DNA from: Paenibacillus taiwanensis DSM 18679
GTDB taxonomy: Bacteria > Bacillota > Bacilli > Paenibacillales > Paenibacillaceae
Assembly (NCBI RefSeq): GCF_000425125.1
Contig: NZ_AULE01000023.1
Location: forward strand, 248,001 to 312,000
DNA length: 64,000 nt
Reading direction: 5' to 3'
A model generated the notes under the pieces. The model had not been told where the DNA came from, ran no database searches, and was given only the letters and a program-made list of their open reading frames with translations. Shown piece by piece: positions 1 to 64,000 of the stretch. A program made the translations under genes and the position numbers. Position 1 is the first letter of the stretch, and each line of letters begins with the position of its first letter.

Positions 1-1434
1 GGGAAGCGACTTTATTATGTCACAAGCAAAGACAACCCTCAGTTTATGAATAGCCGAGTCTACAACTTAGAGACAAAGGAAGATAAGTTAATTCACGAAG
101 GCAGCGCCACATCTACCTTCCTGACCGGCGTTAGCCCTGACGAGCAAGTGATTGCGTACTCACAGTCTTATGCTAATACATATAGCGTCACTTACGTATG
201 CCGTAAGGGTGAAGAGCCTCAATGTGTGACACCGTCGGCTGATGTTGTGCACATAGTAGGTGACGTTTGTTTTGTTGATAATGATACGGTGTTGTTTGTG
301 ACGGATTATGAGCAGGAATATGCTTATATAGCACAATACCAATTGTCGACCAAGCAATTTGAGCGGGTATGCGCCATTGAGAAAGAAAGTGTGACGAACT
401 TGAAGTGGCATAAGGAAACGCGTACCTTGTATGTGGTCACGGAAAAGGGAGTTGTTGATAAGTTATATGCCTATGGCTATGACAGCGGCGAATTAGTAGC
501 GATGTCACTTCCAACTGATATTGTGGAACAGCTTAGCGTGGCGGCTTCAGGCAATATTTATGTACTGGCACGCGGAGCCGTTTGTCCGACTAATATTTAT
601 CGGTATGCAGAGGGCGCGTGGGCAGCCTTGACACATAATGTGATGACAGGTTTAACCGCAGAAGATTTAGTCGATCCCGATATCGTTACGTATGACTCTT
701 TCGACGGCACAGTTATTGAAGCGCTGTTGTATCGTGCCAAAGAAGCTGTTGCAAACGGGTACACCATCTTTTGGCCGCACGGTGGGCCGCAAGCAGCAGA
801 GCGGAAGCAGTTTCGGGCGATGTTTCAGTATTTGCTCGCTCAGGGTTATCATATCTTTGCGCCGAACTTCCGTGGCAGCACAGGATATGGCAGCTCCTTT
901 GTGAAGCTGGTAGAACGTGATTGGGGTGAAGGACCACGCAAGGACTGCCTGGCAGGGATGGAGTGGCTTTTTGCTCAAGGCATCTCAAGCCGCGAGAAGC
1001 TGTTTGTATTTGGCGGAAGCTATGGCGGATATATGACGCTGCTGCTGGCAGGGCGTCATGCCGATTATTTCCGCGCAGCAATTGATTATGTAGGTGTCAG
1101 TAATTTATTTACCTTTGTAAAATCAGTGCCTGAGTTTTGGAAGCCGCTCATGGAGCGGTGGCTTGGCGATCCGGAGAAGGATAAGGAACGCTTTATCAAG
1201 GATTCCCCGATTACGTACCTTGATGATATGACCAACCCGATGCTGATTGTGCAGGGGGCGAATGATCCACGCGTAGTGAAGGAAGAGTCGGATCAGATTG
1301 TGGAGGCTCTTCGTGCTCAGGGCCGTGACGTAGAGTATCTAGTGTTTGAGGACGAAGGGCACGGTGTAGTGCGCAAACAAAATGAGAAAGTTTTGTACCA
1401 GACGATTGTGGATTTCCTCAAGCGTCATCAATAA
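1..1434 (+). CDS. S9-family prolyl oligopeptidase-type peptidase (5' end outside window)
   Basis: The frame is open from base 1, so the true start lies upstream; 477 codons are visible of what is usually a protein of about 600 residues. The visible N-terminal part looks like beta-propeller blades and the C-terminal third is an alpha/beta hydrolase. The nucleophile sits in GGSYGGY (Ser codon 1018-1020), followed by the acid in GANDPRV (Asp codon 1264) and the base in DEGHGV (His codon 1360), so the triad is complete. The family cleaves or releases residues from short peptides. No signal peptide can be judged because the start is missing. A terminator follows directly, so it ends its transcription unit. 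Confidence 0.9.
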   Translation, partial: GKRLYYVTSKDNPQFMNSRVYNLETKEDKLIHEGSATSTFLTGVSPDEQVIAYSQSYANTYSVTYVCRKGEEPQCVTPSADVVHIVGDVCFVDNDTVLFVTDYEQEYAYIAQYQLSTKQFERVCAIEKESVTNLKWHKETRTLYVVTEKGVVDKLYAYGYDSGELVAMSLPTDIVEQLSVAASGNIYVLARGAVCPTNIYRYAEGAWAALTHNVMTGLTAEDLVDPDIVTYDSFDGTVIEALLYRAKEAVANGYTIFWPHGGPQAAERKQFRAMFQYLLAQGYHIFAPNFRGSTGYGSSFVKLVERDWGEGPRKDCLAGMEWLFAQGISSREKLFVFGGSYGGYMTLLLAGRHADYFRAAIDYVGVSNLFTFVKSVPEFWKPLMERWLGDPEKDKERFIKDSPITYLDDMTNPMLIVQGANDPRVVKEESDQIVEALRAQGRDVEYLVFEDEGHGVVRKQNEKVLYQTIVDFLKRHQ

Positions 1435-1442
1435 GCGAAATG

Positions 1443-1478
1443 GCCGTGCTCCATAGGATGGGGGCACGGCTTTATTTA
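1443..1478 (+). terminator. Rho-independent terminator after the S9 peptidase gene
   Basis: GCCGTGC (1443-1449) pairs with GCACGGC (1464-1470), followed by a T-rich tract. It lies a few bases after the stop codon. Confidence 0.8.
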
Positions 1479-1704
1479 ATGTGGGGGGGACGGGGCTCGG
1501 ATTGCGCCTGTCTGCGATGGCAGGTTATAATGCCAACATATTAGGAACGGGAAGCAGGCTGCGAAGAAAATGTAAGAGCTGAACATCATGTGAATCAGCA
1601 TGTGAATCAGCAGTGAACAGCAGTGAGACAGTACGAGCAGCTGCTTACATATGCTTCAGGGACGACAATCCCATGTGCTTCTGACGGAAGGAAGGTGAGC
1701 AAAG

Positions 1705-4458
1705 ATGAGTGAGATGGAACGGAGAAGACGGGAGCAGGGCATCTCTAATGCAGCGCCCTTGCAGCAGGCTGCGCTGCCGATAGACGTGGTATGCCCGTCT
1801 ATCGTTCAAGCGTTGGCAAGCGGCAAGGGGGCCGTGCTTGTTGCGGAGCCTGGCGCGGGCAAGACGACCCGCGTGCCGCTTGCGCTGCTAGATGCGCCGT
1901 GGCTGAATGGCGGGCGCATCGTGATGCTTGAGCCGCGCAGGCTGGCCGCTCGAGCCGCTTCGCAATTTATGGCAGCCACGCTAGGCGAACGCGTAGGCGA
2001 TCAGGTTGGGTATCGCGTACGCATGGATACGAAGGTAAGTGCAGCTACACGAATCGAAGTAGTGACTGAAGGCGTGCTCACACGAATGCTACAGACGGAT
2101 CCGTCCCTTGAAGGGATTGGGCTGCTTATTTTTGACGAATTCCATGAAAGAAACTTGCACGCTGATCTCGGCTTGGCACTAGCTTTGGAGGCACAGAGTG
2201 TGTTAAGAGAGGATCTGCGTATATTAGTCATGTCAGCTACGCTTGAGGCGGAGCCTGTAGCAGCGCTGATGGACGGTGTGCCGATCATTCAGAGTAAGGG
2301 CAGGACGTATCCAGTCGAAACACATTATATACCACGCGTGAGCCAAGAGCCGCTAGAGACCGCCGTGGCTCGCCAAGTAGAGCGGGCGCTTCATACGCAT
2401 GACGGGGACATTATGGTGTTTCTGCCTGGGGCGGGTGAAATTCACCGTACAGCAGGAGAACTTGCGAAAATGGGATATGGTGGTGCAAATAGAGCCGAAC
2501 ATTCCATTACAGTGCTGCCTTTATACGGGCAGTTGCCGCAAGAGGCACAAGATGCGGCGATCGCTCCGGGCCGCGCCGACGTTCGCAAAGTTGTCTTGAC
2601 GACATCAATTGCGGAGACAAGCCTTACGGTTGAGGGTGTGCGTGTAGTCATCGACAGTGGTTATAGTCGAGTCTCACGATTTTCGCCGCGAACAGGAATG
2701 TCGCGTTTAGTGACGGAACGAGTGACGCAGGATGCAGCAGATCAACGGCGTGGCCGCGCAGGACGGCTAGGACCTGGCATTTGCTACAGATTGTGGTCAG
2801 CGGAGGAACATGGGCATTTGGCCAAGCAGCGGGTGCCAGAAATGCTGGATGCCGATCTGGCTCCGCTTGCGCTTGAACTGGCGGGATGGGGCAGTCCAGA
2901 TGGCCAGGCGCTGCGCTGGCTAACCCCACCGCCATCAGCTGCTTTGCAGCAGGCGCGCCACCTTTTGGATCAATTAGGCGCGGTGTCAGATAAAGGAAAA
3001 CTGTCGGCACATGGTCGGCGTATGATGTCCACAGGCTTGCATCCACGTTTAGCTCACATGGTGCTGATCAGCATGGAGATGGGCTACGGCCGAGAAGCGT
3101 GTGAGTGGGCTGCCCTTCTTCAGGAGCGCGATATTGTCAGGTCGGGCTCTACACGCAGTGGGGGGACTTTACCCGCGGAACGTATCGGTGGCGCTGACAT
3201 TCGTTCACGATTGAAACTGATTAGACAGATGAGTACAAGTACAGTTAATAGTCGGCATAATTCAGGTGGGGGAACGAGTAGATTACAGGCTAATACCCAA
3301 GGAGACTCTGATACAGCCAATGGCTCCGAGGCAACAAGTTATGTATCTGCATCGAATAAGGTGTTAGTTGATCAAATCGATAGTGGCTCGTTATGGCGCG
3401 TACAAGAAGAAATTCGTAGACTTGAACGGACATTTCCGCAAATTTTCGAACAGAGCGATAAATGTAAGGATATTCAAGGTGGGGTGCTGCTGGCGCTTGC
3501 ATTCCCTGATCGCATCGCTGAGCGCAGAGCGGACGGCCGTTATCTGTTGAGCAGCGGCAGGGGAGCCGCATTTGGAAAAGCGACTGCACAAGATCCGATT
3601 GCATACGCGCCTTATGTAGTAGCCGTGCAGTTGGATGATCAGGGAACGGATAGTCGCATTCAATTGGCGGCGCCTATTTCTTTAGAGGTCATTGAGGCAC
3701 ATCTAAAGGCGTTTATTAAGCGTACGATTACTGTCGAATGGGATAAAGAAGCCGAGGCGGTACGTGCATTGGAACAGATGAAGCTAGGCGCACTTGTGCT
3801 GCGCGAGCGACCGGATGCGCAGCCAGATGCGGATCAAGTGCTTGCTGTGCTCCTAGATGCTATAGCCCGTCATCCAGAAGGACTGCAAGTATTACCGTGG
3901 TCCAAATCTGCCCGTCAACTTCAGGCACGGCTTGAATTTATGCATTTTCACCGTCCTGATGAATGGCCTGCTGCGTCAGATGGTGCGCTTCTGGCTACGC
4001 TGCATGAATGGCTTGCGCCGCATTTGTATGGCATGCGCAAGCGCAGCGACCTCCAGAAGCTCCAGCTCACCTCGCTGCTGGAGGGACTGCTGCCGTGGCC
4101 GATGCGGCAGCAGCTAGACGCCGTGGCGCCGTCCAGCATCGTCGTGCCGAGCGGCTCCCGCATCGGCATCGATTACAGCAAGCCCGAACAGCCCGTGCTG
4201 GCGGTTCGCCTGCAGGAGCTGTTTGGGCTGCAAGAGACGCCGCGCATAGCAGGCGGCAAAGTGCCGCTAACGCTGCACCTCCTGTCACCGGCTCAACGAC
4301 CGGTGCAAGTGACGCAGGACCTGGCAAGCTTCTGGCGGAGTACGTACTTTGAGGTGAAGAAAGACCTCAAAGGTCGATACCCTAAGCACTACTGGCCAGA
4401 AGACCCGACGGAAGCTCTGGCGACACGACGCACTCGCCCGCCAGGTGGATCAGCCTAA
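1705..4458 (+). CDS. hrpB: ATP-dependent helicase HrpB (DEAH-type)
   Basis: A 917-residue DEAH-family RNA helicase of the HrpB type. The Walker A EPGAGKTT lies at residues 48-55, motif II is DEFH near 143, motif III is SAT, and an RRGRAGR-like motif VI lies in the second RecA domain. The helicase-associated HA2-like region and the HrpB C-terminal domain follow. The C-terminal end matches the family (YWPEDP near the end). A stretch near residues 495-555 rich in Ser, Thr and Gly looks like a low-complexity insertion. The ATG follows a GGAAGGAAGGTGA ribosome site. The RNA target of HrpB is not known. It stands alone, with no clear operon partner. Confidence 0.93.
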   Translation: MSEMERRRREQGISNAAPLQQAALPIDVVCPSIVQALASGKGAVLVAEPGAGKTTRVPLALLDAPWLNGGRIVMLEPRRLAARAASQFMAATLGERVGDQVGYRVRMDTKVSAATRIEVVTEGVLTRMLQTDPSLEGIGLLIFDEFHERNLHADLGLALALEAQSVLREDLRILVMSATLEAEPVAALMDGVPIIQSKGRTYPVETHYIPRVSQEPLETAVARQVERALHTHDGDIMVFLPGAGEIHRTAGELAKMGYGGANRAEHSITVLPLYGQLPQEAQDAAIAPGRADVRKVVLTTSIAETSLTVEGVRVVIDSGYSRVSRFSPRTGMSRLVTERVTQDAADQRRGRAGRLGPGICYRLWSAEEHGHLAKQRVPEMLDADLAPLALELAGWGSPDGQALRWLTPPPSAALQQARHLLDQLGAVSDKGKLSAHGRRMMSTGLHPRLAHMVLISMEMGYGREACEWAALLQERDIVRSGSTRSGGTLPAERIGGADIRSRLKLIRQMSTSTVNSRHNSGGGTSRLQANTQGDSDTANGSEATSYVSASNKVLVDQIDSGSLWRVQEEIRRLERTFPQIFEQSDKCKDIQGGVLLALAFPDRIAERRADGRYLLSSGRGAAFGKATAQDPIAYAPYVVAVQLDDQGTDSRIQLAAPISLEVIEAHLKAFIKRTITVEWDKEAEAVRALEQMKLGALVLRERPDAQPDADQVLAVLLDAIARHPEGLQVLPWSKSARQLQARLEFMHFHRPDEWPAASDGALLATLHEWLAPHLYGMRKRSDLQKLQLTSLLEGLLPWPMRQQLDAVAPSSIVVPSGSRIGIDYSKPEQPVLAVRLQELFGLQETPRIAGGKVPLTLHLLSPAQRPVQVTQDLASFWRSTYFEVKKDLKGRYPKHYWPEDPTEALATRRTRPPGGSA

Positions 4459-4498
4459 CTCAAATAGGAACAGATTAGGCCAACAGGTATGTCATCGA

Positions 4499-4528
4499 TT
4501 GGAAAGTGTGATCCAGATCACTTATAAT
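4499..4528 (+). promoter_or_regulatory. Sigma-A-type promoter of ccdC
   Basis: TTGGAA (4499-4504) and TATAAT (4523-4528) are separated by 18 bases. It lies about 105 bases before ccdC and 40 bases after hrpB. The spacer contains a CRP/FNR-type palindrome. Confidence 0.55.
4507..4522. promoter_or_regulatory. CRP/FNR-type palindrome TGTGA-N6-TCACT in the ccdC promoter spacer
   Basis: TGTGA-TCCAGA-TCACT differs by one base from the perfect CRP/FNR-family palindrome. It sits between the -35 and -10 boxes, a position that normally means repression. Which regulator binds cannot be told from the site alone. Confidence 0.5.
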
Positions 4529-4632
4529 AAAGAAATATCAAGTATGGATAAACTTCTACTCCATTATCTCCATAAGTAGGAGGAGAAGGTTGAAATACAG
4601 GGATGAATAATAACAATCTGGAGGTGGCACAG

Positions 4633-5124
4633 ATGCCGCATATAGCTGTATCTTCTCATCTGTTGTCGATACTCGTATCGTTGGTCGGGGGCATAACGGT
4701 TATTATGCTGCGCTTGCGTGCGGCCAATAAACCAACCAATCAGATGAAGATTATTATGCCGCCTATTGGCATGGCGACAGGCTTTCTTATGTTTGTTGTT
4801 CCTGCGACACGGATTCCTTGGACTTATGGGTGGATCGCCTTTCTTGCAGGGGCCATCTTGTTTGCTTACCCACTTATAAAGACATCCAAGTTCCAACGAA
4901 TCGAGAATGACATTTACTTAACACGTTCTAACATGTTTATCGTAGTTATTGTGAGCTTGCTTGTTATACGCTTATTGCTGCACGATGTGGTGGAGTCCTA
5001 CGTAACACTGATGCAAAGCGCCAGCATATTTTTTATTTTGGCATTTGGCATGATTATGCCTTGGCGTCTCGCGATGTATGTGCAGTACCGCAAGCTAGTA
5101 GGTACGAGTAGCCGTTCTTCTTGA
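4633..5124 (+). CDS. ccdC: CcdC-family membrane protein
   Basis: A 163-residue integral membrane protein with about five hydrophobic segments. Blocks such as RAANKP, PPIGMATGFLMF, TSKF, YLTRS and FFILAFGMIMPWR agree with Bacillus CcdC (DUF1453) as I recall it. In Bacillus ccdC lies beside the cytochrome c biogenesis gene ccdA, but its own role is not established. I chose the ATG at 4633 because GGAGG (4620-4624) is eight bases upstream. An ATG at 4603 is possible but has a poorly spaced site. No cytochrome c genes are nearby, so it is a lone copy. Confidence 0.8.
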   Translation: MPHIAVSSHLLSILVSLVGGITVIMLRLRAANKPTNQMKIIMPPIGMATGFLMFVVPATRIPWTYGWIAFLAGAILFAYPLIKTSKFQRIENDIYLTRSNMFIVVIVSLLVIRLLLHDVVESYVTLMQSASIFFILAFGMIMPWRLAMYVQYRKLVGTSSRSS

Positions 5125-5163
5125 GAAGAGTGGAGTTGATCCGATCGGATTGCTTAATAAAAG

Positions 5164-5195
5164 GCCGGTCCTCTTGATGAGGAGTCCGGCTTTTT
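5164..5195 (+). terminator. Terminator after ccdC
   Basis: GCCGG and CCTC pair with GAGG and CCGGC around a short loop, followed by five T residues (5191-5195). Confidence 0.8.
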
Positions 5196-5334
5196 GGCTT
5201 GTAAAGGCACCTTTTTTAAATACCACGTGATAACCATCATTGTTCAAACCTAATTACGCAAGGCATGATAAGAGTGCCAATTATACATACATATAGAGAT
5301 GTTGGATTACATGGGAGAAAGGATTTGTGTCACT

Positions 5335-6699
5335 ATGCCACAATCTCAGCAATCTGCGCCCTCGGTCTGGAAGTCGTCCCGTTTTAACGCCCTTACGGAA
5401 GTTGATGACGGAGGACTCGTTGTATTTAACAGCTTTAGCGGAGCTATCGCATCATTTTCAATGGAGGAACGTCAACAAGTGCGAGATCTGTTGTCTGGCT
5501 TAACGACGGTAAGCACTCCACAGGGCATCGTGCACCATCTGATCGAGCAGGGGTTTCTCGTGCAGGAACATACAGATGAGTTGCATGGTGCAGCACACCT
5601 GCATCAAAACATATACGGCACGGATAGTATGCATCTGGTGCTGCTGGCGACGGAAGCATGCAGTTTTCGCTGTCATTATTGTTATGAGACGTTCCCCCGT
5701 GGACGGATGGAGAATCATGTAATAACGGGCGTAAAGCGTTATATACAACAGAAGGCAAATACGCTGAACCATTTGCACATTAGCTGGCACGGTGGCGAGC
5801 CACTGTTAGCTTGGGATGTCATTGCAGAGCTGTCAACATCGTTTATGGAGACGGCAGAAGCCGGAGTTATGCAGTATAGCGCGGATATGGCGACAAATGG
5901 TTATTATTTGACAGTAGAGAAGATGGAACAGTTGTTAGGGTGGAACGTGAATCGGTTGATGATTACACTTGACGGACCCGCGCGCGTTCATAACGAGCGT
6001 CGTCCGCTTGCTGGTGGGGGCGGCACGTATGAACGAATTATGAGCAATTTGATCGCATTACAGGCGACTCGTCTGCCATTTGATATTCACATCCGCATTA
6101 ATTTTGATAATAGCACGCTGCAAGCCGTTGAGGCGTTTATTCCTGAACTCGCCAGACAGTTTGCCGGAGATGATAGATTTAAAATATATCCGCGTCCTGT
6201 CGGATGTATGGGAGGAGAAAATGATCTTCAACTCCCCGTATGTGATGATCGAACCAAGGATGAACGAATCTGGTCTTATCATGAGCAGATCATTAATGAA
6301 GGACTTCAGATGAGCTCTTTTGTACCGGAAATGTTAGTTCCTGGAGGGGCTGTATGTTACGCGGCTAAATCAAATTCGCTTATTGTGGGGGCAGACGGCA
6401 AACTGTACAAGTGTTCAGTCGCAATCGACGAGGAATACAATCAGCTTGGATATCTGGATGAAGAAGGACAGGCTCATATTGATTTCGATAAAATGCTGCT
6501 TTGGACCACATCAGGTGAGGAGAAAGATGAGAGATGCCAAGCCTGTTTTTTCCGCCCAGCTTGTCAGGGAAATCATTGTCCCTTGTACCGCATGCGTACT
6601 GGCAATCGTCCCTGCTCTTACGAAAAGCGTCAAATAAAGAAAACTCTTCGCACGATTTGGCTTCAAGAAGAGGCAGTTACAGCAGCGTTTATGAAATAA
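5335..6699 (+). CDS. Radical SAM/SPASM domain peptide maturase
   Basis: A 454-residue radical SAM protein. About 100 N-terminal residues resemble the leader-recognition region seen in peptide maturases. The 4Fe-4S/SAM motif CSFRCHYC follows at residues 109-116, then a TIM-barrel with HGGEPLL. The C-terminal SPASM region has its cysteine ladder (GAVCY, KLYKCS, CQACFFRPAC, NHCP, RPCSY), which binds auxiliary Fe-S clusters. Such enzymes modify ribosomal peptides. The ATG at 5335 has AAAGGA ten bases upstream; the earlier ATGs at 5299 and 5311 lack one. A short ORF with an excellent ribosome site starts 18 bases after the stop and is the candidate substrate. An anaerobic sulfatase maturase is the alternative, but the long N-terminal domain argues against it. 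Confidence 0.82.
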   Translation: MPQSQQSAPSVWKSSRFNALTEVDDGGLVVFNSFSGAIASFSMEERQQVRDLLSGLTTVSTPQGIVHHLIEQGFLVQEHTDELHGAAHLHQNIYGTDSMHLVLLATEACSFRCHYCYETFPRGRMENHVITGVKRYIQQKANTLNHLHISWHGGEPLLAWDVIAELSTSFMETAEAGVMQYSADMATNGYYLTVEKMEQLLGWNVNRLMITLDGPARVHNERRPLAGGGGTYERIMSNLIALQATRLPFDIHIRINFDNSTLQAVEAFIPELARQFAGDDRFKIYPRPVGCMGGENDLQLPVCDDRTKDERIWSYHEQIINEGLQMSSFVPEMLVPGGAVCYAAKSNSLIVGADGKLYKCSVAIDEEYNQLGYLDEEGQAHIDFDKMLLWTTSGEEKDERCQACFFRPACQGNHCPLYRMRTGNRPCSYEKRQIKKTLRTIWLQEEAVTAAFMK

Positions 6700-6717
6700 T
6701 GAAGGAGGTGACTTGGC

Positions 6718-6801
6718 ATGAAAATCATTCGTTCTGCTGCCCAAGCAGCTTGTATCCACACGGGGCGTGTCATGAAATCTGTGCCTGGGAATTTAAAATA
6801 A
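6718..6801 (+). CDS. 27-residue peptide, candidate substrate of the radical SAM maturase
   Basis: A 27-codon ORF that begins MKIIRSAAQAACIHTG and ends VPGNLK. It has one Cys (residue 12) and five or six basic residues. AAGGAGGTGA lies six bases before the ATG and is complementary to the 16S rRNA tail, stronger than the site of most genes in this window. It starts 18 bases after the maturase stop and ends just before a terminator, so it is the last gene of the unit. I recognise no family. Its small size, the strong start signal and the position suggest a modified peptide, but coding has not been shown. Confidence 0.5.
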   Translation: MKIIRSAAQAACIHTGRVMKSVPGNLK

Positions 6802-6809
6802 TTTAAAAG

Positions 6810-6873
6810 AACGAAGCTGATCCTCTTTCCTGCCTACTAAAAGTGTACAGGGAAGAGGATCGCTAGTTCGTTT
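6810..6873. terminator. Bidirectional terminator between the maturase unit and the MFS gene
   Basis: A long hairpin: GATCCTCTTTCCTG (from about 6819) pairs with CAGGGAAGAGGATC (ending at about 6861). The outer arms AACGAA and TTCGTT extend it, and a T tract follows. It serves both converging units. Confidence 0.8.
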
Positions 6874-6906
6874 ACTCAGTTATAGACTTCGTAAAGCGGA
6901 TCACTT

Positions 6907-8187
6907 TTATTTCATTTGTGTCGCAAGGTGGCTATCTGTCCACGATTGTACCGTGCGATCATTTGGCAGGAACAAGGTGAGCAACCCCAGCAAGGGCAGA
7001 AAGCTTGTTGCAATCATCATGGTACTTTCGCTCGTCCACTCGTTTCCGAAACCAACCAATAAACTACCCAATCCCCCCATTCCAAAAGCAAGTCCAGTAA
7101 TGAGGCCAGAGACGGTGCCGATACTGCTTGGATACAACGCTTGTGCATAGATAACGGCTGTTGCGAAGCTGGACAGCAAAATAAATCCTAATAGAGCTAA
7201 TACAACGCCAGCCCAGAAGAGTGGGAGATAAGGCAAACAAAGTGCCAACGGAATAGCGCCAATTAGAGATGCAGCAATGAGGTTACGTTTGCCGAAACGA
7301 TCGGCTAAAGGACCGCCGAACAAGGTGCCAAGCGCGCCCGCAGCCATAAATATAAAGATGTAGGTTTGGGCGTCCCCTTTTGTTAACCCGTAGTCGGATT
7401 GCAGATAGAAGTTGTAATACGTGCTAATTGCTGACACATACCAAGAGCGGATAGTCACGATTGTCACTAAGATGATCGTAGCCCCTAATATACGCTTACG
7501 CTGAGCAGGATCGATCGTGCCACGAGGCAGCTTCTTGGCAAATGTATATCCTTGCTTCATGCTGCTGCTATACCAGCGTGCAATAAAGCTCTGGACAATA
7601 ATGCCCGCAGCGGCTACTACTGTAAACCAAATAGCGCCAACTTGCCCGAGGGGGATAAAAATCCATTTGGTCATTAGCGGAGCAAGCGATTGGCCCGTGT
7701 TACCGCCAACTTGAAAGATGGACTGAGCCAGTCCCTTACGGTTGCCAGCAGCCATATGGGCTACGCGCATACCCTCTGGATGAAAGGCTGCTGAGCCTAA
7801 CCCTACAAATATAACTGCAACCATCACCATCACGTAGTTCGGAGCGTAGGCAAGCAGCAGCATGCCTGTAAATGTAAAGCACATCCCTATAGGCAGCAGC
7901 GAGGGGGTTGGCCTTCTGTCAGAAAAGAAGCCTACAACAGGCTGCATAATAGATGCTGTCACATTTAATGCAAAAGAGATCCACCCAATCTGTACGTATG
8001 TTAAGGACATCGAGTCTCGCAGGACGGGGAAGATTGCGGTAATAACGGCTTGAATGGAATCGTTAAACAAATGGACAAAGCTGATTGCAATGAGAATCCG
8101 ATAAACGGTCTTCGACGTAGGCGCGGGCGCAGGTGCGGGTAACGAAGCGCCGCTAGGTGAAACGGTCAAAGAAGGGGATTGTGCCAT
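6907..8187 (-). CDS. MFS transporter, fosmidomycin-resistance (Fsr) type
   Basis: A 426-residue membrane protein with about 12 transmembrane segments. LFNDSIQAVITAIFP in the first helix, GSAAFHPEG and GLAQSIFQVGGNTG are characteristic of the Fsr subfamily, which exports small drugs such as fosmidomycin. The start at 8187 is preferred because AGAGAGGAG lies seven to eight bases upstream. An in-frame ATG 41 codons earlier has no such site. The N-terminal 25 residues are rich in Pro, Ser and Ala and should be cytoplasmic. The substrate here is unknown. It stands alone. Confidence 0.87.
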   Translation of the reverse strand: MAQSPSLTVSPSGASLPAPAPAPTSKTVYRILIAISFVHLFNDSIQAVITAIFPVLRDSMSLTYVQIGWISFALNVTASIMQPVVGFFSDRRPTPSLLPIGMCFTFTGMLLLAYAPNYVMVMVAVIFVGLGSAAFHPEGMRVAHMAAGNRKGLAQSIFQVGGNTGQSLAPLMTKWIFIPLGQVGAIWFTVVAAAGIIVQSFIARWYSSSMKQGYTFAKKLPRGTIDPAQRKRILGATIILVTIVTIRSWYVSAISTYYNFYLQSDYGLTKGDAQTYIFIFMAAGALGTLFGGPLADRFGKRNLIAASLIGAIPLALCLPYLPLFWAGVVLALLGFILLSSFATAVIYAQALYPSSIGTVSGLITGLAFGMGGLGSLLVGFGNEWTSESTMMIATSFLPLLGLLTLFLPNDRTVQSWTDSHLATQMK

Positions 8188-8435
8188 ACGTGGACTCCTC
8201 TCTTTAATCTTATATTTATAGGGGGATTTAAAGTTGTTCTCGTTGATGAATGTAACCATACTCTTGTTATGTAAAGTCAGGCAATAACGAAAAAAGCCCA
8301 ATATCTGCATAAAACGGTATGTTACCGAAAGCAGACAGGGCTAATCACGATATTTCTTAAATTTCATTCTTTTTACGATAACTTAAACGAGAGGCAGTAC
8401 ATAAAGGCCCTTAGTGAACCGGCATTAAATAGAAG

Positions 8436-9818
8436 CTAGAATAGCAGATGGGCGATCCCTACTATAATAGGCAGCGTAATCATTGTCCGTAAAATAAAAA
8501 TAAGGATCAGGTCCTTCATATGAACGGGAAGCTTGGAGCCAAGCAGCAGCCCGCCTACTTCGGACATGTATATCAGCTGCGTAACCGATAGAGCAGCAAC
8601 AACAAACCGTGTCAGCTCGCTTTCGATACCGGAGGCCAGCACAGTAGGGAGGAACATATCCGCAAAGCCAACCATTACAGTTTGGGCGGCGGCCTCTGCT
8701 TCAGGTACACCCAGCACATTCAAGATAGGCAGAAAAGGCTTGCCAAGCCATTCAAACAGCGGTGTGTGCGTAGCGAGAGCCACTGCCGTTGTTCCTATGG
8801 CCATAACAACTGGAATGACGCCAACCCATAGGTCAAGAATGTTTTTGCCGCCATTATGGAAGAAAGAACGGAACCCTTCATGGCTTTTCGCTTTGGCAGC
8901 AGCTTGGTGCAGCCCCCAACGCCAAGACGTCCAGCCTGGCGGTACAATTTCCTCCGTTACGGCTACTGCTCCAGGCTCATACGTGTTAGGCTTGCGTGAA
9001 AGTGGCGGAATACGCGGCATAATAATAGCTGCGATCATGCCAGCAAACGTAACAGTTGCATAGAACGGCAGAAACATATGCCCGAGGTGTACATTGGATA
9101 ACACAATAAAGCTAAACGTTATAGACACAGCTGTAAAGGTGGTGCCAATGACCGCAGCTTCGCGCTGCGTGTAATGACCGGATTCGTACTGCTTGCTAGT
9201 CATCATCACGCCAATTGTGCCGTCACCAAGCCAAGAGGCCATACAGTTAATAGAAGACCGACCAGGCAGCGTAAATAGTGGCCGCATCACTTTACTCATC
9301 AGCATACCTGCAAATTCCAGCAAGCCGAAGTCCACCAGCAGCGGGAGCAGCAAGCCAGCCAACATAAACACGACAAACAGACCAGGAAGCAAACTGTTGA
9401 GCAGCATCCCCCCTGTGTCAGCGGACCATATCCATTCAGGCCCTATTTTCCAATACGTTAAAATGGCAAACACAAAACCTAACGTACGCACACCAAACCA
9501 AAATGGTGTGACGTTAAACAACGTTCTCCACAGGTGATGGTGGGCAAGCCTGCTAGAACGAATGCCAATATTAATGAGTGAGCCAAGCCATGCAAGGGAA
9601 ATGAGCATAACTGTTGCGGGAGCTAATATCCCTTCACACACTTGCTGAATGTATTTGGCGAGAAAAGCAATGGGCACCGTTACCTCTCCGTCCCACGAAA
9701 CGGGGACTACGAATAACAATAGCCCTAAAATCGAAGGTATTAAAAAGGACAGCACTGCACTTGCAGACAGTCGCGAAGGCGGCGTCTGAAGGGAAGCTGA
9801 GTCATGGTTGGATGTCAT
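8436..9818 (-). CDS. YjiH-family (nucleoside recognition/Gate domain) membrane protein
   Basis: A 460-residue protein with about ten transmembrane helices and two Gate-type segments. SINCMASWLGDGTIGVMM and VGFADMFLPTVLASG are the conserved blocks of YjiH-like proteins. The family resembles nucleoside transporters and the SpoIIIA/SpoVM-type Gate proteins, but its substrate is not known. The start at 9818 has AGGAGA nine bases upstream; two further ATGs upstream are less well placed. A promoter region of about 185 bases separates it from the divergent YciI gene. Confidence 0.8.
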   Translation of the reverse strand: MTSNHDSASLQTPPSRLSASAVLSFLIPSILGLLLFVVPVSWDGEVTVPIAFLAKYIQQVCEGILAPATVMLISLAWLGSLINIGIRSSRLAHHHLWRTLFNVTPFWFGVRTLGFVFAILTYWKIGPEWIWSADTGGMLLNSLLPGLFVVFMLAGLLLPLLVDFGLLEFAGMLMSKVMRPLFTLPGRSSINCMASWLGDGTIGVMMTSKQYESGHYTQREAAVIGTTFTAVSITFSFIVLSNVHLGHMFLPFYATVTFAGMIAAIIMPRIPPLSRKPNTYEPGAVAVTEEIVPPGWTSWRWGLHQAAAKAKSHEGFRSFFHNGGKNILDLWVGVIPVVMAIGTTAVALATHTPLFEWLGKPFLPILNVLGVPEAEAAAQTVMVGFADMFLPTVLASGIESELTRFVVAALSVTQLIYMSEVGGLLLGSKLPVHMKDLILIFILRTMITLPIIVGIAHLLF

Positions 9819-10003
9819 GTAGTACGTTCTCCTCATACCGAAATAAGTATATTTATGCAACATGGACAACTTTATACGATTATAAGCAAAAATCCAACCC
9901 CTTTAGTCAAGGAATATGTTGGAATATACGGCGGAGCTTGCGTCATTTGCGGTGGGAGAGTAGGATTGACGTTGTATTTAGCAACAGAAAGGGGAGAGAA
10001 CAG

Positions 10004-10297
10004 ATGTTTTTGGTAACGATTACATATACATGTTCTGTAGAAGCGGTAGATGAATATTTAGATGGGCACCGTGCATTTCTCGACACGTATTATGCGGCGG
10101 ACAAGTTTATTATGTCTGGTCCATTCGAACCGCGCAGCGGCGGTCTCATTGTAGTTGACACGGATGATGAGGACGAGCTTGAAGCGATTTTGTCTGCAGA
10201 TCCCTTTTACCAGCATGGGGTCGCACGTTATGAGCGGATGCGATTCCGCCCTACGAAGGCAGCGGACTGTCTTAAAAATCGACTGTCGCTCAGCTAG
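10004..10297 (+). CDS. YciI-family protein
   Basis: A 97-residue YciI-like ferredoxin-fold protein. It starts MFLVTITY, has the family His-Asp region EYLDGHRAFLDTYY, then FIMSGPFEPRSGGLIV and the acidic stretch before DPFYQHGVARYE. Small enzymes of this fold act on dicarboxylic or chlorinated muconolactone-like compounds in a few cases, but most have no assigned role. The start follows AAAGGGGAGAG. The longer open frame upstream to 9614 overlaps the divergent promoter and yjiH-like gene and is not coding. Confidence 0.82.
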   Translation: MFLVTITYTCSVEAVDEYLDGHRAFLDTYYAADKFIMSGPFEPRSGGLIVVDTDDEDELEAILSADPFYQHGVARYERMRFRPTKAADCLKNRLSLS

Positions 10298-10309
10298 TCA
10301 CTAAAGCGA

Positions 10310-10360
10310 ATCCCCCTAGCGATCACAAGCTTGCGCCAGTGTGGTCTAGGGGGATATTAT
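10310..10360. terminator. Bidirectional terminator
   Basis: ATCCCCCTAG (10310-10319) pairs exactly with CTAGGGGGAT (10346-10355), followed by ATTATT. It lies between the converging YciI and ABC permease genes. Confidence 0.7.
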
Positions 10361-10399
10361 TGCTCGGGAAATATTGTAAGCTTATGTCGAGCGATAACC

Positions 10400-11116
10400 T
10401 TAGGCGTCGTATCGTTTACTGCGATACAGAACGAGACACGCCACGATGGAAGCGATCATCCAGATGCAAATGATAGCGGCATGTACGAGTATATCTCCGA
10501 TACTGCCACCTTTCCAAAGCAAGTCGATCGCTATCGTTAATCGCTCGGACGGTGTATAACTAACAAGCGTATTCACCAGCTCACTCTTGAGGGACGGTCC
10601 GAATAACGGGCCGAACATAAACAGTACCATAATCGGCATGCTGACAAATGTGGTTTCCATCGTGCTGCGGGATAACAATCCAATGATCGTGCCCATAGCC
10701 AAGTACATAATTAAAGTAGGTGCAATCGTTAAAAGTAATCCGGCGATAGGCACATGAGGCGTCTTACCTACCACAAAAGAAGCAATCAACACAAGAATGG
10801 TTAGCATACCTGCGATGACACTTTTGCCCATAAGGACTTCCATCGGTCTTGCCGGGGACAGCATCAGAACCCGTAGAGTATGCTTTTCTTTCTCTTCTGC
10901 GATCATAATCGCCTGCACGCTGGCACCTGTCATCATCAAAGCCATATTAATGGGCAGTGTTAGCACTAACGATGTTGCTCCTTCGGCAATTGTGCCAAAC
11001 ATATAAGAGAAGAGGATAGGCAGTACTGCCGTCAGCAGCAGGGTGGTGTTTTTCATTGCATCTTTATATTCTTTGCCAATAATAGCTTGAAGTCTACTCA
11101 TGGAAAAAGTCATCAT
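10400..11116 (-). CDS. ABC-2 type transporter permease
   Basis: A 238-residue protein with six hydrophobic segments. The N-terminal FSMSRLQAIIGKEYKDAMKN and the cytoplasmic EEKEKHTLRVLMLSPARP are typical of ABC-2 permeases of the NatB or drug/peptide-export kind. Its start codon overlaps the stop of the ATPase gene by four bases (ATGA), so the two are translated together. The cargo is unknown. It is the last gene of a three-gene unit headed by the LytTR regulator. Confidence 0.87.
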   Translation of the reverse strand: MMTFSMSRLQAIIGKEYKDAMKNTTLLLTAVLPILFSYMFGTIAEGATSLVLTLPINMALMMTGASVQAIMIAEEKEKHTLRVLMLSPARPMEVLMGKSVIAGMLTILVLIASFVVGKTPHVPIAGLLLTIAPTLIMYLAMGTIIGLLSRSTMETTFVSMPIMVLFMFGPLFGPSLKSELVNTLVSYTPSERLTIAIDLLWKGGSIGDILVHAAIICIWMIASIVACLVLYRSKRYDA

Positions 11117-11967
11117 TTTAATACGCCTCCAGTTAAGGAAATAAAAATATCATTTAACGTCGGTTCGTTGGAATGAATGGATTGCACTTTGCCGCTAATC
11201 ATCCAGTCATAAATCTGCTTGGCACCTTCCGCATCTTGTTTTAGTTGGAACGTACCTTCTGCTGTGGAGACGGTAACAGTATGGTCCGAATTATTTAATC
11301 GAAGCTGCTGTGGTGTGTCCATTGCGGCTAGTTTGCCTTGGTGAAGGAAGGCGATCCGGTCGCATATAGCTTCAGCTTCTTCCATATCATGTGTCGTCAA
11401 AAAAATCGTTGTTCCTGCACGATTTAGTTCACGTAGTGAATGATGAATATGACGAGTGTTGGTGGGATCAAGCGCTGAAGTAGGCTCATCGAGAAACAGC
11501 AGATCGGGTTGATGGATAAGAGCACGGGCTAATGTGACACGCTGCTTCATGCCTTTAGATAATGTTTTTACGGTTGTGCTGCGCTCCTGCTGGAGATTAA
11601 CCTGCTCCAGCGCCTCATCTACACGTTTAGTGGATACGCCGTACAGCTTGCAATACAACTCCAAATTGTCTTTCACGGATAATCGGTCGTACAACGTGCT
11701 GTTGTCTGTTAATATGCCGATACGTTGTAAATGACGAGCGCGCTCCTGCTCATTCATCTTCTTCACATCAACCCCGAACACTTTGGCAATACCGGAACTG
11801 GGCATTAATTGGGCAGTTAATATTTTGACGGTAGTGGTCTTGCCTGATCCACTCGGACCTAAGAAGCCGAATATCTCACCTTTTTTGACGTGAAAATCAA
11901 GATGCTGAAGCGCGGTCTTATTCTCAAAAGCTTTAGTCATCCCTTGTACTTCAATAATGTGTTCCAT
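11113..11967 (-). CDS. ABC transporter ATP-binding protein
   Basis: A 284-residue ATPase with Walker A GPSGSGKTTT, Q-loop region, signature LSKGMKQR, Walker B LLFLDEPTSALD and switch His in LTTHD. It belongs to the CcmA/NatA-like exporters that pair with ABC-2 permeases. The ATG at 11967 follows GAGGGTG five bases upstream; the longer ORF start 25 codons earlier has no ribosome site. The last 60 residues form the accessory C-terminal domain. It is cotranscribed with the permease and probably with the regulator gene. Confidence 0.9.
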   Translation of the reverse strand: MEHIIEVQGMTKAFENKTALQHLDFHVKKGEIFGFLGPSGSGKTTTVKILTAQLMPSSGIAKVFGVDVKKMNEQERARHLQRIGILTDNSTLYDRLSVKDNLELYCKLYGVSTKRVDEALEQVNLQQERSTTVKTLSKGMKQRVTLARALIHQPDLLFLDEPTSALDPTNTRHIHHSLRELNRAGTTIFLTTHDMEEAEAICDRIAFLHQGKLAAMDTPQQLRLNNSDHTVTVSTAEGTFQLKQDAEGAKQIYDWMISGKVQSIHSNEPTLNDIFISLTGGVLK

Positions 11968-12136
11968 GTATGCACCCTCACTTTGTAATTGGATATGATT
12001 TTGGCGGAGCGGTGTAATGTCCGTCCCTTCTGACACTTCCATCGTACGACGAGTACGCTCCTGTCACATCAAATATCGGATGAAATGCGCATACATTAGG
12101 TTGAATGGAGCCTCTTTAAGGGGTGAATGGAACACA

Positions 12137-13447
12137 TCACGATATGCCTAGTATAAGCTTCATCTCCTCATATTTGCCTTTAGAGAGTGGGATTTTGCTT
12201 TTCTGCTCATCATCCAAAACAAGGCTGTAGCTGTTGCGTGACCAAATAATGACTTCACGAACACGCTGCAAGTTCACTAAGTAAGATCGGTGACAACGAA
12301 AGAAGCCAAAAGCTTTTAATTTTTGTTCCAACTGTAGCAATGTCATCGAGCTTGGATAGGTTTCGTGTTGGATGTGCAGATGCGACAGCCCATCTTGACT
12401 TTCCACAAAATTAATTTCAAGCGGATCAATAAGCACGATTTTGTCTTGAATACGTGCAGGTATTTTATCCAGCATAATGGGCGGGATGTATTTGACCTCG
12501 TGTTGATTGGTATCTTCAGCCTCTTCTTGTGATTGCTCAGAAGCAGGCTTGCCCGTCTCGTTCATCATATCATTGACCTTAAGCGAGGCATTTACCTCAG
12601 TGAGAGGTGCCTCGACGTGCAAGTGTGCAGCTTTTTCTGATGATGATGGCTCCTCATCGGAATAAGAAGAAGTTGGTAATTTTTCAAAGGATTCCATTTC
12701 TTCCGAATGTTCAGCGGAAAGCGCTACTTCATCGCTTGTGTCAGTGTCTGTCTTAATGTCCTGCTCTAGCACCATTTGCTTGAATCCAGCGGGTGTCCAA
12801 CGGGTAATAAAGGAAGTGAGCGACATAGCGCTCTCTAAGGCTGGCACGGTCATCAACACAGCAGTGCCTTCTTCAATGAGGGCGGCAAGCCATTGACGCA
12901 GTATAAAGCAGCTTTCCATATCTAGCTGAAACTCAGGGTCTTCGATTAAAATCAGTCGAGGCGCATGAATAGCTGCACGAGCAAAATGAAAGCGTCGCTG
13001 TTCAGAAGCAGTTAATTTGAAAAGGGGCACATTTTGTTTTTCTTGCAGACCAACTATGTGGAGCATCCGGCTAATACGATCTTTATTAGAAGAGCCGAAC
13101 AATTTCATATAAAACAAAAGAGCTTCTCGCGAGCTAAGCCGTTCGTAGACAGGGTCCTGTTGTCTGACCCAACCAACAAACGGCTGAAGCTGTTTCTTTA
13201 ACACCAGTGGTTGATTGTTCCACGTTGCAGACCCAGATGAGGGTTGCTGTACACCTAGCAGAACATCTATTAACAATTGCCCCATCGCGTGATTACATTG
13301 AATAGCGGCACACTGGCCGGGCTCTATGTGAAGTGTTAGTGGATCAAGCAAAGTTGAATTTCCTTTGGTCACTTGCAGTTTCTTAATGTGAAGGCTAGAG
13401 CAATCATGCGAAGCTGCGGTTGTATGTGCTTGCTTGGATGCTGACAT
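12137..13447 (-). CDS. Degenerate ABC ATPase domain fused to a LytTR DNA-binding domain
   Basis: A 436-residue protein. Residues 20-215 follow the fold of an ABC ATPase, but Walker A is lost (AIQCNHAMGQLL), the signature reads LTASEQRR, and Walker B (LILIEDPE) remains recognisable, so ATP hydrolysis is unlikely. A Ser- and Glu-rich linker spans about 225-320. The last 110 residues form a LytTR domain (FFRCHRSYLVNLQRVREV). Inference: it senses the state of the transporter or a ligand and controls the exporter operon, which starts 170 bases after its stop codon. ABC-LytTR fusions next to ABC exporters are known in Firmicutes, but I recall no characterised example. Confidence 0.8.
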   Translation of the reverse strand: MSASKQAHTTAASHDCSSLHIKKLQVTKGNSTLLDPLTLHIEPGQCAAIQCNHAMGQLLIDVLLGVQQPSSGSATWNNQPLVLKKQLQPFVGWVRQQDPVYERLSSREALLFYMKLFGSSNKDRISRMLHIVGLQEKQNVPLFKLTASEQRRFHFARAAIHAPRLILIEDPEFQLDMESCFILRQWLAALIEEGTAVLMTVPALESAMSLTSFITRWTPAGFKQMVLEQDIKTDTDTSDEVALSAEHSEEMESFEKLPTSSYSDEEPSSSEKAAHLHVEAPLTEVNASLKVNDMMNETGKPASEQSQEEAEDTNQHEVKYIPPIMLDKIPARIQDKIVLIDPLEINFVESQDGLSHLHIQHETYPSSMTLLQLEQKLKAFGFFRCHRSYLVNLQRVREVIIWSRNSYSLVLDDEQKSKIPLSKGKYEEMKLILGIS

Positions 13448-13463
13448 AGACTTTAATTCACTC

Positions 13464-13483
13464 CGTTTCTAATCGTTTCAAAT
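13464..13483. repeat. Tandem 10-bp direct repeat at the LytTR gene start
   Basis: CGTTTCTAAT and CGTTTCAAAT abut each other, 17 to 36 bases before the LytTR gene start, and overlap its GGAGTG ribosome site. LytTR proteins bind direct repeats, so this could be an autoregulatory site. Confidence 0.35.
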
Positions 13484-13653
13484 TACAAATACTATACTTG
13501 ATCATAAATCGAAACAGATATCTTGAATAGCCATAATATAGAAAGATGGTCGGTGGTCAGAAGCAATGTTCGGTAATTAACTAAGTATTATTTAAATTAG
13601 TAATTAAACATGAATTATATCTATATATTTACGAACAATTAGTTAAATATCTA

Positions 13654-13682
13654 TTGACTCGTTCGCTTATGTCTATTACAAT
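13654..13682 (+). promoter_or_regulatory. Sigma-A promoter of the purine riboswitch transcript
   Basis: TTGACT (13654-13659) and TACAAT (13677-13682) with a 17-base spacer. Transcription would start near 13690, about 45 bases before the aptamer. Confidence 0.75.
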
Positions 13683-13731
13683 GTGATTGTTGCTTACAAC
13701 AACCTGATAAGTATGATGCAATCAACATTGT

Positions 13732-13806
13732 CTTGTTCGTATATCCCTGATGATAAGGTTCAGGGGTTTCTACCGGGAACCGTAAATTCCTGACTACGAT
13801 CGGATG
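13732..13806 (+). promoter_or_regulatory. Purine riboswitch aptamer (guanine type)
   Basis: A three-way junction matches the xpt guanine aptamer: P1 TCGTA/TACGA, P2 CCCTGA/TCAGGG with loop GATAAGG, joining strand GTTTCTACC (13766-13774), P3 GGGAA/TTCCT with loop CCGTAAA, then GACTACG. The specificity base in GAC is C (position 74 in xpt numbering), which selects guanine or hypoxanthine rather than adenine. The joining strand has the U that argues against a 2'-deoxyguanosine variant. The downstream gene is a FAD-dependent oxidoreductase, not a known purine gene. Confidence 0.9.
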
Positions 13807-13851
13807 TGCGGTTCTTTATCGCACTTCCGCATCGCGGTCAGGAATTTTTTT
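13785..13851 (+). terminator. Riboswitch expression-platform terminator
   Basis: AATTCCTGAC (13785-13794) pairs exactly with GTCAGGAATT (13837-13846), followed by a T run. An inner stem pairs GTGCG with CGCAC. The 5' arm uses the 3' strand of aptamer P3 and the J3/1 bases, so aptamer and terminator exclude each other. Ligand should therefore prevent termination (an ON switch, as in pbuE). Confidence 0.8.
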
Positions 13852-13913
13852 GCCTATGGCAAATGATATTCAAGTGAGCAATTACTTGATTAATGGTTAT
13901 CAAGGAGGAACTT

Positions 13914-15347
13914 ATGAGTAAGTATGATGTTATTGTAGTTGGAGCAGGTCCAGCAGGAATTTTCACTTGTTACGAATTGACTTTAAAAGCGCCGCATTTA
14001 CGGGTTGCTCTGGTGGATAAGGGTCATGATATTTATCGTCGCAGTTGTCCAATTTTGGAAGAAAAGATTAAGATGTGTCCTCCGCCAGCAGGCAAGAAAG
14101 ATTTTGCGGGCTGCGTTCCGGCATGCTCCATTACAAATGGCTTTGGTGGTGCGGGCGCTTACAGCGACGGTAAATTTAATGTAACGACTGAGTTTGGTGG
14201 CTGGCTGACGGACTATTTGGCGCCAACTCAAGTGCTGGATCTCATTCGCTACGTGGATAACATCAATTTGGAGCACGGGGCGACAAGAGAGATTACCGAT
14301 CCGACAACAGGGACCGTGCGGCAGATCGAGCAGCAGGGTTATGCGGCTGGCTTGAAGCTGCTGCGTGCTCAAGTCCGGCATTTAGGGACAGAACAAAATC
14401 TTGAAATTTTGAAGTCCATTTATGAGTATCTTAAGCCTCGTATTGAGATGATATATAAAGCCGAAGTTACGGACATTGTGACGCATAAGCAGGACGGTAA
14501 ACATAGAATCAAAGGTATAGAGTTAAAAAGCGGAGAGATTTACGAGGCGGATCAAGTCGTTATTGTACCCGGTCGAGATGGCTCGGCGTGGCTAACTGAG
14601 ATTTTGAAGAAGCGCCGCTTGAAAATGTATAACAATCAAGTCGATGTTGGTGTACGTGTGGAAACATCTGACGTCGTTATGCAGGAAATTAACACGCACT
14701 TATATGAAGGGAAATTTATTTATAACACGTCTGTTGGCACCCGAGTCCGCACCTTTTGCAGCAATCCTTCGGGACACGTAGTAGTAGAGAACCATAGCGG
14801 AATTATGTGCGCAAATGGTCACTCCTACAAAGATCCGAAGCTCGGTTCGGCCAATACGAACTTTGCGCTGCTAGTGTCTCATCGGTTTACGGAGCCATTC
14901 GACAAGCCTAATGAATATGCACGTGAGATTTGTAAACGTGCAAACGACCTTTCCAGCGGGGGCGTAATTGTACAGAAATATGGCGATATTATAAGAGGCC
15001 GCCGTTCCACTGACAACCGGATTCGGGAAGGGTTTTTAGAGCCTACACTTCGCGAAGCAGTGCCGGGCGACTTAGGGCTGGTGCTTCCCTACAACACGAT
15101 GAAAAGCTTGATCGAGATGATGGATGCGCTTGACAAGGTGACGCCAGGCATAGCCTCTGAGCATACGTTGTTCTATGGAGTTGAGGCCAAGTTTTATTCT
15201 GCTCGTCCGAAGCTGGACGATACACTTGAATCCGAGATTGAAGGCTTGTACTGTGGCGGGGACGGGGCAGGTATTACTCGCGGCTTAGCACAGGCAGGAG
15301 CAGCAGGCGTACACATTGCACGCAGTATTGTAGCAAAGCGGTCATAA
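13914..15347 (+). CDS. NAD(P)/FAD-dependent oxidoreductase (COG2509-like)
   Basis: A 477-residue flavoprotein. The N-terminal Rossmann motif VVGAGPAGIF binds FAD, and the C-terminal block YCGGDGAGITRGL is the second FAD contact. A Cys-rich segment near residues 50-70 (CPILEEKIKMCPPP, FAGCVPACS) and the FGGAGAYSDGKFN block are typical of the uncharacterised FAD-dependent dehydrogenases of COG2509. No substrate is known. The ATG at 13914 has AAGGAGG five bases upstream; the open frame begins 21 bases earlier. Purine riboswitch control suggests a task in purine or flavin metabolism, since FAD and guanine share the GTP precursor; that is inference. Confidence 0.87.
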   Translation: MSKYDVIVVGAGPAGIFTCYELTLKAPHLRVALVDKGHDIYRRSCPILEEKIKMCPPPAGKKDFAGCVPACSITNGFGGAGAYSDGKFNVTTEFGGWLTDYLAPTQVLDLIRYVDNINLEHGATREITDPTTGTVRQIEQQGYAAGLKLLRAQVRHLGTEQNLEILKSIYEYLKPRIEMIYKAEVTDIVTHKQDGKHRIKGIELKSGEIYEADQVVIVPGRDGSAWLTEILKKRRLKMYNNQVDVGVRVETSDVVMQEINTHLYEGKFIYNTSVGTRVRTFCSNPSGHVVVENHSGIMCANGHSYKDPKLGSANTNFALLVSHRFTEPFDKPNEYAREICKRANDLSSGGVIVQKYGDIIRGRRSTDNRIREGFLEPTLREAVPGDLGLVLPYNTMKSLIEMMDALDKVTPGIASEHTLFYGVEAKFYSARPKLDDTLESEIEGLYCGGDGAGITRGLAQAGAAGVHIARSIVAKRS

Positions 15348-15378
15348 AAGACGAGAAAACCGATTGGTAACAAAATAA

Positions 15379-15424
15379 TAGGAGCGAGACACGGGACATA
15401 TCTCTCGTGTCTCGCTCCTATTTT
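15379..15424. terminator. Bidirectional terminator
   Basis: A perfect 15-base stem, TAGGAGCGAGACACG (15379-15393) with CGTGTCTCGCTCCTA (15406-15420), followed by TTTT, lies between converging genes. Confidence 0.9.
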
Positions 15425-15437
15425 AGTCGAAATGGGG

Positions 15438-16016
15438 TTACGCTTCCCACCAGAACACACTCGTTTGAACGGACAATACGCCAAGCACGGAAAGTGAGGC
15501 ACTCATGTTAAGGGATAACGTTTGTGAGGGCGGCACAATAATAGCACCATTAAAATTAAGCGTGAAAGGACCGCCCACAACAGGCATGGATATAATAGCA
15601 GTTCCTCCGCTAACAGCTGAAGTTGAGCTTGTGACGGTCATAATACTCGTGTTGCTGCTGCCTAGATTGGCATTATTAGTTGACACACCTGAAGGAGAGG
15701 ACAGCGTACCACCTCTATACATCGTATATGTGGCTGACAAGCTCGACAACAGGCTTAGCCCAACCCCTACACCACCAGCAACACTGATAATATAACACGA
15801 TTTTGTTGAGCTTCCATTGTTCATGCGCAGGGATGTAACAACAGAGCCGCCAAGTACGCCTAGTGAGGCAGAGTTGGTCGTAAACGCGCTGAACATATTA
15901 CCGTTAATGCTGGCGCTGTATTGCGGCGGTGAGACAGCGGCGGGCGAACTGATCGTGTTAGTAGCCAAGGAGTATACTGAATTGTTGATTGAATTAAACA
16001 CATGAAAGTTACTCAT
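15438..16016 (-). CDS. Unknown beta-rich protein, tandem paralogue 2 (ends FWWEA)
   Basis: A 192-residue protein rich in Ser, Thr, Asn, Gly and Val with almost no charged residues. It starts MSNFHVFNSINNSVYSLATN and ends TSVFWWEA. It aligns by eye with the upstream neighbour over the whole length: the TNT(I/Y)..PA start, the RMNN or YMNN block, NxNLGxxxxSI and the final WWE. There is no signal peptide or membrane helix. The composition suggests an all-beta structural protein of a surface, spore coat or tail-spike kind. The start is the ATG that overlaps the neighbour's stop (TAATG), which implies translational coupling. I do not recognise the family. Confidence 0.7.
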   Translation of the reverse strand: MSNFHVFNSINNSVYSLATNTISSPAAVSPPQYSASINGNMFSAFTTNSASLGVLGGSVVTSLRMNNGSSTKSCYIISVAGGVGVGLSLLSSLSATYTMYRGGTLSSPSGVSTNNANLGSSNTSIMTVTSSTSAVSGGTAIISMPVVGGPFTLNFNGAIIVPPSQTLSLNMSASLSVLGVLSVQTSVFWWEA

Positions 16017-16549
16017 TATACTTCCCACCAGTTCAGGTTAACCGATCCCGTTAACGAGCCAACACCCAACGATACGGTAAAGACTTGATTTGGTGGTACG
16101 ACGATACTGCCGCCAAAAGAAAAGGTGTACACACCCGCGGTCACAAAAGTAGAGTATAGAGTCGTTGGGGTTCCGCCTAGCGTACCTGTCAATTGTTTAG
16201 TCGTTACAATACTAGCTGTACCGTTACCTAGATTGCTGTTAATAGCACTCGGCGTTGTGCCTCCAGTGATGGTCCCGCCAGCGTATAGAATTAAACTGGC
16301 ACTAGCGGAGGCTCCGCCTGATATGTTGTTCATATAGACAGATTTGCCGCTCCCAGATGGATTTGTAATTTGCAACAGCAGGTTTTGGCTTCCCCCTACG
16401 CTGACATTGCCTGTTGGCAGCAGAAAGGAAACTCCCGCAGCGGCAGCAGCCGCTGAAGCATCTTCTTCAACTGCCGGGTTGGTGTAGGTATTAGTGAGCA
16501 GTGCGTATAACTGGGTGGATGTCGTATTAAAGACGGCATGATTAGGCAT
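16016..16549 (-). CDS. Unknown beta-rich protein, tandem paralogue 1 (ends NWWEV)
   Basis: A 177-residue protein that starts MPNHAVFNTTSTQLYALLTN and ends SVNLNWWEV. It is rich in small and hydroxyl residues, with an Ala run near 33-38 and GGTITGG-type turns, and lacks a signal peptide. Its stop overlaps the start of the paralogous downstream gene, so the pair is one operon, probably from a tandem duplication. The promoter must lie in the 280 bases shared with the divergent formate/nitrite channel gene. Function unknown; a structural role outside the cell or on the spore is only a guess. Confidence 0.7.
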   Translation of the reverse strand: MPNHAVFNTTSTQLYALLTNTYTNPAVEEDASAAAAAAGVSFLLPTGNVSVGGSQNLLLQITNPSGSGKSVYMNNISGGASASASLILYAGGTITGGTTPSAINSNLGNGTASIVTTKQLTGTLGGTPTTLYSTFVTAGVYTFSFGGSIVVPPNQVFTVSLGVGSLTGSVNLNWWEV

Positions 16550-16709
16550 TTATATATTACTCCCTCCTCATTAAAAGTGGGACTGATAATCTACTGTCCT
16601 TTACGGTTGATATAGAGTATGTGACGAGCAGTCATCTCGTGCGTGGACAAGTTCCGTTGTGTGGCAGGTATATAAATTTTAAGGTTTATGCCTATAGATC
16701 GCAGGTGAT

Positions 16710-16725
16710 TGTGATAAATTGCACA
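16710..16725. promoter_or_regulatory. FNR/CRP-type site before the formate/nitrite channel gene
   Basis: TGTGA-TAAATT-GCACA differs by one base from TGTGA-N6-TCACA and lies 106 bases before the start codon. Anaerobic FNR control would suit a formate/nitrite channel. Confidence 0.45.
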
Positions 16726-16830
16726 TTATCTATATGGAACGTTAGCTATTATAGAAATATAAGAATTTTAGCTAATTTCCATTCGTAAACCCACACCTAA
16801 AAGATGATTAGTCATAGAGGAGGAATCAAC

Positions 16831-17718
16831 ATGGCAGGCTATTTGAAGCCGCAAGAAATTGCAGCAGCTACCGTGGAGACTGGTGTAGTGAAGGCTCGTA
16901 ATCCTTTAAGCGTGATGGCCCTGTTAGGCTTTTTGGCAGGTGCGTTTATCGCGCTTGGGTATTTATTATATATTCGAGTGACAGCAGGCGCACCCGCAGA
17001 GTGGGGAAGCATAAACAGCTTGATTGGAGCCGCATTGTTCCCTGTCGGGTTAATACTGGTGCTGCTGGCAGGCGGTGAACTGCTGACCGGCAACATGATG
17101 GCGGTGCCGTTGGCGCGGATGAAAGGACGTATTTCCACAATGGAGGTTGTCCGCAACCTGGTTGTGATTACAATAACGAATTTTTTGGGTGCATTATTTG
17201 TTGCTTATTTCTTTGGCCATATTGTAGGGCTGACAGGAAGCGGCGTATATTTGGAGAAAACGATTGACGTTGCAGGCCATAAGCTTCATGATACTTTCCT
17301 GCAAGCATTTGTATCAGGAATTGGATGTAACTGGCTGGTAGCTTTAGCGGTATGGCTTGCTTATGGTTCCAAAAGCTTTAGCGGAAAGATTCTAGGTATA
17401 TGGTTTCCTACAATGGCGTTTGTTGCGATTGGATTTCAGCACGTCGTGGCCAATATGTTTGTAATACCTGCTGCGATCTTCGAAGGCCACTATAGTTGGG
17501 GACAGTATATGACTAATTTCGTTCCGGTATGGCTTGGTAACCTGGTCGGAGGTGCCGTATTTGTGGCAGGTATTTATTACATGGTCTATTTGAAAAAGTA
17601 TGAACCTGTATCTGTTGGAGCATCTGCATCTGTCGAGAATGTAGATTCAGATTGTACAGCCGCGCCTCAAGCTTCAGCGGCATCTTCTGTTTCGAATGTG
17701 AAGCCTCATCTTAATTAG
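16831..17718 (+). CDS. Formate/nitrite transporter (FNT) family channel
   Basis: A 295-residue membrane protein with six transmembrane helices. It has the FNT signatures NPLSVMALLGFLAGAFIALG, LLAGGELLTGNMM and IGFQHVVANMFVIP. FNT proteins form pentameric channels for formate, nitrite or hydrosulfide. In the second signature the usual Glu before His is Gln (FQH). The ATG has AGAGGAGGAATC upstream. The cytoplasmic tail after residue 260 is Ser/Ala-rich. An FNR-like site upstream and the fumarate reductase genes downstream suggest anaerobic use; which anion it carries cannot be told. Confidence 0.9.
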   Translation: MAGYLKPQEIAAATVETGVVKARNPLSVMALLGFLAGAFIALGYLLYIRVTAGAPAEWGSINSLIGAALFPVGLILVLLAGGELLTGNMMAVPLARMKGRISTMEVVRNLVVITITNFLGALFVAYFFGHIVGLTGSGVYLEKTIDVAGHKLHDTFLQAFVSGIGCNWLVALAVWLAYGSKSFSGKILGIWFPTMAFVAIGFQHVVANMFVIPAAIFEGHYSWGQYMTNFVPVWLGNLVGGAVFVAGIYYMVYLKKYEPVSVGASASVENVDSDCTAAPQASAASSVSNVKPHLN

Positions 17719-17745
17719 TATCAAGCTATATGTATACAGCGGATC

Positions 17746-17789
17746 AAGGCTGTCTCTGAAGCAATTATGCTTTTGGGGCGGTCTTTTAT
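17746..17789 (+). terminator. Terminator after the FNT gene
   Basis: An 18-position stem with several G-T pairs (AAGGC... to ...GTCTT) around a four-base loop, followed by TTTATT. Confidence 0.65.
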
Positions 17790-18055
17790 TTTGAATATCG
17801 TTTGTTTCACTCTCCCGATAGCTCAGGCAGATGCTAGTCTGTTGACACCCTTTTAAAAGGATTTTAAAAGGATGGGCAGTTTGGATAGGCAGTTTCTGAG
17901 TCAAGGGGAGAGTGAAGCTAAGGACGCGGATAAGATATGGATAGTAGTTGAGCAGGTGTCGCTACAACTATCTGCGTACATCCTAAAGGCGTGGTAACAC
18001 GATTACATGAATAACAAGATCAAATTTGTAGTGTCATGAATTACAAATTTCAAAA

Positions 18056-18069
18056 GTGAACTTTTTCAC
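18056..18069. promoter_or_regulatory. Rex-type operator 1
   Basis: GTGAA-CTTT-TTCAC has the exact core of the Rex consensus TTGTGAA-N4-TTCACAA. Rex is a repressor that leaves DNA when NADH is high. It lies 58 bases from an equal site. Confidence 0.6.
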
Positions 18070-18113
18070 ATGAATGATATCGCTAACGTGATAATATAAA
18101 AGTAAGTTATTAA

Positions 18114-18127
18114 GTGAAAATATTCAC
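18114..18127. promoter_or_regulatory. Rex-type operator 2
   Basis: GTGAA-AATA-TTCAC, the same half-sites and spacing as operator 1, about 100 bases before the reductase start. Two exact cores within 75 bases are unlikely by chance. Confidence 0.6.
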
Positions 18128-18229
18128 TATTATCAAAATTACATTTTGATGTGAATTACGAATTTTGCTTAATGACAGTAGAGATAGAGCTAGGGTTAGC
18201 ACTAAACTAGGCTGAAAGGGAGTATTTTA

Positions 18230-19645
18230 ATGAAGAAGTGGGTAGCAACAGTATTATCGGCTGTGATGGTGATGTCCATGTTAGCTGGTTGCGGCAGTAA
18301 AGGGGAAACGGCGGATGTTGTTGTAGTTGGAGCAGGCGGCGCAGGTCTGTCGGCTGCGGTTAAAGCAACAGAAGACGGAGCTAAAGTTATCGTTCTTGAG
18401 AAGATGCCAATGGTCGGCGGCAACACAACGCGTGCGACAGGCGGCTTAAATGCAGCGGGCACCAAGCAGCAAATAGAAAAAGGGATTAAAGATAGCCAGC
18501 AACTATTTTTCGAGGATACGATGAAGGGCGGATATGATAAGAACAATCCGGATCTTGTTCAAGTCTTAACGACAAATGCCAAAGGTTCCGTCGAATGGCT
18601 TGAGGGCTTTGGCGCAGATTTGTCTGACGTAGGCCGGATGGCGGGTGCCAGCGTGAATCGGACACACCGTCCTACAGGCGGCGCAGCTGTAGGTTCGCAT
18701 ATTGCTTCGGTATTGGACAAAACAGCTAAAGCTAAAGGTATTGACGTGCGCACGCGTAATGAACTGACAGAGATCGTGACGGATAAAGACGGTAATGTAA
18801 CGGGTGTCAAAGCAAAAGATAAAGAGGGCAAGGAATATACTATTAACGCAAAAGCTGTCGTGTTGGCAACAGGCGGATTCTCTGCCAACCAAGACATGGT
18901 CATGAAGTACAAGCCTGAACTAAAAGGTTTTGCCACTACCAATCACCCTGGTGCAACAGGAGAAGTGATGGATATGGCTAACAAGCTTGGTGCAGGACTT
19001 GTTGATATATCGGAAATACAAACACACCCGACCGTAGTGCCTGATAAAGGTGTGATGGTAACAGAAGCTGTTCGTGGCAACGGGGCCATCTTATTAAACA
19101 AAGAGGGTAAACGATTTGTAAATGAGCTGTTAACACGTGATGTTGTGTCCAAAGCGATTTTGGAGCAAAAAGACGGGCGCGCCTTTTTATTTTTTGACAA
19201 AGGGATGCGTGATAGCTTAAAAGCTACAGAAGAATATTTTAATATGAGTTTGGTTGCAGAAGCAGACAGCGTAGAGGCGCTGGCTGAAAAACTTAATGTA
19301 GATAAAGCAGTTATGTCCGAGTCTGTAAAAGAGTACAATGGGCTGGTTAAGGCGGGTAAAGATAGCCAATTCGAACGTGCTGATTTGCCTCGTGAGCTAA
19401 ACAAAGGTCCTTATTATGCGATCGAAGTTACACCTGCTGTTCACCATACGATGGGTGGTCTCAAAATTAATACAGATGCACAGGTGTTAAAAGAGGATGG
19501 CACGATTATGAAGGGATTATTTGCAGCTGGTGAGGTAACGGGCGGCGTGCATGGCGGCAACCGTCTTGGTGGCAACGCGCTGGCTGATATTATTACATTT
19601 GGCAAGATTGCAGGCACAAACGCAGCAAAGTTAGTAAAATCCTAA
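18230..19645 (+). CDS. Secreted fumarate reductase-type flavoprotein (FAD subunit, lipoprotein)
   Basis: A 471-residue lipoprotein with signal MKKWVATVLSAVMVMSMLAGC (Cys 21 would be lipidated). FAD binding is shown by VVVVGAGGAGLSAA and by GLFAAGEVTGGVHG near the end. Residues known from flavocytochrome c fumarate reductase are in place: QTHP, GKRFVNE, TRD, HHTMGG and GGNRLGGNA. There is no haem domain and no FMN domain in this chain; a separate FMN-binding lipoprotein follows 80 bases later. In Listeria the extracellular FrdA carries both. Inference: it reduces fumarate or a related enoate outside the membrane with electrons from the EET chain. Urocanate-type reductases are an alternative. 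Confidence 0.87.
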   Translation: MKKWVATVLSAVMVMSMLAGCGSKGETADVVVVGAGGAGLSAAVKATEDGAKVIVLEKMPMVGGNTTRATGGLNAAGTKQQIEKGIKDSQQLFFEDTMKGGYDKNNPDLVQVLTTNAKGSVEWLEGFGADLSDVGRMAGASVNRTHRPTGGAAVGSHIASVLDKTAKAKGIDVRTRNELTEIVTDKDGNVTGVKAKDKEGKEYTINAKAVVLATGGFSANQDMVMKYKPELKGFATTNHPGATGEVMDMANKLGAGLVDISEIQTHPTVVPDKGVMVTEAVRGNGAILLNKEGKRFVNELLTRDVVSKAILEQKDGRAFLFFDKGMRDSLKATEEYFNMSLVAEADSVEALAEKLNVDKAVMSESVKEYNGLVKAGKDSQFERADLPRELNKGPYYAIEVTPAVHHTMGGLKINTDAQVLKEDGTIMKGLFAAGEVTGGVHGGNRLGGNALADIITFGKIAGTNAAKLVKS

Positions 19646-19725
19646 CCTAGCTAATAAGAACTGGTATAACTATAAAGCGAGTATAGCGAGTAAGTGATTA
19701 AATGGATGCAGGGGAGAGATTGACG

Positions 19726-20070
19726 ATGAAAAAAGCAGCTTCGTGGGTGGCACTTGGTCTTGCGGCAGCATTGCTGTTGTCTGGTTGTGGCGGCGCTGGT
19801 AAATATAAAGATGGAACATATGAAGGAACAGGCCGTGGAGCATCGAGCGACATTAAAGTGGCGGTAACGGTAAAAGCGGGCAAGATCGAGAGCATTGAAC
19901 TGAAAGAACATGAAGAAACTGCACAGTTAATTGAAGCAGTTAAAGAGAATACAATTCCTGATATTGTGACGAAGCAGGATACGGCAGGTGTAGAGGCATT
20001 AACGGGTGCAACCAAATCTTCAGAAGGTGTACTTGCTGCCGTGAAGCAAGCACTGGAGCAAGCCAAATAA
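19726..20070 (+). CDS. FMN-binding domain lipoprotein
   Basis: A 114-residue lipoprotein: MKKAASW start, lipobox LLSGC, then one FMN-binding domain of about 80 residues (KYKDGTYEGTGRGASSDIKV start). The flavinylation site is E-A-L-T-G-A-T at residues 90-96, where Thr96 should carry FMN added by ApbE; the usual Asp at the first place is Glu. It follows the FAD lipoprotein in the same operon and probably is its electron-donating partner, matching the FMN domain that Listeria FrdA carries in cis. The ATG at 19726 has GGGGAGAG upstream; an in-frame ATG eight codons earlier is less likely. Confidence 0.87.
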   Translation: MKKAASWVALGLAAALLLSGCGGAGKYKDGTYEGTGRGASSDIKVAVTVKAGKIESIELKEHEETAQLIEAVKENTIPDIVTKQDTAGVEALTGATKSSEGVLAAVKQALEQAK

Positions 20071-20086
20071 TTGTAACTCCATAGGA

Positions 20087-20115
20087 AAGGGGCCGTTCAT
20101 TAGAGCGGCCCTTGT
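20087..20115 (+). terminator. Hairpin after the FMN lipoprotein gene
   Basis: AAGGGGCCG pairs with CGGCCCTT, followed by a poor T tract (TTGTTAC). Probably the operon terminator. Confidence 0.5.
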
Positions 20116-20353
20116 TACATGTTGGCACGGTAGAGGTTTGTTCAGTATCGTGAATGGAGAATGGGACATAACGAGAGAAAGACAACGTTATTGTAATGTT
20201 TAATTTTACATTTGTAATAAATATATCTTGATTTTAAGATTTTATGTATTATTTTTTGCACCATTTGTCACGTTAATGCTCACTTTTATTGATAAATGTA
20301 TGATACACTAGTAGCAGCTCAACAGTATTTGCACATTTACATGTACGACATAC

Positions 20354-20367
20354 TGTAAGCGCCTACA
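20354..20367. promoter_or_regulatory. cre-like CcpA site before the GH20 gene
   Basis: TGTAAGCGCCTACA has one mismatch to the cre consensus TGWAANCGNTNWCA and ends 26 bases before the start codon. It suggests catabolite repression. The rest of the 323-base gap is AT-rich with no gene. Confidence 0.45.
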
Positions 20368-20393
20368 ACGTGATTGATGGGAGGAATTCGGCT

Positions 20394-22304
20394 ATGAGAC
20401 TACATGTTACAGGTGACATAAGTGCGTTGCTGCCAGGCATTCAAACGTTACAGTCGAATCTGGGGTTTGAACAGAGTGAAGAGGGCATAACCGTTCAGGT
20501 GGAACAAGCCAAAGGTAAGCTATTTGTGAAGTGGGAGCAGGGTAAGGGATGGATTCGTTATGAGGAGCCCATTCACTTTTTCCGCGCGTTAAGCTTGCTG
20601 GTGGAAAGAATACAAAACGATGCAGAAGGCGTTACTGAGGAAGAGCCTCAGTTTACTTATAACGGCACGATGTTTGACGCATCGCGCAATGCTGTGCCAA
20701 ACTTGCACATGATCAAGCAGACATTGCGCTCGATGGCGCTAATGGGCTTAAATGGACTTATGTTGTATACCGAAGATACGTATGAAATTAAAGAACGTCC
20801 TTACTTCGGCTACATGCGCGGTCGCTACACAGCGGCAGAGTTACGTGAAATTGACGAGTACGCAGCACAATTCGGGATTGAGGTTATCCCGTGCATTCAG
20901 ACACTAGGGCACTTGGCGCAAGCGCTGAAATGGGACTCGATGCTGGAATTACGGGATACGGAAGACGTGCTGCTTGCTCATTATGAAGATACTTATGTGT
21001 TTATCGAGCAAATGTTTAAGGCAGTATCGGATTCTGTACGTTCGAAGCGGATTCATATCGGTATGGATGAAGCGTTTGGGCTAGGATTAGGTCGTTATTT
21101 GATCAAAAATGGCTTTCGGGAACGCTTTGATATAATGAATGAGCATTTGGCAAAAGTGCTGGAGCTAACAAAAAAGTATGGCTTGGAACCGATGATGTGG
21201 AGCGACATGTATTTCCATCTATTGATGAAGGATGGCGGCCATTATTATGATGGGGAAGTCGATTTCACTGCGGAAGTTGTATCCCAAATTCCAAAAGGTG
21301 TACGCTTCGTATATTGGGATTACTACCATAACGATCAGGCGTTCTATGAGGACTTTATTGATAAGCATCGCCAGCTTGGCTCAGAACCTGTATTTGCAGG
21401 AGGGATCTGGACGTGGGGCAGCATAAGTCCTAACTACGGCAAGACGTGGGAGAATACGAACCCGGCGCTGCTCGCCTGCAAGGCCAAAGGCGTGAAGGAA
21501 GTATTCGCAACGGCATGGGGTGATAATGGCCAAGAGACCAACCTAATGACGACCTTGCTAGGCTTGCAATTGTTTGCAGAGCATGGCTACACTTCCGGCG
21601 ATGTGGACGATAATCGATTGAAGGAACGTTTCCGTACATGTACAGGGCAGAGCTTCGATGATTATTGGCAGCTCACTTATTTGGATGAGACTCCAGGCGT
21701 AACGGTGAACAACATGCACAGCTCAAACAGTTCGAAGTTTTTGCTTTGGCAGGACACCTTGATTGGATTGTTTGACAAGCATTTGGAGGGTGAACTGGAA
21801 ACGTCGTTACCCGAGCATTATAAGCAGCTGGCGCATCGCATGACAGCGGCAGAGGCGAACGCCGACGGCGATCATAAGCTAGTATTTAACTTGTATACCA
21901 AGCTGGCTGCGGTACTGTCAGAGAAGGCCACCCTAGGCATTCAAGTTACCCGCGCCTATCAAGCGGGTGATAAGGAAACGCTGCGCCGTTTGGCGGAATG
22001 CTCCATTCCGCTTGTGCACTCGTTAGTCGATGCAACACGCAAAGCGCACCGCAAGCTGTGGATGGCCACATGTAAGCCATTTGGCTGGGAAGTGCTTGAT
22101 ATTCGTTACGGCGGCGTGTTGTCCCGCCTGCAATCGGCAGAAGATCGGCTGATTGATTACGTGGAAGGGCATGTGGAACGTTTGGAAGAGCTAGAGGCTG
22201 AGCGCCTGCCATTCCAATATTTAAGTCCTCCTGAGGAGCATATTATTGCGCAGGGCACCTTCTATCACCGGATCGTAACCGGTGCTGTGTTATCGGCAAC
22301 TTAA
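20394..22304 (+). CDS. Glycoside hydrolase family 20 beta-N-acetylhexosaminidase
   Basis: A 636-residue enzyme without a signal peptide, so it should act in the cytoplasm. The GH20 TIM barrel begins near residue 90 (MFDASRNAVPNLHMIKQ, MALMGLNGLMLYTEDTYE). The catalytic pair Asp225-Glu226 lies in HIGMDEAFGLG; Asp positions the substrate N-acetyl group and Glu is the acid. FAGGIWTWGS and TAWGDNGQE line the pocket. It releases terminal GlcNAc or GalNAc from oligosaccharides brought into the cell. GGGAGGAA lies eight bases before the ATG. No transporter or regulator gene adjoins it. Confidence 0.87.
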   Translation: MRLHVTGDISALLPGIQTLQSNLGFEQSEEGITVQVEQAKGKLFVKWEQGKGWIRYEEPIHFFRALSLLVERIQNDAEGVTEEEPQFTYNGTMFDASRNAVPNLHMIKQTLRSMALMGLNGLMLYTEDTYEIKERPYFGYMRGRYTAAELREIDEYAAQFGIEVIPCIQTLGHLAQALKWDSMLELRDTEDVLLAHYEDTYVFIEQMFKAVSDSVRSKRIHIGMDEAFGLGLGRYLIKNGFRERFDIMNEHLAKVLELTKKYGLEPMMWSDMYFHLLMKDGGHYYDGEVDFTAEVVSQIPKGVRFVYWDYYHNDQAFYEDFIDKHRQLGSEPVFAGGIWTWGSISPNYGKTWENTNPALLACKAKGVKEVFATAWGDNGQETNLMTTLLGLQLFAEHGYTSGDVDDNRLKERFRTCTGQSFDDYWQLTYLDETPGVTVNNMHSSNSSKFLLWQDTLIGLFDKHLEGELETSLPEHYKQLAHRMTAAEANADGDHKLVFNLYTKLAAVLSEKATLGIQVTRAYQAGDKETLRRLAECSIPLVHSLVDATRKAHRKLWMATCKPFGWEVLDIRYGGVLSRLQSAEDRLIDYVEGHVERLEELEAERLPFQYLSPPEEHIIAQGTFYHRIVTGAVLSAT

Positions 22305-22359
22305 TAGCTCACCTCACAGCGCCATTGAATAGCTATACCATTAAATAGCTATAAAAAAG

Positions 22360-22455
22360 AAAGCCCTGTCGCAAAGTGATGAAGTATTAAGGACTGATCC
22401 CTGTCTCAATGACGGGACAGTCCCTCCAGCTTCATCACTGCGGCGGGGCTATTTA
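22360..22455. terminator. Large bidirectional terminator
   Basis: AGCCC-GTCGC...AGTGATGAAG pairs with CTTCATCACT-GCGGC-GGGGCT, enclosing a second hairpin (GGGACTGTCCCG region), with T runs on both outer sides. It lies between converging genes. Confidence 0.7.
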
Positions 22456-22483
22456 AGCAGCGGTGCACCGGCTTGTTGCTCCT

Positions 22484-23713
22484 TTACGTAGAGGCAAGGG
22501 GAGTGGTACGTAGCGGATATACGCGTACAATCATCCATTGTCCGTCTGCGCCTTGCTCCAAGACGACAACGCTAGAGGACTCGACATTCTCGAAATCGGC
22601 TCCTTTGAGCTTTTTAATGGTCTGCACCATATGAACGGCAACCTCATTGCCGCTATAATGAATGACTTTGGCTTGTTCAAGACTTACAGCCAAGTCATAC
22701 GTATTAAACCGTTTGACGTACGTTTGTTTGAGGTTCGCCAGCTCGTTGGCGGACATTTTCATCTTGCCAAGCAGACCCTCTACATTTTCTTCGTTTTCAT
22801 ATTTAACGACCTGCTGAAGTGTACTCATAACCTGTTTCTCTTCATTATTTGGCAAACTGACACGTGATTGCAGCACATCGTCAAGTACGATATAGACGAG
22901 ATCGCTAACTTCACGTTCGCTTATTTTCCATGTGCCGTCTATTTTATTTACGGTATATAAATTATCGCTGCGGCTGTCTGGTTTGAAGGCTCCTTTCGTG
23001 CTGTGTGTTAATTCAACCGTATGTACAAGCGCGCTATTACCACGTAGATCGAGCACATGAATTTCCTTGAGGGTTGTAGCCAAGTCAAATTTGTTCATCT
23101 GCTCTTGAATGCTGGAACCAAGTTGGTACAAGGAGCCTTTTGTATCCATTAATCCCATGAGACGCTCATAATGTTTTTCATTTGCGAATTGAATATATTG
23201 CGTAAATAGCGATTTTATTTGTTGTTCTTCTGTTTGATGCTCTGTCGGGGTAGTGGGAGAAGTTGAGATAAGCACCTGCTGATTGAGTTTGTCCCACTTC
23301 ACGGTATTTCCTGTTGCCTCACCGATAAAACGAAGGGGAATATAAGTTGAATTGCGTATGGATTGGGGAGCACTGGTTAAGGTGACGGTAGCTCCATTAA
23401 CTTGGGCTTGCTTACTGCCTATTTGAAGTTTAATGACGAGCTTGTCCCGCGTTCCGGTTACAGTCTGGCTTTTGTCATCCCACTGTACACGTAGTCCCAG
23501 TTGTTCAAAAAGGGGTCGAAAAGGAACAAGGACAGAGCCATTGCTCATGAGAGGGGGCGTGCTCAGGTGAACGTGCTTGTTGTTGATGAGTACGGATATC
23601 GTATTGGGGTGCGTACTTGCGGCTTTGGCCGGAATGACAGCGCCGGTGTAAAAAAAGAGGCATGAAAAGCTTAACAACAGAGCAGCAAAACGGGCGCGTG
23701 TGCGGGTTTGCAT
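22484..23713 (-). CDS. Secreted protein with copper amine oxidase N-terminal (stalk) domain
   Basis: A 409-residue exported protein. The signal peptide ends near AKA. It is followed by a copper amine oxidase N-terminal-like domain (ISVLINNKHVHLSTPPLM, VPFRPLFEQLGLRVQWD, YIPLRFIGEATGNTVKWD), common as a wall-associated module in Paenibacillus. The C-terminal 230 residues contain two related segments (EEQQIKSLFTQYIQFANEKHYE; EEKQVMSTLQQVVKYENEE) of the SnoaL/NTF2-like type. It does not have the amine oxidase catalytic domain. The role is unknown. The start at 23713 fits AGGAGAT; a start two codons earlier is too close to it. Confidence 0.75.
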   Translation of the reverse strand: MQTRTRARFAALLLSFSCLFFYTGAVIPAKAASTHPNTISVLINNKHVHLSTPPLMSNGSVLVPFRPLFEQLGLRVQWDDKSQTVTGTRDKLVIKLQIGSKQAQVNGATVTLTSAPQSIRNSTYIPLRFIGEATGNTVKWDKLNQQVLISTSPTTPTEHQTEEQQIKSLFTQYIQFANEKHYERLMGLMDTKGSLYQLGSSIQEQMNKFDLATTLKEIHVLDLRGNSALVHTVELTHSTKGAFKPDSRSDNLYTVNKIDGTWKISEREVSDLVYIVLDDVLQSRVSLPNNEEKQVMSTLQQVVKYENEENVEGLLGKMKMSANELANLKQTYVKRFNTYDLAVSLEQAKVIHYSGNEVAVHMVQTIKKLKGADFENVESSSVVVLEQGADGQWMIVRVYPLRTTPLAST

Positions 23714-23789
23714 AGGCATATCTCCTCACTTAGCTATAAAATAAAAAGTCTAGGTATTACATTAATATTAAACTGATTATAGCGATAAA

Positions 23790-23803
23790 TGAAAGCGATT
23801 ACT
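23790..23803. promoter_or_regulatory. cre-like site before the stalk-domain gene
   Basis: TGAAAGCGATTACT has one mismatch to the cre consensus (final base), 77 bases before the start codon. Confidence 0.35.
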
Positions 23804-23853
23804 ATATATTCATTGAGCTAGACAGTCGTTAACGCATCAACATAGGTGCAAAA

Positions 23854-23908
23854 AACCTCCCCCAATTGCTGTAATGATCGACTTCATCATCATGAGACGG
23901 GAGAGGTT
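23854..23908 (-). terminator. Terminator after the Dcu-type transporter gene
   Basis: On the minus strand AACCTCTCCC pairs with GGGAGGTT across a loop of about 37 bases, followed by TTTTTT. Confidence 0.6.
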
Positions 23909-23964
23909 TAGAAGCAAGTGTGTGACTTGAATGGTACATAAGGCAACTGTTTCTTGGATGCCTG

Positions 23965-25326
23965 TTACAGCAGCAGACTAGAGAGGCCGAAGCCGATTGT
24001 GACCGCTGATACTGTTGCTACTATGCCTGGCAGCATAAAGCTGTGATTGAGCAGGTATCGGCCTATTCGCGTCGTACCTGTACGGTCAAAGTTGATAGCG
24101 GCAATGACGGTAGGATAGTTCGGGATAAAGAAATATCCATTAACCGATGGGAACATCGCAATTAACGCCGGCGCGGGTATGCCTACGGCTAGTCCAAGCG
24201 GCATGAGTCCACGTACGGTTGCTGCTTGTGAGTTGAGCAGAATTGACATTACAAACAAAGCAAAGGCAAACATCCACGGCGCAGCGGTGACGATATCTCT
24301 AATCGCCCCATCAATCATTTCCATGTTGCCGCGGAAGAAGGTGTCGCCCATCCATGCGATACCAAAAATGCTGATAACGGCCTGCATGCCAGCCGTAAAG
24401 ATGCCGCTTGTAACAACTTTGGCTGCCGAGGCACGCGTGGCGAGCAAAATGAGCGCACCGGCTGACAGCATCACAATCTCAACAATTTGCGGCATACCGA
24501 GCGTCTGCAATACGCCTTCGGCATCGGTCCAACTAGGTCGCAAGCTTGGGAAGGAACCAAAGAAGACAACGCCGAGCACACCTAGCAGGAACAAGACGAC
24601 GGAGAGTGCCGCGCCGCGTTGTTTCACCTCTCCTGTTGACGCTGTTGACTGTTCTTGGGCGGAGCCGGAGTTGGAACGTTCGTTCATTCCTATTGGCAGC
24701 ACACTGCCTTCTTTAACACGGCGATTAAATTCCTCATCTTCCGCCAGCGGCTTGCCATATCGGCTCATGACAAGCGCACCAAGTGCGCATCCGATCAGTG
24801 TCGCGGGAATACTAACCATAAGGATATCCGGCAAATGATAACCTTTGGGCGCGAGCAACGCCAATAGCGCAACAGTCGCTGCCGAGATTGGACTTGCTGT
24901 AATCGCCTGTTGTGATGCGATTACAGCAATAGACATCGGGCGCTCTGGCCGCACGCCAGACTGACGCGTTACTTCGGCGATGACGGGCATGACCGAATAC
25001 GCCACATGCCCAGTACCGGCGCACAACGTAAACAAATAGGTTACGACGGGCGCCATAAAAGTAATATGCTGCGGATTGCGGCGCAAGGCACGTTCGGCTA
25101 AGCGGACGAGAACATCCATGCCGCCAGCGGTTTGCATAATGGCGGTAGCCGTTACAACTGCTGCAATCATCAGCATCACATCAATTGGCGGCTCGCTTGG
25201 CGTTAAGCCGAAGCCAAATGTCAGCACGGCTAACGCCAAGCCGCCGATGACACCTAGGCCAATCCCTCCAAGGCGGGAGCCGAAATATAGGGCGAGGATA
25301 ACGATTAATAATTGGAGTCCAAACAT
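23965..25326 (-). CDS. Anaerobic C4-dicarboxylate transporter, DcuA/DcuB family
   Basis: A 453-residue membrane protein with about ten helices. The N-terminal half follows the DcuA/DcuB pattern closely: ALYFGSRLGGIGLGVIGGL, AAVVTATAIMQTAGGMDVLV, LRRNPQHITFMAPVVTYL, TLCAGTGHVAYSVMPVIAE and AVIASQQAITASPISAATVA. The family exchanges fumarate, malate, aspartate and succinate during fumarate respiration. A charged loop of about 60 residues near 200-260 separates the halves. The gene lies downstream of apbE on the same strand with a terminator between, and 4 kb from the secreted fumarate reductase, which fits anaerobic C4 metabolism. Confidence 0.85.
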   Translation of the reverse strand: MFGLQLLIVILALYFGSRLGGIGLGVIGGLALAVLTFGFGLTPSEPPIDVMLMIAAVVTATAIMQTAGGMDVLVRLAERALRRNPQHITFMAPVVTYLFTLCAGTGHVAYSVMPVIAEVTRQSGVRPERPMSIAVIASQQAITASPISAATVALLALLAPKGYHLPDILMVSIPATLIGCALGALVMSRYGKPLAEDEEFNRRVKEGSVLPIGMNERSNSGSAQEQSTASTGEVKQRGAALSVVLFLLGVLGVVFFGSFPSLRPSWTDAEGVLQTLGMPQIVEIVMLSAGALILLATRASAAKVVTSGIFTAGMQAVISIFGIAWMGDTFFRGNMEMIDGAIRDIVTAAPWMFAFALFVMSILLNSQAATVRGLMPLGLAVGIPAPALIAMFPSVNGYFFIPNYPTVIAAINFDRTGTTRIGRYLLNHSFMLPGIVATVSAVTIGFGLSSLLL

Positions 25327-25361
25327 AACTCACGACCTTTCCTTAACTTATAGCGTGGCAA

Positions 25362-25422
25362 TAAAATACCCGCCTTATCCGGCGCACGCTTCAAGATGCG
25401 CGCAGTTCGGATAGTAGGCGGG
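25362..25422 (-). terminator. Terminator after apbE
   Basis: On the minus strand CCCGCC...ATCCG pairs with CGGAT...GGCGGG, followed by TATTTTATT. It separates apbE from the Dcu-type gene. Confidence 0.65.
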
Positions 25423-25463
25423 CAGAAATTGAATAACGGTACATGTTGCGTAATTCCTTACGA

Positions 25464-26564
25464 TTACTTTAACTCAGCAAAATGATAAGCCTCGTTGGTA
25501 AGCTCGAAGTATTTTTTGATGCCAGAGGAGCAATACACTTTCTGGTCTGTCGTAATAAAGATAGCCTCTGCCTCAGTTTTGGACTCAATAAAAGCCATGC
25601 CTTCTTGTAATCCAAGTGAGAACGCGGATGTGGACAATGCATCTGCATCAGTAGAGCGATCGGTAACAATGGTCACGCTATTGAGATTGTTTACGACAGG
25701 ATAACCTGTTGTTGTATCCAAAATGTGGTGATAATGCTTGCCGTCTTTAACAAAATAGCGCTCGTATACCCCTGATGTGACAATTGTTTTGTCCGCTACC
25801 TTCATGCGGCCAATCTGGTTGCCTCTTGATTCGTTCGGATCTTGGACGCCGATCGTCCAGTCTACACCGCCAGGCTTCTGACCAACGGCGTATATGTTGC
25901 CGCCAAGGTCGATAATGGCACTTTTATAGCCTTGATCCCGCACGTAGTCGGCAATTACATCGGCAGCGTAGCCTTTGCCAATGCCCCCTAAATCAAGCAC
26001 CATATCCGGCTCAAGGGAGATGGTCATGTTGTTTTTGTCCAGCTTGACCTTGTTGTAGTCAAGCAGCTTGAGGCCTGCCTCAATTTCTGTCTTGGCCGGC
26101 ACTCTGGCATCATCGTGTCCGATGTTCCACATGTTGACGAGTGGACCGATGCTTGGATCAAAGCGCCCGTGTGTGCGTGCTGCATAATCAAGCGATGTTT
26201 CGATGACTTGGTATAAGGGCTTCGAAACTTGAAAAGGACCTTTACCAGCCTGGGCATTCAGCTTATACAGCTCACTCGTTTCCAATGTTCGGCTCATTTC
26301 ACTTTCAATGTCTTTCATAAGGGAGTTGATATGCTCGAAGTCTTGATCACTTGCGCGCGAATCGTATATTTTCACAGTCACAATAGTATCAAATATAAAG
26401 TATGATTTGGTCTTCACATCTTGCTGCGCCGTTGTGCCACCCTTTTCTGACGTTTGATCAGCACTACTTCCGCATCCGCTGAATAATAGAGCCATCGATA
26501 AAGCCACAATAAGGACAGACCCGAGGCGGTGCAATGGTAAACGTGAAGTCGAATGTGGTCTCAT
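25464..26564 (-). CDS. apbE: FAD:protein FMN transferase lipoprotein (ApbE/FmnB)
   Basis: A 366-residue lipoprotein with lipobox LLFSGC near residue 31. The ApbE domain shows FIFDTIVTVKIYD, LDLGGIGKGYAAD (FAD and metal contacts), DLGGNIYAVG and the catalytic region ILDTTTGYPV. ApbE proteins split FAD and attach FMN to a Thr or Ser in target flavoproteins outside the membrane. The likely targets lie in this window: the FMN lipoprotein at 19.7 kb and the two-domain PplA at 41.3 kb. In Listeria the matching gene is fmnB of the EET locus. Start supported by GGAGG nine bases upstream. It is divergent from eetA. Confidence 0.93.
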   Translation of the reverse strand: MRPHSTSRLPLHRLGSVLIVALSMALLFSGCGSSADQTSEKGGTTAQQDVKTKSYFIFDTIVTVKIYDSRASDQDFEHINSLMKDIESEMSRTLETSELYKLNAQAGKGPFQVSKPLYQVIETSLDYAARTHGRFDPSIGPLVNMWNIGHDDARVPAKTEIEAGLKLLDYNKVKLDKNNMTISLEPDMVLDLGGIGKGYAADVIADYVRDQGYKSAIIDLGGNIYAVGQKPGGVDWTIGVQDPNESRGNQIGRMKVADKTIVTSGVYERYFVKDGKHYHHILDTTTGYPVVNNLNSVTIVTDRSTDADALSTSAFSLGLQEGMAFIESKTEAEAIFITTDQKVYCSSGIKKYFELTNEAYHFAELK

Positions 26565-26725
26565 AGCCTATTCCTCCGTATTTCATAATCAGTGTGCTAT
26601 TAGCATCTGTACAAGCACCTCATTATATCAGCAGACATGTAAATTGGAAAGGAAATGACGCATAGCATAGTACCAAAATCGCATTACAGCAGGTGTTTGT
26701 TCACAGTTACGCCTTGCCTCTAACA

Positions 26726-26754
26726 TTGAACGATTGTTGACTAAGTTGTATAAT
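26726..26754 (+). promoter_or_regulatory. Sigma-A promoter of the eetA-eetB-ecf unit
   Basis: TTGAAC (26726-26731) and TATAAT (26749-26754), 17-base spacer, 46 bases before eetA. Confidence 0.65.
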
Positions 26755-26799
26755 GGCATAGATATTTAAAATTATATTTAACTCAAGGAGTCAACCAGA

Positions 26800-27192
26800 A
26801 TGAAACGTGGAGACTTAATCCTGATTGGAGTAGTCATAGTGGCGGCCTTGGCTTTCTTCGTACCCAAATGGCTTTTTCAAAATCAAAGTGAAAATATGCA
26901 CAATGCTAATGTGTATGCCGAAATATCGGTTGATGGAAAATTGTTTAAAAAGGTAAAGATCACTAAAGAAGAGCAGCTTATTCCAGTTAAAACAGACCAC
27001 GGCCTAAATGTGCTGAAAGTACATGACGGTGGCATTGAAATGTTTGATGCGGATTGTCCGGACAAAGTGTGTCTGTCCTTCGGTTTTGTCACAAGGGCTG
27101 GCGATACAATTGTATGCTTGCCGCATCGCGTCTTGGTAGAACTGAAGAGTGAGAGCGGAGAGGAGAGTGACCTCGATGCCGTCGTCAGTTAA
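26800..27192 (+). CDS. eetA: EetA-like protein (NusG domain II, membrane-anchored)
   Basis: A 130-residue protein with one N-terminal membrane helix (residues 6-25) and an outside domain of the NusG_II family (VYAEISVDGKLFKKV start). It has Cys86, Cys91 and Cys106 in DADCPDKVC and IVCLPHRV. In Listeria EetA is required for extracellular electron transfer and works with EetB; its chemistry is not settled. It overlaps eetB by 17 bases and is followed by ECF transporter genes, so the unit is eetA-eetB-ecfA-ecfA'-ecfT. Start supported by AAGGAG nine bases upstream. Confidence 0.85.
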   Translation: MKRGDLILIGVVIVAALAFFVPKWLFQNQSENMHNANVYAEISVDGKLFKKVKITKEEQLIPVKTDHGLNVLKVHDGGIEMFDADCPDKVCLSFGFVTRAGDTIVCLPHRVLVELKSESGEESDLDAVVS

Positions 27193-27733
27193 GTTAAGCG
27201 ACACTTCGCTTAAGCTGAAGAAGGCGGTTATTATCGCGATCTTTAGTGCGGTTGCAGTCGTACTTGGGATATTGGAATCGTTGCTGCCAACACAGCTTAT
27301 TATACCTGGTGCAAAGCTTGGACTCGCCAATATTATGGTGCTTACTTGTTTATATTTCTTGAAGGGACGAGACGCCTTTACGCTTGTCATTCTCAAAACG
27401 TTGCTTATGACATTGCTTCTTGGCACCTTCTCCGCATTTTTGTTCTCTTTTTTAGGCGCGTTGTTCAGCTTTGTTGTCATGTACGGCTTAATGAAAATCG
27501 GTCGTGGACATATTAGTTTACTTGGCATTAGCGTGGTTGGTGGCGTTGCTCACAATATCGGTCAATTAACAGCTGCGGTCATTGTATTTAAAACTTCCAA
27601 AATCTTTTATTATTTGCCGCCGTTAATGCTGCTTGGAGTCGTGACCGGAATATTTATCGGTATCGCTGTTAAATATGTTGTTGCTTCCTTGTCTAAGTTA
27701 TCGATATTTGAACCATTTGTGCCAGAGAACTGA
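27176..27733 (+). CDS. eetB: EetB-like membrane protein (Gx transporter family)
   Basis: A 185-residue protein with five or six membrane helices of the Gx transporter family (Hpre_diP_synt_I in Pfam): IPGAKLGLANIMVLTCLYFL, GLMKIGRGHISLLGISVVGGVAHNIGQLTAA and LLGVVTGIFIGI. The family is related to ECF S-components. Older annotation as heptaprenyl diphosphate synthase component I is probably wrong for this protein. I prefer the ATG at 27176, ten bases after GGAGAGGAG, over the upstream in-frame start at 27149; a GTG at 27167 is also possible. In Listeria EetB acts with EetA to pass electrons from the quinone pool outwards. Confidence 0.83.
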   Translation: MPSSVKLSDTSLKLKKAVIIAIFSAVAVVLGILESLLPTQLIIPGAKLGLANIMVLTCLYFLKGRDAFTLVILKTLLMTLLLGTFSAFLFSFLGALFSFVVMYGLMKIGRGHISLLGISVVGGVAHNIGQLTAAVIVFKTSKIFYYLPPLMLLGVVTGIFIGIAVKYVVASLSKLSIFEPFVPEN

Positions 27734-27849
27734 TCTTTGTATTTATATTTCGAAGTGAAACATAGTTGTTGGTGGCGTCATGTCCGATATGGAGGCATGA
27801 TGCCTTCATCATGTTGGCTACATTTTAGCGGGCAGGGGGCAGTACCAGA

Positions 27850-28674
27850 ATGATTAGATTGGAAAATATACACTTTCAATATCCTAAGCGCGAAGCGTTA
27901 TTTTCCGACTTGAAGCTGCATGTCCCGCGTGGACAATGGGTATCTATTGTTGGGCCTAACGGTTCAGGAAAGTCTACCCTTGTGAAGTTGGTTAATGGGT
28001 TGCTGAGCCCTGATTCGGGTACGATACATATAGACGGCACCTTGCTTGACGGGGAGAGTGTCAGCGATATACGCCGCCGGACCGGATATTTGTTCCAGAA
28101 TCCGGACAATCAGTTTATTGCGACGACTGTGCGCGACGACATCGCCTTCGGCATGGAGAATCGCTGTGTGCCTCGTGCGGACATGAAGCAGCGAATTGAT
28201 GCGATTGCGGAACAATTAGGCATTAGCGAATGGCTGAATCGTCATCCTGCTTCACTCTCTGGCGGTCAGAAGCAGCGGGTTGCTATTGCCGGATTGCTGG
28301 TGCTGAACCCAGAGATTATGATCTGGGACGAGGCCACTTCCATGCTGGACGAGCGCTCCAAGCAGGATATGCTGCTGCGTCTGCGGCATTTACATAAGAA
28401 TCAAGGGCTTACGATTTTGTCTGTTACCCATGATGCGGAAGAAATATTAGCCTCTGACCGTGCTGTTGTCATCCGAAACGGAGTGATTGCAGCGGATATG
28501 AGTCCGATTCAATTGTTTGAGGACAGGAATCTTGCTTGGGAATGCCGATTGCAGCCGCCATTTTCCTTGGCGCTTTCACTGGAATTAAGGGAAAAAGGTA
28601 TGGACATTGGGCTTCATCACCATGAGGAGGAGTTGATGAGAGCGTTATGGCCATCGTTACATGTGAACAAATAA
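27850..28674 (+). CDS. ecfA1: ECF transporter ATPase EcfA
   Basis: A 274-residue ATPase: Walker A GPNGSGKST (35-43), Q-loop FQNPDNQ, signature LSGGQKQR and Walker B IMIWDEATSMLD. The QNPDNQ Q-loop is typical of EcfA1. It overlaps ecfA2 by 28 bases. In the ribosomal-protein neighbourhood where the general ECF module usually lies one would expect rplQ and truA; here the neighbours are EET genes, so this set may be dedicated to flavin uptake or to EetB. Confidence 0.9.
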   Translation: MIRLENIHFQYPKREALFSDLKLHVPRGQWVSIVGPNGSGKSTLVKLVNGLLSPDSGTIHIDGTLLDGESVSDIRRRTGYLFQNPDNQFIATTVRDDIAFGMENRCVPRADMKQRIDAIAEQLGISEWLNRHPASLSGGQKQRVAIAGLLVLNPEIMIWDEATSMLDERSKQDMLLRLRHLHKNQGLTILSVTHDAEEILASDRAVVIRNGVIAADMSPIQLFEDRNLAWECRLQPPFSLALSLELREKGMDIGLHHHEEELMRALWPSLHVNK

Positions 28675-29615
28675 GTTATCAATATGCGAAGGCTAGTATC
28701 CATCAGCCGCTCGCGTTGATCGATGTAAGCTTGCGCTTGGAGCAGGGGAAGTTCTATGCCATTGTAGGAGCTACAGGATCGGGCAAGTCAACGCTGCTTC
28801 AGCATTTGAATGGCATTTATCAGCCTACCAAGGGGAAGCTTCAAGTGTATGATGTTGTTTTCGCAGCTGGAGCGAAGGTGAAAGGGCTCAAGCCGCTTAG
28901 AAGCCGTGTAGGTCTCGTGTTTCAATTTCCAGAGCAGCAGCTATTTGAAGAGACAGTTGAAAAAGATCTAATGTTTGGTCCGATCCAGTTTGGCGCGGAC
29001 GAGCAACAGGCACGAGCAGCCGCAGTGGAAGCGCTGCTTGCAGTCGGACTTGACGAGGCGTTTATGGCACGCAGTCCATTTGAGTTAAGTGGTGGACAGA
29101 TGCGAAAGGTTGCCATTGCTACTGTGTTGGCCTCTAACCCCGAATTAATCGTGTTAGATGAGCCGACAGCTACGCTGGACCCTGTAAGCCGCACAGAACT
29201 GATTGCATTATTAAAACGGCTATGTGTGGAGCAGGGCAGAACGATTGTGATGGTCACCCACCGGCTGGACGAAGTCCTTGCAGCAGCCGATGAGTTTATA
29301 TTAATGCAGCAAGGGGCAGTAACGTACACAGGGACACGTGCAGACTTGATAAGGTCTCCACATTTGCTGCAAGCAGCAGATATTGTCGTGCCCAATGAAA
29401 TGAAGCTTGCTCATGAAATTTCAGAGCGACTGGGCATAGTGGTGGATGAGCTCCCTTCTGGAATAGAAGGGTGGGCGGATTGGCTCATTCACAATAGTGA
29501 TGCTGCGAGCAAGGCTGTTGATCGGTATGCTACCGATAGCAGTGCTAGTCAGCAGGAGCAAACAGACAAGGCATCACCTCGTGGGATGACAGAGTCAGAT
29601 GAAAAGGGGGAGTAG
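28647..29615 (+). CDS. ecfA2: ECF transporter ATPase EcfA'
   Basis: A 322-residue ATPase: Walker A GATGSGKST (41-49), Q-loop FQFPEQQLFEETVEKDLMFGP typical of EcfA2, signature LSGGQMRKVA and Walker B LIVLDEPTATLDP. The last 40 residues form a Ser- and Asp-rich tail not usual in the family (normal length about 285). It overlaps the upstream gene by 28 bases and ends three bases before ecfT. Confidence 0.9.
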   Translation: MAIVTCEQISYQYAKASIHQPLALIDVSLRLEQGKFYAIVGATGSGKSTLLQHLNGIYQPTKGKLQVYDVVFAAGAKVKGLKPLRSRVGLVFQFPEQQLFEETVEKDLMFGPIQFGADEQQARAAAVEALLAVGLDEAFMARSPFELSGGQMRKVAIATVLASNPELIVLDEPTATLDPVSRTELIALLKRLCVEQGRTIVMVTHRLDEVLAAADEFILMQQGAVTYTGTRADLIRSPHLLQAADIVVPNEMKLAHEISERLGIVVDELPSGIEGWADWLIHNSDAASKAVDRYATDSSASQQEQTDKASPRGMTESDEKGE

Positions 29616-29618
29616 CAT

Positions 29619-30410
29619 ATGGATGAACGAATGGTTATGGGCCGCTATGTGGCGGCGCAATCATGGGTCCACCAACTTGATCCACGAGCTAAGCTGACGG
29701 CTATGGTGCTTTTTTTGATTGCCGTTATTTGTGCGGATTACAGCTTGGAATTAGCTGTTATTACAGCGTTCTCCCTTGTCATCTTGATGACTTCTGGTAT
29801 TCCGCTGCGTCGTTATGGCCGCGCATCCAAGCCGCTGTGGCCGCTGATGGCTTTTATGTTTCTTTTTTATGTATTATTTGAACATAACGGTGATGTGTGG
29901 CTAAGCATCGGCAGCTTTACCGTAACTAGCGAAGGGGTTCTCCTCGGCTTGTATGCGGTGTGGCGCATGCTGCTATTAGTTTGTTTTACCTCTATACTTA
30001 CGTTTACGACTACACCAATTGAACTTAATTTGGGCTTAGAAGCGGTGCTAAAGCCACTCAAGCTGATAGGCGTATCCCCACAACAGTGGACGATGATGAT
30101 AACGATTGCCTTAAGGTTTATTCCGACTATTTTTGAGGAAGCCAACAAGATACTAAAGGCCCAAGCATCACGTGGCGCTGATTATGAGGATTTAAAACTA
30201 AAGGAAAAAGGCAAACTGGTCGTGACCCTTTTGGTACCGGTAACTGTAGGAGCTTTTCGCAGAGCTGAAGAGCTCGTAATGGCAATGGAATCACGCGGAT
30301 ACGTGCTGGATGCCAAGAGGACTTCGTTGCGTTATTTGACGTGGCAAGGTACAGACACACTATTTATTTTGTTATTTATCGTGCTTACAGCAGGAATGAT
30401 AATCCTATAA
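29619..30410 (+). CDS. ecfT: ECF transporter transmembrane subunit EcfT
   Basis: A 263-residue membrane protein with about five helices. The coupling motifs that bind the two ATPases are present (QASRGADYEDLK and MAMESRGYVLDA, the two Ala-Arg-Gly-type motifs). DPRAKL near the N-terminus is a usual EcfT start block. It completes the ECF core. No classical S-component gene (such as RibU) follows, so EetB or an S-component encoded elsewhere must supply substrate binding. A GGGGG site precedes the ATG. Confidence 0.9.
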   Translation: MDERMVMGRYVAAQSWVHQLDPRAKLTAMVLFLIAVICADYSLELAVITAFSLVILMTSGIPLRRYGRASKPLWPLMAFMFLFYVLFEHNGDVWLSIGSFTVTSEGVLLGLYAVWRMLLLVCFTSILTFTTTPIELNLGLEAVLKPLKLIGVSPQQWTMMITIALRFIPTIFEEANKILKAQASRGADYEDLKLKEKGKLVVTLLVPVTVGAFRRAEELVMAMESRGYVLDAKRTSLRYLTWQGTDTLFILLFIVLTAGMIIL

Positions 30411-30464
30411 GACGGGCCGTTCCGCATACACATGTAACACATATGCAATTCGTTTTCTGAAAAT

Positions 30465-30480
30465 GTGAATAATGTCACAT
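30465..30480. promoter_or_regulatory. FNR/CRP-type site TGTGA-N6-TCACA
   Basis: TGTGA-ATAATG-TCACA is a perfect CRP/FNR-family palindrome, 71 bases before the U32 gene. It points to anaerobic (FNR) control of the U32, aminotransferase and prenyltransferase genes. Confidence 0.6.
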
Positions 30481-30501
30481 AAACCTGGCGGTATTTGTTG
30501 T

Positions 30502-30529
30502 AATTTAAATATATACAATTTTAAATTTA
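30502..30529. promoter_or_regulatory. AT-rich inverted repeat, shared with the ndh2 upstream region
   Basis: AATTTAAAT (30502-30510) and TTTAAATTTA (ending at 30529) flank an AT-rich centre. A nearly identical arrangement lies before ndh2 at 41134-41160. Function unknown; it may be a shared operator or simple promoter AT-richness. Confidence 0.35.
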
Positions 30530-30550
30530 TGCGGGTGAGGAGGAACGACT

Positions 30551-32533
30551 GTGGCGAGATATTTTAACGGTAAAGAAATTGAACTGTTGGCTCCTGCTGG
30601 AACTTTTGAAATTTTTAAATCGGTTATAGACGCTAATTGTGATGCCGTTTATTTTGGGGGACCCTCTTTAAATATGCGGATGATGCGTAAGGGGTACAAT
30701 TTAAGCTACGATGAAGTAAGTGAAGCAATTAACATGACACGTGCCCGTGGGAAACGTGCGTATGTTACGGTGAATAACCTGCTCAATGAAGAAGACTTAG
30801 AGGAAGCAAAACGATATTTTGAATTTTTGAACAAAGTCGGGCCCGATGCGATTATTTCTCAGGATCTGGCTGTGTTCCCGTTGATTCAGCAATTAAATCT
30901 TAATAATATTCCAGTTCATTCATCCGTGATGATGAATGTGCATAACCTCGAAATGATTGAGGCGATGCGTGATATGGGAGTGACCCGTATCGTGGCATCC
31001 CGTGAGATGGATTTGCATACTGCAGAGCTGCTGCAAACGAAGACGGGAATGGAATTTGAGTACTTTGTTCATGGTGACATGTGTACGGTACACGGGGCAA
31101 ACTGTTTGTACAGCGCTATGCTTTATGGCAACAGCGCGAGCAGAGGGCGTTGCATGAAGCCTTGCCGCTGGGATTATCGGGTGAAAAAGGATGGTAATGT
31201 TTATCCGACTGAATATCCACTCGCGGCAAAAGATATGTATATGTATGAACATATCCCTGAGCTAATCAAGTCTGGTATTACATCCTTTAAGCTAGAGGGA
31301 CGTATGCGCGACATTGAATTTTTATCGATGGTCATAAACAGCTATGGTGAAGCTATTGATCGTTATATTGCAGATCCGCTTGGCTATAATCGTCAAGAGG
31401 GTGCGGATACGTTGTATGAGAACCGTAAACGCGACTTCTCCACCGCTTATGCGTTTGGTAAGCCAGGTCTGGATTATATTAATACTCGCTATGAAGGCAC
31501 AGGCAAGTTCTACAGCACAGGTAAAGTATTCAGCACGCCTACAGCTGAGCGGGAGATGAAAGAGGAACGACTTGTTCAGGTTCGTGATACATTGGGTGCT
31601 GTGCAGCGTCAACCGGAGGGAACAGGGCCGAAGCCTGCTCTATCCGTTCACGTTAATAACATGGCGCAAGCGCGGGTAGCGATTGAAGAAGGGGCAGACT
31701 ACGTATACTTAACTGGGGATGTGTTCCAACCCGATCGACCGTTTAATCGTGCGGAAATAGAGCAGCTTACGGCAGAGAAGGGTACGGCTCAAATTTTGTT
31801 AGGGATGCCTCGGATGATGACTGAAATGCATATGGAGCAGTACAATCATTTTCTGAAAAATGGTACTAATCATAATTACTATGGACTTGATGGACTGTTA
31901 GCTTCTAATATTGGCGCTATGCGCAAATTCCGTGATCTTGGTCTGCCCATGATTGCCGACTTCTGTGTTAACGTATACAACCATATGTCAGCTGATGTGT
32001 ATCGTAATCAGTTTAACATGGAGCGTGTGCATGCATCTTTGGAGCTGCCGTTAAATGATCTTAGTAATTTGCTGGCGCACGCCAAGACGCCAGTTGAAGT
32101 TATCGTTCACGGTTCTCCAATCGTAATGTATTTGGAACTGGATTTGTATGAAAATGCGGCCACGTTGGAGCCGATCGCACAGGAAAACAATCAATATGTC
32201 GATAATCAGTACCTTGTTCTTTTGACTGATAAAGGGGAAAATCCAATCTATCGGGATTGGAGCGGTCGCAACCATTTGGCGCTTGCAAAGGAACTTTGTT
32301 ATTTGCCGCTGCTGAAGGAGCTGCATGAAGCAGGTGCTAATCACTTCCGCATTGAAGGCAAGACGTATACGCCTGAACAATTGCGTCAAATTGTCCGTGT
32401 GTATCGCAAAGCAACCGCGGATTTGTCGCAGTGCGGCAACCTGTTTGAACAGATGAAGCCAGTATACGCCGGTTATACGCTTGGGTCTTTACAATTCGGG
32501 ACGGCGTTGAATTTGGAGCTGACAGAGGCTTAA
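30551..32533 (+). CDS. Tandem U32-family Fe-S protein (peptidase U32 / UbiU-RlhA-like)
   Basis: A 660-residue protein that starts at GTG after GAGGAGG. Residues 1-300 form a full U32 domain, ELLAPAGTFE...DAVYFGGPSLNMR, with the 4Fe-4S cysteines 178, 185, 201 and 205 (CTVHGANC, GRCMKPCRW) and FKLEGRMRD. A second U32-like half follows (LSVHVNNMAQARVAIEEGADYVYLTGD) without this cysteine set. U32 members with Fe-S clusters hydroxylate quinone rings without oxygen (UbiU-UbiV) or modify tRNA and 23S rRNA (TrhP, RlhA). RlhA has a similar length. The gene heads an operon that ends with a quinone-type prenyltransferase, so a quinone role is plausible. That part is inference. Confidence 0.85.
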   Translation: MARYFNGKEIELLAPAGTFEIFKSVIDANCDAVYFGGPSLNMRMMRKGYNLSYDEVSEAINMTRARGKRAYVTVNNLLNEEDLEEAKRYFEFLNKVGPDAIISQDLAVFPLIQQLNLNNIPVHSSVMMNVHNLEMIEAMRDMGVTRIVASREMDLHTAELLQTKTGMEFEYFVHGDMCTVHGANCLYSAMLYGNSASRGRCMKPCRWDYRVKKDGNVYPTEYPLAAKDMYMYEHIPELIKSGITSFKLEGRMRDIEFLSMVINSYGEAIDRYIADPLGYNRQEGADTLYENRKRDFSTAYAFGKPGLDYINTRYEGTGKFYSTGKVFSTPTAEREMKEERLVQVRDTLGAVQRQPEGTGPKPALSVHVNNMAQARVAIEEGADYVYLTGDVFQPDRPFNRAEIEQLTAEKGTAQILLGMPRMMTEMHMEQYNHFLKNGTNHNYYGLDGLLASNIGAMRKFRDLGLPMIADFCVNVYNHMSADVYRNQFNMERVHASLELPLNDLSNLLAHAKTPVEVIVHGSPIVMYLELDLYENAATLEPIAQENNQYVDNQYLVLLTDKGENPIYRDWSGRNHLALAKELCYLPLLKELHEAGANHFRIEGKTYTPEQLRQIVRVYRKATADLSQCGNLFEQMKPVYAGYTLGSLQFGTALNLELTEA

Positions 32534-32612
32534 TAAGTTTGCAGATGGTTATCATGCTGCCATTGGCTGGACCACAAGCAGAAACAAAATGCTGATTTAT
32601 GTACAGTAGATT

Positions 32613-32657
32613 CCGCAGCGCGAGCGGCAGACCCTCGATGTCTGCCGCTTCTTGCGG
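32613..32657 (+). other. Strong intercistronic hairpin
   Basis: CCGCA and AGCGGCAGAC pair with GTCTGCCGCT and TGCGG. No T run follows, so it is not a normal terminator. It lies in the 164 bases between the U32 and aminotransferase genes and may shape mRNA decay or attenuation. Confidence 0.45.
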
Positions 32658-32697
32658 ACCAGCCAGATGAGATCGTGAGATAGAAGGGTGGATTAAC

Positions 32698-34008
32698 GTG
32701 AACAGTGCGACAAATGTCATTCATGATCAGACCTATATCGGGCCAGAGGGTGTGCTTGCGAAGCGAAAAGAGTATTTTTATCCGTGCACGCATCATTTTT
32801 ACAAGCAGCCGCCGCAAATTGTACGGGGCAAGATGCAGTATCTATACGACAACGAGGGCAAATCTTATGTCGATTTTTTTGCGGGCGTATCGGTTGTAGC
32901 CTGTGGCCATTGTAATGATCGGATTACAGCAAAGACGATCGAACAGCTTCAAACTTTGCAGCATACGACGACGATATACTTGACACAGCCTATGGTAGAT
33001 TTGGCTGAGCGCTTGGCCAATGGTGTGCTACCAGGTGAACTGAAGCGGACCTTTTTTTGCAACAGTGGATCGGAAGCAAATGAAGGTGCCATGCTGCTCG
33101 CCCGCCTTCATACGAAACGCCGTCATTTTATTGCATTGGAACAAGGTTTGCACGGGCGAACTTTTTTGACGATGGGTGTGACCGGTATACCGATGTGGCG
33201 CTCTGATGATTATTTAGATACAGGAGTAGCCTTCATTCCTCGGCCCTATCAGCCCGATACCGATATCGATACCGCGGCACGTCGCTCTGTGGAGGCGCTT
33301 CGCGAACTGCTGGCTGCGAAAGGGGACACCTTTGCGGCAATGATTGTGGAGCCAATCCAAGGAAACGGCGGCATGATGGTACCTCCCGACTGGTACTTCA
33401 AGGAGGTCAAAGCCTTGTTGGAGCAGCATGGCGTGCTGCTGATTGCTGATGAAATCCAGACGGGATTTGGCCGCACAGGCCGTATGTTTGCGATGGAGCA
33501 TTACGGTGTTGTGCCTGATATCCTGTCGATGGCCAAAGCACTTGGAAACGGTGTGCCGATCGGCGCATTTGCGACAACGGACCAAATTGCGGCCAGCTTT
33601 AATCGGCCTTCAGCCTCAACGTTTGGCGGCAATCCAGTATCTTCTGCGACAGCTTTAGCCGTGCTCGATTATATCGAGCAGGAAGGCTTGGTAGAACGTT
33701 CCGCTCAAGTTGGCGGGAAGCTAATTGCAGGGTTACGCGCTTTACAGGCGAATTATACGGTCATTGCGGATGTACGAGGCAAAGGGTTTATGGCAGGTGC
33801 AGAATTGCGCGGAGCGGATGAGCAGGCGAGTGCGGAACTGACGGACCTTGTCTTGGAGCAGATGAAGGACCGGGGATTCATTATTGGAAAAAATGGGGTT
33901 GGCCGTAATGTGCTTGCCTTCCAGCCACCTATTATGATGCCAGAAGAAGATGTCGAGGCTATGCTGACCGCACTGGAAGCGGTCTTGGCCGACGTGACAT
34001 CAAGGTAG
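32698..34008 (+). CDS. Class III aminotransferase
   Basis: A 436-residue PLP enzyme. FFCNSGSEANEGA, the Asp in LIADEIQTGFGRTG and the PLP lysine Lys280 in SMAKALGNGVPIG are all present. The overall pattern is close to alanine-glyoxylate or omega-amino acid transaminases (AGXT2-like). The start is GTG after AGAAGGGTGG. It lies between the U32 and prenyltransferase genes and ends 12 bases before the latter, so it is part of that operon. Its substrate is not evident. No known step of menaquinone synthesis needs a transaminase, which makes the linkage notable. Confidence 0.87.
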   Translation: MNSATNVIHDQTYIGPEGVLAKRKEYFYPCTHHFYKQPPQIVRGKMQYLYDNEGKSYVDFFAGVSVVACGHCNDRITAKTIEQLQTLQHTTTIYLTQPMVDLAERLANGVLPGELKRTFFCNSGSEANEGAMLLARLHTKRRHFIALEQGLHGRTFLTMGVTGIPMWRSDDYLDTGVAFIPRPYQPDTDIDTAARRSVEALRELLAAKGDTFAAMIVEPIQGNGGMMVPPDWYFKEVKALLEQHGVLLIADEIQTGFGRTGRMFAMEHYGVVPDILSMAKALGNGVPIGAFATTDQIAASFNRPSASTFGGNPVSSATALAVLDYIEQEGLVERSAQVGGKLIAGLRALQANYTVIADVRGKGFMAGAELRGADEQASAELTDLVLEQMKDRGFIIGKNGVGRNVLAFQPPIMMPEEDVEAMLTALEAVLADVTSR

Positions 34009-34020
34009 TGGGATGACAGT

Positions 34021-34896
34021 ATGGAATTAATTCATAAGGTTATTCACAAAACGCGAATGTTTGGCGAATTGGTGATGTTCTCACACACTCTGTTTTCGCT
34101 GCCATTTGCGATCATATCGATGGTCTGGGCGGCACAAGGTGTGCCGTCTGGACATATTCTGCTCTGGTCGCTTATTGCTCTGGTCGCCGCGCGGAATGGA
34201 GCCAACGCCTTTAATCGTATCGTCGATCTGAAATTTGACGCTGCCAACCCGCGCACAGCGCATCGACACATGCCACGCAAGCTGCTGCTTGAACGTGAGG
34301 TGTACATCTTTGTCGTGGTGAACTTTGCCATCTTTATACTTGCAGCAGGGATGTTAAATGCATTGTGTTTATGGCTGTCGCCTGTTGCCATCGTGCTCAT
34401 TTGCTCTTATTCGTACACCAAGCGTTTTACTTGGCTGTGTCACTTGTATTTGGGCTTTACCATTGCTTCAGCCCCTGTTGGAGCGTGGTTTGCTGTTACT
34501 GGTGAATTTGCAGTGACACCGTTTGTGTTAGGCACGATTGTGATGTTGTGGATTGCTGGATTTGATATCATTTATGCTACACAGGATATTGAATTTGATA
34601 GCAAAACAGGATTGTGGAGTGTGCCGCGTGTATTCGGGCTGGAGGATGCTTTATTTATCTCACGAGCAATGCATATGGTTATGGTGCTGCTGCTGCTTGC
34701 CTTGTATTTGGTTCAGCCAGGTCTCGGCTGGTTGTACCTCACGGGCATCGGAATTGCGTGTTTGCTGTTGGCGATTGAACACAACATTATTAAGCCAGCC
34801 AGCCGCAAACGGATGAACGTAGCGTCATACAACTTAAACCAGATTATTAGTATGGTGATCTTGTTTTGTACGTTGACAGATCAATTTCTGTTGTAA
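34021..34896 (+). CDS. UbiA-family prenyltransferase, MqnP-like
   Basis: A 291-residue membrane protein with about eight helices. The two Asp-rich motifs that bind prenyl diphosphate and magnesium are NRIVDLKFD (65-73) and DIIYATQDIEFD (182-193). The NAFNRIVD...ANPRTAHR form and the FDIIYA..DIEFD block recall the ubiA_other/MqnP group of the futalosine pathway rather than MenA. In Listeria a prenyltransferase (DmkA) makes the demethylmenaquinone used for EET; this protein is the candidate counterpart. It ends the U32 operon at a strong terminator. Assignment to a specific ring substrate is not possible from sequence alone. Confidence 0.83.
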   Translation: MELIHKVIHKTRMFGELVMFSHTLFSLPFAIISMVWAAQGVPSGHILLWSLIALVAARNGANAFNRIVDLKFDAANPRTAHRHMPRKLLLEREVYIFVVVNFAIFILAAGMLNALCLWLSPVAIVLICSYSYTKRFTWLCHLYLGFTIASAPVGAWFAVTGEFAVTPFVLGTIVMLWIAGFDIIYATQDIEFDSKTGLWSVPRVFGLEDALFISRAMHMVMVLLLLALYLVQPGLGWLYLTGIGIACLLLAIEHNIIKPASRKRMNVASYNLNQIISMVILFCTLTDQFLL

Positions 34897-34971
34897 TGGA
34901 CAAGCTTTAACAGAAAACCAAACAAGTCGCATAGAGTATGGTGTTGGGTTTCGATTTAATAATAATGTTAC

Positions 34972-35015
34972 AAGGCTGAACCAAGGCAGGGATATGGCTT
35001 GGTTCAGCCTTTATT
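34972..35015 (+). terminator. Terminator of the U32-prenyltransferase operon
   Basis: A 14-base stem, AAGGCTGAACCAAG (34972-34985) with CTTGGTTCAGCCTT (34998-35011), followed by TATTGTTTT. Confidence 0.9.
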
Positions 35016-35085
35016 GTTTTACATACATAGATTTACGATGTATAGTGTATATAGGCATTAAAAATTCCAACATTAGGAATAGGCG

Positions 35086-35421
35086 GTGAGTAGGTTGAAG
35101 GTTAGCAAAGAATTGTTGAAAGGCAGTACAACAATGCTAGTTCTGTCCATGTTAGAGAAGGAGCCCATGTATGGGTACAAGCTAATTAAGAAGCTCGAAG
35201 CTGCCTCATCCGGCGTATTTGCCTTAAAGGAGGGCACGTTGTACCCCATTTTGCATGCACTGGAAAGTGACGGTGCTGTGGAGGCTGTATGGAGTGAAGC
35301 GGAAGGGCGCGCACGCAAGACTTATCAGATTACGGATAAGGGACGTAAACTGCTGCAAGAGAAGACAGGCGAATGGCAGTTGTTCCAGCGGTCCTTAAAT
35401 CAAGTGCTGGGGGAGGCATAG
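35086..35421 (+). CDS. PadR-family transcriptional regulator
   Basis: A 111-residue winged-helix repressor with the typical blocks TTMLVLSMLEKEPMYGYKLI, LKEGTLYPILHALESDGAVEA and YQITDKGRKLL. It belongs to the short PadR group (no long C-terminal domain). The start may be the GTG at 35086 or a TTG at 35095 that is better spaced from GGTGAG. It ends three bases before the SEDS-like membrane gene and probably regulates that two-gene unit. The inducing signal is unknown. Confidence 0.85.
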   Translation: MSRLKVSKELLKGSTTMLVLSMLEKEPMYGYKLIKKLEAASSGVFALKEGTLYPILHALESDGAVEAVWSEAEGRARKTYQITDKGRKLLQEKTGEWQLFQRSLNQVLGEA

Positions 35422-35424
35422 CGT

Positions 35425-36789
35425 GTGTGTATCGAAGCTGATAGTCAGCGTATGTGTGAGGAACGATTTGCTGCTTATGTGCAGGACGTGTTACAGCAAG
35501 TAAAGGCCAAGGAAATGCATAAGCAGATTGGTGATGAGCTGTTGGACCATTTGTGGTCTGCTCAAGAAGAAGCTGTAAGCAGTGGGCTCTCGGCGTTGGA
35601 AGCCGCCGAGAGCAGCATGAAGCAGATGGGGCCCGTCAAGGAGTTGGCAACAACCTTTAACCTTATTCACCGCCACCGGTGGCCTTGGGAAATATGGGGC
35701 CTTTTGGCTGTGTGGATTACGATCGGTCTACTTGCATTTATCTCCCACGAATTATCCGTTAATAGTATATCTTCCAAGTATGGAGGAGAGCATTCCTTTA
35801 TTGTTTCCCGAATCTTTTATTTAGCAGTAGGCATCATTATATTTACAGTCGCTGTTTTCATTCATTACCGCAGGTGGCTTCAGGCAGGCGTTTGGTTATA
35901 CGCTCTAATCTTAGGGGGCATTTTGTTAGCTAAAATATCGAGCTTTCGTGGACATATGGTAGGTTCAAGAAGTTATCTGGTGGCAGTTGGTCTATCGATA
36001 GATTTTGGGGCCGTGTCACCATTTGTATTTCTGCTTGCTTTTCTGCTTACGATCCATCATATCGGGAAATTACCTGTTCGAAAACATCGAATACTATTGC
36101 TCATTATGGGTTTCACGCCTATTTTGTTTTACGTGTACGAATATCGAATGTATCAACTCCTGTTCTATTTGCTTGGAATGGCAGGTTTGCTGCTGCTTCT
36201 AAAACGATATAAACTTTTGTTGTACGGGATAATCAGCCTTTGCATTGGTGGAGGTATCGTCGTATCCGCCAATGATGAACTGTTGAATTACATTACTCGG
36301 AGATTAGAGGGATGGCCTGCACATATTTTTGATCCTTCATTGGATTATGGGTACCGTACCATACGTGAAACGCTAGCATCAGCAGGATGGTGGGGAAATG
36401 GAATGAGCAGTCAGCTTCCTGTACCTCAAACTTTAAGTGATAATTTAAGTGTCTTTGTCGTGCATGCATTCGGTTGGTCAGCAGGGCTGCTCATGCTTGT
36501 TGTGATCGGGATGTTGATTTATAGCCTGCATCGTGCAGCACTAGCTGTACCAGACAGGCTGGGGCGGCTAATGATGCAGCTTGTTCCTATGCTGCTGTCC
36601 ATTAAGATCTTAATCTATGTATGCGGAATCATAGGCATCTTGCCTTTAAACGGTGGAGGGTTCCCTATGCTTGGGGCAGGCCACTCGGAGAGTATGAGCT
36701 GGTTGTTTATGTTTGGTGTATTTAGCAGTGTATATATACGCAAAGATATAATTCCGTTATTGCAAGACGATAGAGTACCGATAAGGTAG
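35425..36789 (+). CDS. FtsW/RodA/SpoVE (SEDS)-like protein with N-terminal permease-prefix domain
   Basis: A 454-residue protein. The first 80 residues are soluble and helical (EERFAAYVQDVLQQVKAKEMHKQIGDELLDHL...), like the HAAS/permease-prefix domain. Ten or so membrane helices follow. The region DPSLDYGYRTIRETLASAGWWGNG...VPQTLSDNLSVFVVHAFGW and the end GGFPMLGAGHSESM fit the SEDS glycosyltransferase pattern, including the loop that carries an essential Asp. SEDS proteins polymerise peptidoglycan with a partner PBP. The similarity is weak elsewhere, and no PBP gene adjoins. It starts at GTG three bases after the PadR stop. Confidence 0.72.
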   Translation: MCIEADSQRMCEERFAAYVQDVLQQVKAKEMHKQIGDELLDHLWSAQEEAVSSGLSALEAAESSMKQMGPVKELATTFNLIHRHRWPWEIWGLLAVWITIGLLAFISHELSVNSISSKYGGEHSFIVSRIFYLAVGIIIFTVAVFIHYRRWLQAGVWLYALILGGILLAKISSFRGHMVGSRSYLVAVGLSIDFGAVSPFVFLLAFLLTIHHIGKLPVRKHRILLLIMGFTPILFYVYEYRMYQLLFYLLGMAGLLLLLKRYKLLLYGIISLCIGGGIVVSANDELLNYITRRLEGWPAHIFDPSLDYGYRTIRETLASAGWWGNGMSSQLPVPQTLSDNLSVFVVHAFGWSAGLLMLVVIGMLIYSLHRAALAVPDRLGRLMMQLVPMLLSIKILIYVCGIIGILPLNGGGFPMLGAGHSESMSWLFMFGVFSSVYIRKDIIPLLQDDRVPIR

Positions 36790-36805
36790 CTGTTGCACAG
36801 CTAAT

Positions 36806-36845
36806 AAGCTGATAGTCGCTGATGTGCGTCTATCAGCTTGTATAT
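36806..36845. terminator. Terminator after the SEDS-like gene
   Basis: AAGCTGATAG (36806-36815) pairs with CTATCAGCTT (36830-36839). The T tract is weak. Confidence 0.55.
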
Positions 36846-36877
36846 AGCTACTGCCTGTGAGAGTAATGAAGTGCCAG

Positions 36878-37408
36878 TTACACCTTCGGGTTTAAACCCG
36901 ATGGAGTCGGCTCTTGCTCCATTGCATAATCGAAATCCTCGATATCATAGATCGGTACAGGAATTTCGTGTTCGATGATGCGGCTCACATATTCAAATTG
37001 GTCCGTTAATAACGGCGCCTGCTCGCGTATGCTCGTTAAGATGAGCTCCGTCTCAATCGGATCAAACACTTCACCATAGCGCATATTGTCCATCGCATTT
37101 ATGATGACGCAGGCAACATTGTTTTGCAATAGCAGCGGAGGGCTGCTGCGCCACGGTGCGCTAAGGGCTCGTTCAATCTTCTTTTTGTTGAGATCAGTTT
37201 CGAAGAAGCCAATCAAAGCATCCATCTGCTGCTTGGCCAGCCTATCTTCTTCCGGGTCTGGCATGACTCGCTCACCGCTTTGGCGCATTTCATATAGTTC
37301 TGCGATCGTCGTGTAAGGGATCAGAAATTGAACCGGTCTGTTGGGTACGAGCAGGTGACCGTATGCGGCTAACATAACTGCTTCAATGACAAATTGCCGA
37401 GTCTGCAC
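36878..37408 (-). CDS. Conserved protein of unknown function
   Basis: A 176-residue soluble protein that starts with GTG (VQTRQFVIEAVMLAAYG) eight bases after AAGGAGG. It ends in an acidic tail. Mixed alpha and beta content is likely; there is no signal peptide or membrane helix and no recognisable active site. It lies downstream of the prenyl diphosphate synthase gene on the same strand, but 240 bases and a terminator separate them. I do not recognise the family. Confidence 0.65.
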   Translation of the reverse strand: MQTRQFVIEAVMLAAYGHLLVPNRPVQFLIPYTTIAELYEMRQSGERVMPDPEEDRLAKQQMDALIGFFETDLNKKKIERALSAPWRSSPPLLLQNNVACVIINAMDNMRYGEVFDPIETELILTSIREQAPLLTDQFEYVSRIIEHEIPVPIYDIEDFDYAMEQEPTPSGLNPKV

Positions 37409-37607
37409 GGTCAAACCTCCTTTGTGATGTGACACATACACACCATTCCATAATAACACCATGCCCGATCACACGGAAGAGTAAACGGGGGAGTACGCCT
37501 GAGAGACGCAGCATGGTATTGGCGCGTGCATAGTGATGCCAGGGGAGTAGTCTTCGGTGCCACATAATTGTAACGCGTGGACTGACTGGGATATGAGATA
37601 TAAATAA

Positions 37608-37637
37608 CCGGACCTATCTTGTGAAAGACAGGCCCGG
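37608..37637 (-). terminator. Terminator after the prenyl diphosphate synthase gene
   Basis: On the minus strand CCGGGCCTGTCTT pairs with AAGATAGGTCCGG, followed by TTATTTAT. Confidence 0.75.
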
Positions 37638-37647
37638 ATGTCAACGA

Positions 37648-38643
37648 TTAATAAGTCCGTTCTTCAAAATAACGCCATAACGTCTGCAAATCACGATGGG
37701 CTGGATATGAAGCTAATTGCTCAGTAATGCTCCAGGCACGATTCATAAAGTGCTGACTTTGATCTAACGCGAGTCCTAACGCGCCACTGTCACGAATGAG
37801 TCCCACTGCTTCATCAAATTGCTCCACCGTGGAATCTGCCCCCAGTTGAAGCAGCTTTTTGCGTATATAAGGGTCCTCCATAGCCAGCATGGCGGGGAGT
37901 GTCACTTGTCCGTTACGCAAATCAGCTCCTGCTGGCTTGCCCAATGTATCGGCTGACTGCATGTAATCTAACACATCGTCGCGAACTTGGAAAGCCATGC
38001 CTAGTTGGTCGCCAAACTCGTGCAGCAGCTCGATAACTGCATCATCCGCGAGTCCGGCTTGTGCGCCTAGCTGTAAGGCCGTTGCCATCAGCAAGGCTGT
38101 TTTGTTACGTGTCTTTTCCCAATATTGTTCTAATGGGACATCGAATTTGTAACGCTGGTCCATCTGTTGGTATTCGCCAAGGCAAAGCTGCGTTGTCGTG
38201 ACGGCCGTAAGATCTTTAACGTAGTCTTCCAGATTGCCCTTTTGCTCAGTCAGCAATTCAACGACACGACACATCATATAGTTTCCGATAAAGACGGCTG
38301 TTTTCGGATCCGTCTTCTTGTGCAGGGCGGGTTGACCTCGTCTTGTGTCTGCCTGATCCAGAATGTCATCATGAATAAGTGACGCTGCATGTATGAATTC
38401 ACACACCGAAGCGAGACGATATACATTATTATTTTCAGGATCACTGCCGAAACGACTACCGACAATAACCATAATTGGACGCAATCGCTTACCGCCGGCT
38501 CGAACGAGTTCAATTACATTTCTTGTAATGACCGATCGTGAAGTCAAATCCTCATCGTAGGTTACAATCCGCTCCAGATCGCGGTTGATACGCTTTAACG
38601 AAACGTGAAGTTGATCCGCCAAAGAGAGGCTAGATAACATCAT
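37648..38643 (-). CDS. Long-chain trans-prenyl diphosphate synthase, large subunit (HepT/DmkB-like)
   Basis: A 331-residue trans-isoprenyl diphosphate synthase: GGKRLRP, first Asp-rich motif LIHDDILDQADTRRG, GNYMMCR and second motif QVRDDVLDY. The residues before the first Asp motif are small (AASL), which fits a long product. The protein should extend FPP to a heptaprenyl-type chain for a quinone tail. Its start overlaps the preceding small gene by 14 bases. In Listeria DmkB plays this part in the EET quinone branch. The nearby ndh2 and pplA genes support the same role here. Confidence 0.88.
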   Translation of the reverse strand: MMLSSLSLADQLHVSLKRINRDLERIVTYDEDLTSRSVITRNVIELVRAGGKRLRPIMVIVGSRFGSDPENNNVYRLASVCEFIHAASLIHDDILDQADTRRGQPALHKKTDPKTAVFIGNYMMCRVVELLTEQKGNLEDYVKDLTAVTTTQLCLGEYQQMDQRYKFDVPLEQYWEKTRNKTALLMATALQLGAQAGLADDAVIELLHEFGDQLGMAFQVRDDVLDYMQSADTLGKPAGADLRNGQVTLPAMLAMEDPYIRKKLLQLGADSTVEQFDEAVGLIRDSGALGLALDQSQHFMNRAWSITEQLASYPAHRDLQTLWRYFEERTY

Positions 38644-39112
38644 ACGTCACCTGCTTAAAGCGCTGCGTGGACTTGTATCGACGCAAGTATCGTTTCGATA
38701 CGAATCTGCACAATCGCTGGTGAAGTTGCGTTTCTATGGTGCGGGAGCCTTCTGCCCGGCGAATTTGCACAAGCTTCATCGTCTTTGCCAAGTCGGCAAT
38801 AAGGTCAACGAATCCATGCCGCAGTGCAAATTGCAAATAGAAGCTTTGCAAGAAGTCTCCATCCAGTACGCCACGTCCGACGTGATCCGGATGAGTTGGC
38901 AGATGATCATGGCTGCGAATGGACTGAAGCAACAGCCAATAACAGCCTAGGAGCACTCGACGGTCTTGCTGCTCCATGTCATAACCGACTAACACCTCTG
39001 CCATGTCCAGCAGGATAGGCTCGTCTGCGCCCGCATTCAAATGAATTCCCGTTTGCGCAGGAAGTTCTTGCATTAGAAGTTGGTTCGTTTCTTGTAAGAG
39101 TTGCCGGTTCAT
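38630..39112 (-). CDS. Probable small subunit of heterodimeric prenyl diphosphate synthase (HepS/HexA-like)
   Basis: A 160-residue helical protein. The block GVLDGDFLQSFYLQFALRHGFVDLIADLAKTM recalls HepS of the Bacillus heptaprenyl synthase, where a GDYYSG..YY.L segment lies at the same place. At 160 residues it is shorter than Bacillus HepS (about 250) and nearer the small subunit HexA of Micrococcus (about 140). No Asp-rich motif is present, as expected for a chain-length partner. Overlap of 14 bases with the large subunit gene indicates translational coupling. The assignment rests on pattern and position and is not certain. Confidence 0.6.
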   Translation of the reverse strand: MNRQLLQETNQLLMQELPAQTGIHLNAGADEPILLDMAEVLVGYDMEQQDRRVLLGCYWLLLQSIRSHDHLPTHPDHVGRGVLDGDFLQSFYLQFALRHGFVDLIADLAKTMKLVQIRRAEGSRTIETQLHQRLCRFVSKRYLRRYKSTQRFKQVTYDVI

Positions 39113-39140
39113 GGGAACCCCCCGCTTCCCTTAGAAATAA

Positions 39141-39175
39141 GTAAAGTAATGTGCAACATGTACACATTACTTTAC
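39141..39175. repeat. Perfect 13-bp inverted repeat with 9-base spacer
   Basis: GTAAAGTAATGTG (39141-39153) and CACATTACTTTAC (39163-39175) lie between the ndh2 stop and the small-subunit start. It is either the ndh2 terminator (weak T tract on the minus strand) or an operator for the synthase genes. Confidence 0.6.
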
Positions 39176-39208
39176 GTTTATCGAGTGAAGCCTATTCTTA
39201 TTTACGTA

Positions 39209-41083
39209 TTAATCCGTATAAAGGTACCATTTTTTGACGAACGGAACTTTCTTCCACATCCGTTTCAGGCGTGGGTACAAGTAGTAGTCCAGACCAAGCG
39301 TGCTGCCGGAACCACCGATCAGTGCGAAAGCACCGAAGACATACCATAACATCTCATATGGAGCCATACCGGATGTATAGATCATAACACCCATTGCAAT
39401 GGTACCAAGTGAAGCGATTGCCGTAAACAGACCTAGAATCAGCATAGCGCCGAATACAATCTCTGCAATAACCATACCGGTTTGGAAGAAATGAGCCAAT
39501 CCAGTAAATCCACCATCAGCTGTATAGAAGAACGTATCCATAGACCAGTCAACCATGTTCTTGATAAAACCTGGAACCGGAATCGCCTCAACTGCTGTTT
39601 TTGCACCTTCAACTGCGGAAGCTGCTGTATGTGCGTCAACGGTTTCCTTAACGGCGTCAATTGCCTGAGAAGCTCCAGTGGTACCATCTGTAACCTTAGC
39701 AGGAATCAAGAAGATCTTGCTTGGATCAGTAATAACCTTTTGTAATTTCTCAATGCCTTCTAGCAGCCATTTACCACCGATAAAGATACGAAGTGGCACT
39801 AACCAGAAGTTAGGCGAACGCATAGCCAAGTGACCGCCTACAAAGCTGCGATTATTTTTCACACGGAAAAATTCGTGAATCTTGTAAGACCATACTTTGT
39901 AGAAACCAAGCACCTGAATAAAGTAAACCATGTTGATCAGATGTTTAAAGAGCATAGCCATAAAGCCCGTGCAGTTAAACATCTTGCCAGGCATACCAAC
40001 AGAAGCTACGCCGTAACGACCACCGATACATACCATCGTGCCGTGGAAGGTCGGTTTATACGATTTTTTCGTACCATTTTTAATATCAGCTGTAATATTA
40101 TGTGCAATTATTCCAGCGGAATGCTCCGCATTTTCTACCATCTGCGGTACAGGACGTTCTTCGCCTTCTGGGATGTAGAAAATGTTGTCACCTACGACAT
40201 ACACATTTTCATGATCAACAGATTGCAGCTTATCATTAGTTACGATACGTTTACGACCGTTCTGTTGAACATCCAGATTGCCAACAAGCTCGGAGCCTTC
40301 GACACCAGCAGTCCATACGACCGTTTGCGCTTTAACGTCACCTTTGTCACCAAGCACGACAGAGTTTTCGGTCACGCCTGTAATTTTAGCACTTGTAATC
40401 ATTTCTACATTCATCTTGGTCAAATACTTCTCAGCCTTCTTAATCAGCTTGTCCGGCAAGATTGGCAAAATTTTAGGTGCCATATCAGCTACAACAAGAC
40501 GAACTTCAGAAGGATCAACGTGGAACTCATGGCAGAGCTCTTCACGATATTCAGCAATTTCACCAATTAATTCGACACCCGTAAAGCCTGCACCAACGAC
40601 TACAAAGGTGAGCATTTCTTTACGCATCTCTGCATTTAGTTCTTTGGTCGCTTTCATGAACATGTCACGAATTTGGCGTTTCAAAAGAACAGCATCCTCA
40701 AAAGACCAGAGCGTCATGGAATGCTCTTCTGCACCTGGAATACCAAAGAAGGAAGGCTTACATCCGGTACCGATAACTAGATAATCATAATCATAAGATT
40801 GTTTGCGGCCTTTAAGTGATTTCCCGTTAAAGTCAATGTTAGTAACTTCATCTAACACTACATCTACTTTACGACCCGCAAAAATTTGCTTCAAATCCAT
40901 TTTGATGGCATCTTCATCGACTCGGCACGCTGCGACTTCATGCAGCTCTGTCATCATCGTATGGTAAGGTTTGCGGTCAATCAGCGTGATGCTGACGTCT
41001 TTGTCTTTATTTAGACGTTTAGCCAGCTTCTTCGCTGTGAGAACACCACCATATCCGCCGCCCAATACAACGATCTTTTTCAT
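39209..41083 (-). CDS. ndh2: Type II NADH dehydrogenase with C-terminal membrane extension (Ndh2)
   Basis: A 624-residue protein. Residues 1-400 are a full NDH-2: FAD motif VVLGGGYGGVLTAKK, NADH motif FVVVGAGFTGVE, VWTAGV and YVVGDN. After residue 430 comes an extension (LVPLRIFIGGKWLLEGIEK and four or so further helices to the end) of the DoxX type. Normal NDH-2 is about 400 residues and only peripheral. The extended form is the hallmark of Ndh2 in the Listeria EET locus, which feeds NADH electrons to demethylmenaquinone. It lies 212 bases after pplA on the same strand and before the prenyl synthase genes. The N-terminal MKKI start is clear. Confidence 0.92.
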   Translation of the reverse strand: MKKIVVLGGGYGGVLTAKKLAKRLNKDKDVSITLIDRKPYHTMMTELHEVAACRVDEDAIKMDLKQIFAGRKVDVVLDEVTNIDFNGKSLKGRKQSYDYDYLVIGTGCKPSFFGIPGAEEHSMTLWSFEDAVLLKRQIRDMFMKATKELNAEMRKEMLTFVVVGAGFTGVELIGEIAEYREELCHEFHVDPSEVRLVVADMAPKILPILPDKLIKKAEKYLTKMNVEMITSAKITGVTENSVVLGDKGDVKAQTVVWTAGVEGSELVGNLDVQQNGRKRIVTNDKLQSVDHENVYVVGDNIFYIPEGEERPVPQMVENAEHSAGIIAHNITADIKNGTKKSYKPTFHGTMVCIGGRYGVASVGMPGKMFNCTGFMAMLFKHLINMVYFIQVLGFYKVWSYKIHEFFRVKNNRSFVGGHLAMRSPNFWLVPLRIFIGGKWLLEGIEKLQKVITDPSKIFLIPAKVTDGTTGASQAIDAVKETVDAHTAASAVEGAKTAVEAIPVPGFIKNMVDWSMDTFFYTADGGFTGLAHFFQTGMVIAEIVFGAMLILGLFTAIASLGTIAMGVMIYTSGMAPYEMLWYVFGAFALIGGSGSTLGLDYYLYPRLKRMWKKVPFVKKWYLYTD

Positions 41084-41133
41084 GGTTTTGTTTCACCCCT
41101 GCTGTGAAATTTAAAATTTAGTATAGTCTCCAT

Positions 41134-41160
41134 AATTTAAATACAAAAGATTTAAATTTA
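41134..41160. promoter_or_regulatory. AT-rich inverted repeat before ndh2
   Basis: AATTTAAAT (41134-41142) and TTTAAATTTA (41151-41160) closely match the element at 30502-30529 in arms and spacing (one base difference). It lies 51 bases before the ndh2 start. Confidence 0.35.
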
Positions 41161-41295
41161 AGCTACATGTTATCAAGAATGGAGCCCCGCCGCAGAAAAA
41201 GCTGTGATGTTTTCCACACTAGGTGTAATTCATACGCTTTTTTATGCAACGGAGCTGCCAATAGTCTGCTTCTGTATACTTAGACTAGAAATGAA

Positions 41296-42147
41296 TTATT
41301 TTGCAGAAGCGAGTGCTTCTTGAGCCAATTTAACAAATCCGCCTACATGGACTGATACACCTGTTACTGCATCTTGTGTACCATCTTCTTTAACGACAAG
41401 CGCCGCAGGATCTTGTTTTGCGATCAACTCATCTTCCATTTTTTTAGCTTGCTCATGCCAGTTCATACCGTAAGTACCAGCAATGGATTTTTGTTTTTTT
41501 GTTTCTTTACCATCTTTGTTGATGTTATCCCAGTTAGCTGCAACGATTTGTCCGTTAAATACTGTTACATCAACTGTTTCTTTCCAACCTTTATCGTCAA
41601 AATCTTTGCCTTCAGCATGGTATCCGCCATCTTTGAATTGACCTGCTTCAACAGGGCCTGCTGCCAATGCTTGGTCAGCCAAAGTAACAAAATCACCTAC
41701 GTGAATGGATACGCCAGACACAGCATCTGTTTTGCCTTCTTTAACTGCGATTGCTTTAGGATCTTGCTTTTCAATAAGTGCATCTTCCATTTTTTTAGCT
41801 TGCTCGTGCCATTCGGATTGAGCACCGCCTGCTTTCATGCCATATTTGCCGGATTCAGAAAGTTGTTTTTTAGTATCGCCGGCTGTTTTTGTGTTAGCGC
41901 CATCCCAATTAACAGCTGTAATTTTGCCGTCTTTTACTTCAAGTTTGACCATGTACATCCAGCCTTTATCATCTGGTGTACCTTTAGCAAAGTAGTTGCC
42001 GTCTTTATATTGACCTTGCTCTGCACCTGCAGATGGTGTTTCAGTTGATGTTTCTGGTTGTTTAGCTTCTTCTTTTGCTCCACCACATCCTGCTAGAAGA
42101 CCAAATGCCAATACTGCTGTACAAAGCAATGCTAATTTCTTTTTCAT
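41296..42147 (-). CDS. pplA: Two-domain FMN-binding lipoprotein (PplA-like)
   Basis: A 283-residue lipoprotein: signal with lipobox LLAGC near residue 21, a Thr/Glu/Ala linker, then two FMN-binding domains of about 110 residues each (QYKDGNYFAKG and QFKDGGYHAEG starts, each with DDKGWM or DDKGWK and WHEQAKKMEDALI or ELI). Flavinylation motifs are DAVSGVS (141-147) and DAVTGVS (259-265); the acceptor would be Ser rather than Thr, and Val replaces the usual Ala. In Listeria PplA carries electrons from the membrane to outside acceptors. It lies before ndh2 on the same strand. GGTGGAG precedes the ATG. Confidence 0.92.
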   Translation of the reverse strand: MKKKLALLCTAVLAFGLLAGCGGAKEEAKQPETSTETPSAGAEQGQYKDGNYFAKGTPDDKGWMYMVKLEVKDGKITAVNWDGANTKTAGDTKKQLSESGKYGMKAGGAQSEWHEQAKKMEDALIEKQDPKAIAVKEGKTDAVSGVSIHVGDFVTLADQALAAGPVEAGQFKDGGYHAEGKDFDDKGWKETVDVTVFNGQIVAANWDNINKDGKETKKQKSIAGTYGMNWHEQAKKMEDELIAKQDPAALVVKEDGTQDAVTGVSVHVGGFVKLAQEALASAK

Positions 42148-42245
42148 CTTACATCTCCACCTTTTGTTTTGGAAAATTTTTTTGTTTTGAAGATCGTTGA
42201 GTAAAATATACTTTGTGAAAATTTTATCTAACTAGCCACAAGTAC

Positions 42246-42273
42246 ATTGTAACACTTTATCACAAACTTGCAA
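42246..42273 (-). promoter_or_regulatory. Sigma-A promoter of pplA
   Basis: On the minus strand TTGCAA (42273-42268) and TACAAT (42251-42246), 16-base spacer, about 100 bases before the gene. The rest of this 302-base divergent gap to the PadR gene is AT-rich, with no gene seen. Confidence 0.6.
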
Positions 42274-42449
42274 GAGTTTAAGGAATAGTTTTAAAAGGGA
42301 TGTTGTATATCGATAACATTGTTCGCAAAATGATCATATTTTAGTTATTTGCCATAATGGAAATTGTAGGATGGAAACATGATGGACAATTTTATACAAT
42401 AGATTATGTTTCTAAGTTATGACAATGAAATAGACAACGAGGTGTAGAC

Positions 42450-42992
42450 ATGCAAGCAAAAGATATTATATTGGGTCTGCTCATGCAGGGCCCTATGTCT
42501 GGTTATGATATCAAACAACATTATGAAGTGAGCCTCGGTCATTTCTTCGATGCGAGCTATGGTTCGGTATATCCGACCTTGAAGCAGTTAGAGAAGACTG
42601 CTCTTATTGAAAAGGAAACGATTATTCAAGAAGGGAAACCGAACAAGAATCTGTATTCCATTACGGACCAGGGCAAGGAGCAATTTTATCAATATTTATT
42701 TTCTCCTATTCAGGCGGACATTTACCGCTCAGACATTTTGGCTCGCCTCTACTTTGGCAAATTTGGCGATGCACAATCGTTGATTGAGCGGCTTCAAGAA
42801 GCGGTTATCCAGCGGCAAGCGCAATTGGCACAGCTTGAACACGCCTATCACATGCACAAGCAGGACCTTTCTGCTCCGCGTCTTATCTCGCTCCAGTTCG
42901 GCATGGAAGACTACAAAGCCCAGATCAGCGTATTCCAGAAAGGAATACAGTATCTTCGCTCTGAGGAAAGTTTCGAATTCTGGGAGCGATAA
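42450..42992 (+). CDS. PadR-family regulator with C-terminal effector domain
   Basis: A 180-residue PadR protein: winged helix LLMQGPMSGYDIKQHYEVSLGHFFDASYGSVYPTLKQLE and the C-terminal Vir_act_alpha_C-like helical domain (residues 95-175, LARLYFGKFGDAQSLIERL...). Members of this long group dimerise through the C-terminal helices and respond to phenolics or drugs. The gene is divergent from pplA across 302 bases and is followed by the preQ1-regulated transporter. Whether it controls pplA, itself or neither is open. The start has a GAGGTG site. Confidence 0.88.
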   Translation: MQAKDIILGLLMQGPMSGYDIKQHYEVSLGHFFDASYGSVYPTLKQLEKTALIEKETIIQEGKPNKNLYSITDQGKEQFYQYLFSPIQADIYRSDILARLYFGKFGDAQSLIERLQEAVIQRQAQLAQLEHAYHMHKQDLSAPRLISLQFGMEDYKAQISVFQKGIQYLRSEESFEFWER

Positions 42993-43099
42993 CTTTCCAC
43001 TTACATTTCGCTTGGCAACCCCTTGGCAACCCTATGTAGATATGTTACATTGATGTTCGTTGTGTCATTATAAGCCTGTGCTCCGCTCCTTGGGCGGGG

Positions 43100-43140
43100 C
43101 CGCGGTTCGTAACCATCCCGCGTTACCAAAACTAAGGAGG
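43100..43140 (+). promoter_or_regulatory. preQ1-I riboswitch overlapping the ribosome binding site
   Basis: Stem CGCGG/CCGCG encloses a 12-base loop (TTCGTAACCATC). An A-rich tail, TTACCAAAACTAAGG, follows, as in the Thermoanaerobacter preQ1 translational switch. The tail runs into the AAGGAGG ribosome site, so ligand should close the site by pseudoknot pairing. The next gene is a queuosine precursor transporter, the expected target. Confidence 0.75.
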
Positions 43141-43146
43141 AATTAT

Positions 43147-43860
43147 ATGTTTAATGCTTGGTGGGGAGTGCTGTTCGTATTCACGAACTTTGCATTCTTC
43201 CTTATTTGTTATCGTTTTTTTGGTAAATACGGTCTTTATGCCTGGATCGGTGTAATGACGGTAGTAGCCAACATTCAAGTCGTCAAGACGATTGAGATGC
43301 TAGGCATCGTCATGACACTGGGGAATACAGCCAATGCGACGCTCTTTTTAACGACCGACTTATTAAATGAAAAGTATGGTGCCCGCGAAGCGCGACGTGC
43401 CGTCTGGTTTGGATTTTTTACACTCATTATGACGACGGTCATTATGCAGATGGCGCTTATTTTCACACCCCAGACCGGAGATTTGGCACAACAATCGTTG
43501 GAGCAAATATTCGGCTTGATGCCCCGCATTGCGGCGGGAAGCTTGACAGCTTACTTTGTCAGCCAGTTCCTTGACGTGAAACTGTTCAGTCTAGTGAAGG
43601 CTAAGTACGGCAAGAAGAATCAGCTATGGATTAGAAGCAATCTAAGCACAGGGATTAGTCAGTTGGCCGATTCCTTTGTGTTTTGTATGATTGCATTTGG
43701 CGGATTCTATACTTGGGACATCTGGTTCCAAATTTTTATGACCACATATGCTGTGAAATTAATTGTCTCCGTTGCATCGACCCCATTCCTGTATTGGGCT
43801 AGAAGCTTCCGTGTACGTCAGTTTGATCATACAGATGAAACAGCAGCAAACCAACCTTAA
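43147..43860 (+). CDS. Queuosine precursor transporter (VUT/YhhQ family)
   Basis: A 237-residue membrane protein with six or so helices. The family blocks are clear: NATLFLTTDLLNEKYGAREARRAVWFGFF, FLDVKLFSLVKAKYGKKNQLWIRSNLSTGISQLADS and AVKLIVSVASTPFLYW. The family takes up preQ0, preQ1 or queuine for tRNA queuosine. The ATG at 43147 lies six bases after AAGGAGG; an earlier in-frame start would overlap the riboswitch. The preQ1 riboswitch gives feedback control. A strong terminator follows. Confidence 0.9.
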   Translation: MFNAWWGVLFVFTNFAFFLICYRFFGKYGLYAWIGVMTVVANIQVVKTIEMLGIVMTLGNTANATLFLTTDLLNEKYGAREARRAVWFGFFTLIMTTVIMQMALIFTPQTGDLAQQSLEQIFGLMPRIAAGSLTAYFVSQFLDVKLFSLVKAKYGKKNQLWIRSNLSTGISQLADSFVFCMIAFGGFYTWDIWFQIFMTTYAVKLIVSVASTPFLYWARSFRVRQFDHTDETAANQP

Positions 43861-43869
43861 AGGTTGTAC

Positions 43870-43934
43870 AAACCTTAATCATTGTCCCATTCGTGCGTAT
43901 GCGAAAGAAGTGGGGGAGTGATTAAGGTTTTTTT
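43870..43934 (+). terminator. Terminator after the queuosine precursor transporter
   Basis: AAACCTTAATCA pairs with TGATTAAGGTTT, with further pairing inside (CCCATTC/GAAGTGGG), followed by TTTTT. Confidence 0.9.
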
Positions 43935-44267
43935 GTGTATTATATGTACATTTTATGTGCAAAAACAAGTTAAAATGTTACGAATGTAACTTCTTGATGT
44001 AGAAATAAATGCGTAATTTATATCGCTTATACTTTATGGATGCGCGTGTCAGAAGTGAAATAGGCTGTAAAAGGGACAGTGTTTTATAGAAGCGGTCTGT
44101 CTGTACAGTGGATAGCCTCAAGTTGATAGGGGAATGTAAAATTTTACGTGCTCTAAATGAATATTATGGTGAAAATTATAGCGCAATAATGTAAAAAATA
44201 TTGTCAAATTTTTTTACAAAAGTATTGCTCCTCTTCAAACCGTAGCTTATAATGAGATCACCATCCT

Positions 44268-44281
44268 TGTAAGCGATTACA
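44268..44281. promoter_or_regulatory. cre (CcpA) site before the solute-binding lipoprotein gene
   Basis: TGTAAGCGATTACA matches the cre consensus TGWAANCGNTNWCA at every position, 110 bases before the start codon. The 330 AT-rich bases before it, back to the terminator at 43934, hold no gene I can support. Confidence 0.75.
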
Positions 44282-44391
44282 TTAATAGTGCGCTTCTGTT
44301 CAAAGCCATACGTTTGTATACGTTCAGAGTGCTCTTTAACTACTAGTTATGGAGGTTCTGATACAACAAAGATCAACTAGGGGGAATAAGT

Positions 44392-45891
44392 ATGAACAAA
44401 GGAAAAAGAGTACTACTTCTCACGCTTATAATGGTGCTGGCATCTGCAATGCTGCTGTCTGCTTGTGGCAGTGGCGGCGGCTCAACAACCGAAGGAAAAG
44501 AATCAGGCAAACCTGCTGACAAAAAAGAAGAGAAGCCTGTTGAGCTTGTATGGTATACGATTGGTACGCCACAGAAGGATACGAAGGAAGTTTTTGAAAA
44601 AGTAAGTGCATACACGAAAGAAAAAATAAATGCCACAATTGACATTAAAATGCTGGATTGGGGCGATTACGACAAGAAGATGCAAGTAATTGCTGCATCT
44701 GGAGAGCCATACGATATTGCCTTTACCTGCTCATGGGCGTTTAACTATGTAAACAACGCGCAAAAGGGTGCGTTTTACAAGATGAATGACCTGTTGGATC
44801 AGTATGGCAGCGGTATTAAGGAAGTCGTACATCCATCCTTCCTTGAGGGCGCCAAAATTAAAGGTGAACTGTACGCTATTCCGGTCAACAAAGAGCTGCC
44901 CGCACAGCGCGTATACCGATTCAATCAGACCTTGGTTGACAAATATAAGTTCGACATTACAAAAATAAAAACTCTTGAAGATTTGGAGCCGATGCTAAAA
45001 ACCGTTACAGAACAAGAGAAGATCAAACCGATCGCCTCCAAAATCGGCCTGCCCCAAATGTATGATTATTTGATCGATGCTAAGATTCCAATTGGTGTGC
45101 CGCTTCATGCTACAGAGCCGAAGCTTCAGATTACGCTGGATACACCAGAACAGATGAAACAGTATGAGACGATGCACCGCTATTACAAAGCAGGCTTTAT
45201 GCCGTCGGATGTATCTACTTATACCGATGCTAATGCAAGTGATGCGTTGAAGACAGGCAGATGGTTTGTGGATACTGCACATTACCAACCATTTGCAGAG
45301 TCGAGCTGGTCGCAGGGCATTCCGGACAAAGTGGTCGTGCAGCCTGCGGAAGAAGCAATGGTATACAACTGGTCTGTGACAGGCTCCATGATGGCGATTT
45401 CGGCAACTTCGAAATATCCAGAGAAGGCGATGGAGTTTATTAATTTGCTGAATACGGACAAATACTTGCGTAACTTAGTTAACAATGGTATCGAAGGTAA
45501 GCACTATAAACGTGTGGACGATCAGACGATTGAGCCGCTTCCTGCAAGAAAAGAGGGTTATGACGTGCCGCAGTTTACTCTCGGCAATTTCTTCTTGCTG
45601 GATCTGCTGCCTGAAGATCCGAAAGACAAGTGGAAGCAATTTGAGGACTTTAACAACTCGGCTAAAAATGCACCGCTGCTTGGCTTCACGCTGGATACAT
45701 CTAAAATTCGTAGTGAAATTGCGGCTGTACAGAACGTTTCCGATGAATTCGATAAAACATTAACAACAGGTACAGTTGACCCTAAAGTGTTTGTCCCTAA
45801 AGCGATGGAGAAATACAAGGCGGCTGGCATCGAGAAATTGATGGAAGAAGCGCAGCGTCAAATTGATGAATGGGTGAAATCCAAGAAATAA
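44392..45891 (+). CDS. Extracellular solute-binding lipoprotein (DUF3502 type)
   Basis: A 499-residue lipoprotein: signal MNKGKRVLLLTLIMVLASAM, lipobox LLSAC, then a two-lobed sugar-binding fold (VELVWYTIGTPQKDTKEVFEK start, YDIAFTCSWAFNYVNNAQKGAFY hinge region). The C-terminus (LDTSKIRSEIAAVQNV..., KYKAAGIEKLMEEAQRQIDEW) is the DUF3502 region of Paenibacillus LipO-type binding proteins, which normally work with LplB and YtcP permeases for oligosaccharides. No permease genes are here, so it must share permeases or act alone. The cre site predicts glucose repression. A sulfatase gene follows. Confidence 0.88.
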   Translation: MNKGKRVLLLTLIMVLASAMLLSACGSGGGSTTEGKESGKPADKKEEKPVELVWYTIGTPQKDTKEVFEKVSAYTKEKINATIDIKMLDWGDYDKKMQVIAASGEPYDIAFTCSWAFNYVNNAQKGAFYKMNDLLDQYGSGIKEVVHPSFLEGAKIKGELYAIPVNKELPAQRVYRFNQTLVDKYKFDITKIKTLEDLEPMLKTVTEQEKIKPIASKIGLPQMYDYLIDAKIPIGVPLHATEPKLQITLDTPEQMKQYETMHRYYKAGFMPSDVSTYTDANASDALKTGRWFVDTAHYQPFAESSWSQGIPDKVVVQPAEEAMVYNWSVTGSMMAISATSKYPEKAMEFINLLNTDKYLRNLVNNGIEGKHYKRVDDQTIEPLPARKEGYDVPQFTLGNFFLLDLLPEDPKDKWKQFEDFNNSAKNAPLLGFTLDTSKIRSEIAAVQNVSDEFDKTLTTGTVDPKVFVPKAMEKYKAAGIEKLMEEAQRQIDEWVKSKK

Positions 45892-45900
45892 GGATGATAC

Positions 45901-45928
45901 GAAGCCGCAGCCATTAGGCTCCGGCTTC
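45901..45928 (+). other. Short intercistronic hairpin
   Basis: GAAGCCG (45901-45907) pairs with CGGCTTC (45922-45928) with no T run. It could lower expression of the sulfatase relative to the binding protein. Confidence 0.4.
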
Positions 45929-45962
45929 GTGCTGTTGAATGAGAAGGAGGAGAAAGGTGAAC

Positions 45963-47486
45963 ATGTCGACAAAGCATATATCGAACAAACCTAACATCGT
46001 GTTTATTGTGACGGATCAGCAGCGACGGGATACGTTATCCTGTTATGACGCGGACACGTTATGTCAGACACCGAATCTGGATCGTCTAGCGGCAGAAGGG
46101 GTCGTATTTGATAACGCCTATGCTAGCTTTCCGGTTTGTACGCCTGCTCGGGCTTCTATGCAGACAGGCATGTACCCATTTAAGCATGGGATGCAAAACA
46201 ATACGTATTCTCCTGGCTGTCTAGTGAACGAGCTTCCACAAACGGACTATTTGCTTAGCCGCCAACTCAAAGAACGTGCTGGCTACAGCGTAGGCCACAC
46301 TGGCAAATGGCATCTGGGGCAAGGGCCAACAGATCGGGACTTATTCGAAAGAAATTTGAAATATATCGAATTTCCTGACATGGCTGCGGGCAATCGTTCA
46401 CTGCCCACCGACGTAGGATATGAGGGTGATAACTTCCCAGGACATGGCGGCGGTGGCTGGGATTATGCGCAATTCCGTAAATATTTAGTTGAGCAGGGAC
46501 TGGAACTCAAAATTGAGAATCGTATTAGTGGGCATTATGGAGGTCATTTTGGAGCTGAAGTTACTTCTCCAGTAGAAACGACAGTTGAACATTACATTAC
46601 GGATCGCGCAATGATCCATATGGACCACTTTCTGGAACGGGAGGAGCCGTTTATGATGGCTATCCACTATTGGGGGCCACATGAGCCTTATATTGCGCCG
46701 ACAGATACATTGGACTTGTACCGAAACGTGAGAATTCCACCTTGGCGGAACTTCAAGGATGACGGGAATGCAAAGCCTACGATACACAACGTAAAGCGAA
46801 GTTTGGTACAAGAGTGGGAAACGTTTGAACCATTTGTGAAACATTATTATGCAGTCATGACCCATATCGACCGCCAGGTTGGACGTATCGTGCAGTATTT
46901 GCAAGACAAGGGAGTCTATGACGATACGGTCATTATGTTCTGTGCAGATCATGGCGAATCGCTTGGCATTCATGGCGGCTTATGTGACAAAGGATTTTTT
47001 ATGTATGATGAAACATGCCGCATTCCACTTATCGTGAAGCCTGCTGCGGGTGGTGGAGAGGGAGGGCGCAAGGTAGAGCATATGGTAGGCACTTGCGACC
47101 TTTACGCTACCCTGTTATGTTACGCAGGTATTTCCGAGCTCCATCATGGGGCAGACGGACGTTCGCTAGAACCGATTGTGAGAGGGGAACCAGTGGCGGA
47201 TTGGCCGGATGCGGTTGTGACGGAATTTACGGGGCTAGGCAGCTTGTTATGTTCACAACGGATGATTCGTATGGGGAATTATAAGTATGTGTTTAACGGT
47301 GGCGACATTGATGAGCTATACGATCTGAAGTGTGATCCCTATGAAATGCATAATCGGATTCAAGATGAGGAGTACGCGGAAGTGCTGCGTTGTATGCGAT
47401 TACGTTTGGCGGATTGGATGGAAGAGCATCAAGACCATCTCGTTGTGGAATACCGATTGTTACGGCTAAGGGATGTAGGTGTTTAA
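45963..47486 (+). CDS. Sulfatase (formylglycine-dependent, type I)
   Basis: A 507-residue arylsulfatase-family enzyme without a signal peptide. NIVFIVTDQQRRDT holds metal ligands. The catalytic Cys59 lies in CTPARASMQTG (pattern C-T-P-A-R), which must be oxidised to formylglycine. GHTGKWHLG and FCADHGESLG supply further active-site residues. The likely substrate is a sulfated sugar taken up with the upstream binding protein. The ATG at 45963 follows AAGGAGGAGAAAGGTG; the open frame begins 24 bases earlier. No maturase gene adjoins; an oxygen-dependent FGE or anaerobic maturase elsewhere would be needed. Alkaline phosphatase-superfamily phosphonate hydrolases are an alternative. Confidence 0.87.
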   Translation: MSTKHISNKPNIVFIVTDQQRRDTLSCYDADTLCQTPNLDRLAAEGVVFDNAYASFPVCTPARASMQTGMYPFKHGMQNNTYSPGCLVNELPQTDYLLSRQLKERAGYSVGHTGKWHLGQGPTDRDLFERNLKYIEFPDMAAGNRSLPTDVGYEGDNFPGHGGGGWDYAQFRKYLVEQGLELKIENRISGHYGGHFGAEVTSPVETTVEHYITDRAMIHMDHFLEREEPFMMAIHYWGPHEPYIAPTDTLDLYRNVRIPPWRNFKDDGNAKPTIHNVKRSLVQEWETFEPFVKHYYAVMTHIDRQVGRIVQYLQDKGVYDDTVIMFCADHGESLGIHGGLCDKGFFMYDETCRIPLIVKPAAGGGEGGRKVEHMVGTCDLYATLLCYAGISELHHGADGRSLEPIVRGEPVADWPDAVVTEFTGLGSLLCSQRMIRMGNYKYVFNGGDIDELYDLKCDPYEMHNRIQDEEYAEVLRCMRLRLADWMEEHQDHLVVEYRLLRLRDVGV

Positions 47487-47550
47487 ACTACAGCATTGAT
47501 TTGGCCAATAAAGTTATCGTTAACAAAATGAGTTGATAAACATTTGAAGG

Positions 47551-47590
47551 AACAGGCAGCTGGGATTAGGTACTCGGCTGCCTGTTTGGG
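47551..47590 (+). terminator. Terminator after the sulfatase gene
   Basis: AACAGGCAGC pairs with GCTGCCTGTT across a 16-base loop, followed by TGGGTTATT. Confidence 0.7.
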
Positions 47591-47737
47591 TTATTATTTA
47601 GGGAGGAGCATGACGTTGCAGGTCTGTGGCAAGCAAGGTGTTGTCTCGCACAAGGCTGCTGCCATTTCATTAATGAGATGCCTTTTAGAACGATTAAAGT
47701 GTTATAATATGTAAAATGAAAAAAGAGGGGTGCGCCA

Positions 47738-48106
47738 TTGAAAACGAGCACGTCCTGTTTGATAAGCGCTATGTTATTAAGCGTCTCCTTTGTTGTAGGC
47801 ATGGGGCTACACGGGCAATGGAGCCATACCCGAGATGCCGTTGTAGTACATCGCGAACAACCCCCGACTCCAGCTGACTTCCATGAAAATGAAATCATGG
47901 ATGAAGCTCAACTGGCAGCTTACCTCCATATGACAACCCAAGAGCTTCAAAATGTGATTGTAACGGATGACCTTTTGAAGAAAAATGTTACGATTTATGA
48001 TACCTATAGATTTATCCCTTATGGCATATTGGGCAGCAAGAAAGTGTTTCTCAAAACACACATTGATAAGTGGTTGGACTATATTACACGCAGTCCTGTA
48101 AAATAG
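47738..48106 (+). CDS. Small membrane-anchored protein with excisionase-like fold region
   Basis: A 122-residue protein that begins at TTG after AGAGGGG. It has an N-terminal hydrophobic segment (residues 7-24) that should act as a signal anchor. The rest (IMDEAQLAAYLHMTTQELQNVI...YRFIPYGILGSKKVFLKTHIDKWLDY) follows the HTH_17/excisionase pattern: a helix-turn-helix, a linker and a final helix of the EIDEWL type. Such a domain on the outer side of the membrane cannot bind DNA, unless the anchor faces inward. The function is unknown. It is a single gene, convergent with the ZIP gene. Confidence 0.6.
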   Translation: MKTSTSCLISAMLLSVSFVVGMGLHGQWSHTRDAVVVHREQPPTPADFHENEIMDEAQLAAYLHMTTQELQNVIVTDDLLKKNVTIYDTYRFIPYGILGSKKVFLKTHIDKWLDYITRSPVK

Positions 48107-48134
48107 CTATTCGTCACTGCACGATATGTCTATC

Positions 48135-48872
48135 TTAAATCCACTCGATTAAGGCGACCATCGTAATTAGACCTAGCAAAAAGGATACGGTGGCAGAGCG
48201 CTGGTGTCCGTCGCCATGACTTTCTGGAATAAGCTCCTTATACACGATAAACATCATTGCACCAGCAGCAAAGGACAATCCGTAAGGCACCATATTGCTC
48301 ACAACGGTACTTAGCAAATAACCAATCAGACTTGTCACGATCTCAACCGCGCCAGTCAGCGTCGCAATAAAGAGCGCCTTTAATCGGCTAACCTGCTGAT
48401 TCACTAAAAACAAAGCAACCAGAAAGCCCTCGGGTGCATTTTGCAAGCCGATGGAAAGGGCAATTAAGGGTCCTAGTGTATCATTGCTGCTAGCATAACT
48501 TACACCTACGGATAGACCTTCCGGCAGGTTGTGCATTGTGATGGCCGCAATGATCAGCAAGGAGCGCTTGTCGATATTGGCAACGCCCCGAACTACGCCT
48601 GAATTTTCAAGATCAAGGTGTGGTACGGCTTTTTCCAACAAGAGCAGTGTAAAGCATCCAAGCATAATACCGATAGCAAGTACGAATACATTTGAATGCG
48701 CCAACGCTTCCGGTATAAGACTCATCATGGAGGCGGAAGTCATAATGCCAGCGGTATAAGCGAGCAGAATATCGCGCCAACGATGTGTCATGTTTCTCAA
48801 AAATAAAATGGGGATAGCCCCCAAGCCTGTAGACAGTGCTGACACCGTACTGCCAATCAAGACGTCGTTCAT
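48135..48872 (-). CDS. ZIP-family divalent metal transporter
   Basis: A 245-residue protein with about eight helices. The metal-binding motifs of the ZIP family are present: MHNLPEGLSVGVSY in helix 4 and GLQNAPEGFLVALFLV in helix 5. ZIP proteins bring zinc or other divalent metals into the cytoplasm. It is closest in style to ZupT-like and GufA-like bacterial members. It stands alone, with no Zur-like site that I can see upstream. Confidence 0.9.
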   Translation of the reverse strand: MNDVLIGSTVSALSTGLGAIPILFLRNMTHRWRDILLAYTAGIMTSASMMSLIPEALAHSNVFVLAIGIMLGCFTLLLLEKAVPHLDLENSGVVRGVANIDKRSLLIIAAITMHNLPEGLSVGVSYASSNDTLGPLIALSIGLQNAPEGFLVALFLVNQQVSRLKALFIATLTGAVEIVTSLIGYLLSTVVSNMVPYGLSFAAGAMMFIVYKELIPESHGDGHQRSATVSFLLGLITMVALIEWI

Positions 48873-48970
48873 CTTAGTTGTTATCCTCCTGTCTAGTCCG
48901 TCTAATGATTGAAATACAACGTAACATTGATACTCCCGTGCGTTGTAGGGTTACGATAGAGTATGCATAT

Positions 48971-49447
48971 TTATCGGGATGTGCGCCCAAAGAAACTATT
49001 CTTAAACGTATGTTGCAAATAGGAAGAGTGATACTGATCTGCCATGAGAGCTAGCCACTGCACTACAGGAAGCCAGGATTCAGGCAAGAATAAAGCCGAA
49101 TCATACACCTTATCATCCTTCGCAGCCAGTCCATTTTGCAACAAGGCTTCATACTGAATACGTTCCTCTAGGGAAACATGCTTGCTGACGTAACCCCACA
49201 TATGTTCTATTGATGTACGTAAACCAGCTGGCGAATAAGGGATATGGTGCTGAGTATAGAGCAAGTCTACTTGAATTTGTTCGTAGTCCGCCACACTTTT
49301 CGCTTGGCTAAATTGAGCGGCTATCTCTTTGTAGTATCGGTAACCACGTGCCATAATATCATATTTCATTCCCGCCCACAGCTGTTCGGTGTATCGGCGT
49401 ATGTCCGATAGCTTATAAAGTTGAGAGGGATCGTTCTGTGTATTCAT
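48971..49447 (-). CDS. DUF1722-like (YbgA domain) protein
   Basis: A 158-residue soluble protein. RRYTEQLWAGMKYDIMARGYRYYKEIAAQ and IEHMWGYVSKHVSLEERIQYEALLQNG fit the DUF1722 pattern (W..KY..MA, H..GY.... L...E). In other bacteria this domain is often joined to DUF523 or lies beside photolyase genes, but here it is free. Helical throughout. The function is not known, and the assignment is from pattern only. Confidence 0.6.
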   Translation of the reverse strand: MNTQNDPSQLYKLSDIRRYTEQLWAGMKYDIMARGYRYYKEIAAQFSQAKSVADYEQIQVDLLYTQHHIPYSPAGLRTSIEHMWGYVSKHVSLEERIQYEALLQNGLAAKDDKVYDSALFLPESWLPVVQWLALMADQYHSSYLQHTFKNSFFGRTSR

Positions 49448-49542
49448 CGGTATCGCTCCCTATTTAATGAAGAGTGCTTGATCACTTGCTCCAGAAATGT
49501 TGCTCTTTCATCATAACATGTCAAATCGATGATGGATTATGC

Positions 49543-49571
49543 TGGACATTCAGAGAGGTCAGGTCTATAAT
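49543..49571 (+). promoter_or_regulatory. Sigma-A promoter of the TPP-controlled operon
   Basis: TGGACA (49543-49548) and TATAAT (49566-49571), 17-base spacer, about 45 bases before the riboswitch. Confidence 0.7.
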
Positions 49572-49612
49572 TACGTGTGAAAAGTCGTGTCATCACCACT
49601 TGAATTGAATAG

Positions 49613-49706
49613 GACGCTAGGGGAGCTGGAATAAGGCCGGCTGAGATCGTATCCCACAAGATACTGACCCTTTCACCTGATCTGGGTAATGCCAGCGTAG
49701 GTAAGA
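49613..49706 (+). promoter_or_regulatory. TPP riboswitch (THI element)
   Basis: The conserved parts are in order: CTAGGGGAGCT, GGCTGAGAT, ACCCTTTCACCTGATCTGG and GTAATGCCAGCGTAGG. It binds thiamine pyrophosphate. The following genes encode a thiamine-precursor ABC transporter, the standard target. Confidence 0.93.
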
Positions 49707-49917
49707 CGTATGATGGTGTATAGAGTAACAGTGAAGCACTGTGCAGCTAGTTAACAGTACAAGCGATGCTACATCTCGAATAGGTTCTTGGTTAGCTGTT
49801 CCGAATAGGGATACTAGAATCAAGGTGATGCCATTAAAGACGAGATGACGAACGATCGTTGCCTGTTCTAGTAGTAAGCTGCTTTATGTTATCGCCATCC
49901 TTATAGACGCAGCTGGT

Positions 49918-49946
49918 AACGCCCCAATATTTTGGGGCGTTTTTTA
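49918..49946 (+). terminator. Terminator in the TPP leader
   Basis: AACGCCCC (49918-49925) pairs with GGGGCGTT (49934-49941), followed by TTTTT. It is about 210 bases after the aptamer and 140 before the first gene, so TPP control is probably by termination. The long stretch between has no gene. Confidence 0.88.
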
Positions 49947-50085
49947 GTATACGTTGTTTGATACGGTGCTATGGTTATACCCTGTAACAGTTGGAAGTTA
50001 GATCGTTCAATGAATCGGTGATGCTGCATGCTGCCCTGCAAGGGCAAAATAGGATACAGCTAGAGGACATTAGGAGGGGTAACAC

Positions 50086-51132
50086 ATGCAACAAACATCG
50101 CGTAAGCGCGGACTCATACTGGCAGTAATCTTGATGATGGCCACTATGTTAGCCGCTTGTGGCACAGGAACGAACAACAGTGGTGCGGATAGTGGCACTT
50201 CTGGCAAAGACGCTGAATCTTCATCTAAGTCATTGCGCAGCATAAAAATGGTGTTGGACTGGACGCCCAATACGAACCATACAGGTTTGTATGTAGCAAA
50301 AGAAAAAGGCTTCTTCCAAGAAGCAGGCTTGGACGTAGAAATTATTCCACCTGGATCTGGCGGATCGGATGCTATGGTTGCATCAGGAGAAGTGCCCTTT
50401 GGAGTAACTGTGCAAGAGAACATCACACAGGCTCGCCTTCAAGGTGTGCCGATTGTATCCTTGGCTGCTATTATTCAACATAATACGTCCGGATTTGCAG
50501 CACCAAAGGCTAAAAATATTAAAACACCTCACGACTTCGAAGGCAAAACCTATGGTGGTTGGGGTTCGCCTGTAGAAGAAGCGGTGATTCGTTCAATCAT
50601 GCAGCAAGAGAAAGCGGATTATGATAAAGTAAAAAATGTAAATATGGGCAACGCAGACTATTTTACAGCGGTAAAGAAAGATATCGATTTTGCATGGATA
50701 TTTTATGCATGGACAGGAATTGAAGCCGAATTGCGTGGCGAGCCGATTGATATGATCTATGTTAATCAATTCTCGGACAAGCTGGACTACTACACGCCAG
50801 TCATCGCTACAAATGAGAAGACGATTCAAGATGATCCTGAACTAGTAAAATCGTTTATGAGCGCAGTATCCAAAGGATATCAATTTGCAATTGATAAGCC
50901 AGAGGAAGCAGCTGACCTGCTGCTAAAAGCAGTGCCTGATCTGAATAAGGAGCTTGTACAGGCCAGTCAGAAGTGGCTCAGCCCTAAATATAAGGATGAT
51001 GCACCACGTTGGGGCGAGCAGAAACGAGAAGTGTGGGACAATTATATGACGTGGTTAGTGGACAACAAGCTGATGGAGAAGACGATCGATATTGACAAAG
51101 CGTACACGAATGACTTTTTGCCTGCATCGTAG
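50086..51132 (+). CDS. ThiY-like ABC transporter substrate-binding lipoprotein (thiamine precursor)
   Basis: A 348-residue lipoprotein with lipobox MLAAC, then a NMT1/THI5-like domain: VLDWTPNTNHTGLYVAKEKGFFQEAGLDVEI, GGSDAMVASGEVPFGV and YGGWGSPVEEA. These bind pyrimidine precursors such as formylaminopyrimidine (ThiY in Bacillus). TPP riboswitch control fits. It is the first gene of thiY-(MTH1187-like)-permease-ATPase. AGGAGG precedes the ATG. Confidence 0.9.
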   Translation: MQQTSRKRGLILAVILMMATMLAACGTGTNNSGADSGTSGKDAESSSKSLRSIKMVLDWTPNTNHTGLYVAKEKGFFQEAGLDVEIIPPGSGGSDAMVASGEVPFGVTVQENITQARLQGVPIVSLAAIIQHNTSGFAAPKAKNIKTPHDFEGKTYGGWGSPVEEAVIRSIMQQEKADYDKVKNVNMGNADYFTAVKKDIDFAWIFYAWTGIEAELRGEPIDMIYVNQFSDKLDYYTPVIATNEKTIQDDPELVKSFMSAVSKGYQFAIDKPEEAADLLLKAVPDLNKELVQASQKWLSPKYKDDAPRWGEQKREVWDNYMTWLVDNKLMEKTIDIDKAYTNDFLPAS

Positions 51133-51223
51133 GAATGAATCCTTTGTGACGACGTTACTTATATTGAATGAACGTATGAACAACATAGTGTGAACTTATG
51201 CTTTATATAAAGGAGAGAGCAGG

Positions 51224-51517
51224 ATGGCCAACAGCTTAGTGAGTATTCAAATAATTCCGAAAACACCAAACGGTGAAAATGTTATTCCCTATGTAGATCG
51301 AGCAATTGAAATCATTCAACAGTCTGGCGTAAAGCACCAGGTTAATGCGTTGGACACAACGATGGAAGGTGAGCTGAGCGAGCTGCTGCGCGTAATCGAA
51401 CGCATGAATGAGGCGATGATTGAGTTCGGAAGCCCAAGTGTTATTTCTCAGGTCAAAATATTGTATACACCATCGGGGATTACGATGGATACGTTAACAG
51501 AGAAGTACCGGCCATGA
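51224..51517 (+). CDS. MTH1187-family thiamine-binding protein
   Basis: A 97-residue MTH1187/YkoF-like ferredoxin-fold protein (LVSIQIIPKTPNGENVIPYVDRAIEIIQQSGVKH..., TTMEGELSELLRVIERMNEAM). Proteins of the family bind thiamine or hydroxymethylpyrimidine inside the cell. It overlaps the permease gene by four bases (ATGA). The GGAGAG site is clear. Its place within the uptake operon suggests it receives or buffers the imported pyrimidine. Confidence 0.87.
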   Translation: MANSLVSIQIIPKTPNGENVIPYVDRAIEIIQQSGVKHQVNALDTTMEGELSELLRVIERMNEAMIEFGSPSVISQVKILYTPSGITMDTLTEKYRP

Positions 51518-52290
51518 GTCGACGTCGTTGGTCGCAAGCGGGGCCGCCCATCGTGGCGGTCCTTTTGCTGCTTATCGTTTGGCAGCTGGCTGTCCTTATG
51601 TTCGAAGTCGAAAAATGGATGCTTCCGAGTCCAATCGATATCGTAACAGAAGCGATACATAGTGCTCCATCTCTCTTAAAGCACACTTGGGCTACGCTGG
51701 AGCTAACCTTGATTGGTTTTGGCTGTGGGGCAGCTGTGGGGCTGGTTGTTGCTATGCTGCTGCATCCGATTCCACTTGTGAAGCGTGCCATTTATCCCCT
51801 TATCATCTTAAGTCAAAATGTGCCGACAATTGCGCTCCTGCCGCTGCTTATGATCTGGTTTGGCTTTGGACTTATGCCTAAAATTGTAGTTATTACGTTA
51901 GTCTGCTTTTTCCCGATCACAATTGCGCTAATGGATGGACTGATGCAGACGGATCGTACGATGCTTCATTATATGCGAATGGCAGGAGCAACTCGTGCGC
52001 AGCTCTTTTGGAAGTTGGAGCTTCCTCATGCCATGCCTGCGCTCTTCTCCGGTCTGAAGATTGCGGCGACTTATAGTGTAATGAGTGCTATCGTAGCTGA
52101 ATGGTTAGGTACGGATAAAGGGATCGGTTATTACATGGTGCTGCAAAAAGCAGCCTTCCGTACAGACCGGATGTTTGTTGCGATTGCTATCGTTGTGCTT
52201 ATGAGCATTACGATGTTTAGTATCGTGCAGGCGATCGAACGTCGTGTTGTCCACTGGCAAGCTGCACGATCACATCAGCGCAACAAGTGA
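51514..52290 (+). CDS. ABC transporter permease for thiamine precursor (ThiX-like)
   Basis: A 258-residue permease with six helices of the SsuC/TauC/ThiX type, with the EAA loop MRMAGATRAQLFWKLELPHAMPALFSGLKIAATYSVMSA. It works with the substrate-binding protein and ATPase of the same operon. ATGA overlap with the upstream gene. Confidence 0.9.
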   Translation: MSRRRWSQAGPPIVAVLLLLIVWQLAVLMFEVEKWMLPSPIDIVTEAIHSAPSLLKHTWATLELTLIGFGCGAAVGLVVAMLLHPIPLVKRAIYPLIILSQNVPTIALLPLLMIWFGFGLMPKIVVITLVCFFPITIALMDGLMQTDRTMLHYMRMAGATRAQLFWKLELPHAMPALFSGLKIAATYSVMSAIVAEWLGTDKGIGYYMVLQKAAFRTDRMFVAIAIVVLMSITMFSIVQAIERRVVHWQAARSHQRNK

Positions 52291-52303
52291 AGGGGGCTTG
52301 AAC

Positions 52304-53158
52304 ATGCAGCAATGGCTTGACGATGTAAGTACAAAATTAAATAAGTCGGCTACGGGCGATACAGTAGATACGTTCACAGGTAAGGTACATGAAACAAGAG
52401 AGGACTGCTTGTTGCAGGTTCAAGGTGTAAGCGTCAGCTTCGCAGACGCGAAGGAACGTGTACATGTGCTTGACGATGTCACCCTGTCCGTAGATCGTGG
52501 ACAATTCGTGACGATTATTGGGCCTTCCGGATCGGGGAAAAGCACCTTGTTTCATCTGATTGGTGGACTATTGCGGCCAACTTCGGGGGATATTGTTATT
52601 AATGGCACATCGGTTGTAGGTCAGACGGGACATGTAAGTTATATGCCGCAGCAGCCTGCTCTATTCCCGTGGCGGACTATTGAGGACAACGTAATTTTGG
52701 CACAGGAACTGGCTGGACATAGCAAGAAGATGCTTCGTCAGGAAGCTCGGCAGTGGCTGGCTAACGTAGGCCTCGCGGGTTATGAACGGGCATATCCACA
52801 TATGCTGTCTGGCGGGATGCAGCAGCGTGCAGCATTTTTGCGGGCCCTGCTTAGCCCGCATGAGCTGATGCTGCTCGACGAGCCGTTCAGTGCGTTAGAT
52901 GCGCTTACGCGCAGTGAGATGCAGCAGTGGCTGCTTGAGCAATGGGAACGGCATCGGCGTTCCGTGTTATTTGTTACGCACAGCATAGAGGAGGCCTTGC
53001 TGCTGTCTGATACGATTTATGTGCTGTCGAATCGGCCAGCCCATGTGTTGGAGCGGGTGCAGGTGCCGTTTGCACGACCACGGCAACAAGCATTAACGCT
53101 AGACCCTGCGTTTGCAGCGCTAAAGCAGCAGATAGCCGGGATGCTGCGGCAGCAGTAG
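52304..53158 (+). CDS. ABC transporter ATP-binding protein for thiamine precursor (ThiZ-like)
   Basis: A 284-residue ATPase with Walker A GPSGSGKST, Q-loop MPQQPALFPWRTI, signature LSGGMQQRAAF, Walker B LMLLDEPFSALD and the switch His in VTHSIEEALLL. It resembles ThiZ/SsuB. The ATG at 52304 has AGGGGG seven bases upstream; the open frame extends 60 bases further, over the end of the permease gene, but without support. About 50 residues precede the ABC core, longer than usual. Confidence 0.9.
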   Translation: MQQWLDDVSTKLNKSATGDTVDTFTGKVHETREDCLLQVQGVSVSFADAKERVHVLDDVTLSVDRGQFVTIIGPSGSGKSTLFHLIGGLLRPTSGDIVINGTSVVGQTGHVSYMPQQPALFPWRTIEDNVILAQELAGHSKKMLRQEARQWLANVGLAGYERAYPHMLSGGMQQRAAFLRALLSPHELMLLDEPFSALDALTRSEMQQWLLEQWERHRRSVLFVTHSIEEALLLSDTIYVLSNRPAHVLERVQVPFARPRQQALTLDPAFAALKQQIAGMLRQQ

Positions 53159-53370
53159 CCGCAGTTATTGTGGATATGTGAATAGGTGCGGCATCATTAG
53201 TGGCCTTCTTCTGTCATGTAATGCTGTTTGCAGTCATAGAGTGAATTTAGAAATTGACTTTATGGTCAAGTGTAAAGGATAGTATGATGAAGTCTAAGGG
53301 TGAATCCTTTAGAATAAGGCCACATAATAAATTCTTAACCTGACTTATCGTTCAATATCTATGTAGAAAA

Positions 53371-53407
53371 TATGTAATGATTCGTATATAATGAATGTCA
53401 TTACATA
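53371..53407. promoter_or_regulatory. Operator-like inverted repeat around the -10 box of the MFS gene
   Basis: TATGTAATGA (53371-53380) and TCATTACATA (53398-53407) are perfect arms that flank TATAAT (53387-53392). This is the usual place for a TetR- or MarR-type repressor. The 210 bases before it hold a weak hairpin (53275-53315) and no gene. Confidence 0.5.
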
Positions 53408-53463
53408 AACATAGACAACATGTTATGGACAGCTTCAGTCGAGGTTGAGGAGGAAATAAAGCG

Positions 53464-54996
53464 ATGATAAAGAAAGAAAGTGATCTGCGACCGATTGTAC
53501 TTGGACTGCTGTTAGGGATTTTAATGTCAGCAATAGACAATACAATTGTAGCGACCGCGATGCCAACGATTGTTGGTGAGATGGGCGGCTTTGACAAGTT
53601 TGTCTGGGTAACATCTGCATATATGGTTGCCACGATGGCGGGGATGCCCATCTTCGGCAAATTGTCCGATATGTATGGGCGCAAACGGTTTTATATTTTT
53701 GGCCTGCTCATGTTTCTGCTTGGGAGTGCTCTTTGTGGTACGGCCCAGAGTATTGAAATGCTGGCTGTGTACCGTGCTGTACAAGGAATCGGTGGCGGCG
53801 CCTTAATGCCGATTGCGTTTACGATTATATTTGATGTGTTCCCGCCTGAGAAGCGGGGTAAGATGACGGGCTTGTTTGGCGCGGTTTTTGGAATATCTAG
53901 TGTGGCAGGTCCTCTACTCGGTGCCTATATCACGGAGTATTTCGGATGGGAGTGGGTCTTCTATATTAATCTGCCATTGGGCCTCGTATCGTTATGGCTG
54001 ATTATGAAATTTTATAAAGAGACGGCTTCTACGTCGAAGCACCGTATTGATTGGGGCGGGGCGTGTACACTTGTTTTATCTATCGTAAGTTTGATGTTTG
54101 CATTGGAACTTGGCGGTAAAACCTTTGCGTGGAATTCTTATCCTATCCTTGGTTTGTTTGCATCCTTTGTTGTTTTCCTGCTTATGTTTCTAGCAATTGA
54201 AACAAAAGTTAGTGAGCCGATTATTTCGTTCTCCCTCTTTAAGCGGCAGTTGTTTGCAGCGAGCCAAAGTATCGGATTTTTCTATGGAGTCGCTTTTGTC
54301 ATCGGTACGATCTACATTCCGATGTATGTGCAAGGGGTTTATGGTGGTTCGGCATCCAACAGCGGTCTGATTTTAACTCCGATGATGGTTGGATCGGTAA
54401 TTACAAGCTCGATCGCGGGTTTATTGGTGAGTAAGACCAGCTATCGTAATTTGATGATTGTTTCCGGATTGTTCTTTACGGCTGGTATGATCTGCTTGAG
54501 CACCCTGACACCAGATACGCCTAGATATTTAGTGACCGTATACATGGTGCTGACTGGGCTTGGTGTGGGCTTCTCCTTCTCACTTCTCAGCATGTCTTCT
54601 GTGCATGAGCTGGAATTTGATCAGCGCGGTGCTGCGAATTCCACGATCTCCTTCTCCCGTTCGTTAGGGATGACCATCGGGATTACCGTATTCGGATCAT
54701 TGCAAAGCTCGATCTTCGCGAATCGGTTAGCTGATATGATGCCAGGTGGTACCGAAACATTTGGTGAACTGAGCGGCCAAGCATTACTGACGCCAGAGAT
54801 GCGAGTGAAAATTCCACCAGAGGTGTATGGCAAGATGACCTCTGCACTTGCTTCGTCAATCTCGGACTTGTTCTTGTGGGCGCTTATTCCGGTTGCTTTT
54901 GCGTTAGTTAGCATTATGCTTATGGGTAAAGATCGCTTAATTGTGAACAAAGGCGGGTTCACAGGTGAGCAGCAGCCAGTGAAACGTGCAAAATAA
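53464..54996 (+). CDS. MFS multidrug exporter, DHA2 (14-TMS, EmrB/QacA) family
   Basis: A 510-residue protein with about 14 helices. Motif A GKLSDMYGRKRFYIFG, motif C-like GIGGGALMPIAFTIIFDVFPPEKRGK, D in SAIDNTIVATAMPTIVGEMGG and the antiporter motif GISSVAGPLLGAYITEYFGWEWVFYINLPLG are all typical of DHA2 exporters. The gene follows an operator-like palindrome, but the regulator gene is not adjacent. The GAGGAGG site is good. Substrate unknown. Confidence 0.92.
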   Translation: MIKKESDLRPIVLGLLLGILMSAIDNTIVATAMPTIVGEMGGFDKFVWVTSAYMVATMAGMPIFGKLSDMYGRKRFYIFGLLMFLLGSALCGTAQSIEMLAVYRAVQGIGGGALMPIAFTIIFDVFPPEKRGKMTGLFGAVFGISSVAGPLLGAYITEYFGWEWVFYINLPLGLVSLWLIMKFYKETASTSKHRIDWGGACTLVLSIVSLMFALELGGKTFAWNSYPILGLFASFVVFLLMFLAIETKVSEPIISFSLFKRQLFAASQSIGFFYGVAFVIGTIYIPMYVQGVYGGSASNSGLILTPMMVGSVITSSIAGLLVSKTSYRNLMIVSGLFFTAGMICLSTLTPDTPRYLVTVYMVLTGLGVGFSFSLLSMSSVHELEFDQRGAANSTISFSRSLGMTIGITVFGSLQSSIFANRLADMMPGGTETFGELSGQALLTPEMRVKIPPEVYGKMTSALASSISDLFLWALIPVAFALVSIMLMGKDRLIVNKGGFTGEQQPVKRAK

Positions 54997-55128
54997 AAGG
55001 CAATTTGACAAAGGTCGTTCCAGGCAGCTGAAAGCAATAGCTTAAAGCGGCTTGGAGCGGCCTTTTTACGTGGCAGAAAAGAAGGTCTAATCGATTTATA
55101 TTTGAACACGATAAGGGAGGGCGTCCAT

Positions 55129-55953
55129 ATGTCAACAGCATATAAGGACATCAACAATTATCCGGTCCGTCGTTATGTGGACACCCATATTCATCTGGAT
55201 ATGTATGAGGAAGATAGGGCAAGTGCGTTTATGAGCGCACTTGGTACGACAGCGGGGGTAGATTATGTTGTTGCGGTTTCGATGCATTTGGAATCTTGCA
55301 AGGCAACCGAGGTATTAGCGTCATGCAGCAATCGTGTGCTGCCCGCGTACGGCTATCATCCAGAACAAGAGCTGCCGTCTGAAGAGGCATATGCAGCTTT
55401 GTTCGCGTGGATGGATCAACGCCAATCGCAGATGCGTGCCATTGGTGAAGTAGGTCTGCCTTATTATCGGCGTGAAGAGGCGTTGATGAGGGGCGAGCCG
55501 TTTCATCGGGAGCCCTACATCGAATTGCTGGAGCCTTTTATAAAGCGGGCAGCCGCATGGAACAAGCCAATTGTGTTGCACGCCGTTTATGATGATGCGC
55601 CAATTGTATGTGACATGCTGGAGCGGCACAGTGTAAGAAAGGCTCATTTTCACTGGTTCAAAGGAGACAACAAAACGATTCAACGTATGGCCGCTAACGG
55701 ATATTACGTATCATTTACGCCTGATCTTTTGTATGAAGCGGAGATTATGCAGCTTGCAAACCAATATCCAAGCGGTCAAGTGATGACGGAGACAGATGGT
55801 CCTTGGCTGTTCGAAGGTCCATTTGTTGGACGATCGACCGAGCCTGAGATGGTAAAGTCTGTTGCAGCGAAGTGGGCAGTACTTCAAGGTCTCTCAGAGA
55901 CGGAAGCGGCGGATATATTGTACCGCAATGCGCAGCGTTTATACGAGTTCTGA
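55129..55953 (+). CDS. TatD-family metal-dependent hydrolase
   Basis: A 274-residue TIM-barrel hydrolase with the metal ligands of the TatD family: YVDTHIHLDMYE, AIGEVGLPYY, KPIVLHAVYDDA, KAHFHWFKGD and TETDGPWL. TatD enzymes are magnesium-dependent nucleases. This member differs from standard TatD in spacing, and in Bacillales such paralogues have no known substrate. The start at 55129 has GGGAGGG eight bases upstream; the frame is open 27 bases further. Confidence 0.85.
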   Translation: MSTAYKDINNYPVRRYVDTHIHLDMYEEDRASAFMSALGTTAGVDYVVAVSMHLESCKATEVLASCSNRVLPAYGYHPEQELPSEEAYAALFAWMDQRQSQMRAIGEVGLPYYRREEALMRGEPFHREPYIELLEPFIKRAAAWNKPIVLHAVYDDAPIVCDMLERHSVRKAHFHWFKGDNKTIQRMAANGYYVSFTPDLLYEAEIMQLANQYPSGQVMTETDGPWLFEGPFVGRSTEPEMVKSVAAKWAVLQGLSETEAADILYRNAQRLYEF

Positions 55954-56030
55954 GCAGTTAATTGGAGCTGTTGACACGTTGACGGAGATGTTATAGCAGG
56001 AATATGTGCAGATATGGCCTAGCTCAATTC

Positions 56031-56078
56031 AGAAAAGGATATCATTTTCCTTAACCGAGGATGATATCCTTTTCTCCT
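56031..56078. terminator. Bidirectional terminator
   Basis: A perfect 15-base stem, AGAAAAGGATATCAT (56031-56045) with ATGATATCCTTTTCT (56061-56075), between converging genes. Confidence 0.88.
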
Positions 56079-56103
56079 GTGAACGAACATGACTCCGCGT
56101 CTT

Positions 56104-57471
56104 CTACAGCAGCATGGCAGCTATAAAGCCGAAGACGAGCAGCGGCACGTTGTAGTGTAAAAAGGTAGGCACGCACGTATCCCAAATGTGATCGTGCTGT
56201 CCATCAGCATTAAGGCCAGCTGTTGGCCCCAATGTGCTGTCTGATGCTGGCGAGCCAGCATCTCCAAGAGCAGCGGCCGTCCCGATCAATGATATCGTTG
56301 CGAGGGGACTAAAGCCAAGCTTCATCGCTAGCGGCACAAATACTGTGGCGATCAGCGGGATCGTTGAGAACGACGATCCGATGCCAAGGGTGACAAGCAG
56401 CCCGATCGCGAGCATCAAGATGGCTGCGAATGCGCGATTGTCACCGACAAAGCTGGCGCAAGCCTGCACGAGCGACTCAATGTCGCCTGTCGCACGTAAG
56501 ACGGCGCCAAAGCCCGCGGCTGACATCATAACAAAGCCGATGTACGACATCGAACGCATGCCGTCTGAGAAGACGCGATCCGAACGCTCGCGTGGCATTA
56601 TTTTGGCTAGCAGCAGAAGGGCAAGCCCTGCGCCTGCGCCATAAATCATGGAGCCGGTGCTTAACTGCACCGTAAGCATCACCGCAATGGACAGTATACC
56701 TGCTATCGTCATATGCGCAGACCCTTGCTTGGCGGCTGAAACAGCAGTATCAGCCTGTATCGAATCATGTTGTCCGGCAACGAAAGGACCAGACGACGTT
56801 TGCGATGCCGAGTAGTGCCTTGCTTTGCGATACGAGAAAAATGTAGCGAAAAGCAAGCCAGTTATCATCCCTATCGCAGGGATGAGCATCGCTTTAGGAA
56901 GCATCGACGCATCTACCTGCAAGCCATTTTGCGTCATATTCGCGGCTACCGTTTCATGAAAGATCGCGCCGAATCCAACCGGAATGAGCATATACGGCAT
57001 GATTAAGCCAAAGGTTAAGGCGTTAGCTATTGCTCTGCGATCGATGTGCAAAGAGTTAAACAGCCCTAGAAGCGGTGGTATAAGCACAGGTATAAATGCG
57101 ATGTGTACAGGTACAGCATTTTGCGACAAGCAGGCGATACATGCAATGGCAATGACAACTGCAAAACGGGTCATATGACTCGTGTTCGCCCCTGCTTGTT
57201 TGCGTCCAACTAACAAGCTTGCTCGGTGTACGATTCGTTCAGGCAGTCCGGTTTCAGTTAATGCGGCGGCAAAAGCGCCTAGCAGCGCGTAACTTAGCGC
57301 AATAGATGCATTGTCTTTAAGCCCCTCTGTAAAAACATCGATCGTTGGTGTTACGCCAAGTCCGCCTGATAGTCCGGCTACTACGGCTGATATAAGCATT
57401 GCCATCACGATGTGGACTCGGCAAAGGCTTAAAGCGAATAAGGTCGCTAAAGATAACAATACGGCATTCAT
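56104..57471 (-). CDS. Na+/H+ antiporter-family (YuiF-like) transporter
   Basis: A 455-residue membrane protein with about 11 helices. SYALLGAFAAALTETGLPERIV, LSQNAVPVHIAFIPVLIPPLL, FGLIMPYMLIPVGFGAIF and GTAAALGDAGSPASDSTLGPTAGLN fit the NhaC-superfamily group that includes Bacillus YuiF, a putative amino acid transporter. The charged loop near 215-250 joins two halves. The start at 57471 (MNAVLL) follows a weak GGGTG; a GTG three codons earlier is possible. Confidence 0.82.
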   Translation of the reverse strand: MNAVLLSLATLFALSLCRVHIVMAMLISAVVAGLSGGLGVTPTIDVFTEGLKDNASIALSYALLGAFAAALTETGLPERIVHRASLLVGRKQAGANTSHMTRFAVVIAIACIACLSQNAVPVHIAFIPVLIPPLLGLFNSLHIDRRAIANALTFGLIMPYMLIPVGFGAIFHETVAANMTQNGLQVDASMLPKAMLIPAIGMITGLLFATFFSYRKARHYSASQTSSGPFVAGQHDSIQADTAVSAAKQGSAHMTIAGILSIAVMLTVQLSTGSMIYGAGAGLALLLLAKIMPRERSDRVFSDGMRSMSYIGFVMMSAAGFGAVLRATGDIESLVQACASFVGDNRAFAAILMLAIGLLVTLGIGSSFSTIPLIATVFVPLAMKLGFSPLATISLIGTAAALGDAGSPASDSTLGPTAGLNADGQHDHIWDTCVPTFLHYNVPLLVFGFIAAMLL

Positions 57472-57481
57472 AGATGTCACC

Positions 57482-57861
57482 CATTCATATTAGAAAATAA
57501 TTGTTTTATTACGTTTTACTATGATAACTAATTAAAACATTACCACTTTACCAAAGCAACGTACAATGTTTAACAATCAGACGTTTTGTAGACGGAAACA
57601 TGAAGCTGGACTTCCTGTTCTCCCTAAGTCAGGCTACAAGAGCCGCAGCATGACGATAAACCATTATGTAGCTGTATCACCACCTCAGTTGTAAAATATG
57701 TAAACGATATCCATTCAAACCGTTCTCCAGCCCGATTGTAGCGTATTATTTATGCAGGTACACTGAATAATGTCCACTAGATGACAAGATGAGATGAAAC
57801 GGAATAGTTGTCTCTAACCGTACAGTTATAGGCTCTATTTCACATGGAGGAGAGAATAATA
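57482..57861. other. 380-base divergent intergenic region, no gene seen
   Basis: It separates the YuiF-like gene and the following MFS gene. The first 80 bases are AT-rich (promoter of the minus-strand gene). A cre-like word (57699-57712) has one mismatch. No RNA gene or leader element was recognised. Confidence 0.4.
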
Positions 57862-59136
57862 ATGAAAGCAACACATCCCCCAGGACACGCATCACCGCTT
57901 AGTCTGTTCAAAAACCGATTTGTGCAGGCCATCATGGTAGCGGGATTATTTATGCAATTGGGCATTTGGATTCGCAACTTTGCAGTGCTGCTGTATGTCG
58001 TGGAAATGACAAACAAAAATGCGACGGCTGTGTCACTTGTATCGGTGGCTGAATTTGCACCGATTTTTATTTTTTCCTTTATAGGAGGCACCTTCGCCGA
58101 TCGTTGGCGTCCTAAGCGGACGATGGTATGGTGTGATATTTTAAGTGCGGCTTCTGTCTTTACTGTGTTACTTACCATAATGATGGGATCGTGGCAGGCG
58201 GTCTTCTTTACGACCTTTGTGTCTGCTATTCTGTCGCAATTTTCACAGCCATCCTCTATGAAGCTGTTTAAGCATCACGTGCCAGAAGATATGATGCAGG
58301 CAGGAATGTCCATTTTCCAGACGATGGTTGCTGTTTTTATGGTGTTGGGCCCTGGAGTAGGGACGTTTATTTTTCAAAAATACGGTATTACGGTGTCCTT
58401 GATTGTAACAGGTATTGCCTTCCTGTTGTCTGCACTTGCGCTTACTTTTCTTCCTCCGGATAAAGTGGAAGAGAACCAAACAAATTCCGGCTCTACTGTC
58501 GGGAAAGAGCTGGCAGCAGGCTTCCGTTATGTGATGAATAGCAGCTTGCTGAAATCATTAGGTGCTTGCTTTGCACTTGCAGGGCTTGCATTGGGACTTA
58601 TCCAGCCTATGGCAATATTTTTAGTGACGGAACGTCTTCAACTGCCTGAATCTTATTTGAGCGTATTGCTAATGGTGAACGGCGCGGCGATGTTTGTAGG
58701 TGGCGCGCTGTCGATGGTGTTTGGCAAGAAATTCAAACCACAGCAGATGCTTGTTTTCGGTATGTTTATTAGTAGTATAAGTATGGTTATTGGCGGGTGG
58801 TCGACCGTGCTATGGTTGACTTTAATTTCACAACTGATCGGTGGTTTGGTGCTACCAAGCATTCAAATCGGAATCAGTACGTTAATATTAAAAAATACAG
58901 AGCCTGATTTTATCGGTCGAGTCAACGGTATATTAAGTCCGATGTTTATCGGTTCGATGGTCATTACGATGGCGGTATCCGGCATTTTAAAAGAAGCTTT
59001 GTCATTGGTGCCGCTATACGGGATTGCGTCGGTGCTGTTTATTTTAGGTGTTGCGGTTATGATCCCGACTTTGCGGATGCGTGAACCTGAGTCTGGGCCC
59101 ACTTCATTAAACAATACGTTGGCGAGCAATGAGTAG
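57862..59136 (+). CDS. MFS transporter (MFS_3, drug or siderophore export type)
   Basis: A 424-residue protein with 12 helices. NRFVQAIMVAGLFMQLGIWIRNFAVLLYV, GGTFADRWRPKRTMVWCD (motif A) and VLGPGVGTFIF fit the MFS_3/enterobactin-exporter-like group, common in Paenibacillus. The ATG at 57862 has GGAGGAGAG eight bases upstream; the frame is open 18 bases further. Substrate unknown. It is followed directly by the T-box leader of ilvA, an independent unit. Confidence 0.87.
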   Translation: MKATHPPGHASPLSLFKNRFVQAIMVAGLFMQLGIWIRNFAVLLYVVEMTNKNATAVSLVSVAEFAPIFIFSFIGGTFADRWRPKRTMVWCDILSAASVFTVLLTIMMGSWQAVFFTTFVSAILSQFSQPSSMKLFKHHVPEDMMQAGMSIFQTMVAVFMVLGPGVGTFIFQKYGITVSLIVTGIAFLLSALALTFLPPDKVEENQTNSGSTVGKELAAGFRYVMNSSLLKSLGACFALAGLALGLIQPMAIFLVTERLQLPESYLSVLLMVNGAAMFVGGALSMVFGKKFKPQQMLVFGMFISSISMVIGGWSTVLWLTLISQLIGGLVLPSIQIGISTLILKNTEPDFIGRVNGILSPMFIGSMVITMAVSGILKEALSLVPLYGIASVLFILGVAVMIPTLRMREPESGPTSLNNTLASNE

Positions 59137-59225
59137 ACTATTCTGCTGTTACCTTGTCTTGAAGAGCATACGGCTGCATGAGAATGGATATGTCTCTCTA
59201 TGGAAGACGAATAGCTGATAAACCA

Positions 59226-59255
59226 TTGACTTTTAGTAACTAACGGGCACATAAT
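59226..59255 (+). promoter_or_regulatory. Sigma-A promoter of the T-box-ilvA transcript
   Basis: TTGACT (59226-59231) and CATAAT (59250-59255), 18-base spacer. Transcription would start near 59262. Confidence 0.6.
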
Positions 59256-59274
59256 AGTAAACAACATGTAGGTT

Positions 59275-59600
59275 GGACTAACATTGGTGATGAGAACATG
59301 TACGCTGCGGGAAGCTTCCAGAGAGTCGACGGTTGGTGCAAGTCGATGGCGAGCGCATACGTAAATCCTCTCTGAAATGTCACGCTGAAGCGAAGACGAT
59401 GCAGCCGGCTAAAGGTGCATGACAGCGTCGGATACGCGAGTAAGTGTGGACGGAATCCTCCGTTATCGGGAATGCGCAGAATAGCGCGACCAAGTGCTGC
59501 ACAGCATAAGGTCAGTAGAAGCACACGAAGATAGCGGAAGCTTGTCTTGTGCGGCATGCTGACGATAGGATGACGTGCAGAATAAGGGTGGTACCACGAG
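59275..59600 (+). promoter_or_regulatory. T-box leader, probably isoleucine-specific
   Basis: The T-box AGGGTGGTACCACG lies at about 59585-59598. Stem I features include CAGAGAG and GGTTGGTGCAAGTCGA near 59310-59345. After them GTAAATCCTCTCTG offers ATC (59365-59367) as specifier, the isoleucine codon. That agrees with ilvA, the first enzyme of isoleucine synthesis. Uncharged tRNA would favour read-through. Confidence 0.88.
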
Positions 59601-59608
59601 TATATACT

Positions 59609-59634
59609 CGTCCCTTCTGGGACGGGTTTTTTTT
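59609..59634 (+). terminator. T-box-controlled terminator
   Basis: CGTCCC (59609-59614) pairs with GGGACG (59619-59624) around TTCT, followed by GG and eight T residues. Confidence 0.9.
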
Positions 59635-59695
59635 GTATTCTGGCAGAACAACGAAGAACTAGAGAGATAAGTGAGCTGAAAGCGAGGAGCTGGAC

Positions 59696-60949
59696 ATGGG
59701 AACGACAAACGTAATGATGGAGCATATTGTACGCGCGCATCACGTACTGAAGGAAGTAATTGTACGCACGCCGCTACAGCGTGATCCGATACTGTCTGCA
59801 AGATACGATTGTAATGTGTATTTGAAGCGGGAAGATTTGCAGGTTGTCCGGTCATTTAAAATTAGAGGCGCCTACAACAAGATTCGTCATCTGTCTGAGG
59901 AAGAACTGCAACGAGGCATCGTATGTGCTAGTGCAGGCAACCATGCACAGGGCGTAGCGTTTTCTTGTCAGGCTCTTCGTATTCAGGGCACCATTGTAAT
60001 GCCTAGCACGACGCCAAGTCAGAAGGTAACACAAGTGAAGCGGTTCGGTGGCACCTATGTAAATGTAGTGCTGACAGGGGATACGTATGATGATGCTTAC
60101 GAAGCAGCTATGAAAGTGTGTGACGAAAATGGCATGACGTTTATTCATCCGTTTGATGATCCTTACATCGTAGCAGGTAATGGAACCGTCGGGATGGAAA
60201 TTATGGAGTCGCTTGATGCCCCCGCAGATTATACATTTGTGACGATCGGTGGTGGAGGACTAGCGGCAGGTGTAGGCTCTTACATTAAGACAGTAAGTCC
60301 GACCACACGCATAATCGGGGTAGAACCGCAAGGTGCAGCGTCTATGACTGAGGCGCTAGCGCAAAAAGAAGTTGTAACTTTGCAGCATATCGACAAATTC
60401 GTAGACGGTGCGGCTGTCAAACGTGTGGGGCAGCTTCCTTTTGAAATTTGCTCCCAGGTGCTTGATGACGTGATTCACGTTCCAGAAGGCAAAGCATGCA
60501 CGACTATTTTACAACTCTACAATGAAAGCGCGATTGTAGTAGAGCCTGCGGGTGCTTTAACGATAGCGGCACTGGATTTGTACCGTGAACATATTCGTGG
60601 GAAGACAGTGGTGTGCGTAGTCAGTGGTGGTAACAACGATATTGACCGGATGCAGGAAATCAAAGAACGTTCACTTATATATGAAGGATTAAAATATTAT
60701 TTCACGGTTAACTTCCCGCAGCGTGCGGGAGCCCTGCGCGAGTTTTTGCAGGAGGTGCTCGGGCCAAATGATGATATTACGCGGTTTGAGTATTATAAGA
60801 AGCATAATAAGGACAATGGGGCAGCGCTGGTGGGTATAGAACTCCAGCATCCTGACGATTATGCGCCATTGCTCGCACGGATGAAGAAGAAAAACTTAAC
60901 TTATATTGAAGTCAACAAAGATTCTGTCTTGTTTGACTTGTTAGTGTAA
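59696..60949 (+). CDS. ilvA: Threonine ammonia-lyase (threonine deaminase)
   Basis: A 417-residue PLP enzyme that converts threonine to 2-oxobutanoate, the first step of isoleucine synthesis. Lys55 in [10 protein letters not shown] binds [16 protein letters not shown] and [14 protein letters not shown] bind the phosphate and substrate. The C-terminal 80 residues ([23 protein letters not shown]...) are one ACT-like regulatory domain, as in Bacillus IlvA, where it mediates isoleucine feedback. The start is the ATG after GAGGAGCTGG. Regulation by the T-box leader is clear. Confidence 0.94.
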
Positions 60950-61064
60950 GCTCGTAGTTGAACTGGACAGACGTTACCGTTATATTATGGAGAATAAGCA
61001 TAGTCCCTTGTGCACTATAAATAACAATTTACTTGTTGTGAGGACATTCAGAAAGGTTGATATT

Positions 61065-62732
61065 ATGGAGAACTCGAATCACACTTCTAATTTTATACGT
61101 AACATTATCGTGGAAGACCTAAAGGAAGGTCGCGTGAATGAAATCATTACACGTTTTCCACCAGAACCGAACGGCTACCTGCATATTGGGCACGCGAAGT
61201 CGATCTGTTTGAACTTTGAACTCGCTAAAGAATTTAAAGGCCGCGCGAACTTGCGATTTGATGATACGAATCCGATTAAAGAAGATCAAGAGTATGTCGA
61301 TTCCATTAAGCAGGACGTGGAATGGCTTGGCTTTACATGGGATGAGCTTAATTTTGCGTCGAATTACTTTGAAGAGATGTACAATCGGGCTATTGTGCTC
61401 ATCAATAAAGGTAAAGCTTTTGTGTGCGACTTGAACGCTGAGCAAATTCGTGAGACGCGTGGCACGCTGACGGAGCCAGGCCAGAATAGCCCTTACCGTG
61501 ATCGTACTGTGGAAGAGAACTTGGAGCTGTTCGATCGTATGCGCAAGGGAGAGTTTGGGAACGGGGAGAAAGTGCTGCGTGCCAAAATTGACATGTTATC
61601 ACCTAACATTAACTTGCGCGATCCGGTCATTTATCGAGTGTCTCACACGCCGCACCACAACACGGGCGACCAATGGTGTATTTATCCGATGTATGCTTTT
61701 GCACACCCGATCGAAGATGCTATCGAAGGGATAACGCACTCTATTTGTACGCTGGAGTTTGAGGATCAGCGTCCATTTTACGATTGGGTTGTCGCAGAGA
61801 CAGAAATGGAAAAGGTTCCTCATCAATATGAATTTGCACGTTTAAACTTGACCAATACGGTTATGAGTAAACGGAAGCTGAAGCAGCTCGTGGATGAAGG
61901 AGTGGTTGACGGCTGGGACGATCCGCGTATGCCAACGATCTCTGGTTTGCGCCGTCGTGGCTTTACACCGGAATCGATCCGTACGTTTTGCCGCGAGATT
62001 GGCGTGACGAAGAGTAATGGAACTATCGACTCGAAGTATTTGGATTACTTTATTCGTGAAGACCTGAAGTTGAAGGCTCCACGCACGATGGGTATTCTTA
62101 AGCCGCTTAAAGTCGTCATTACGAACTATCCAGAGGGCGAAGTGGAGTGGCTGGACGCTGAAATCAACCCAGAAGTTCCAGAGATGGGTCTGCGCCAGAT
62201 TCCGTTTTCGCGCGAGTTGTATATTGAGCAAGACGACTTTATGGAGAATCCTCCAAACAAGTATTTCCGCTTGTTCCCTGGCAACGAGGTGCGCTTAAAG
62301 CACGCATACTTCATTAAGTGTAATGACTTTGTGAAGGATGAAGCAGGTAATGTGGTGGAAATTCATTGTACGTATGACCAAGAAACGAAGAGTGGCAGCG
62401 GATTTACAGGCCGTAAAGTAAAAGGCACGATCCACTGGGTGGAAGCCACACACGCCGTTCCAGCGGAGTTCCGCTTGTACGAGCCGCTTATTCTGGATGA
62501 AGCGGAAGAAGCAGAGGGCGAAGGCAGCTTCCTCGATCATTTGAACCCAAATTCGATCGTAACGGAGCAGGGCTTTGTTGAGCCAAATATGAAGGATGTG
62601 CAACCTCAAGATAAATTCCAATTTTTCCGTCATGGCTACTTTAATGCTGATTCAAAGTATACGAAGGATGGCAATATTGTATTTAACTTGATTGTATCTT
62701 TGAAGAGTTCTTTTGAACTGCCCAAGTCATAA
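61065..62732 (+). CDS. glnS: Glutaminyl-tRNA synthetase
   Basis: A 555-residue class I synthetase, close to the 550 residues of GlnRS. The HIGH motif is in [21 protein letters not shown] and [15 protein letters not shown] follow, and the KMSKS-like motif is MSKRKL. The C-terminal two beta-barrels are complete. The GlnRS class (not GluRS) is shown by the length, the FDDTNP..E..EYVDSI block and the bacterial GlnRS end. The ATG at 61065 follows AGAAAGG. Many Firmicutes lack GlnRS and use GatCAB, so this gene was probably gained by transfer in the lineage. A terminator follows. Confidence 0.93.
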
Positions 62733-62836
62733 TTTCATCTGCATGTGAAGATCGACAATTGGCTAGTCAAATAAATGTGAGGATGTTTGCGGCTTGGTCC
62801 GTGGCATAACACATAAAGTACACAAGTAAGTACATG

Positions 62837-62871
62837 AACAGCACCGCTACTCGGCGGTGCTGTTTTTTTAA
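62837..62871 (+). terminator. Terminator after glnS
   Basis: AACAGCACCGC pairs with GCGGTGCTGTT around a six-base loop, followed by a T run. Confidence 0.9.
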
Positions 62872-62942
62872 ATGTCAGACAAGGAGTGTGTGCTGTATAT
62901 GATGTTCACCTTAAGAGGTAAAGGAAGCACTGCTCTGTACGA

Positions 62943-63686
62943 TTAACGTGTTGATGAAGGCCAGGAATCAAGCTGGATGGCATTGATCGCACAAATTCGA
63001 TCCCGCGTAAGCGCAAATGTAATCGACTCGATTACATGGCGATTTGATATTTGTTGGTCGGCATGAAAATCGCGAGGTGATAGCCAATCCTCATCTAATG
63101 GCGACACATCATCAAAATTAGGCGGATATACGGCGATGACCCGAATACCTTCTGGCTTTAGCCGCTGGCGTAGTCGATCAGTGAAGCCTGCTTGAGCGAA
63201 TTTGGCAGCGTAAAATGCTTCGTGGGCGGTCTCGTGTTGATAATTAGGCAAGCCACAAACCGATATTATATTTACAATGTCAGCGGCTGTTGAGCGACGC
63301 AGCAGGGGCAGCATGTGGCGTGTTACGAGCGAGGTGCCTAAGGCGGCGGAATTAATCGTATCACTGATGGCCTCATCGGTGACACTGTCCAGATCACCTT
63401 CAAGCCAGGTAGCCCCGTTATTGACGACAATATCGATAACAGCTGTTTCCTCGGCAACTGCTGTACAGAAAGCTTGAATTTGTTGCGGACTGCACAGATC
63501 CACAATATACGTTTTTGGAAGATGTCCCGTTGTGTCTTGAATCTGTTGACACGTTTCATCCAGACTTCCTGCTTGGCGAGCCGCTAGAAACAATTCGGCT
63601 CCCATTTCTGCAAATCGAATCGCCATAGCTCTCCCTAATCCTCTTCCTGCTCCAGTGATGACAACTTTTTTTCCTGCCAAGTCCAT
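62943..63686 (-). CDS. Short-chain dehydrogenase/reductase-family protein with changed active site
   Basis: A 247-residue Rossmann protein: NAD(P) motif TGAGRGLGRA, DLCSPQQ, NNGATW (in place of NNAG) and ISVCG with the catalytic Ser. Where the family has YxxxK the sequence reads F158-Y-A-A-K162, so the Tyr is replaced by Phe, with a Tyr one place later. The enzyme may be inactive or use another residue. ERICAIN near the end lies in a usual SDR C-terminal position. The start at 63686 (MDLAGKK) has GGAGGAAAG seven bases upstream; a start seven codons earlier is weaker. Confidence 0.85.
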   Translation of the reverse strand: MDLAGKKVVITGAGRGLGRAMAIRFAEMGAELFLAARQAGSLDETCQQIQDTTGHLPKTYIVDLCSPQQIQAFCTAVAEETAVIDIVVNNGATWLEGDLDSVTDEAISDTINSAALGTSLVTRHMLPLLRRSTAADIVNIISVCGLPNYQHETAHEAFYAAKFAQAGFTDRLRQRLKPEGIRVIAVYPPNFDDVSPLDEDWLSPRDFHADQQISNRHVIESITFALTRDRICAINAIQLDSWPSSTR

Positions 63687-63918
63687 AGTTCTTTCCTCCG
63701 TCTGCAAACGATTTGTCCCTACAAGTAGAAAGGTATATGCTGTAAGCGCGAAGTAAACCAGCCAGTTGTAGAGCGATCATATTAGACCGCTCATAAAAAG
63801 GCTAGTTAGCCTCTCCTACATTCTAAACATAAATGTTTAAAATGTATAGTTATAGCGTCGATATAGAGGGAATTGGATTGGCATGGGAGCAGCACCATAT
63901 GACCACATCACACCAAAA

Positions 63919-63947
63919 GCCCGTCGCCAGCATAAAGAGGGACGGGC
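63919..63947 (-). terminator. Probable terminator of a minus-strand gene beyond the window
   Basis: GCCCGTC (63919-63925) pairs with GACGGGC (63941-63947). On the minus strand it is followed by TTTT, so it would end a gene whose coding part lies to the right of the window. The bases 63687-63912 hold the SDR promoter region and nothing else I recognise. Confidence 0.5.
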
Positions 63948-64000
63948 ACTAAACGGTAACACCTTTAAAATGTGAAGATGAATAGGTGTTGTGGATCTTA

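Follow-up and report, generated by a model that had tools for sequence, protein, structure and literature searches.

Gene content and layout of the locus

The window, by which we mean the whole 64,000-nt stretch analysed here, comes from Paenibacillus taiwanensis DSM 18679 (contig NZ_AULE01000023.1, positions 248,001-312,000, forward strand). Its ORFs were searched with Pfam and NCBIfam profiles, each match being judged against the cut-off of its model, and the following features were placed:

16804..17718 (+): FNT formate/nitrite channel near the frd genes (PF01226, 263.5 bits; TIGR00790, 239.1 bits, cut-off 232.3)
18230..19645 (+): secreted lipoprotein fumarate reductase, FAD domain only, lipobox LAGC
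19702..20070 (+): small FMN-binding lipoprotein, 122 aa (PF04205, 54 bits; motif EALTGAT)
20370-22304: GH20 gene, between EET-region genes, counted out of the system
22484-23719: copper-amine-oxidase-N protein, likewise between and counted out
23965..25326 (-): DcuA/DcuB C4-dicarboxylate transporter (PF03605, 492 bits; TIGR00770 over cut-off)
25464..26564 (-): ApbE/FmnB flavin transferase (PF02424, 298 bits)
26800..27192 (+): EetA (NusG_II, PF07009, 97.5 bits)
27206..27733 (+): EetB, ECF-S-like FAD-export subunit (PF07456, 152 bits; role from PMC9973259)
27850..28674 (+): EcfA (TIGR04520, 310.5 bits, cut-off 315)
28647..29615 (+): EcfA' (NF010155, 323.6 bits, and TIGR04521, 317.1 bits, both under cut-off)
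29619..30410 (+): EcfT/FmnA-like ECF-T, CbiQ-type (PF02361, 146.5 bits)
30551..32533 (+): U32, two Peptidase_U32 barrels in one chain, motif CX6CX15CX3C
32698..34008 (+): AT3, class III PLP aminotransferase (PF00202, 341 bits)
34021..34896 (+): MqnP-like UbiA prenyltransferase of the EET cassette (TIGR01475, 271.5 bits, cut-off 180.8)
35086-36789: PadR and FtsW-like genes, between EET-region genes, counted out of the system
36878..37462 (-): unknown 194-aa protein downstream of hepT2, without a Pfam match
37648..38643 (-): HepT2, second polyprenyl diphosphate synthase, DmkB-like role (PF00348, 214.6 bits)
38630..39112 (-): HepS2-like small subunit (hhalign to housekeeping HepS, probability 87%)
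39209..41083 (-): Ndh2, type II NADH dehydrogenase with C-terminal membrane extension (PF07992, 138 bits, residues 3-321 of 624)
41296..42147 (-): PplA-like lipoprotein with two FMN-attachment-like motifs, DAVSGVS and DAVTGVS
42450..42992 (+): PadR regulator divergent from pplA (PF03551, 66 bits)

The region is a Listeria-type locus for flavin-based extracellular electron transfer (EET) of Paenibacillus. Pfam and NCBIfam recovered every gene family named in the original prediction at the place it gave, and the profile matches bear out its reading of an EET gene content of Listeria type accompanied by an extracytosolic fumarate reductase and a C4-dicarboxylate transporter. Two genes escaped it: the HepS-like ORF at 38630-39112 and, just beyond the coordinates it covered, an FNT channel gene (16804).

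Since the ORF caller misses some overlapping genes, counts of loci were based on tblastn where possible. These searches revealed two facing operons, pplA-ndh2-hepS2-hepT2 and eetA-eetB-ecfAA'T-U32-AT3-ubiA, that recur in Paenibacillus and Brevibacillus. The locus had been described as rearranged, with a comparison of gene order proposed as the check; when run, that comparison upheld the description relative to Listeria, yet not within the clade, where the same order returns. Similar gene order in many relatives rules out a chance patchwork. The 194-aa protein occupies the same place in five other loci (L021-L024 and L026), and a PadR gene also adjoins pplA in four loci of relatives (L002, L009, L010 and L021); the PadR protein at 42450..42992 is a candidate regulator only. 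Published precedents exist for FAD export by EetB-ECF, for a fumarate reductase split from its FMN protein, and for ECF genes in an EET operon of Paenibacillus. The new part of the locus is its quinone branch.

The flavin-based electron transfer core

The C-terminal extension of Ndh2 contains a hydrophobic stretch at 538-556, as located by script, and relatives align to the protein over its full length. The PplA-like protein scores below the cut-offs of its models (NF041941, 78 bits against 325; PF04205, 20.5 against 22), and its assignment therefore draws as well on the lipobox, the pair of motif sites and the adjacency to ndh2 seen in relatives. Of 30 PplA-like sequences, 27 have two D-x-x-[ST]-G-x-[ST] sites, two have one and one has none. 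The published FMN-attachment motif is D-x-x-[S/T]-G-A-[S/T] (PMC12052999); 52 of the 56 PplA-like sites instead have Gly-Val, and the change of A to V reduced flavinylation to ~50% in one model protein. Lipoboxes were identified by script in FrdA, the small FMN protein and PplA, and that of ApbE (FSGC), which falls outside the pattern of the script, was read by eye.

ApbE, EetA, EetB and an ECF-T gene are all present in the locus by Pfam. The start of EetB at 27206 is our choice, the longest ORF beginning at 27149. ECF transporters are usually importers, according to an excerpt of PMC9973259, and EetB-EcfAA'T might on that ground bring in flavins or a vitamin instead of exporting FAD for ApbE. 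We regard this as very improbable: the same paper reports that Listeria EetB binds FAD and is required for flavinylation of PplA, and that eetB is frequently a neighbour of ECF genes and apbE (PMC9973259).

The fumarate reductase branch

The secreted fumarate reductase is of the flavocytochrome-c type (TIGR01813, 541.8 bits, cut-off 285) and aligns over its full length to flavocytochrome c 1d4c (E 1.9e-158). An FMN domain is absent from its chain and is carried by the separate 122-aa lipoprotein, which is probably its electron partner. All eight same-genus relatives (8/8) have an FNT gene no more than ~20 kb from their EET locus.

Prenyl transfer and the menaquinone route of the genome

A UbiA-family prenyltransferase had been predicted, and the family assignment stands; the enzyme is MqnP-like and not of the Listeria DmkA (MenA) type, which its matches to TIGR01475 and MqnP-like models rule out. 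It remains under all three MqnP model cut-offs (272 against 430, 232 against 420 and 214 against 375 bits), as does the housekeeping MqnP-like copy of the same genome. The two separate in a tree with unsettled bootstrap, and in a wider UbiA tree the EET branch has support of just 74/9. HepT2 is 33% identical to the housekeeping HepT; its partner HepS2, an ORF without a Pfam match, aligns to housekeeping HepS by hhalign with E 3.9e-6 over 76 columns.

The genome scores over cut-off for MqnC and MqnE of the futalosine route, and in the profile search neither MenB nor MenD does so. No MenA-type DmkA occurs in the EET locus; an orphan MenA-type gene lies outside the window, ~77 kb before it (378 bits, cut-off 289). 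In both Men-type genomes examined (G034 and G040) the prenyltransferase in the EET slot agrees with the menaquinone route of the host. Genomes G041 and G088 have MqnC and, near pplA or ndh2, a MenA-type gene over cut-off, and lack the cassette; it is absent from G057 too.

A linked block of U32, aminotransferase and prenyltransferase genes

U32 (PF01136, 288.5 bits, cut-off 22.4) has its four-cysteine motif in all 29 distinct sequences, that of the window included, and the four cysteines in all 25 aligned. It scores under the equivalog cut-offs for TrhP (158 against 534), UbiU (148 against 440) and UbiV (56 against 275), and its nearest single sequences are RlhA and TrhP. RlhA and TrhP are RNA hydroxylases, and UbiU-UbiV are quinone enzymes. 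By sequence, the double-barrel U32 is related to TrhP/RlhA/UbiU, has a predicted 4Fe-4S motif and is probably an Fe-S, O2-independent hydroxylase; the cysteine motif and hydroxylase relatives argue against a plain peptidase, a candidate we rejected. Sequence comparison of U32 with the PDB gave no match at E 0.001, and a plasmid search none at 1e-60. K280 of AT3 is invariant in 36 distinct sequences, and its best PDB matches, from 231 bits downwards, are GABA, acetylornithine and racemase types, which do not fix its substrate. Among the open-licence PMC matches listed, no paper contained a U32 term together with the EET term.

Co-occurrence was inventoried in 246 Paenibacillales genomes. U32 and AT3 are present in the same 58, and in 58/58 both are separated from one another and from the MqnP-like gene by no more than 5 kb. 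All 58 belong to the 64 genomes with EET Ndh2, and at threshold U32/AT3 occur in 0 of the 182 Ndh2-negative genomes; the corresponding p of 5.6e-50 is far too small, because the genomes are related and not independent. Linkage and co-occurrence across the 58 genomes led us to reject drift as the source of the grouping. The U32 protein and class III aminotransferase, taken in the original prediction for new partners, instead form a tightly linked unit with ubiA, and the block seems to move as a unit. Four loci (L032, L034, L045 and L049) seemed to lack the block; for L032, L045 and L049 it is present at another place in the same genome (L161, L165 and L169). In the genome of L034 (G068), the two UbiA regions examined are the housekeeping cluster and one without matches, and a further UbiA match holds stop codons. 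Genome G161 has the MqnP-like ubiA and lacks both U32 and AT3; the prenyltransferase may therefore function alone.

In some Clostridia the block is accompanied by UbiD, UbiX and ABC genes, and U32-AT3 stand together with UbiD/UbiA in seven clostridial loci. In L043, L047 and 8 of 11 further clostridial loci, U32-AT3 have ABC genes or an NMT1-like lipoprotein binding protein beside them. Among 13 clostridial genomes with the UbiD-UbiX-ABC type of block, for which completeness values are lacking, none has MqnC or MenD over cut-off. Three clostridial U32-AT3 pairs (L150, L152 and L153) have no UbiA in ~20 kb.

These distributions bear on a simpler account, in which the MqnP-like enzyme and HepS2/HepT2 make ordinary demethylmenaquinone from futalosine naphthoate, and U32 and AT3 merely travel along with another anaerobic role such as RNA hydroxylation or amino-acid metabolism. 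The closeness of U32 to RlhA/TrhP, the solitary ubiA of G161 and the three pairs lacking UbiA are consistent with it. We nevertheless judge it unlikely, in view of the empty Ndh2-negative genomes, the invariable proximity to ubiA, the seeming mobility of the block as a unit and the seven loci with UbiD/UbiA. A second alternative is that cells import DHNA or a similar aromatic acid as a soluble precursor of the quinone, which the cassette then activates for prenylation. To this point the binding-protein and ABC genes of clostridial genomes without MqnC or MenD over cut-off and, in the window genome, the orphan MenA-type enzyme in the company of neither MenB nor MenD over cut-off; the same genome, however, has futalosine head-group genes, and its EET operons contain no such ABC genes. 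We consider such scavenging quite improbable.

A proposed quinone branch

The explanation we favour, by somewhat better than an even chance, is that the flavin EET chain is of Listeria type and has a quinone branch to itself. It builds on the observed gene content, linkage, co-occurrence, family and motif, from which we infer the electron path, the substrates, the product and the reactions of U32 and AT3. NADH would be oxidised by Ndh2 with reduction of a membrane quinone. The quinol would have two outlets: FMN-bearing PplA, leading to iron, electrodes and flavins, and the small FMN lipoprotein, which would supply the secreted fumarate reductase with electrons. FAD would be exported by EetB-EcfAA'T and FMN attached outside by ApbE. 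HepS2/HepT2 would make the quinone tail, which the MqnP-like UbiA would couple to a head group, probably 1,4-dihydroxy-6-naphthoate of the futalosine route, with decarboxylation presumably by UbiD. U32 and AT3 would work with this UbiA in one pathway, U32 most likely as a TrhP/UbiU-class Fe-S oxygen-independent hydroxylase on the head group or a precursor, and AT3 as a PLP enzyme at a point earlier or later than U32. We thus read the U32-AT3-ubiA block as a candidate oxygen-independent quinone cassette serving EET.

Counted against this explanation are G161, the cassette-free genomes G041, G088 and G057, the clostridial pairs L150, L152 and L153, and the nearness of U32 to RlhA/TrhP. Also counted are two experimental reports: dmkA and dmkB are dispensable for EET in Lactiplantibacillus plantarum (PMC9888254, Table 2), and deletion of eetA in Listeria gave no EET phenotype (PMC9973259).

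A speculative extension, which we hold to be doubtful, is that U32-AT3-UbiA(-UbiD-UbiX) might constitute an unrecognised, horizontally moving, oxygen-independent pathway to a non-canonical prenylquinone, its ring hydroxylated and possibly aminated, on which Ndh2 would draw in EET. Clostridia with neither of the known menaquinone head-group pathways might make their quinone by this route alone, from an aromatic precursor brought in by a dedicated ABC importer. The three-gene block ties EET to a protein of the U32-hydroxylase class, and the prediction from it is that either the quinone or a step is new. Exchange of quinone precursors has been proposed, with nothing known of it according to PMC4746308, and the clostridial ABC and binding-protein genes are candidates for an importer of such precursors.

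Comparison with known systems

The Listeria monocytogenes EET cluster comprises fmnA, fmnB, pplA, ndh2, eetA, eetB, dmkA and dmkB (excerpt of PMC10373932). It shares with the window Ndh2, a two-site PplA-like protein, ApbE/FmnB, EetA, EetB, ECF-T, a prenyl diphosphate synthase and a UbiA-superfamily prenyltransferase. The window differs in having its own EcfA/EcfA' in the operon, an MqnP-like in place of a MenA-type prenyltransferase, the extra HepS2 partner, U32 and AT3, and a layout of two facing operons. The Paenibacillus 'Paeni-Cedars' EET operon likewise unites 7 of 8 EET genes with ecfA1-ecfA2-ecfT in one operon, dmkA lying elsewhere in that genome, as described in parts of PMC10373932, in whose main text 'U32' does not occur.

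The cassette resembles the late futalosine steps MqnP/MqnL/MqnM (UbiA/UbiD/UbiX; PMC4746308) in the subfamily of its UbiA and, for some Clostridia and relatives, in the presence of UbiD and UbiX; its UbiA branches apart from housekeeping MqnP, is found in genomes without MqnC over cut-off, and is joined to U32 and AT3. With the O2-independent hydroxylases of the U32 family (UbiU-UbiV, TrhP, RlhA), the window U32 has the barrel and the CX6CX15CX3C motif in common; it differs in having two barrels per chain and in scoring under the TrhP, UbiU and UbiV model cut-offs. The fumarate reductase has the same FAD catalytic domain as Listeria FrdA and Shewanella FccA. Its catalytic and FMN parts are separate lipoproteins, whereas Listeria FrdA has the FMN domain in its chain; an FMN domain encoded by a nearby gene has been described for 189 clusters in 171 genomes (PMC8238504).

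Gene content and order of the locus

Every family named in the original prediction, which proposed a rearranged but apparently complete Listeria-type region for flavin-based extracellular electron transfer (EET) and fumarate respiration, was present within 17790-42273, PplA being the weakest call by model score. The source genome (G000; 5.25 Mb, 20 contigs) contains the window as G000:C4:248001-312000, and Paenibacillus sp. ACRRX has an Ndh2 sharing 99% identity with the one encoded here. The genes lie in the following order.

FNT, frdA-like, FMN lipoprotein: + strand
GH20 (+) and copper-amine-oxidase-N protein (-): left out of the system
Dcu, apbE: - strand
eetA, eetB, ecfA, ecfA', ecfT: + strand, opening a run
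30551..32533: + strand, U32, same run
32698..34008: + strand, AT3 (class III PLP aminotransferase), same run
34021..34896: + strand, ubiA (MqnP-like), ending the run
padR, ftsW-like: + strand
orf194, hepT2, hepS2 (second polyprenyl diphosphate synthase pair), ndh2, pplA: - strand
padR: + strand

Because gaps in the eetA-to-ubiA run are short (3-164 bases, one overlap), a single transcript is plausible. The 194-residue protein (36878-37462), downstream of hepT2, has no Pfam match and occupies the equal position in five named Paenibacillus loci. Elsewhere, a purine riboswitch (13717-13816), a TPP riboswitch (49609-49721) and a T-box leader (59278-59618) exceed Rfam gathering scores, and 15438-16549 holds two adjacent small ORFs (196 and 177 residues), both Ser/Thr/Gly/Asn-rich and alike in composition.

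Comparison of window proteins by tblastn with 29 named loci around Ndh2 relatives revealed that the facing arrangement pplA-ndh2-hepS2-hepT2 / ubiA-AT3-U32-ecfT-ecfA'-ecfA-eetB-eetA recurs, whole or to the flank ends, in many Paenibacillus and both Brevibacillus; the order, which the original prediction set apart from that of Listeria, is therefore not unusual for the clade. UbiA, AT3 and U32 were all visible in 16 of the 29, flanks in several being too short to judge; two of the 16 are Clostridium loci (L043, L047) of different order. The fumarate part is less constant: in five of eight same-genus relatives (L172, L174, L175, L176, L179), the EET genes have frdA, dcu and the FMN gene as neighbours. 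One 501-residue ORF (L127:15260-16765) appears to fuse EetB and EcfA, as known from other genomes (PMC9973259).

A U32-AT3-UbiA block linked to Ndh2

An even sample of 246 Paenibacillales genomes was taken from a larger group, 212 of the sampled genomes having completeness of 90% or more and contamination of 5% or less. Search thresholds were E<=1e-120 for U32, AT3 and Ndh2 and E<=1e-85 for UbiA. U32 occurred in 58 genomes, AT3 in exactly those 58, and UbiA in those plus G161; in all 58, the U32-AT3 and AT3-UbiA distances were both <=5 kb. Ndh2 occurred in 64 genomes, covering every U32-, AT3- and UbiA-positive one (Fisher p for co-occurrence = 5.6e-50, a value much too low because related genomes are not independent), and shared a contig with U32 in 53 of 58 (<=20 kb apart in 52, 24 kb in one). 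Ndh2 stood without U32 in G034, G040, G041, G057, G088 and G161, and the complete block lies distant from ndh2 in L128, L161, L165 and L169. Since block proteins of G232, G284 and G256 are 70-80% identical to the window's, versus 66% for Ndh2, the sequences suggest transfer as a unit.

Both U32 halves match PF01136 (215 and 78 bits). The first bears CX6CX15CX3C, found in 29/29 distinct sequences, its cysteines invariant columns in 25/25 aligned; UbiU/UbiV have four-cysteine 4Fe-4S sites, and CX6CX15CX3/4C occurs in other U32 families (PMC6747719). TrhP is involved in prephenate-dependent tRNA hydroxylation (PMC6599085). As the protein scores below NCBIfam TrhP, UbiU and UbiV cut-offs, we class it by sequence as a relative of these proteins outside the equivalogs.

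Clostridial loci

Within the class to which C. ganghwense belongs, 12 of 391 genomes carried U32 relatives (E<=1e-70), C. ganghwense itself counted. Among 11 loci examined besides L043/L047, UbiD and UbiA adjoin U32-AT3 in five (L144-L147, L154), UbiA without UbiD in one (L149), and neither in five (L148, L150-L153; L148 and L151 are short contigs). UbiX occurs in three (L146, L147, L154) and in L043 and L047, two checked by Pfam. EET genes adjoin the pair in L149, L151, L043 and L047. Cassette UbiD of L043 and L147 is 61-79% alike to that of L029, L030 and L131, versus 33-37% for the housekeeping UbiD of G000.

Eight of the 11 loci also have an NMT1-like binding protein or ABC genes, a candidate importer of quinone precursor. 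Such lipoprotein and/or ABC genes adjoin U32-AT3 or quinone prenyltransferase genes in L043, L047, L144-L149, L151, L154 and L067; in L067 a distant relative (30%) adjoins a distant MenA-like gene. Thirteen of these clostridial genomes were searched for one enzyme of each menaquinone route: MqnC (futalosine route; best 50.6 bits) and MenD (Men route; best 86.4 bits) exceeded cut-off in none, nor did MenB in the two searched for it. PMC4746308 reports mqnP, mqnL and mqnM confined to Mqn-pathway genomes within its gut set, to which U32-AT3 Clostridia would be an exception, and states that nothing is known of quinone-precursor exchange.

Proposed role in quinone metabolism

U32 and AT3, together with UbiA and UbiD, would most likely act on a quinone head group or precursor. 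Electrons would pass from NADH through Ndh2 and the EET quinone to FMN-PplA, or to the FMN lipoprotein-fumarate reductase, with EetB-ECF exporting FAD and ApbE attaching flavin. Counted against this are the PplA attachment-like sites (41296-42147 and 29 relatives), GV[S/T] in 52 of 56; most read DxxSGV[S/T] or DxxTGV[S/T], the canonical form being GA, and in one model A-to-V left flavinylation reduced, at about 50% (PMC12052999).

On contig G000:C4, a MenA-type prenyltransferase for the head-group precursor DHNA (NF004752, 378 bits; cut-off 289) is encoded at L115:2692-3651, which precedes the window by about 77 kb. Since neither MenB nor MenD exceeds cut-off in G000, this suggests use of external DHNA. 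Its relatives (56-60%, likewise over cut-off) lie near EET genes in L124 and L126; G034/G040 matches fall below cut-off. An amino-quinone is just conceivable as the EET quinone, by analogy, because Ndh2-dependent EET in L. plantarum can use amine-bearing naphthoquinones (PMC12455635).

Several observations weigh against a quinone role for the cassette: U32 and AT3 are missing from G161, which does have the MqnP-like gene; G041 and G088 carry MqnC and a MenA-type gene (over cut-off) near EET genes; three clostridial U32-AT3 pairs lack UbiA nearby; the closest U32 relatives are RNA hydroxylases; and L. plantarum EET does not need dmkA/dmkB (PMC9888254).

Comparison with known systems

PplA flavinylation requires EetB, an ECF-S-like subunit of an exporter that binds FAD; eetB is accompanied by ECF-T genes in 291 genomes and by ECF-A/A' genes in 796, frequently in what looks like an operon (PMC9973259). 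Fumarate-reductase-like genes with a nearby FMN-binding gene form 189 clusters in 171 genomes (PMC8238504), and a Paenibacillus EET operon carries ecfA1-ecfA2-ecfT with dmkA elsewhere (PMC10373932). With these already published, most of the locus falls under a known kind, and by gene content it is almost certainly an EET locus; the new element is the quinone cassette, strongly linked and of putative chemistry.
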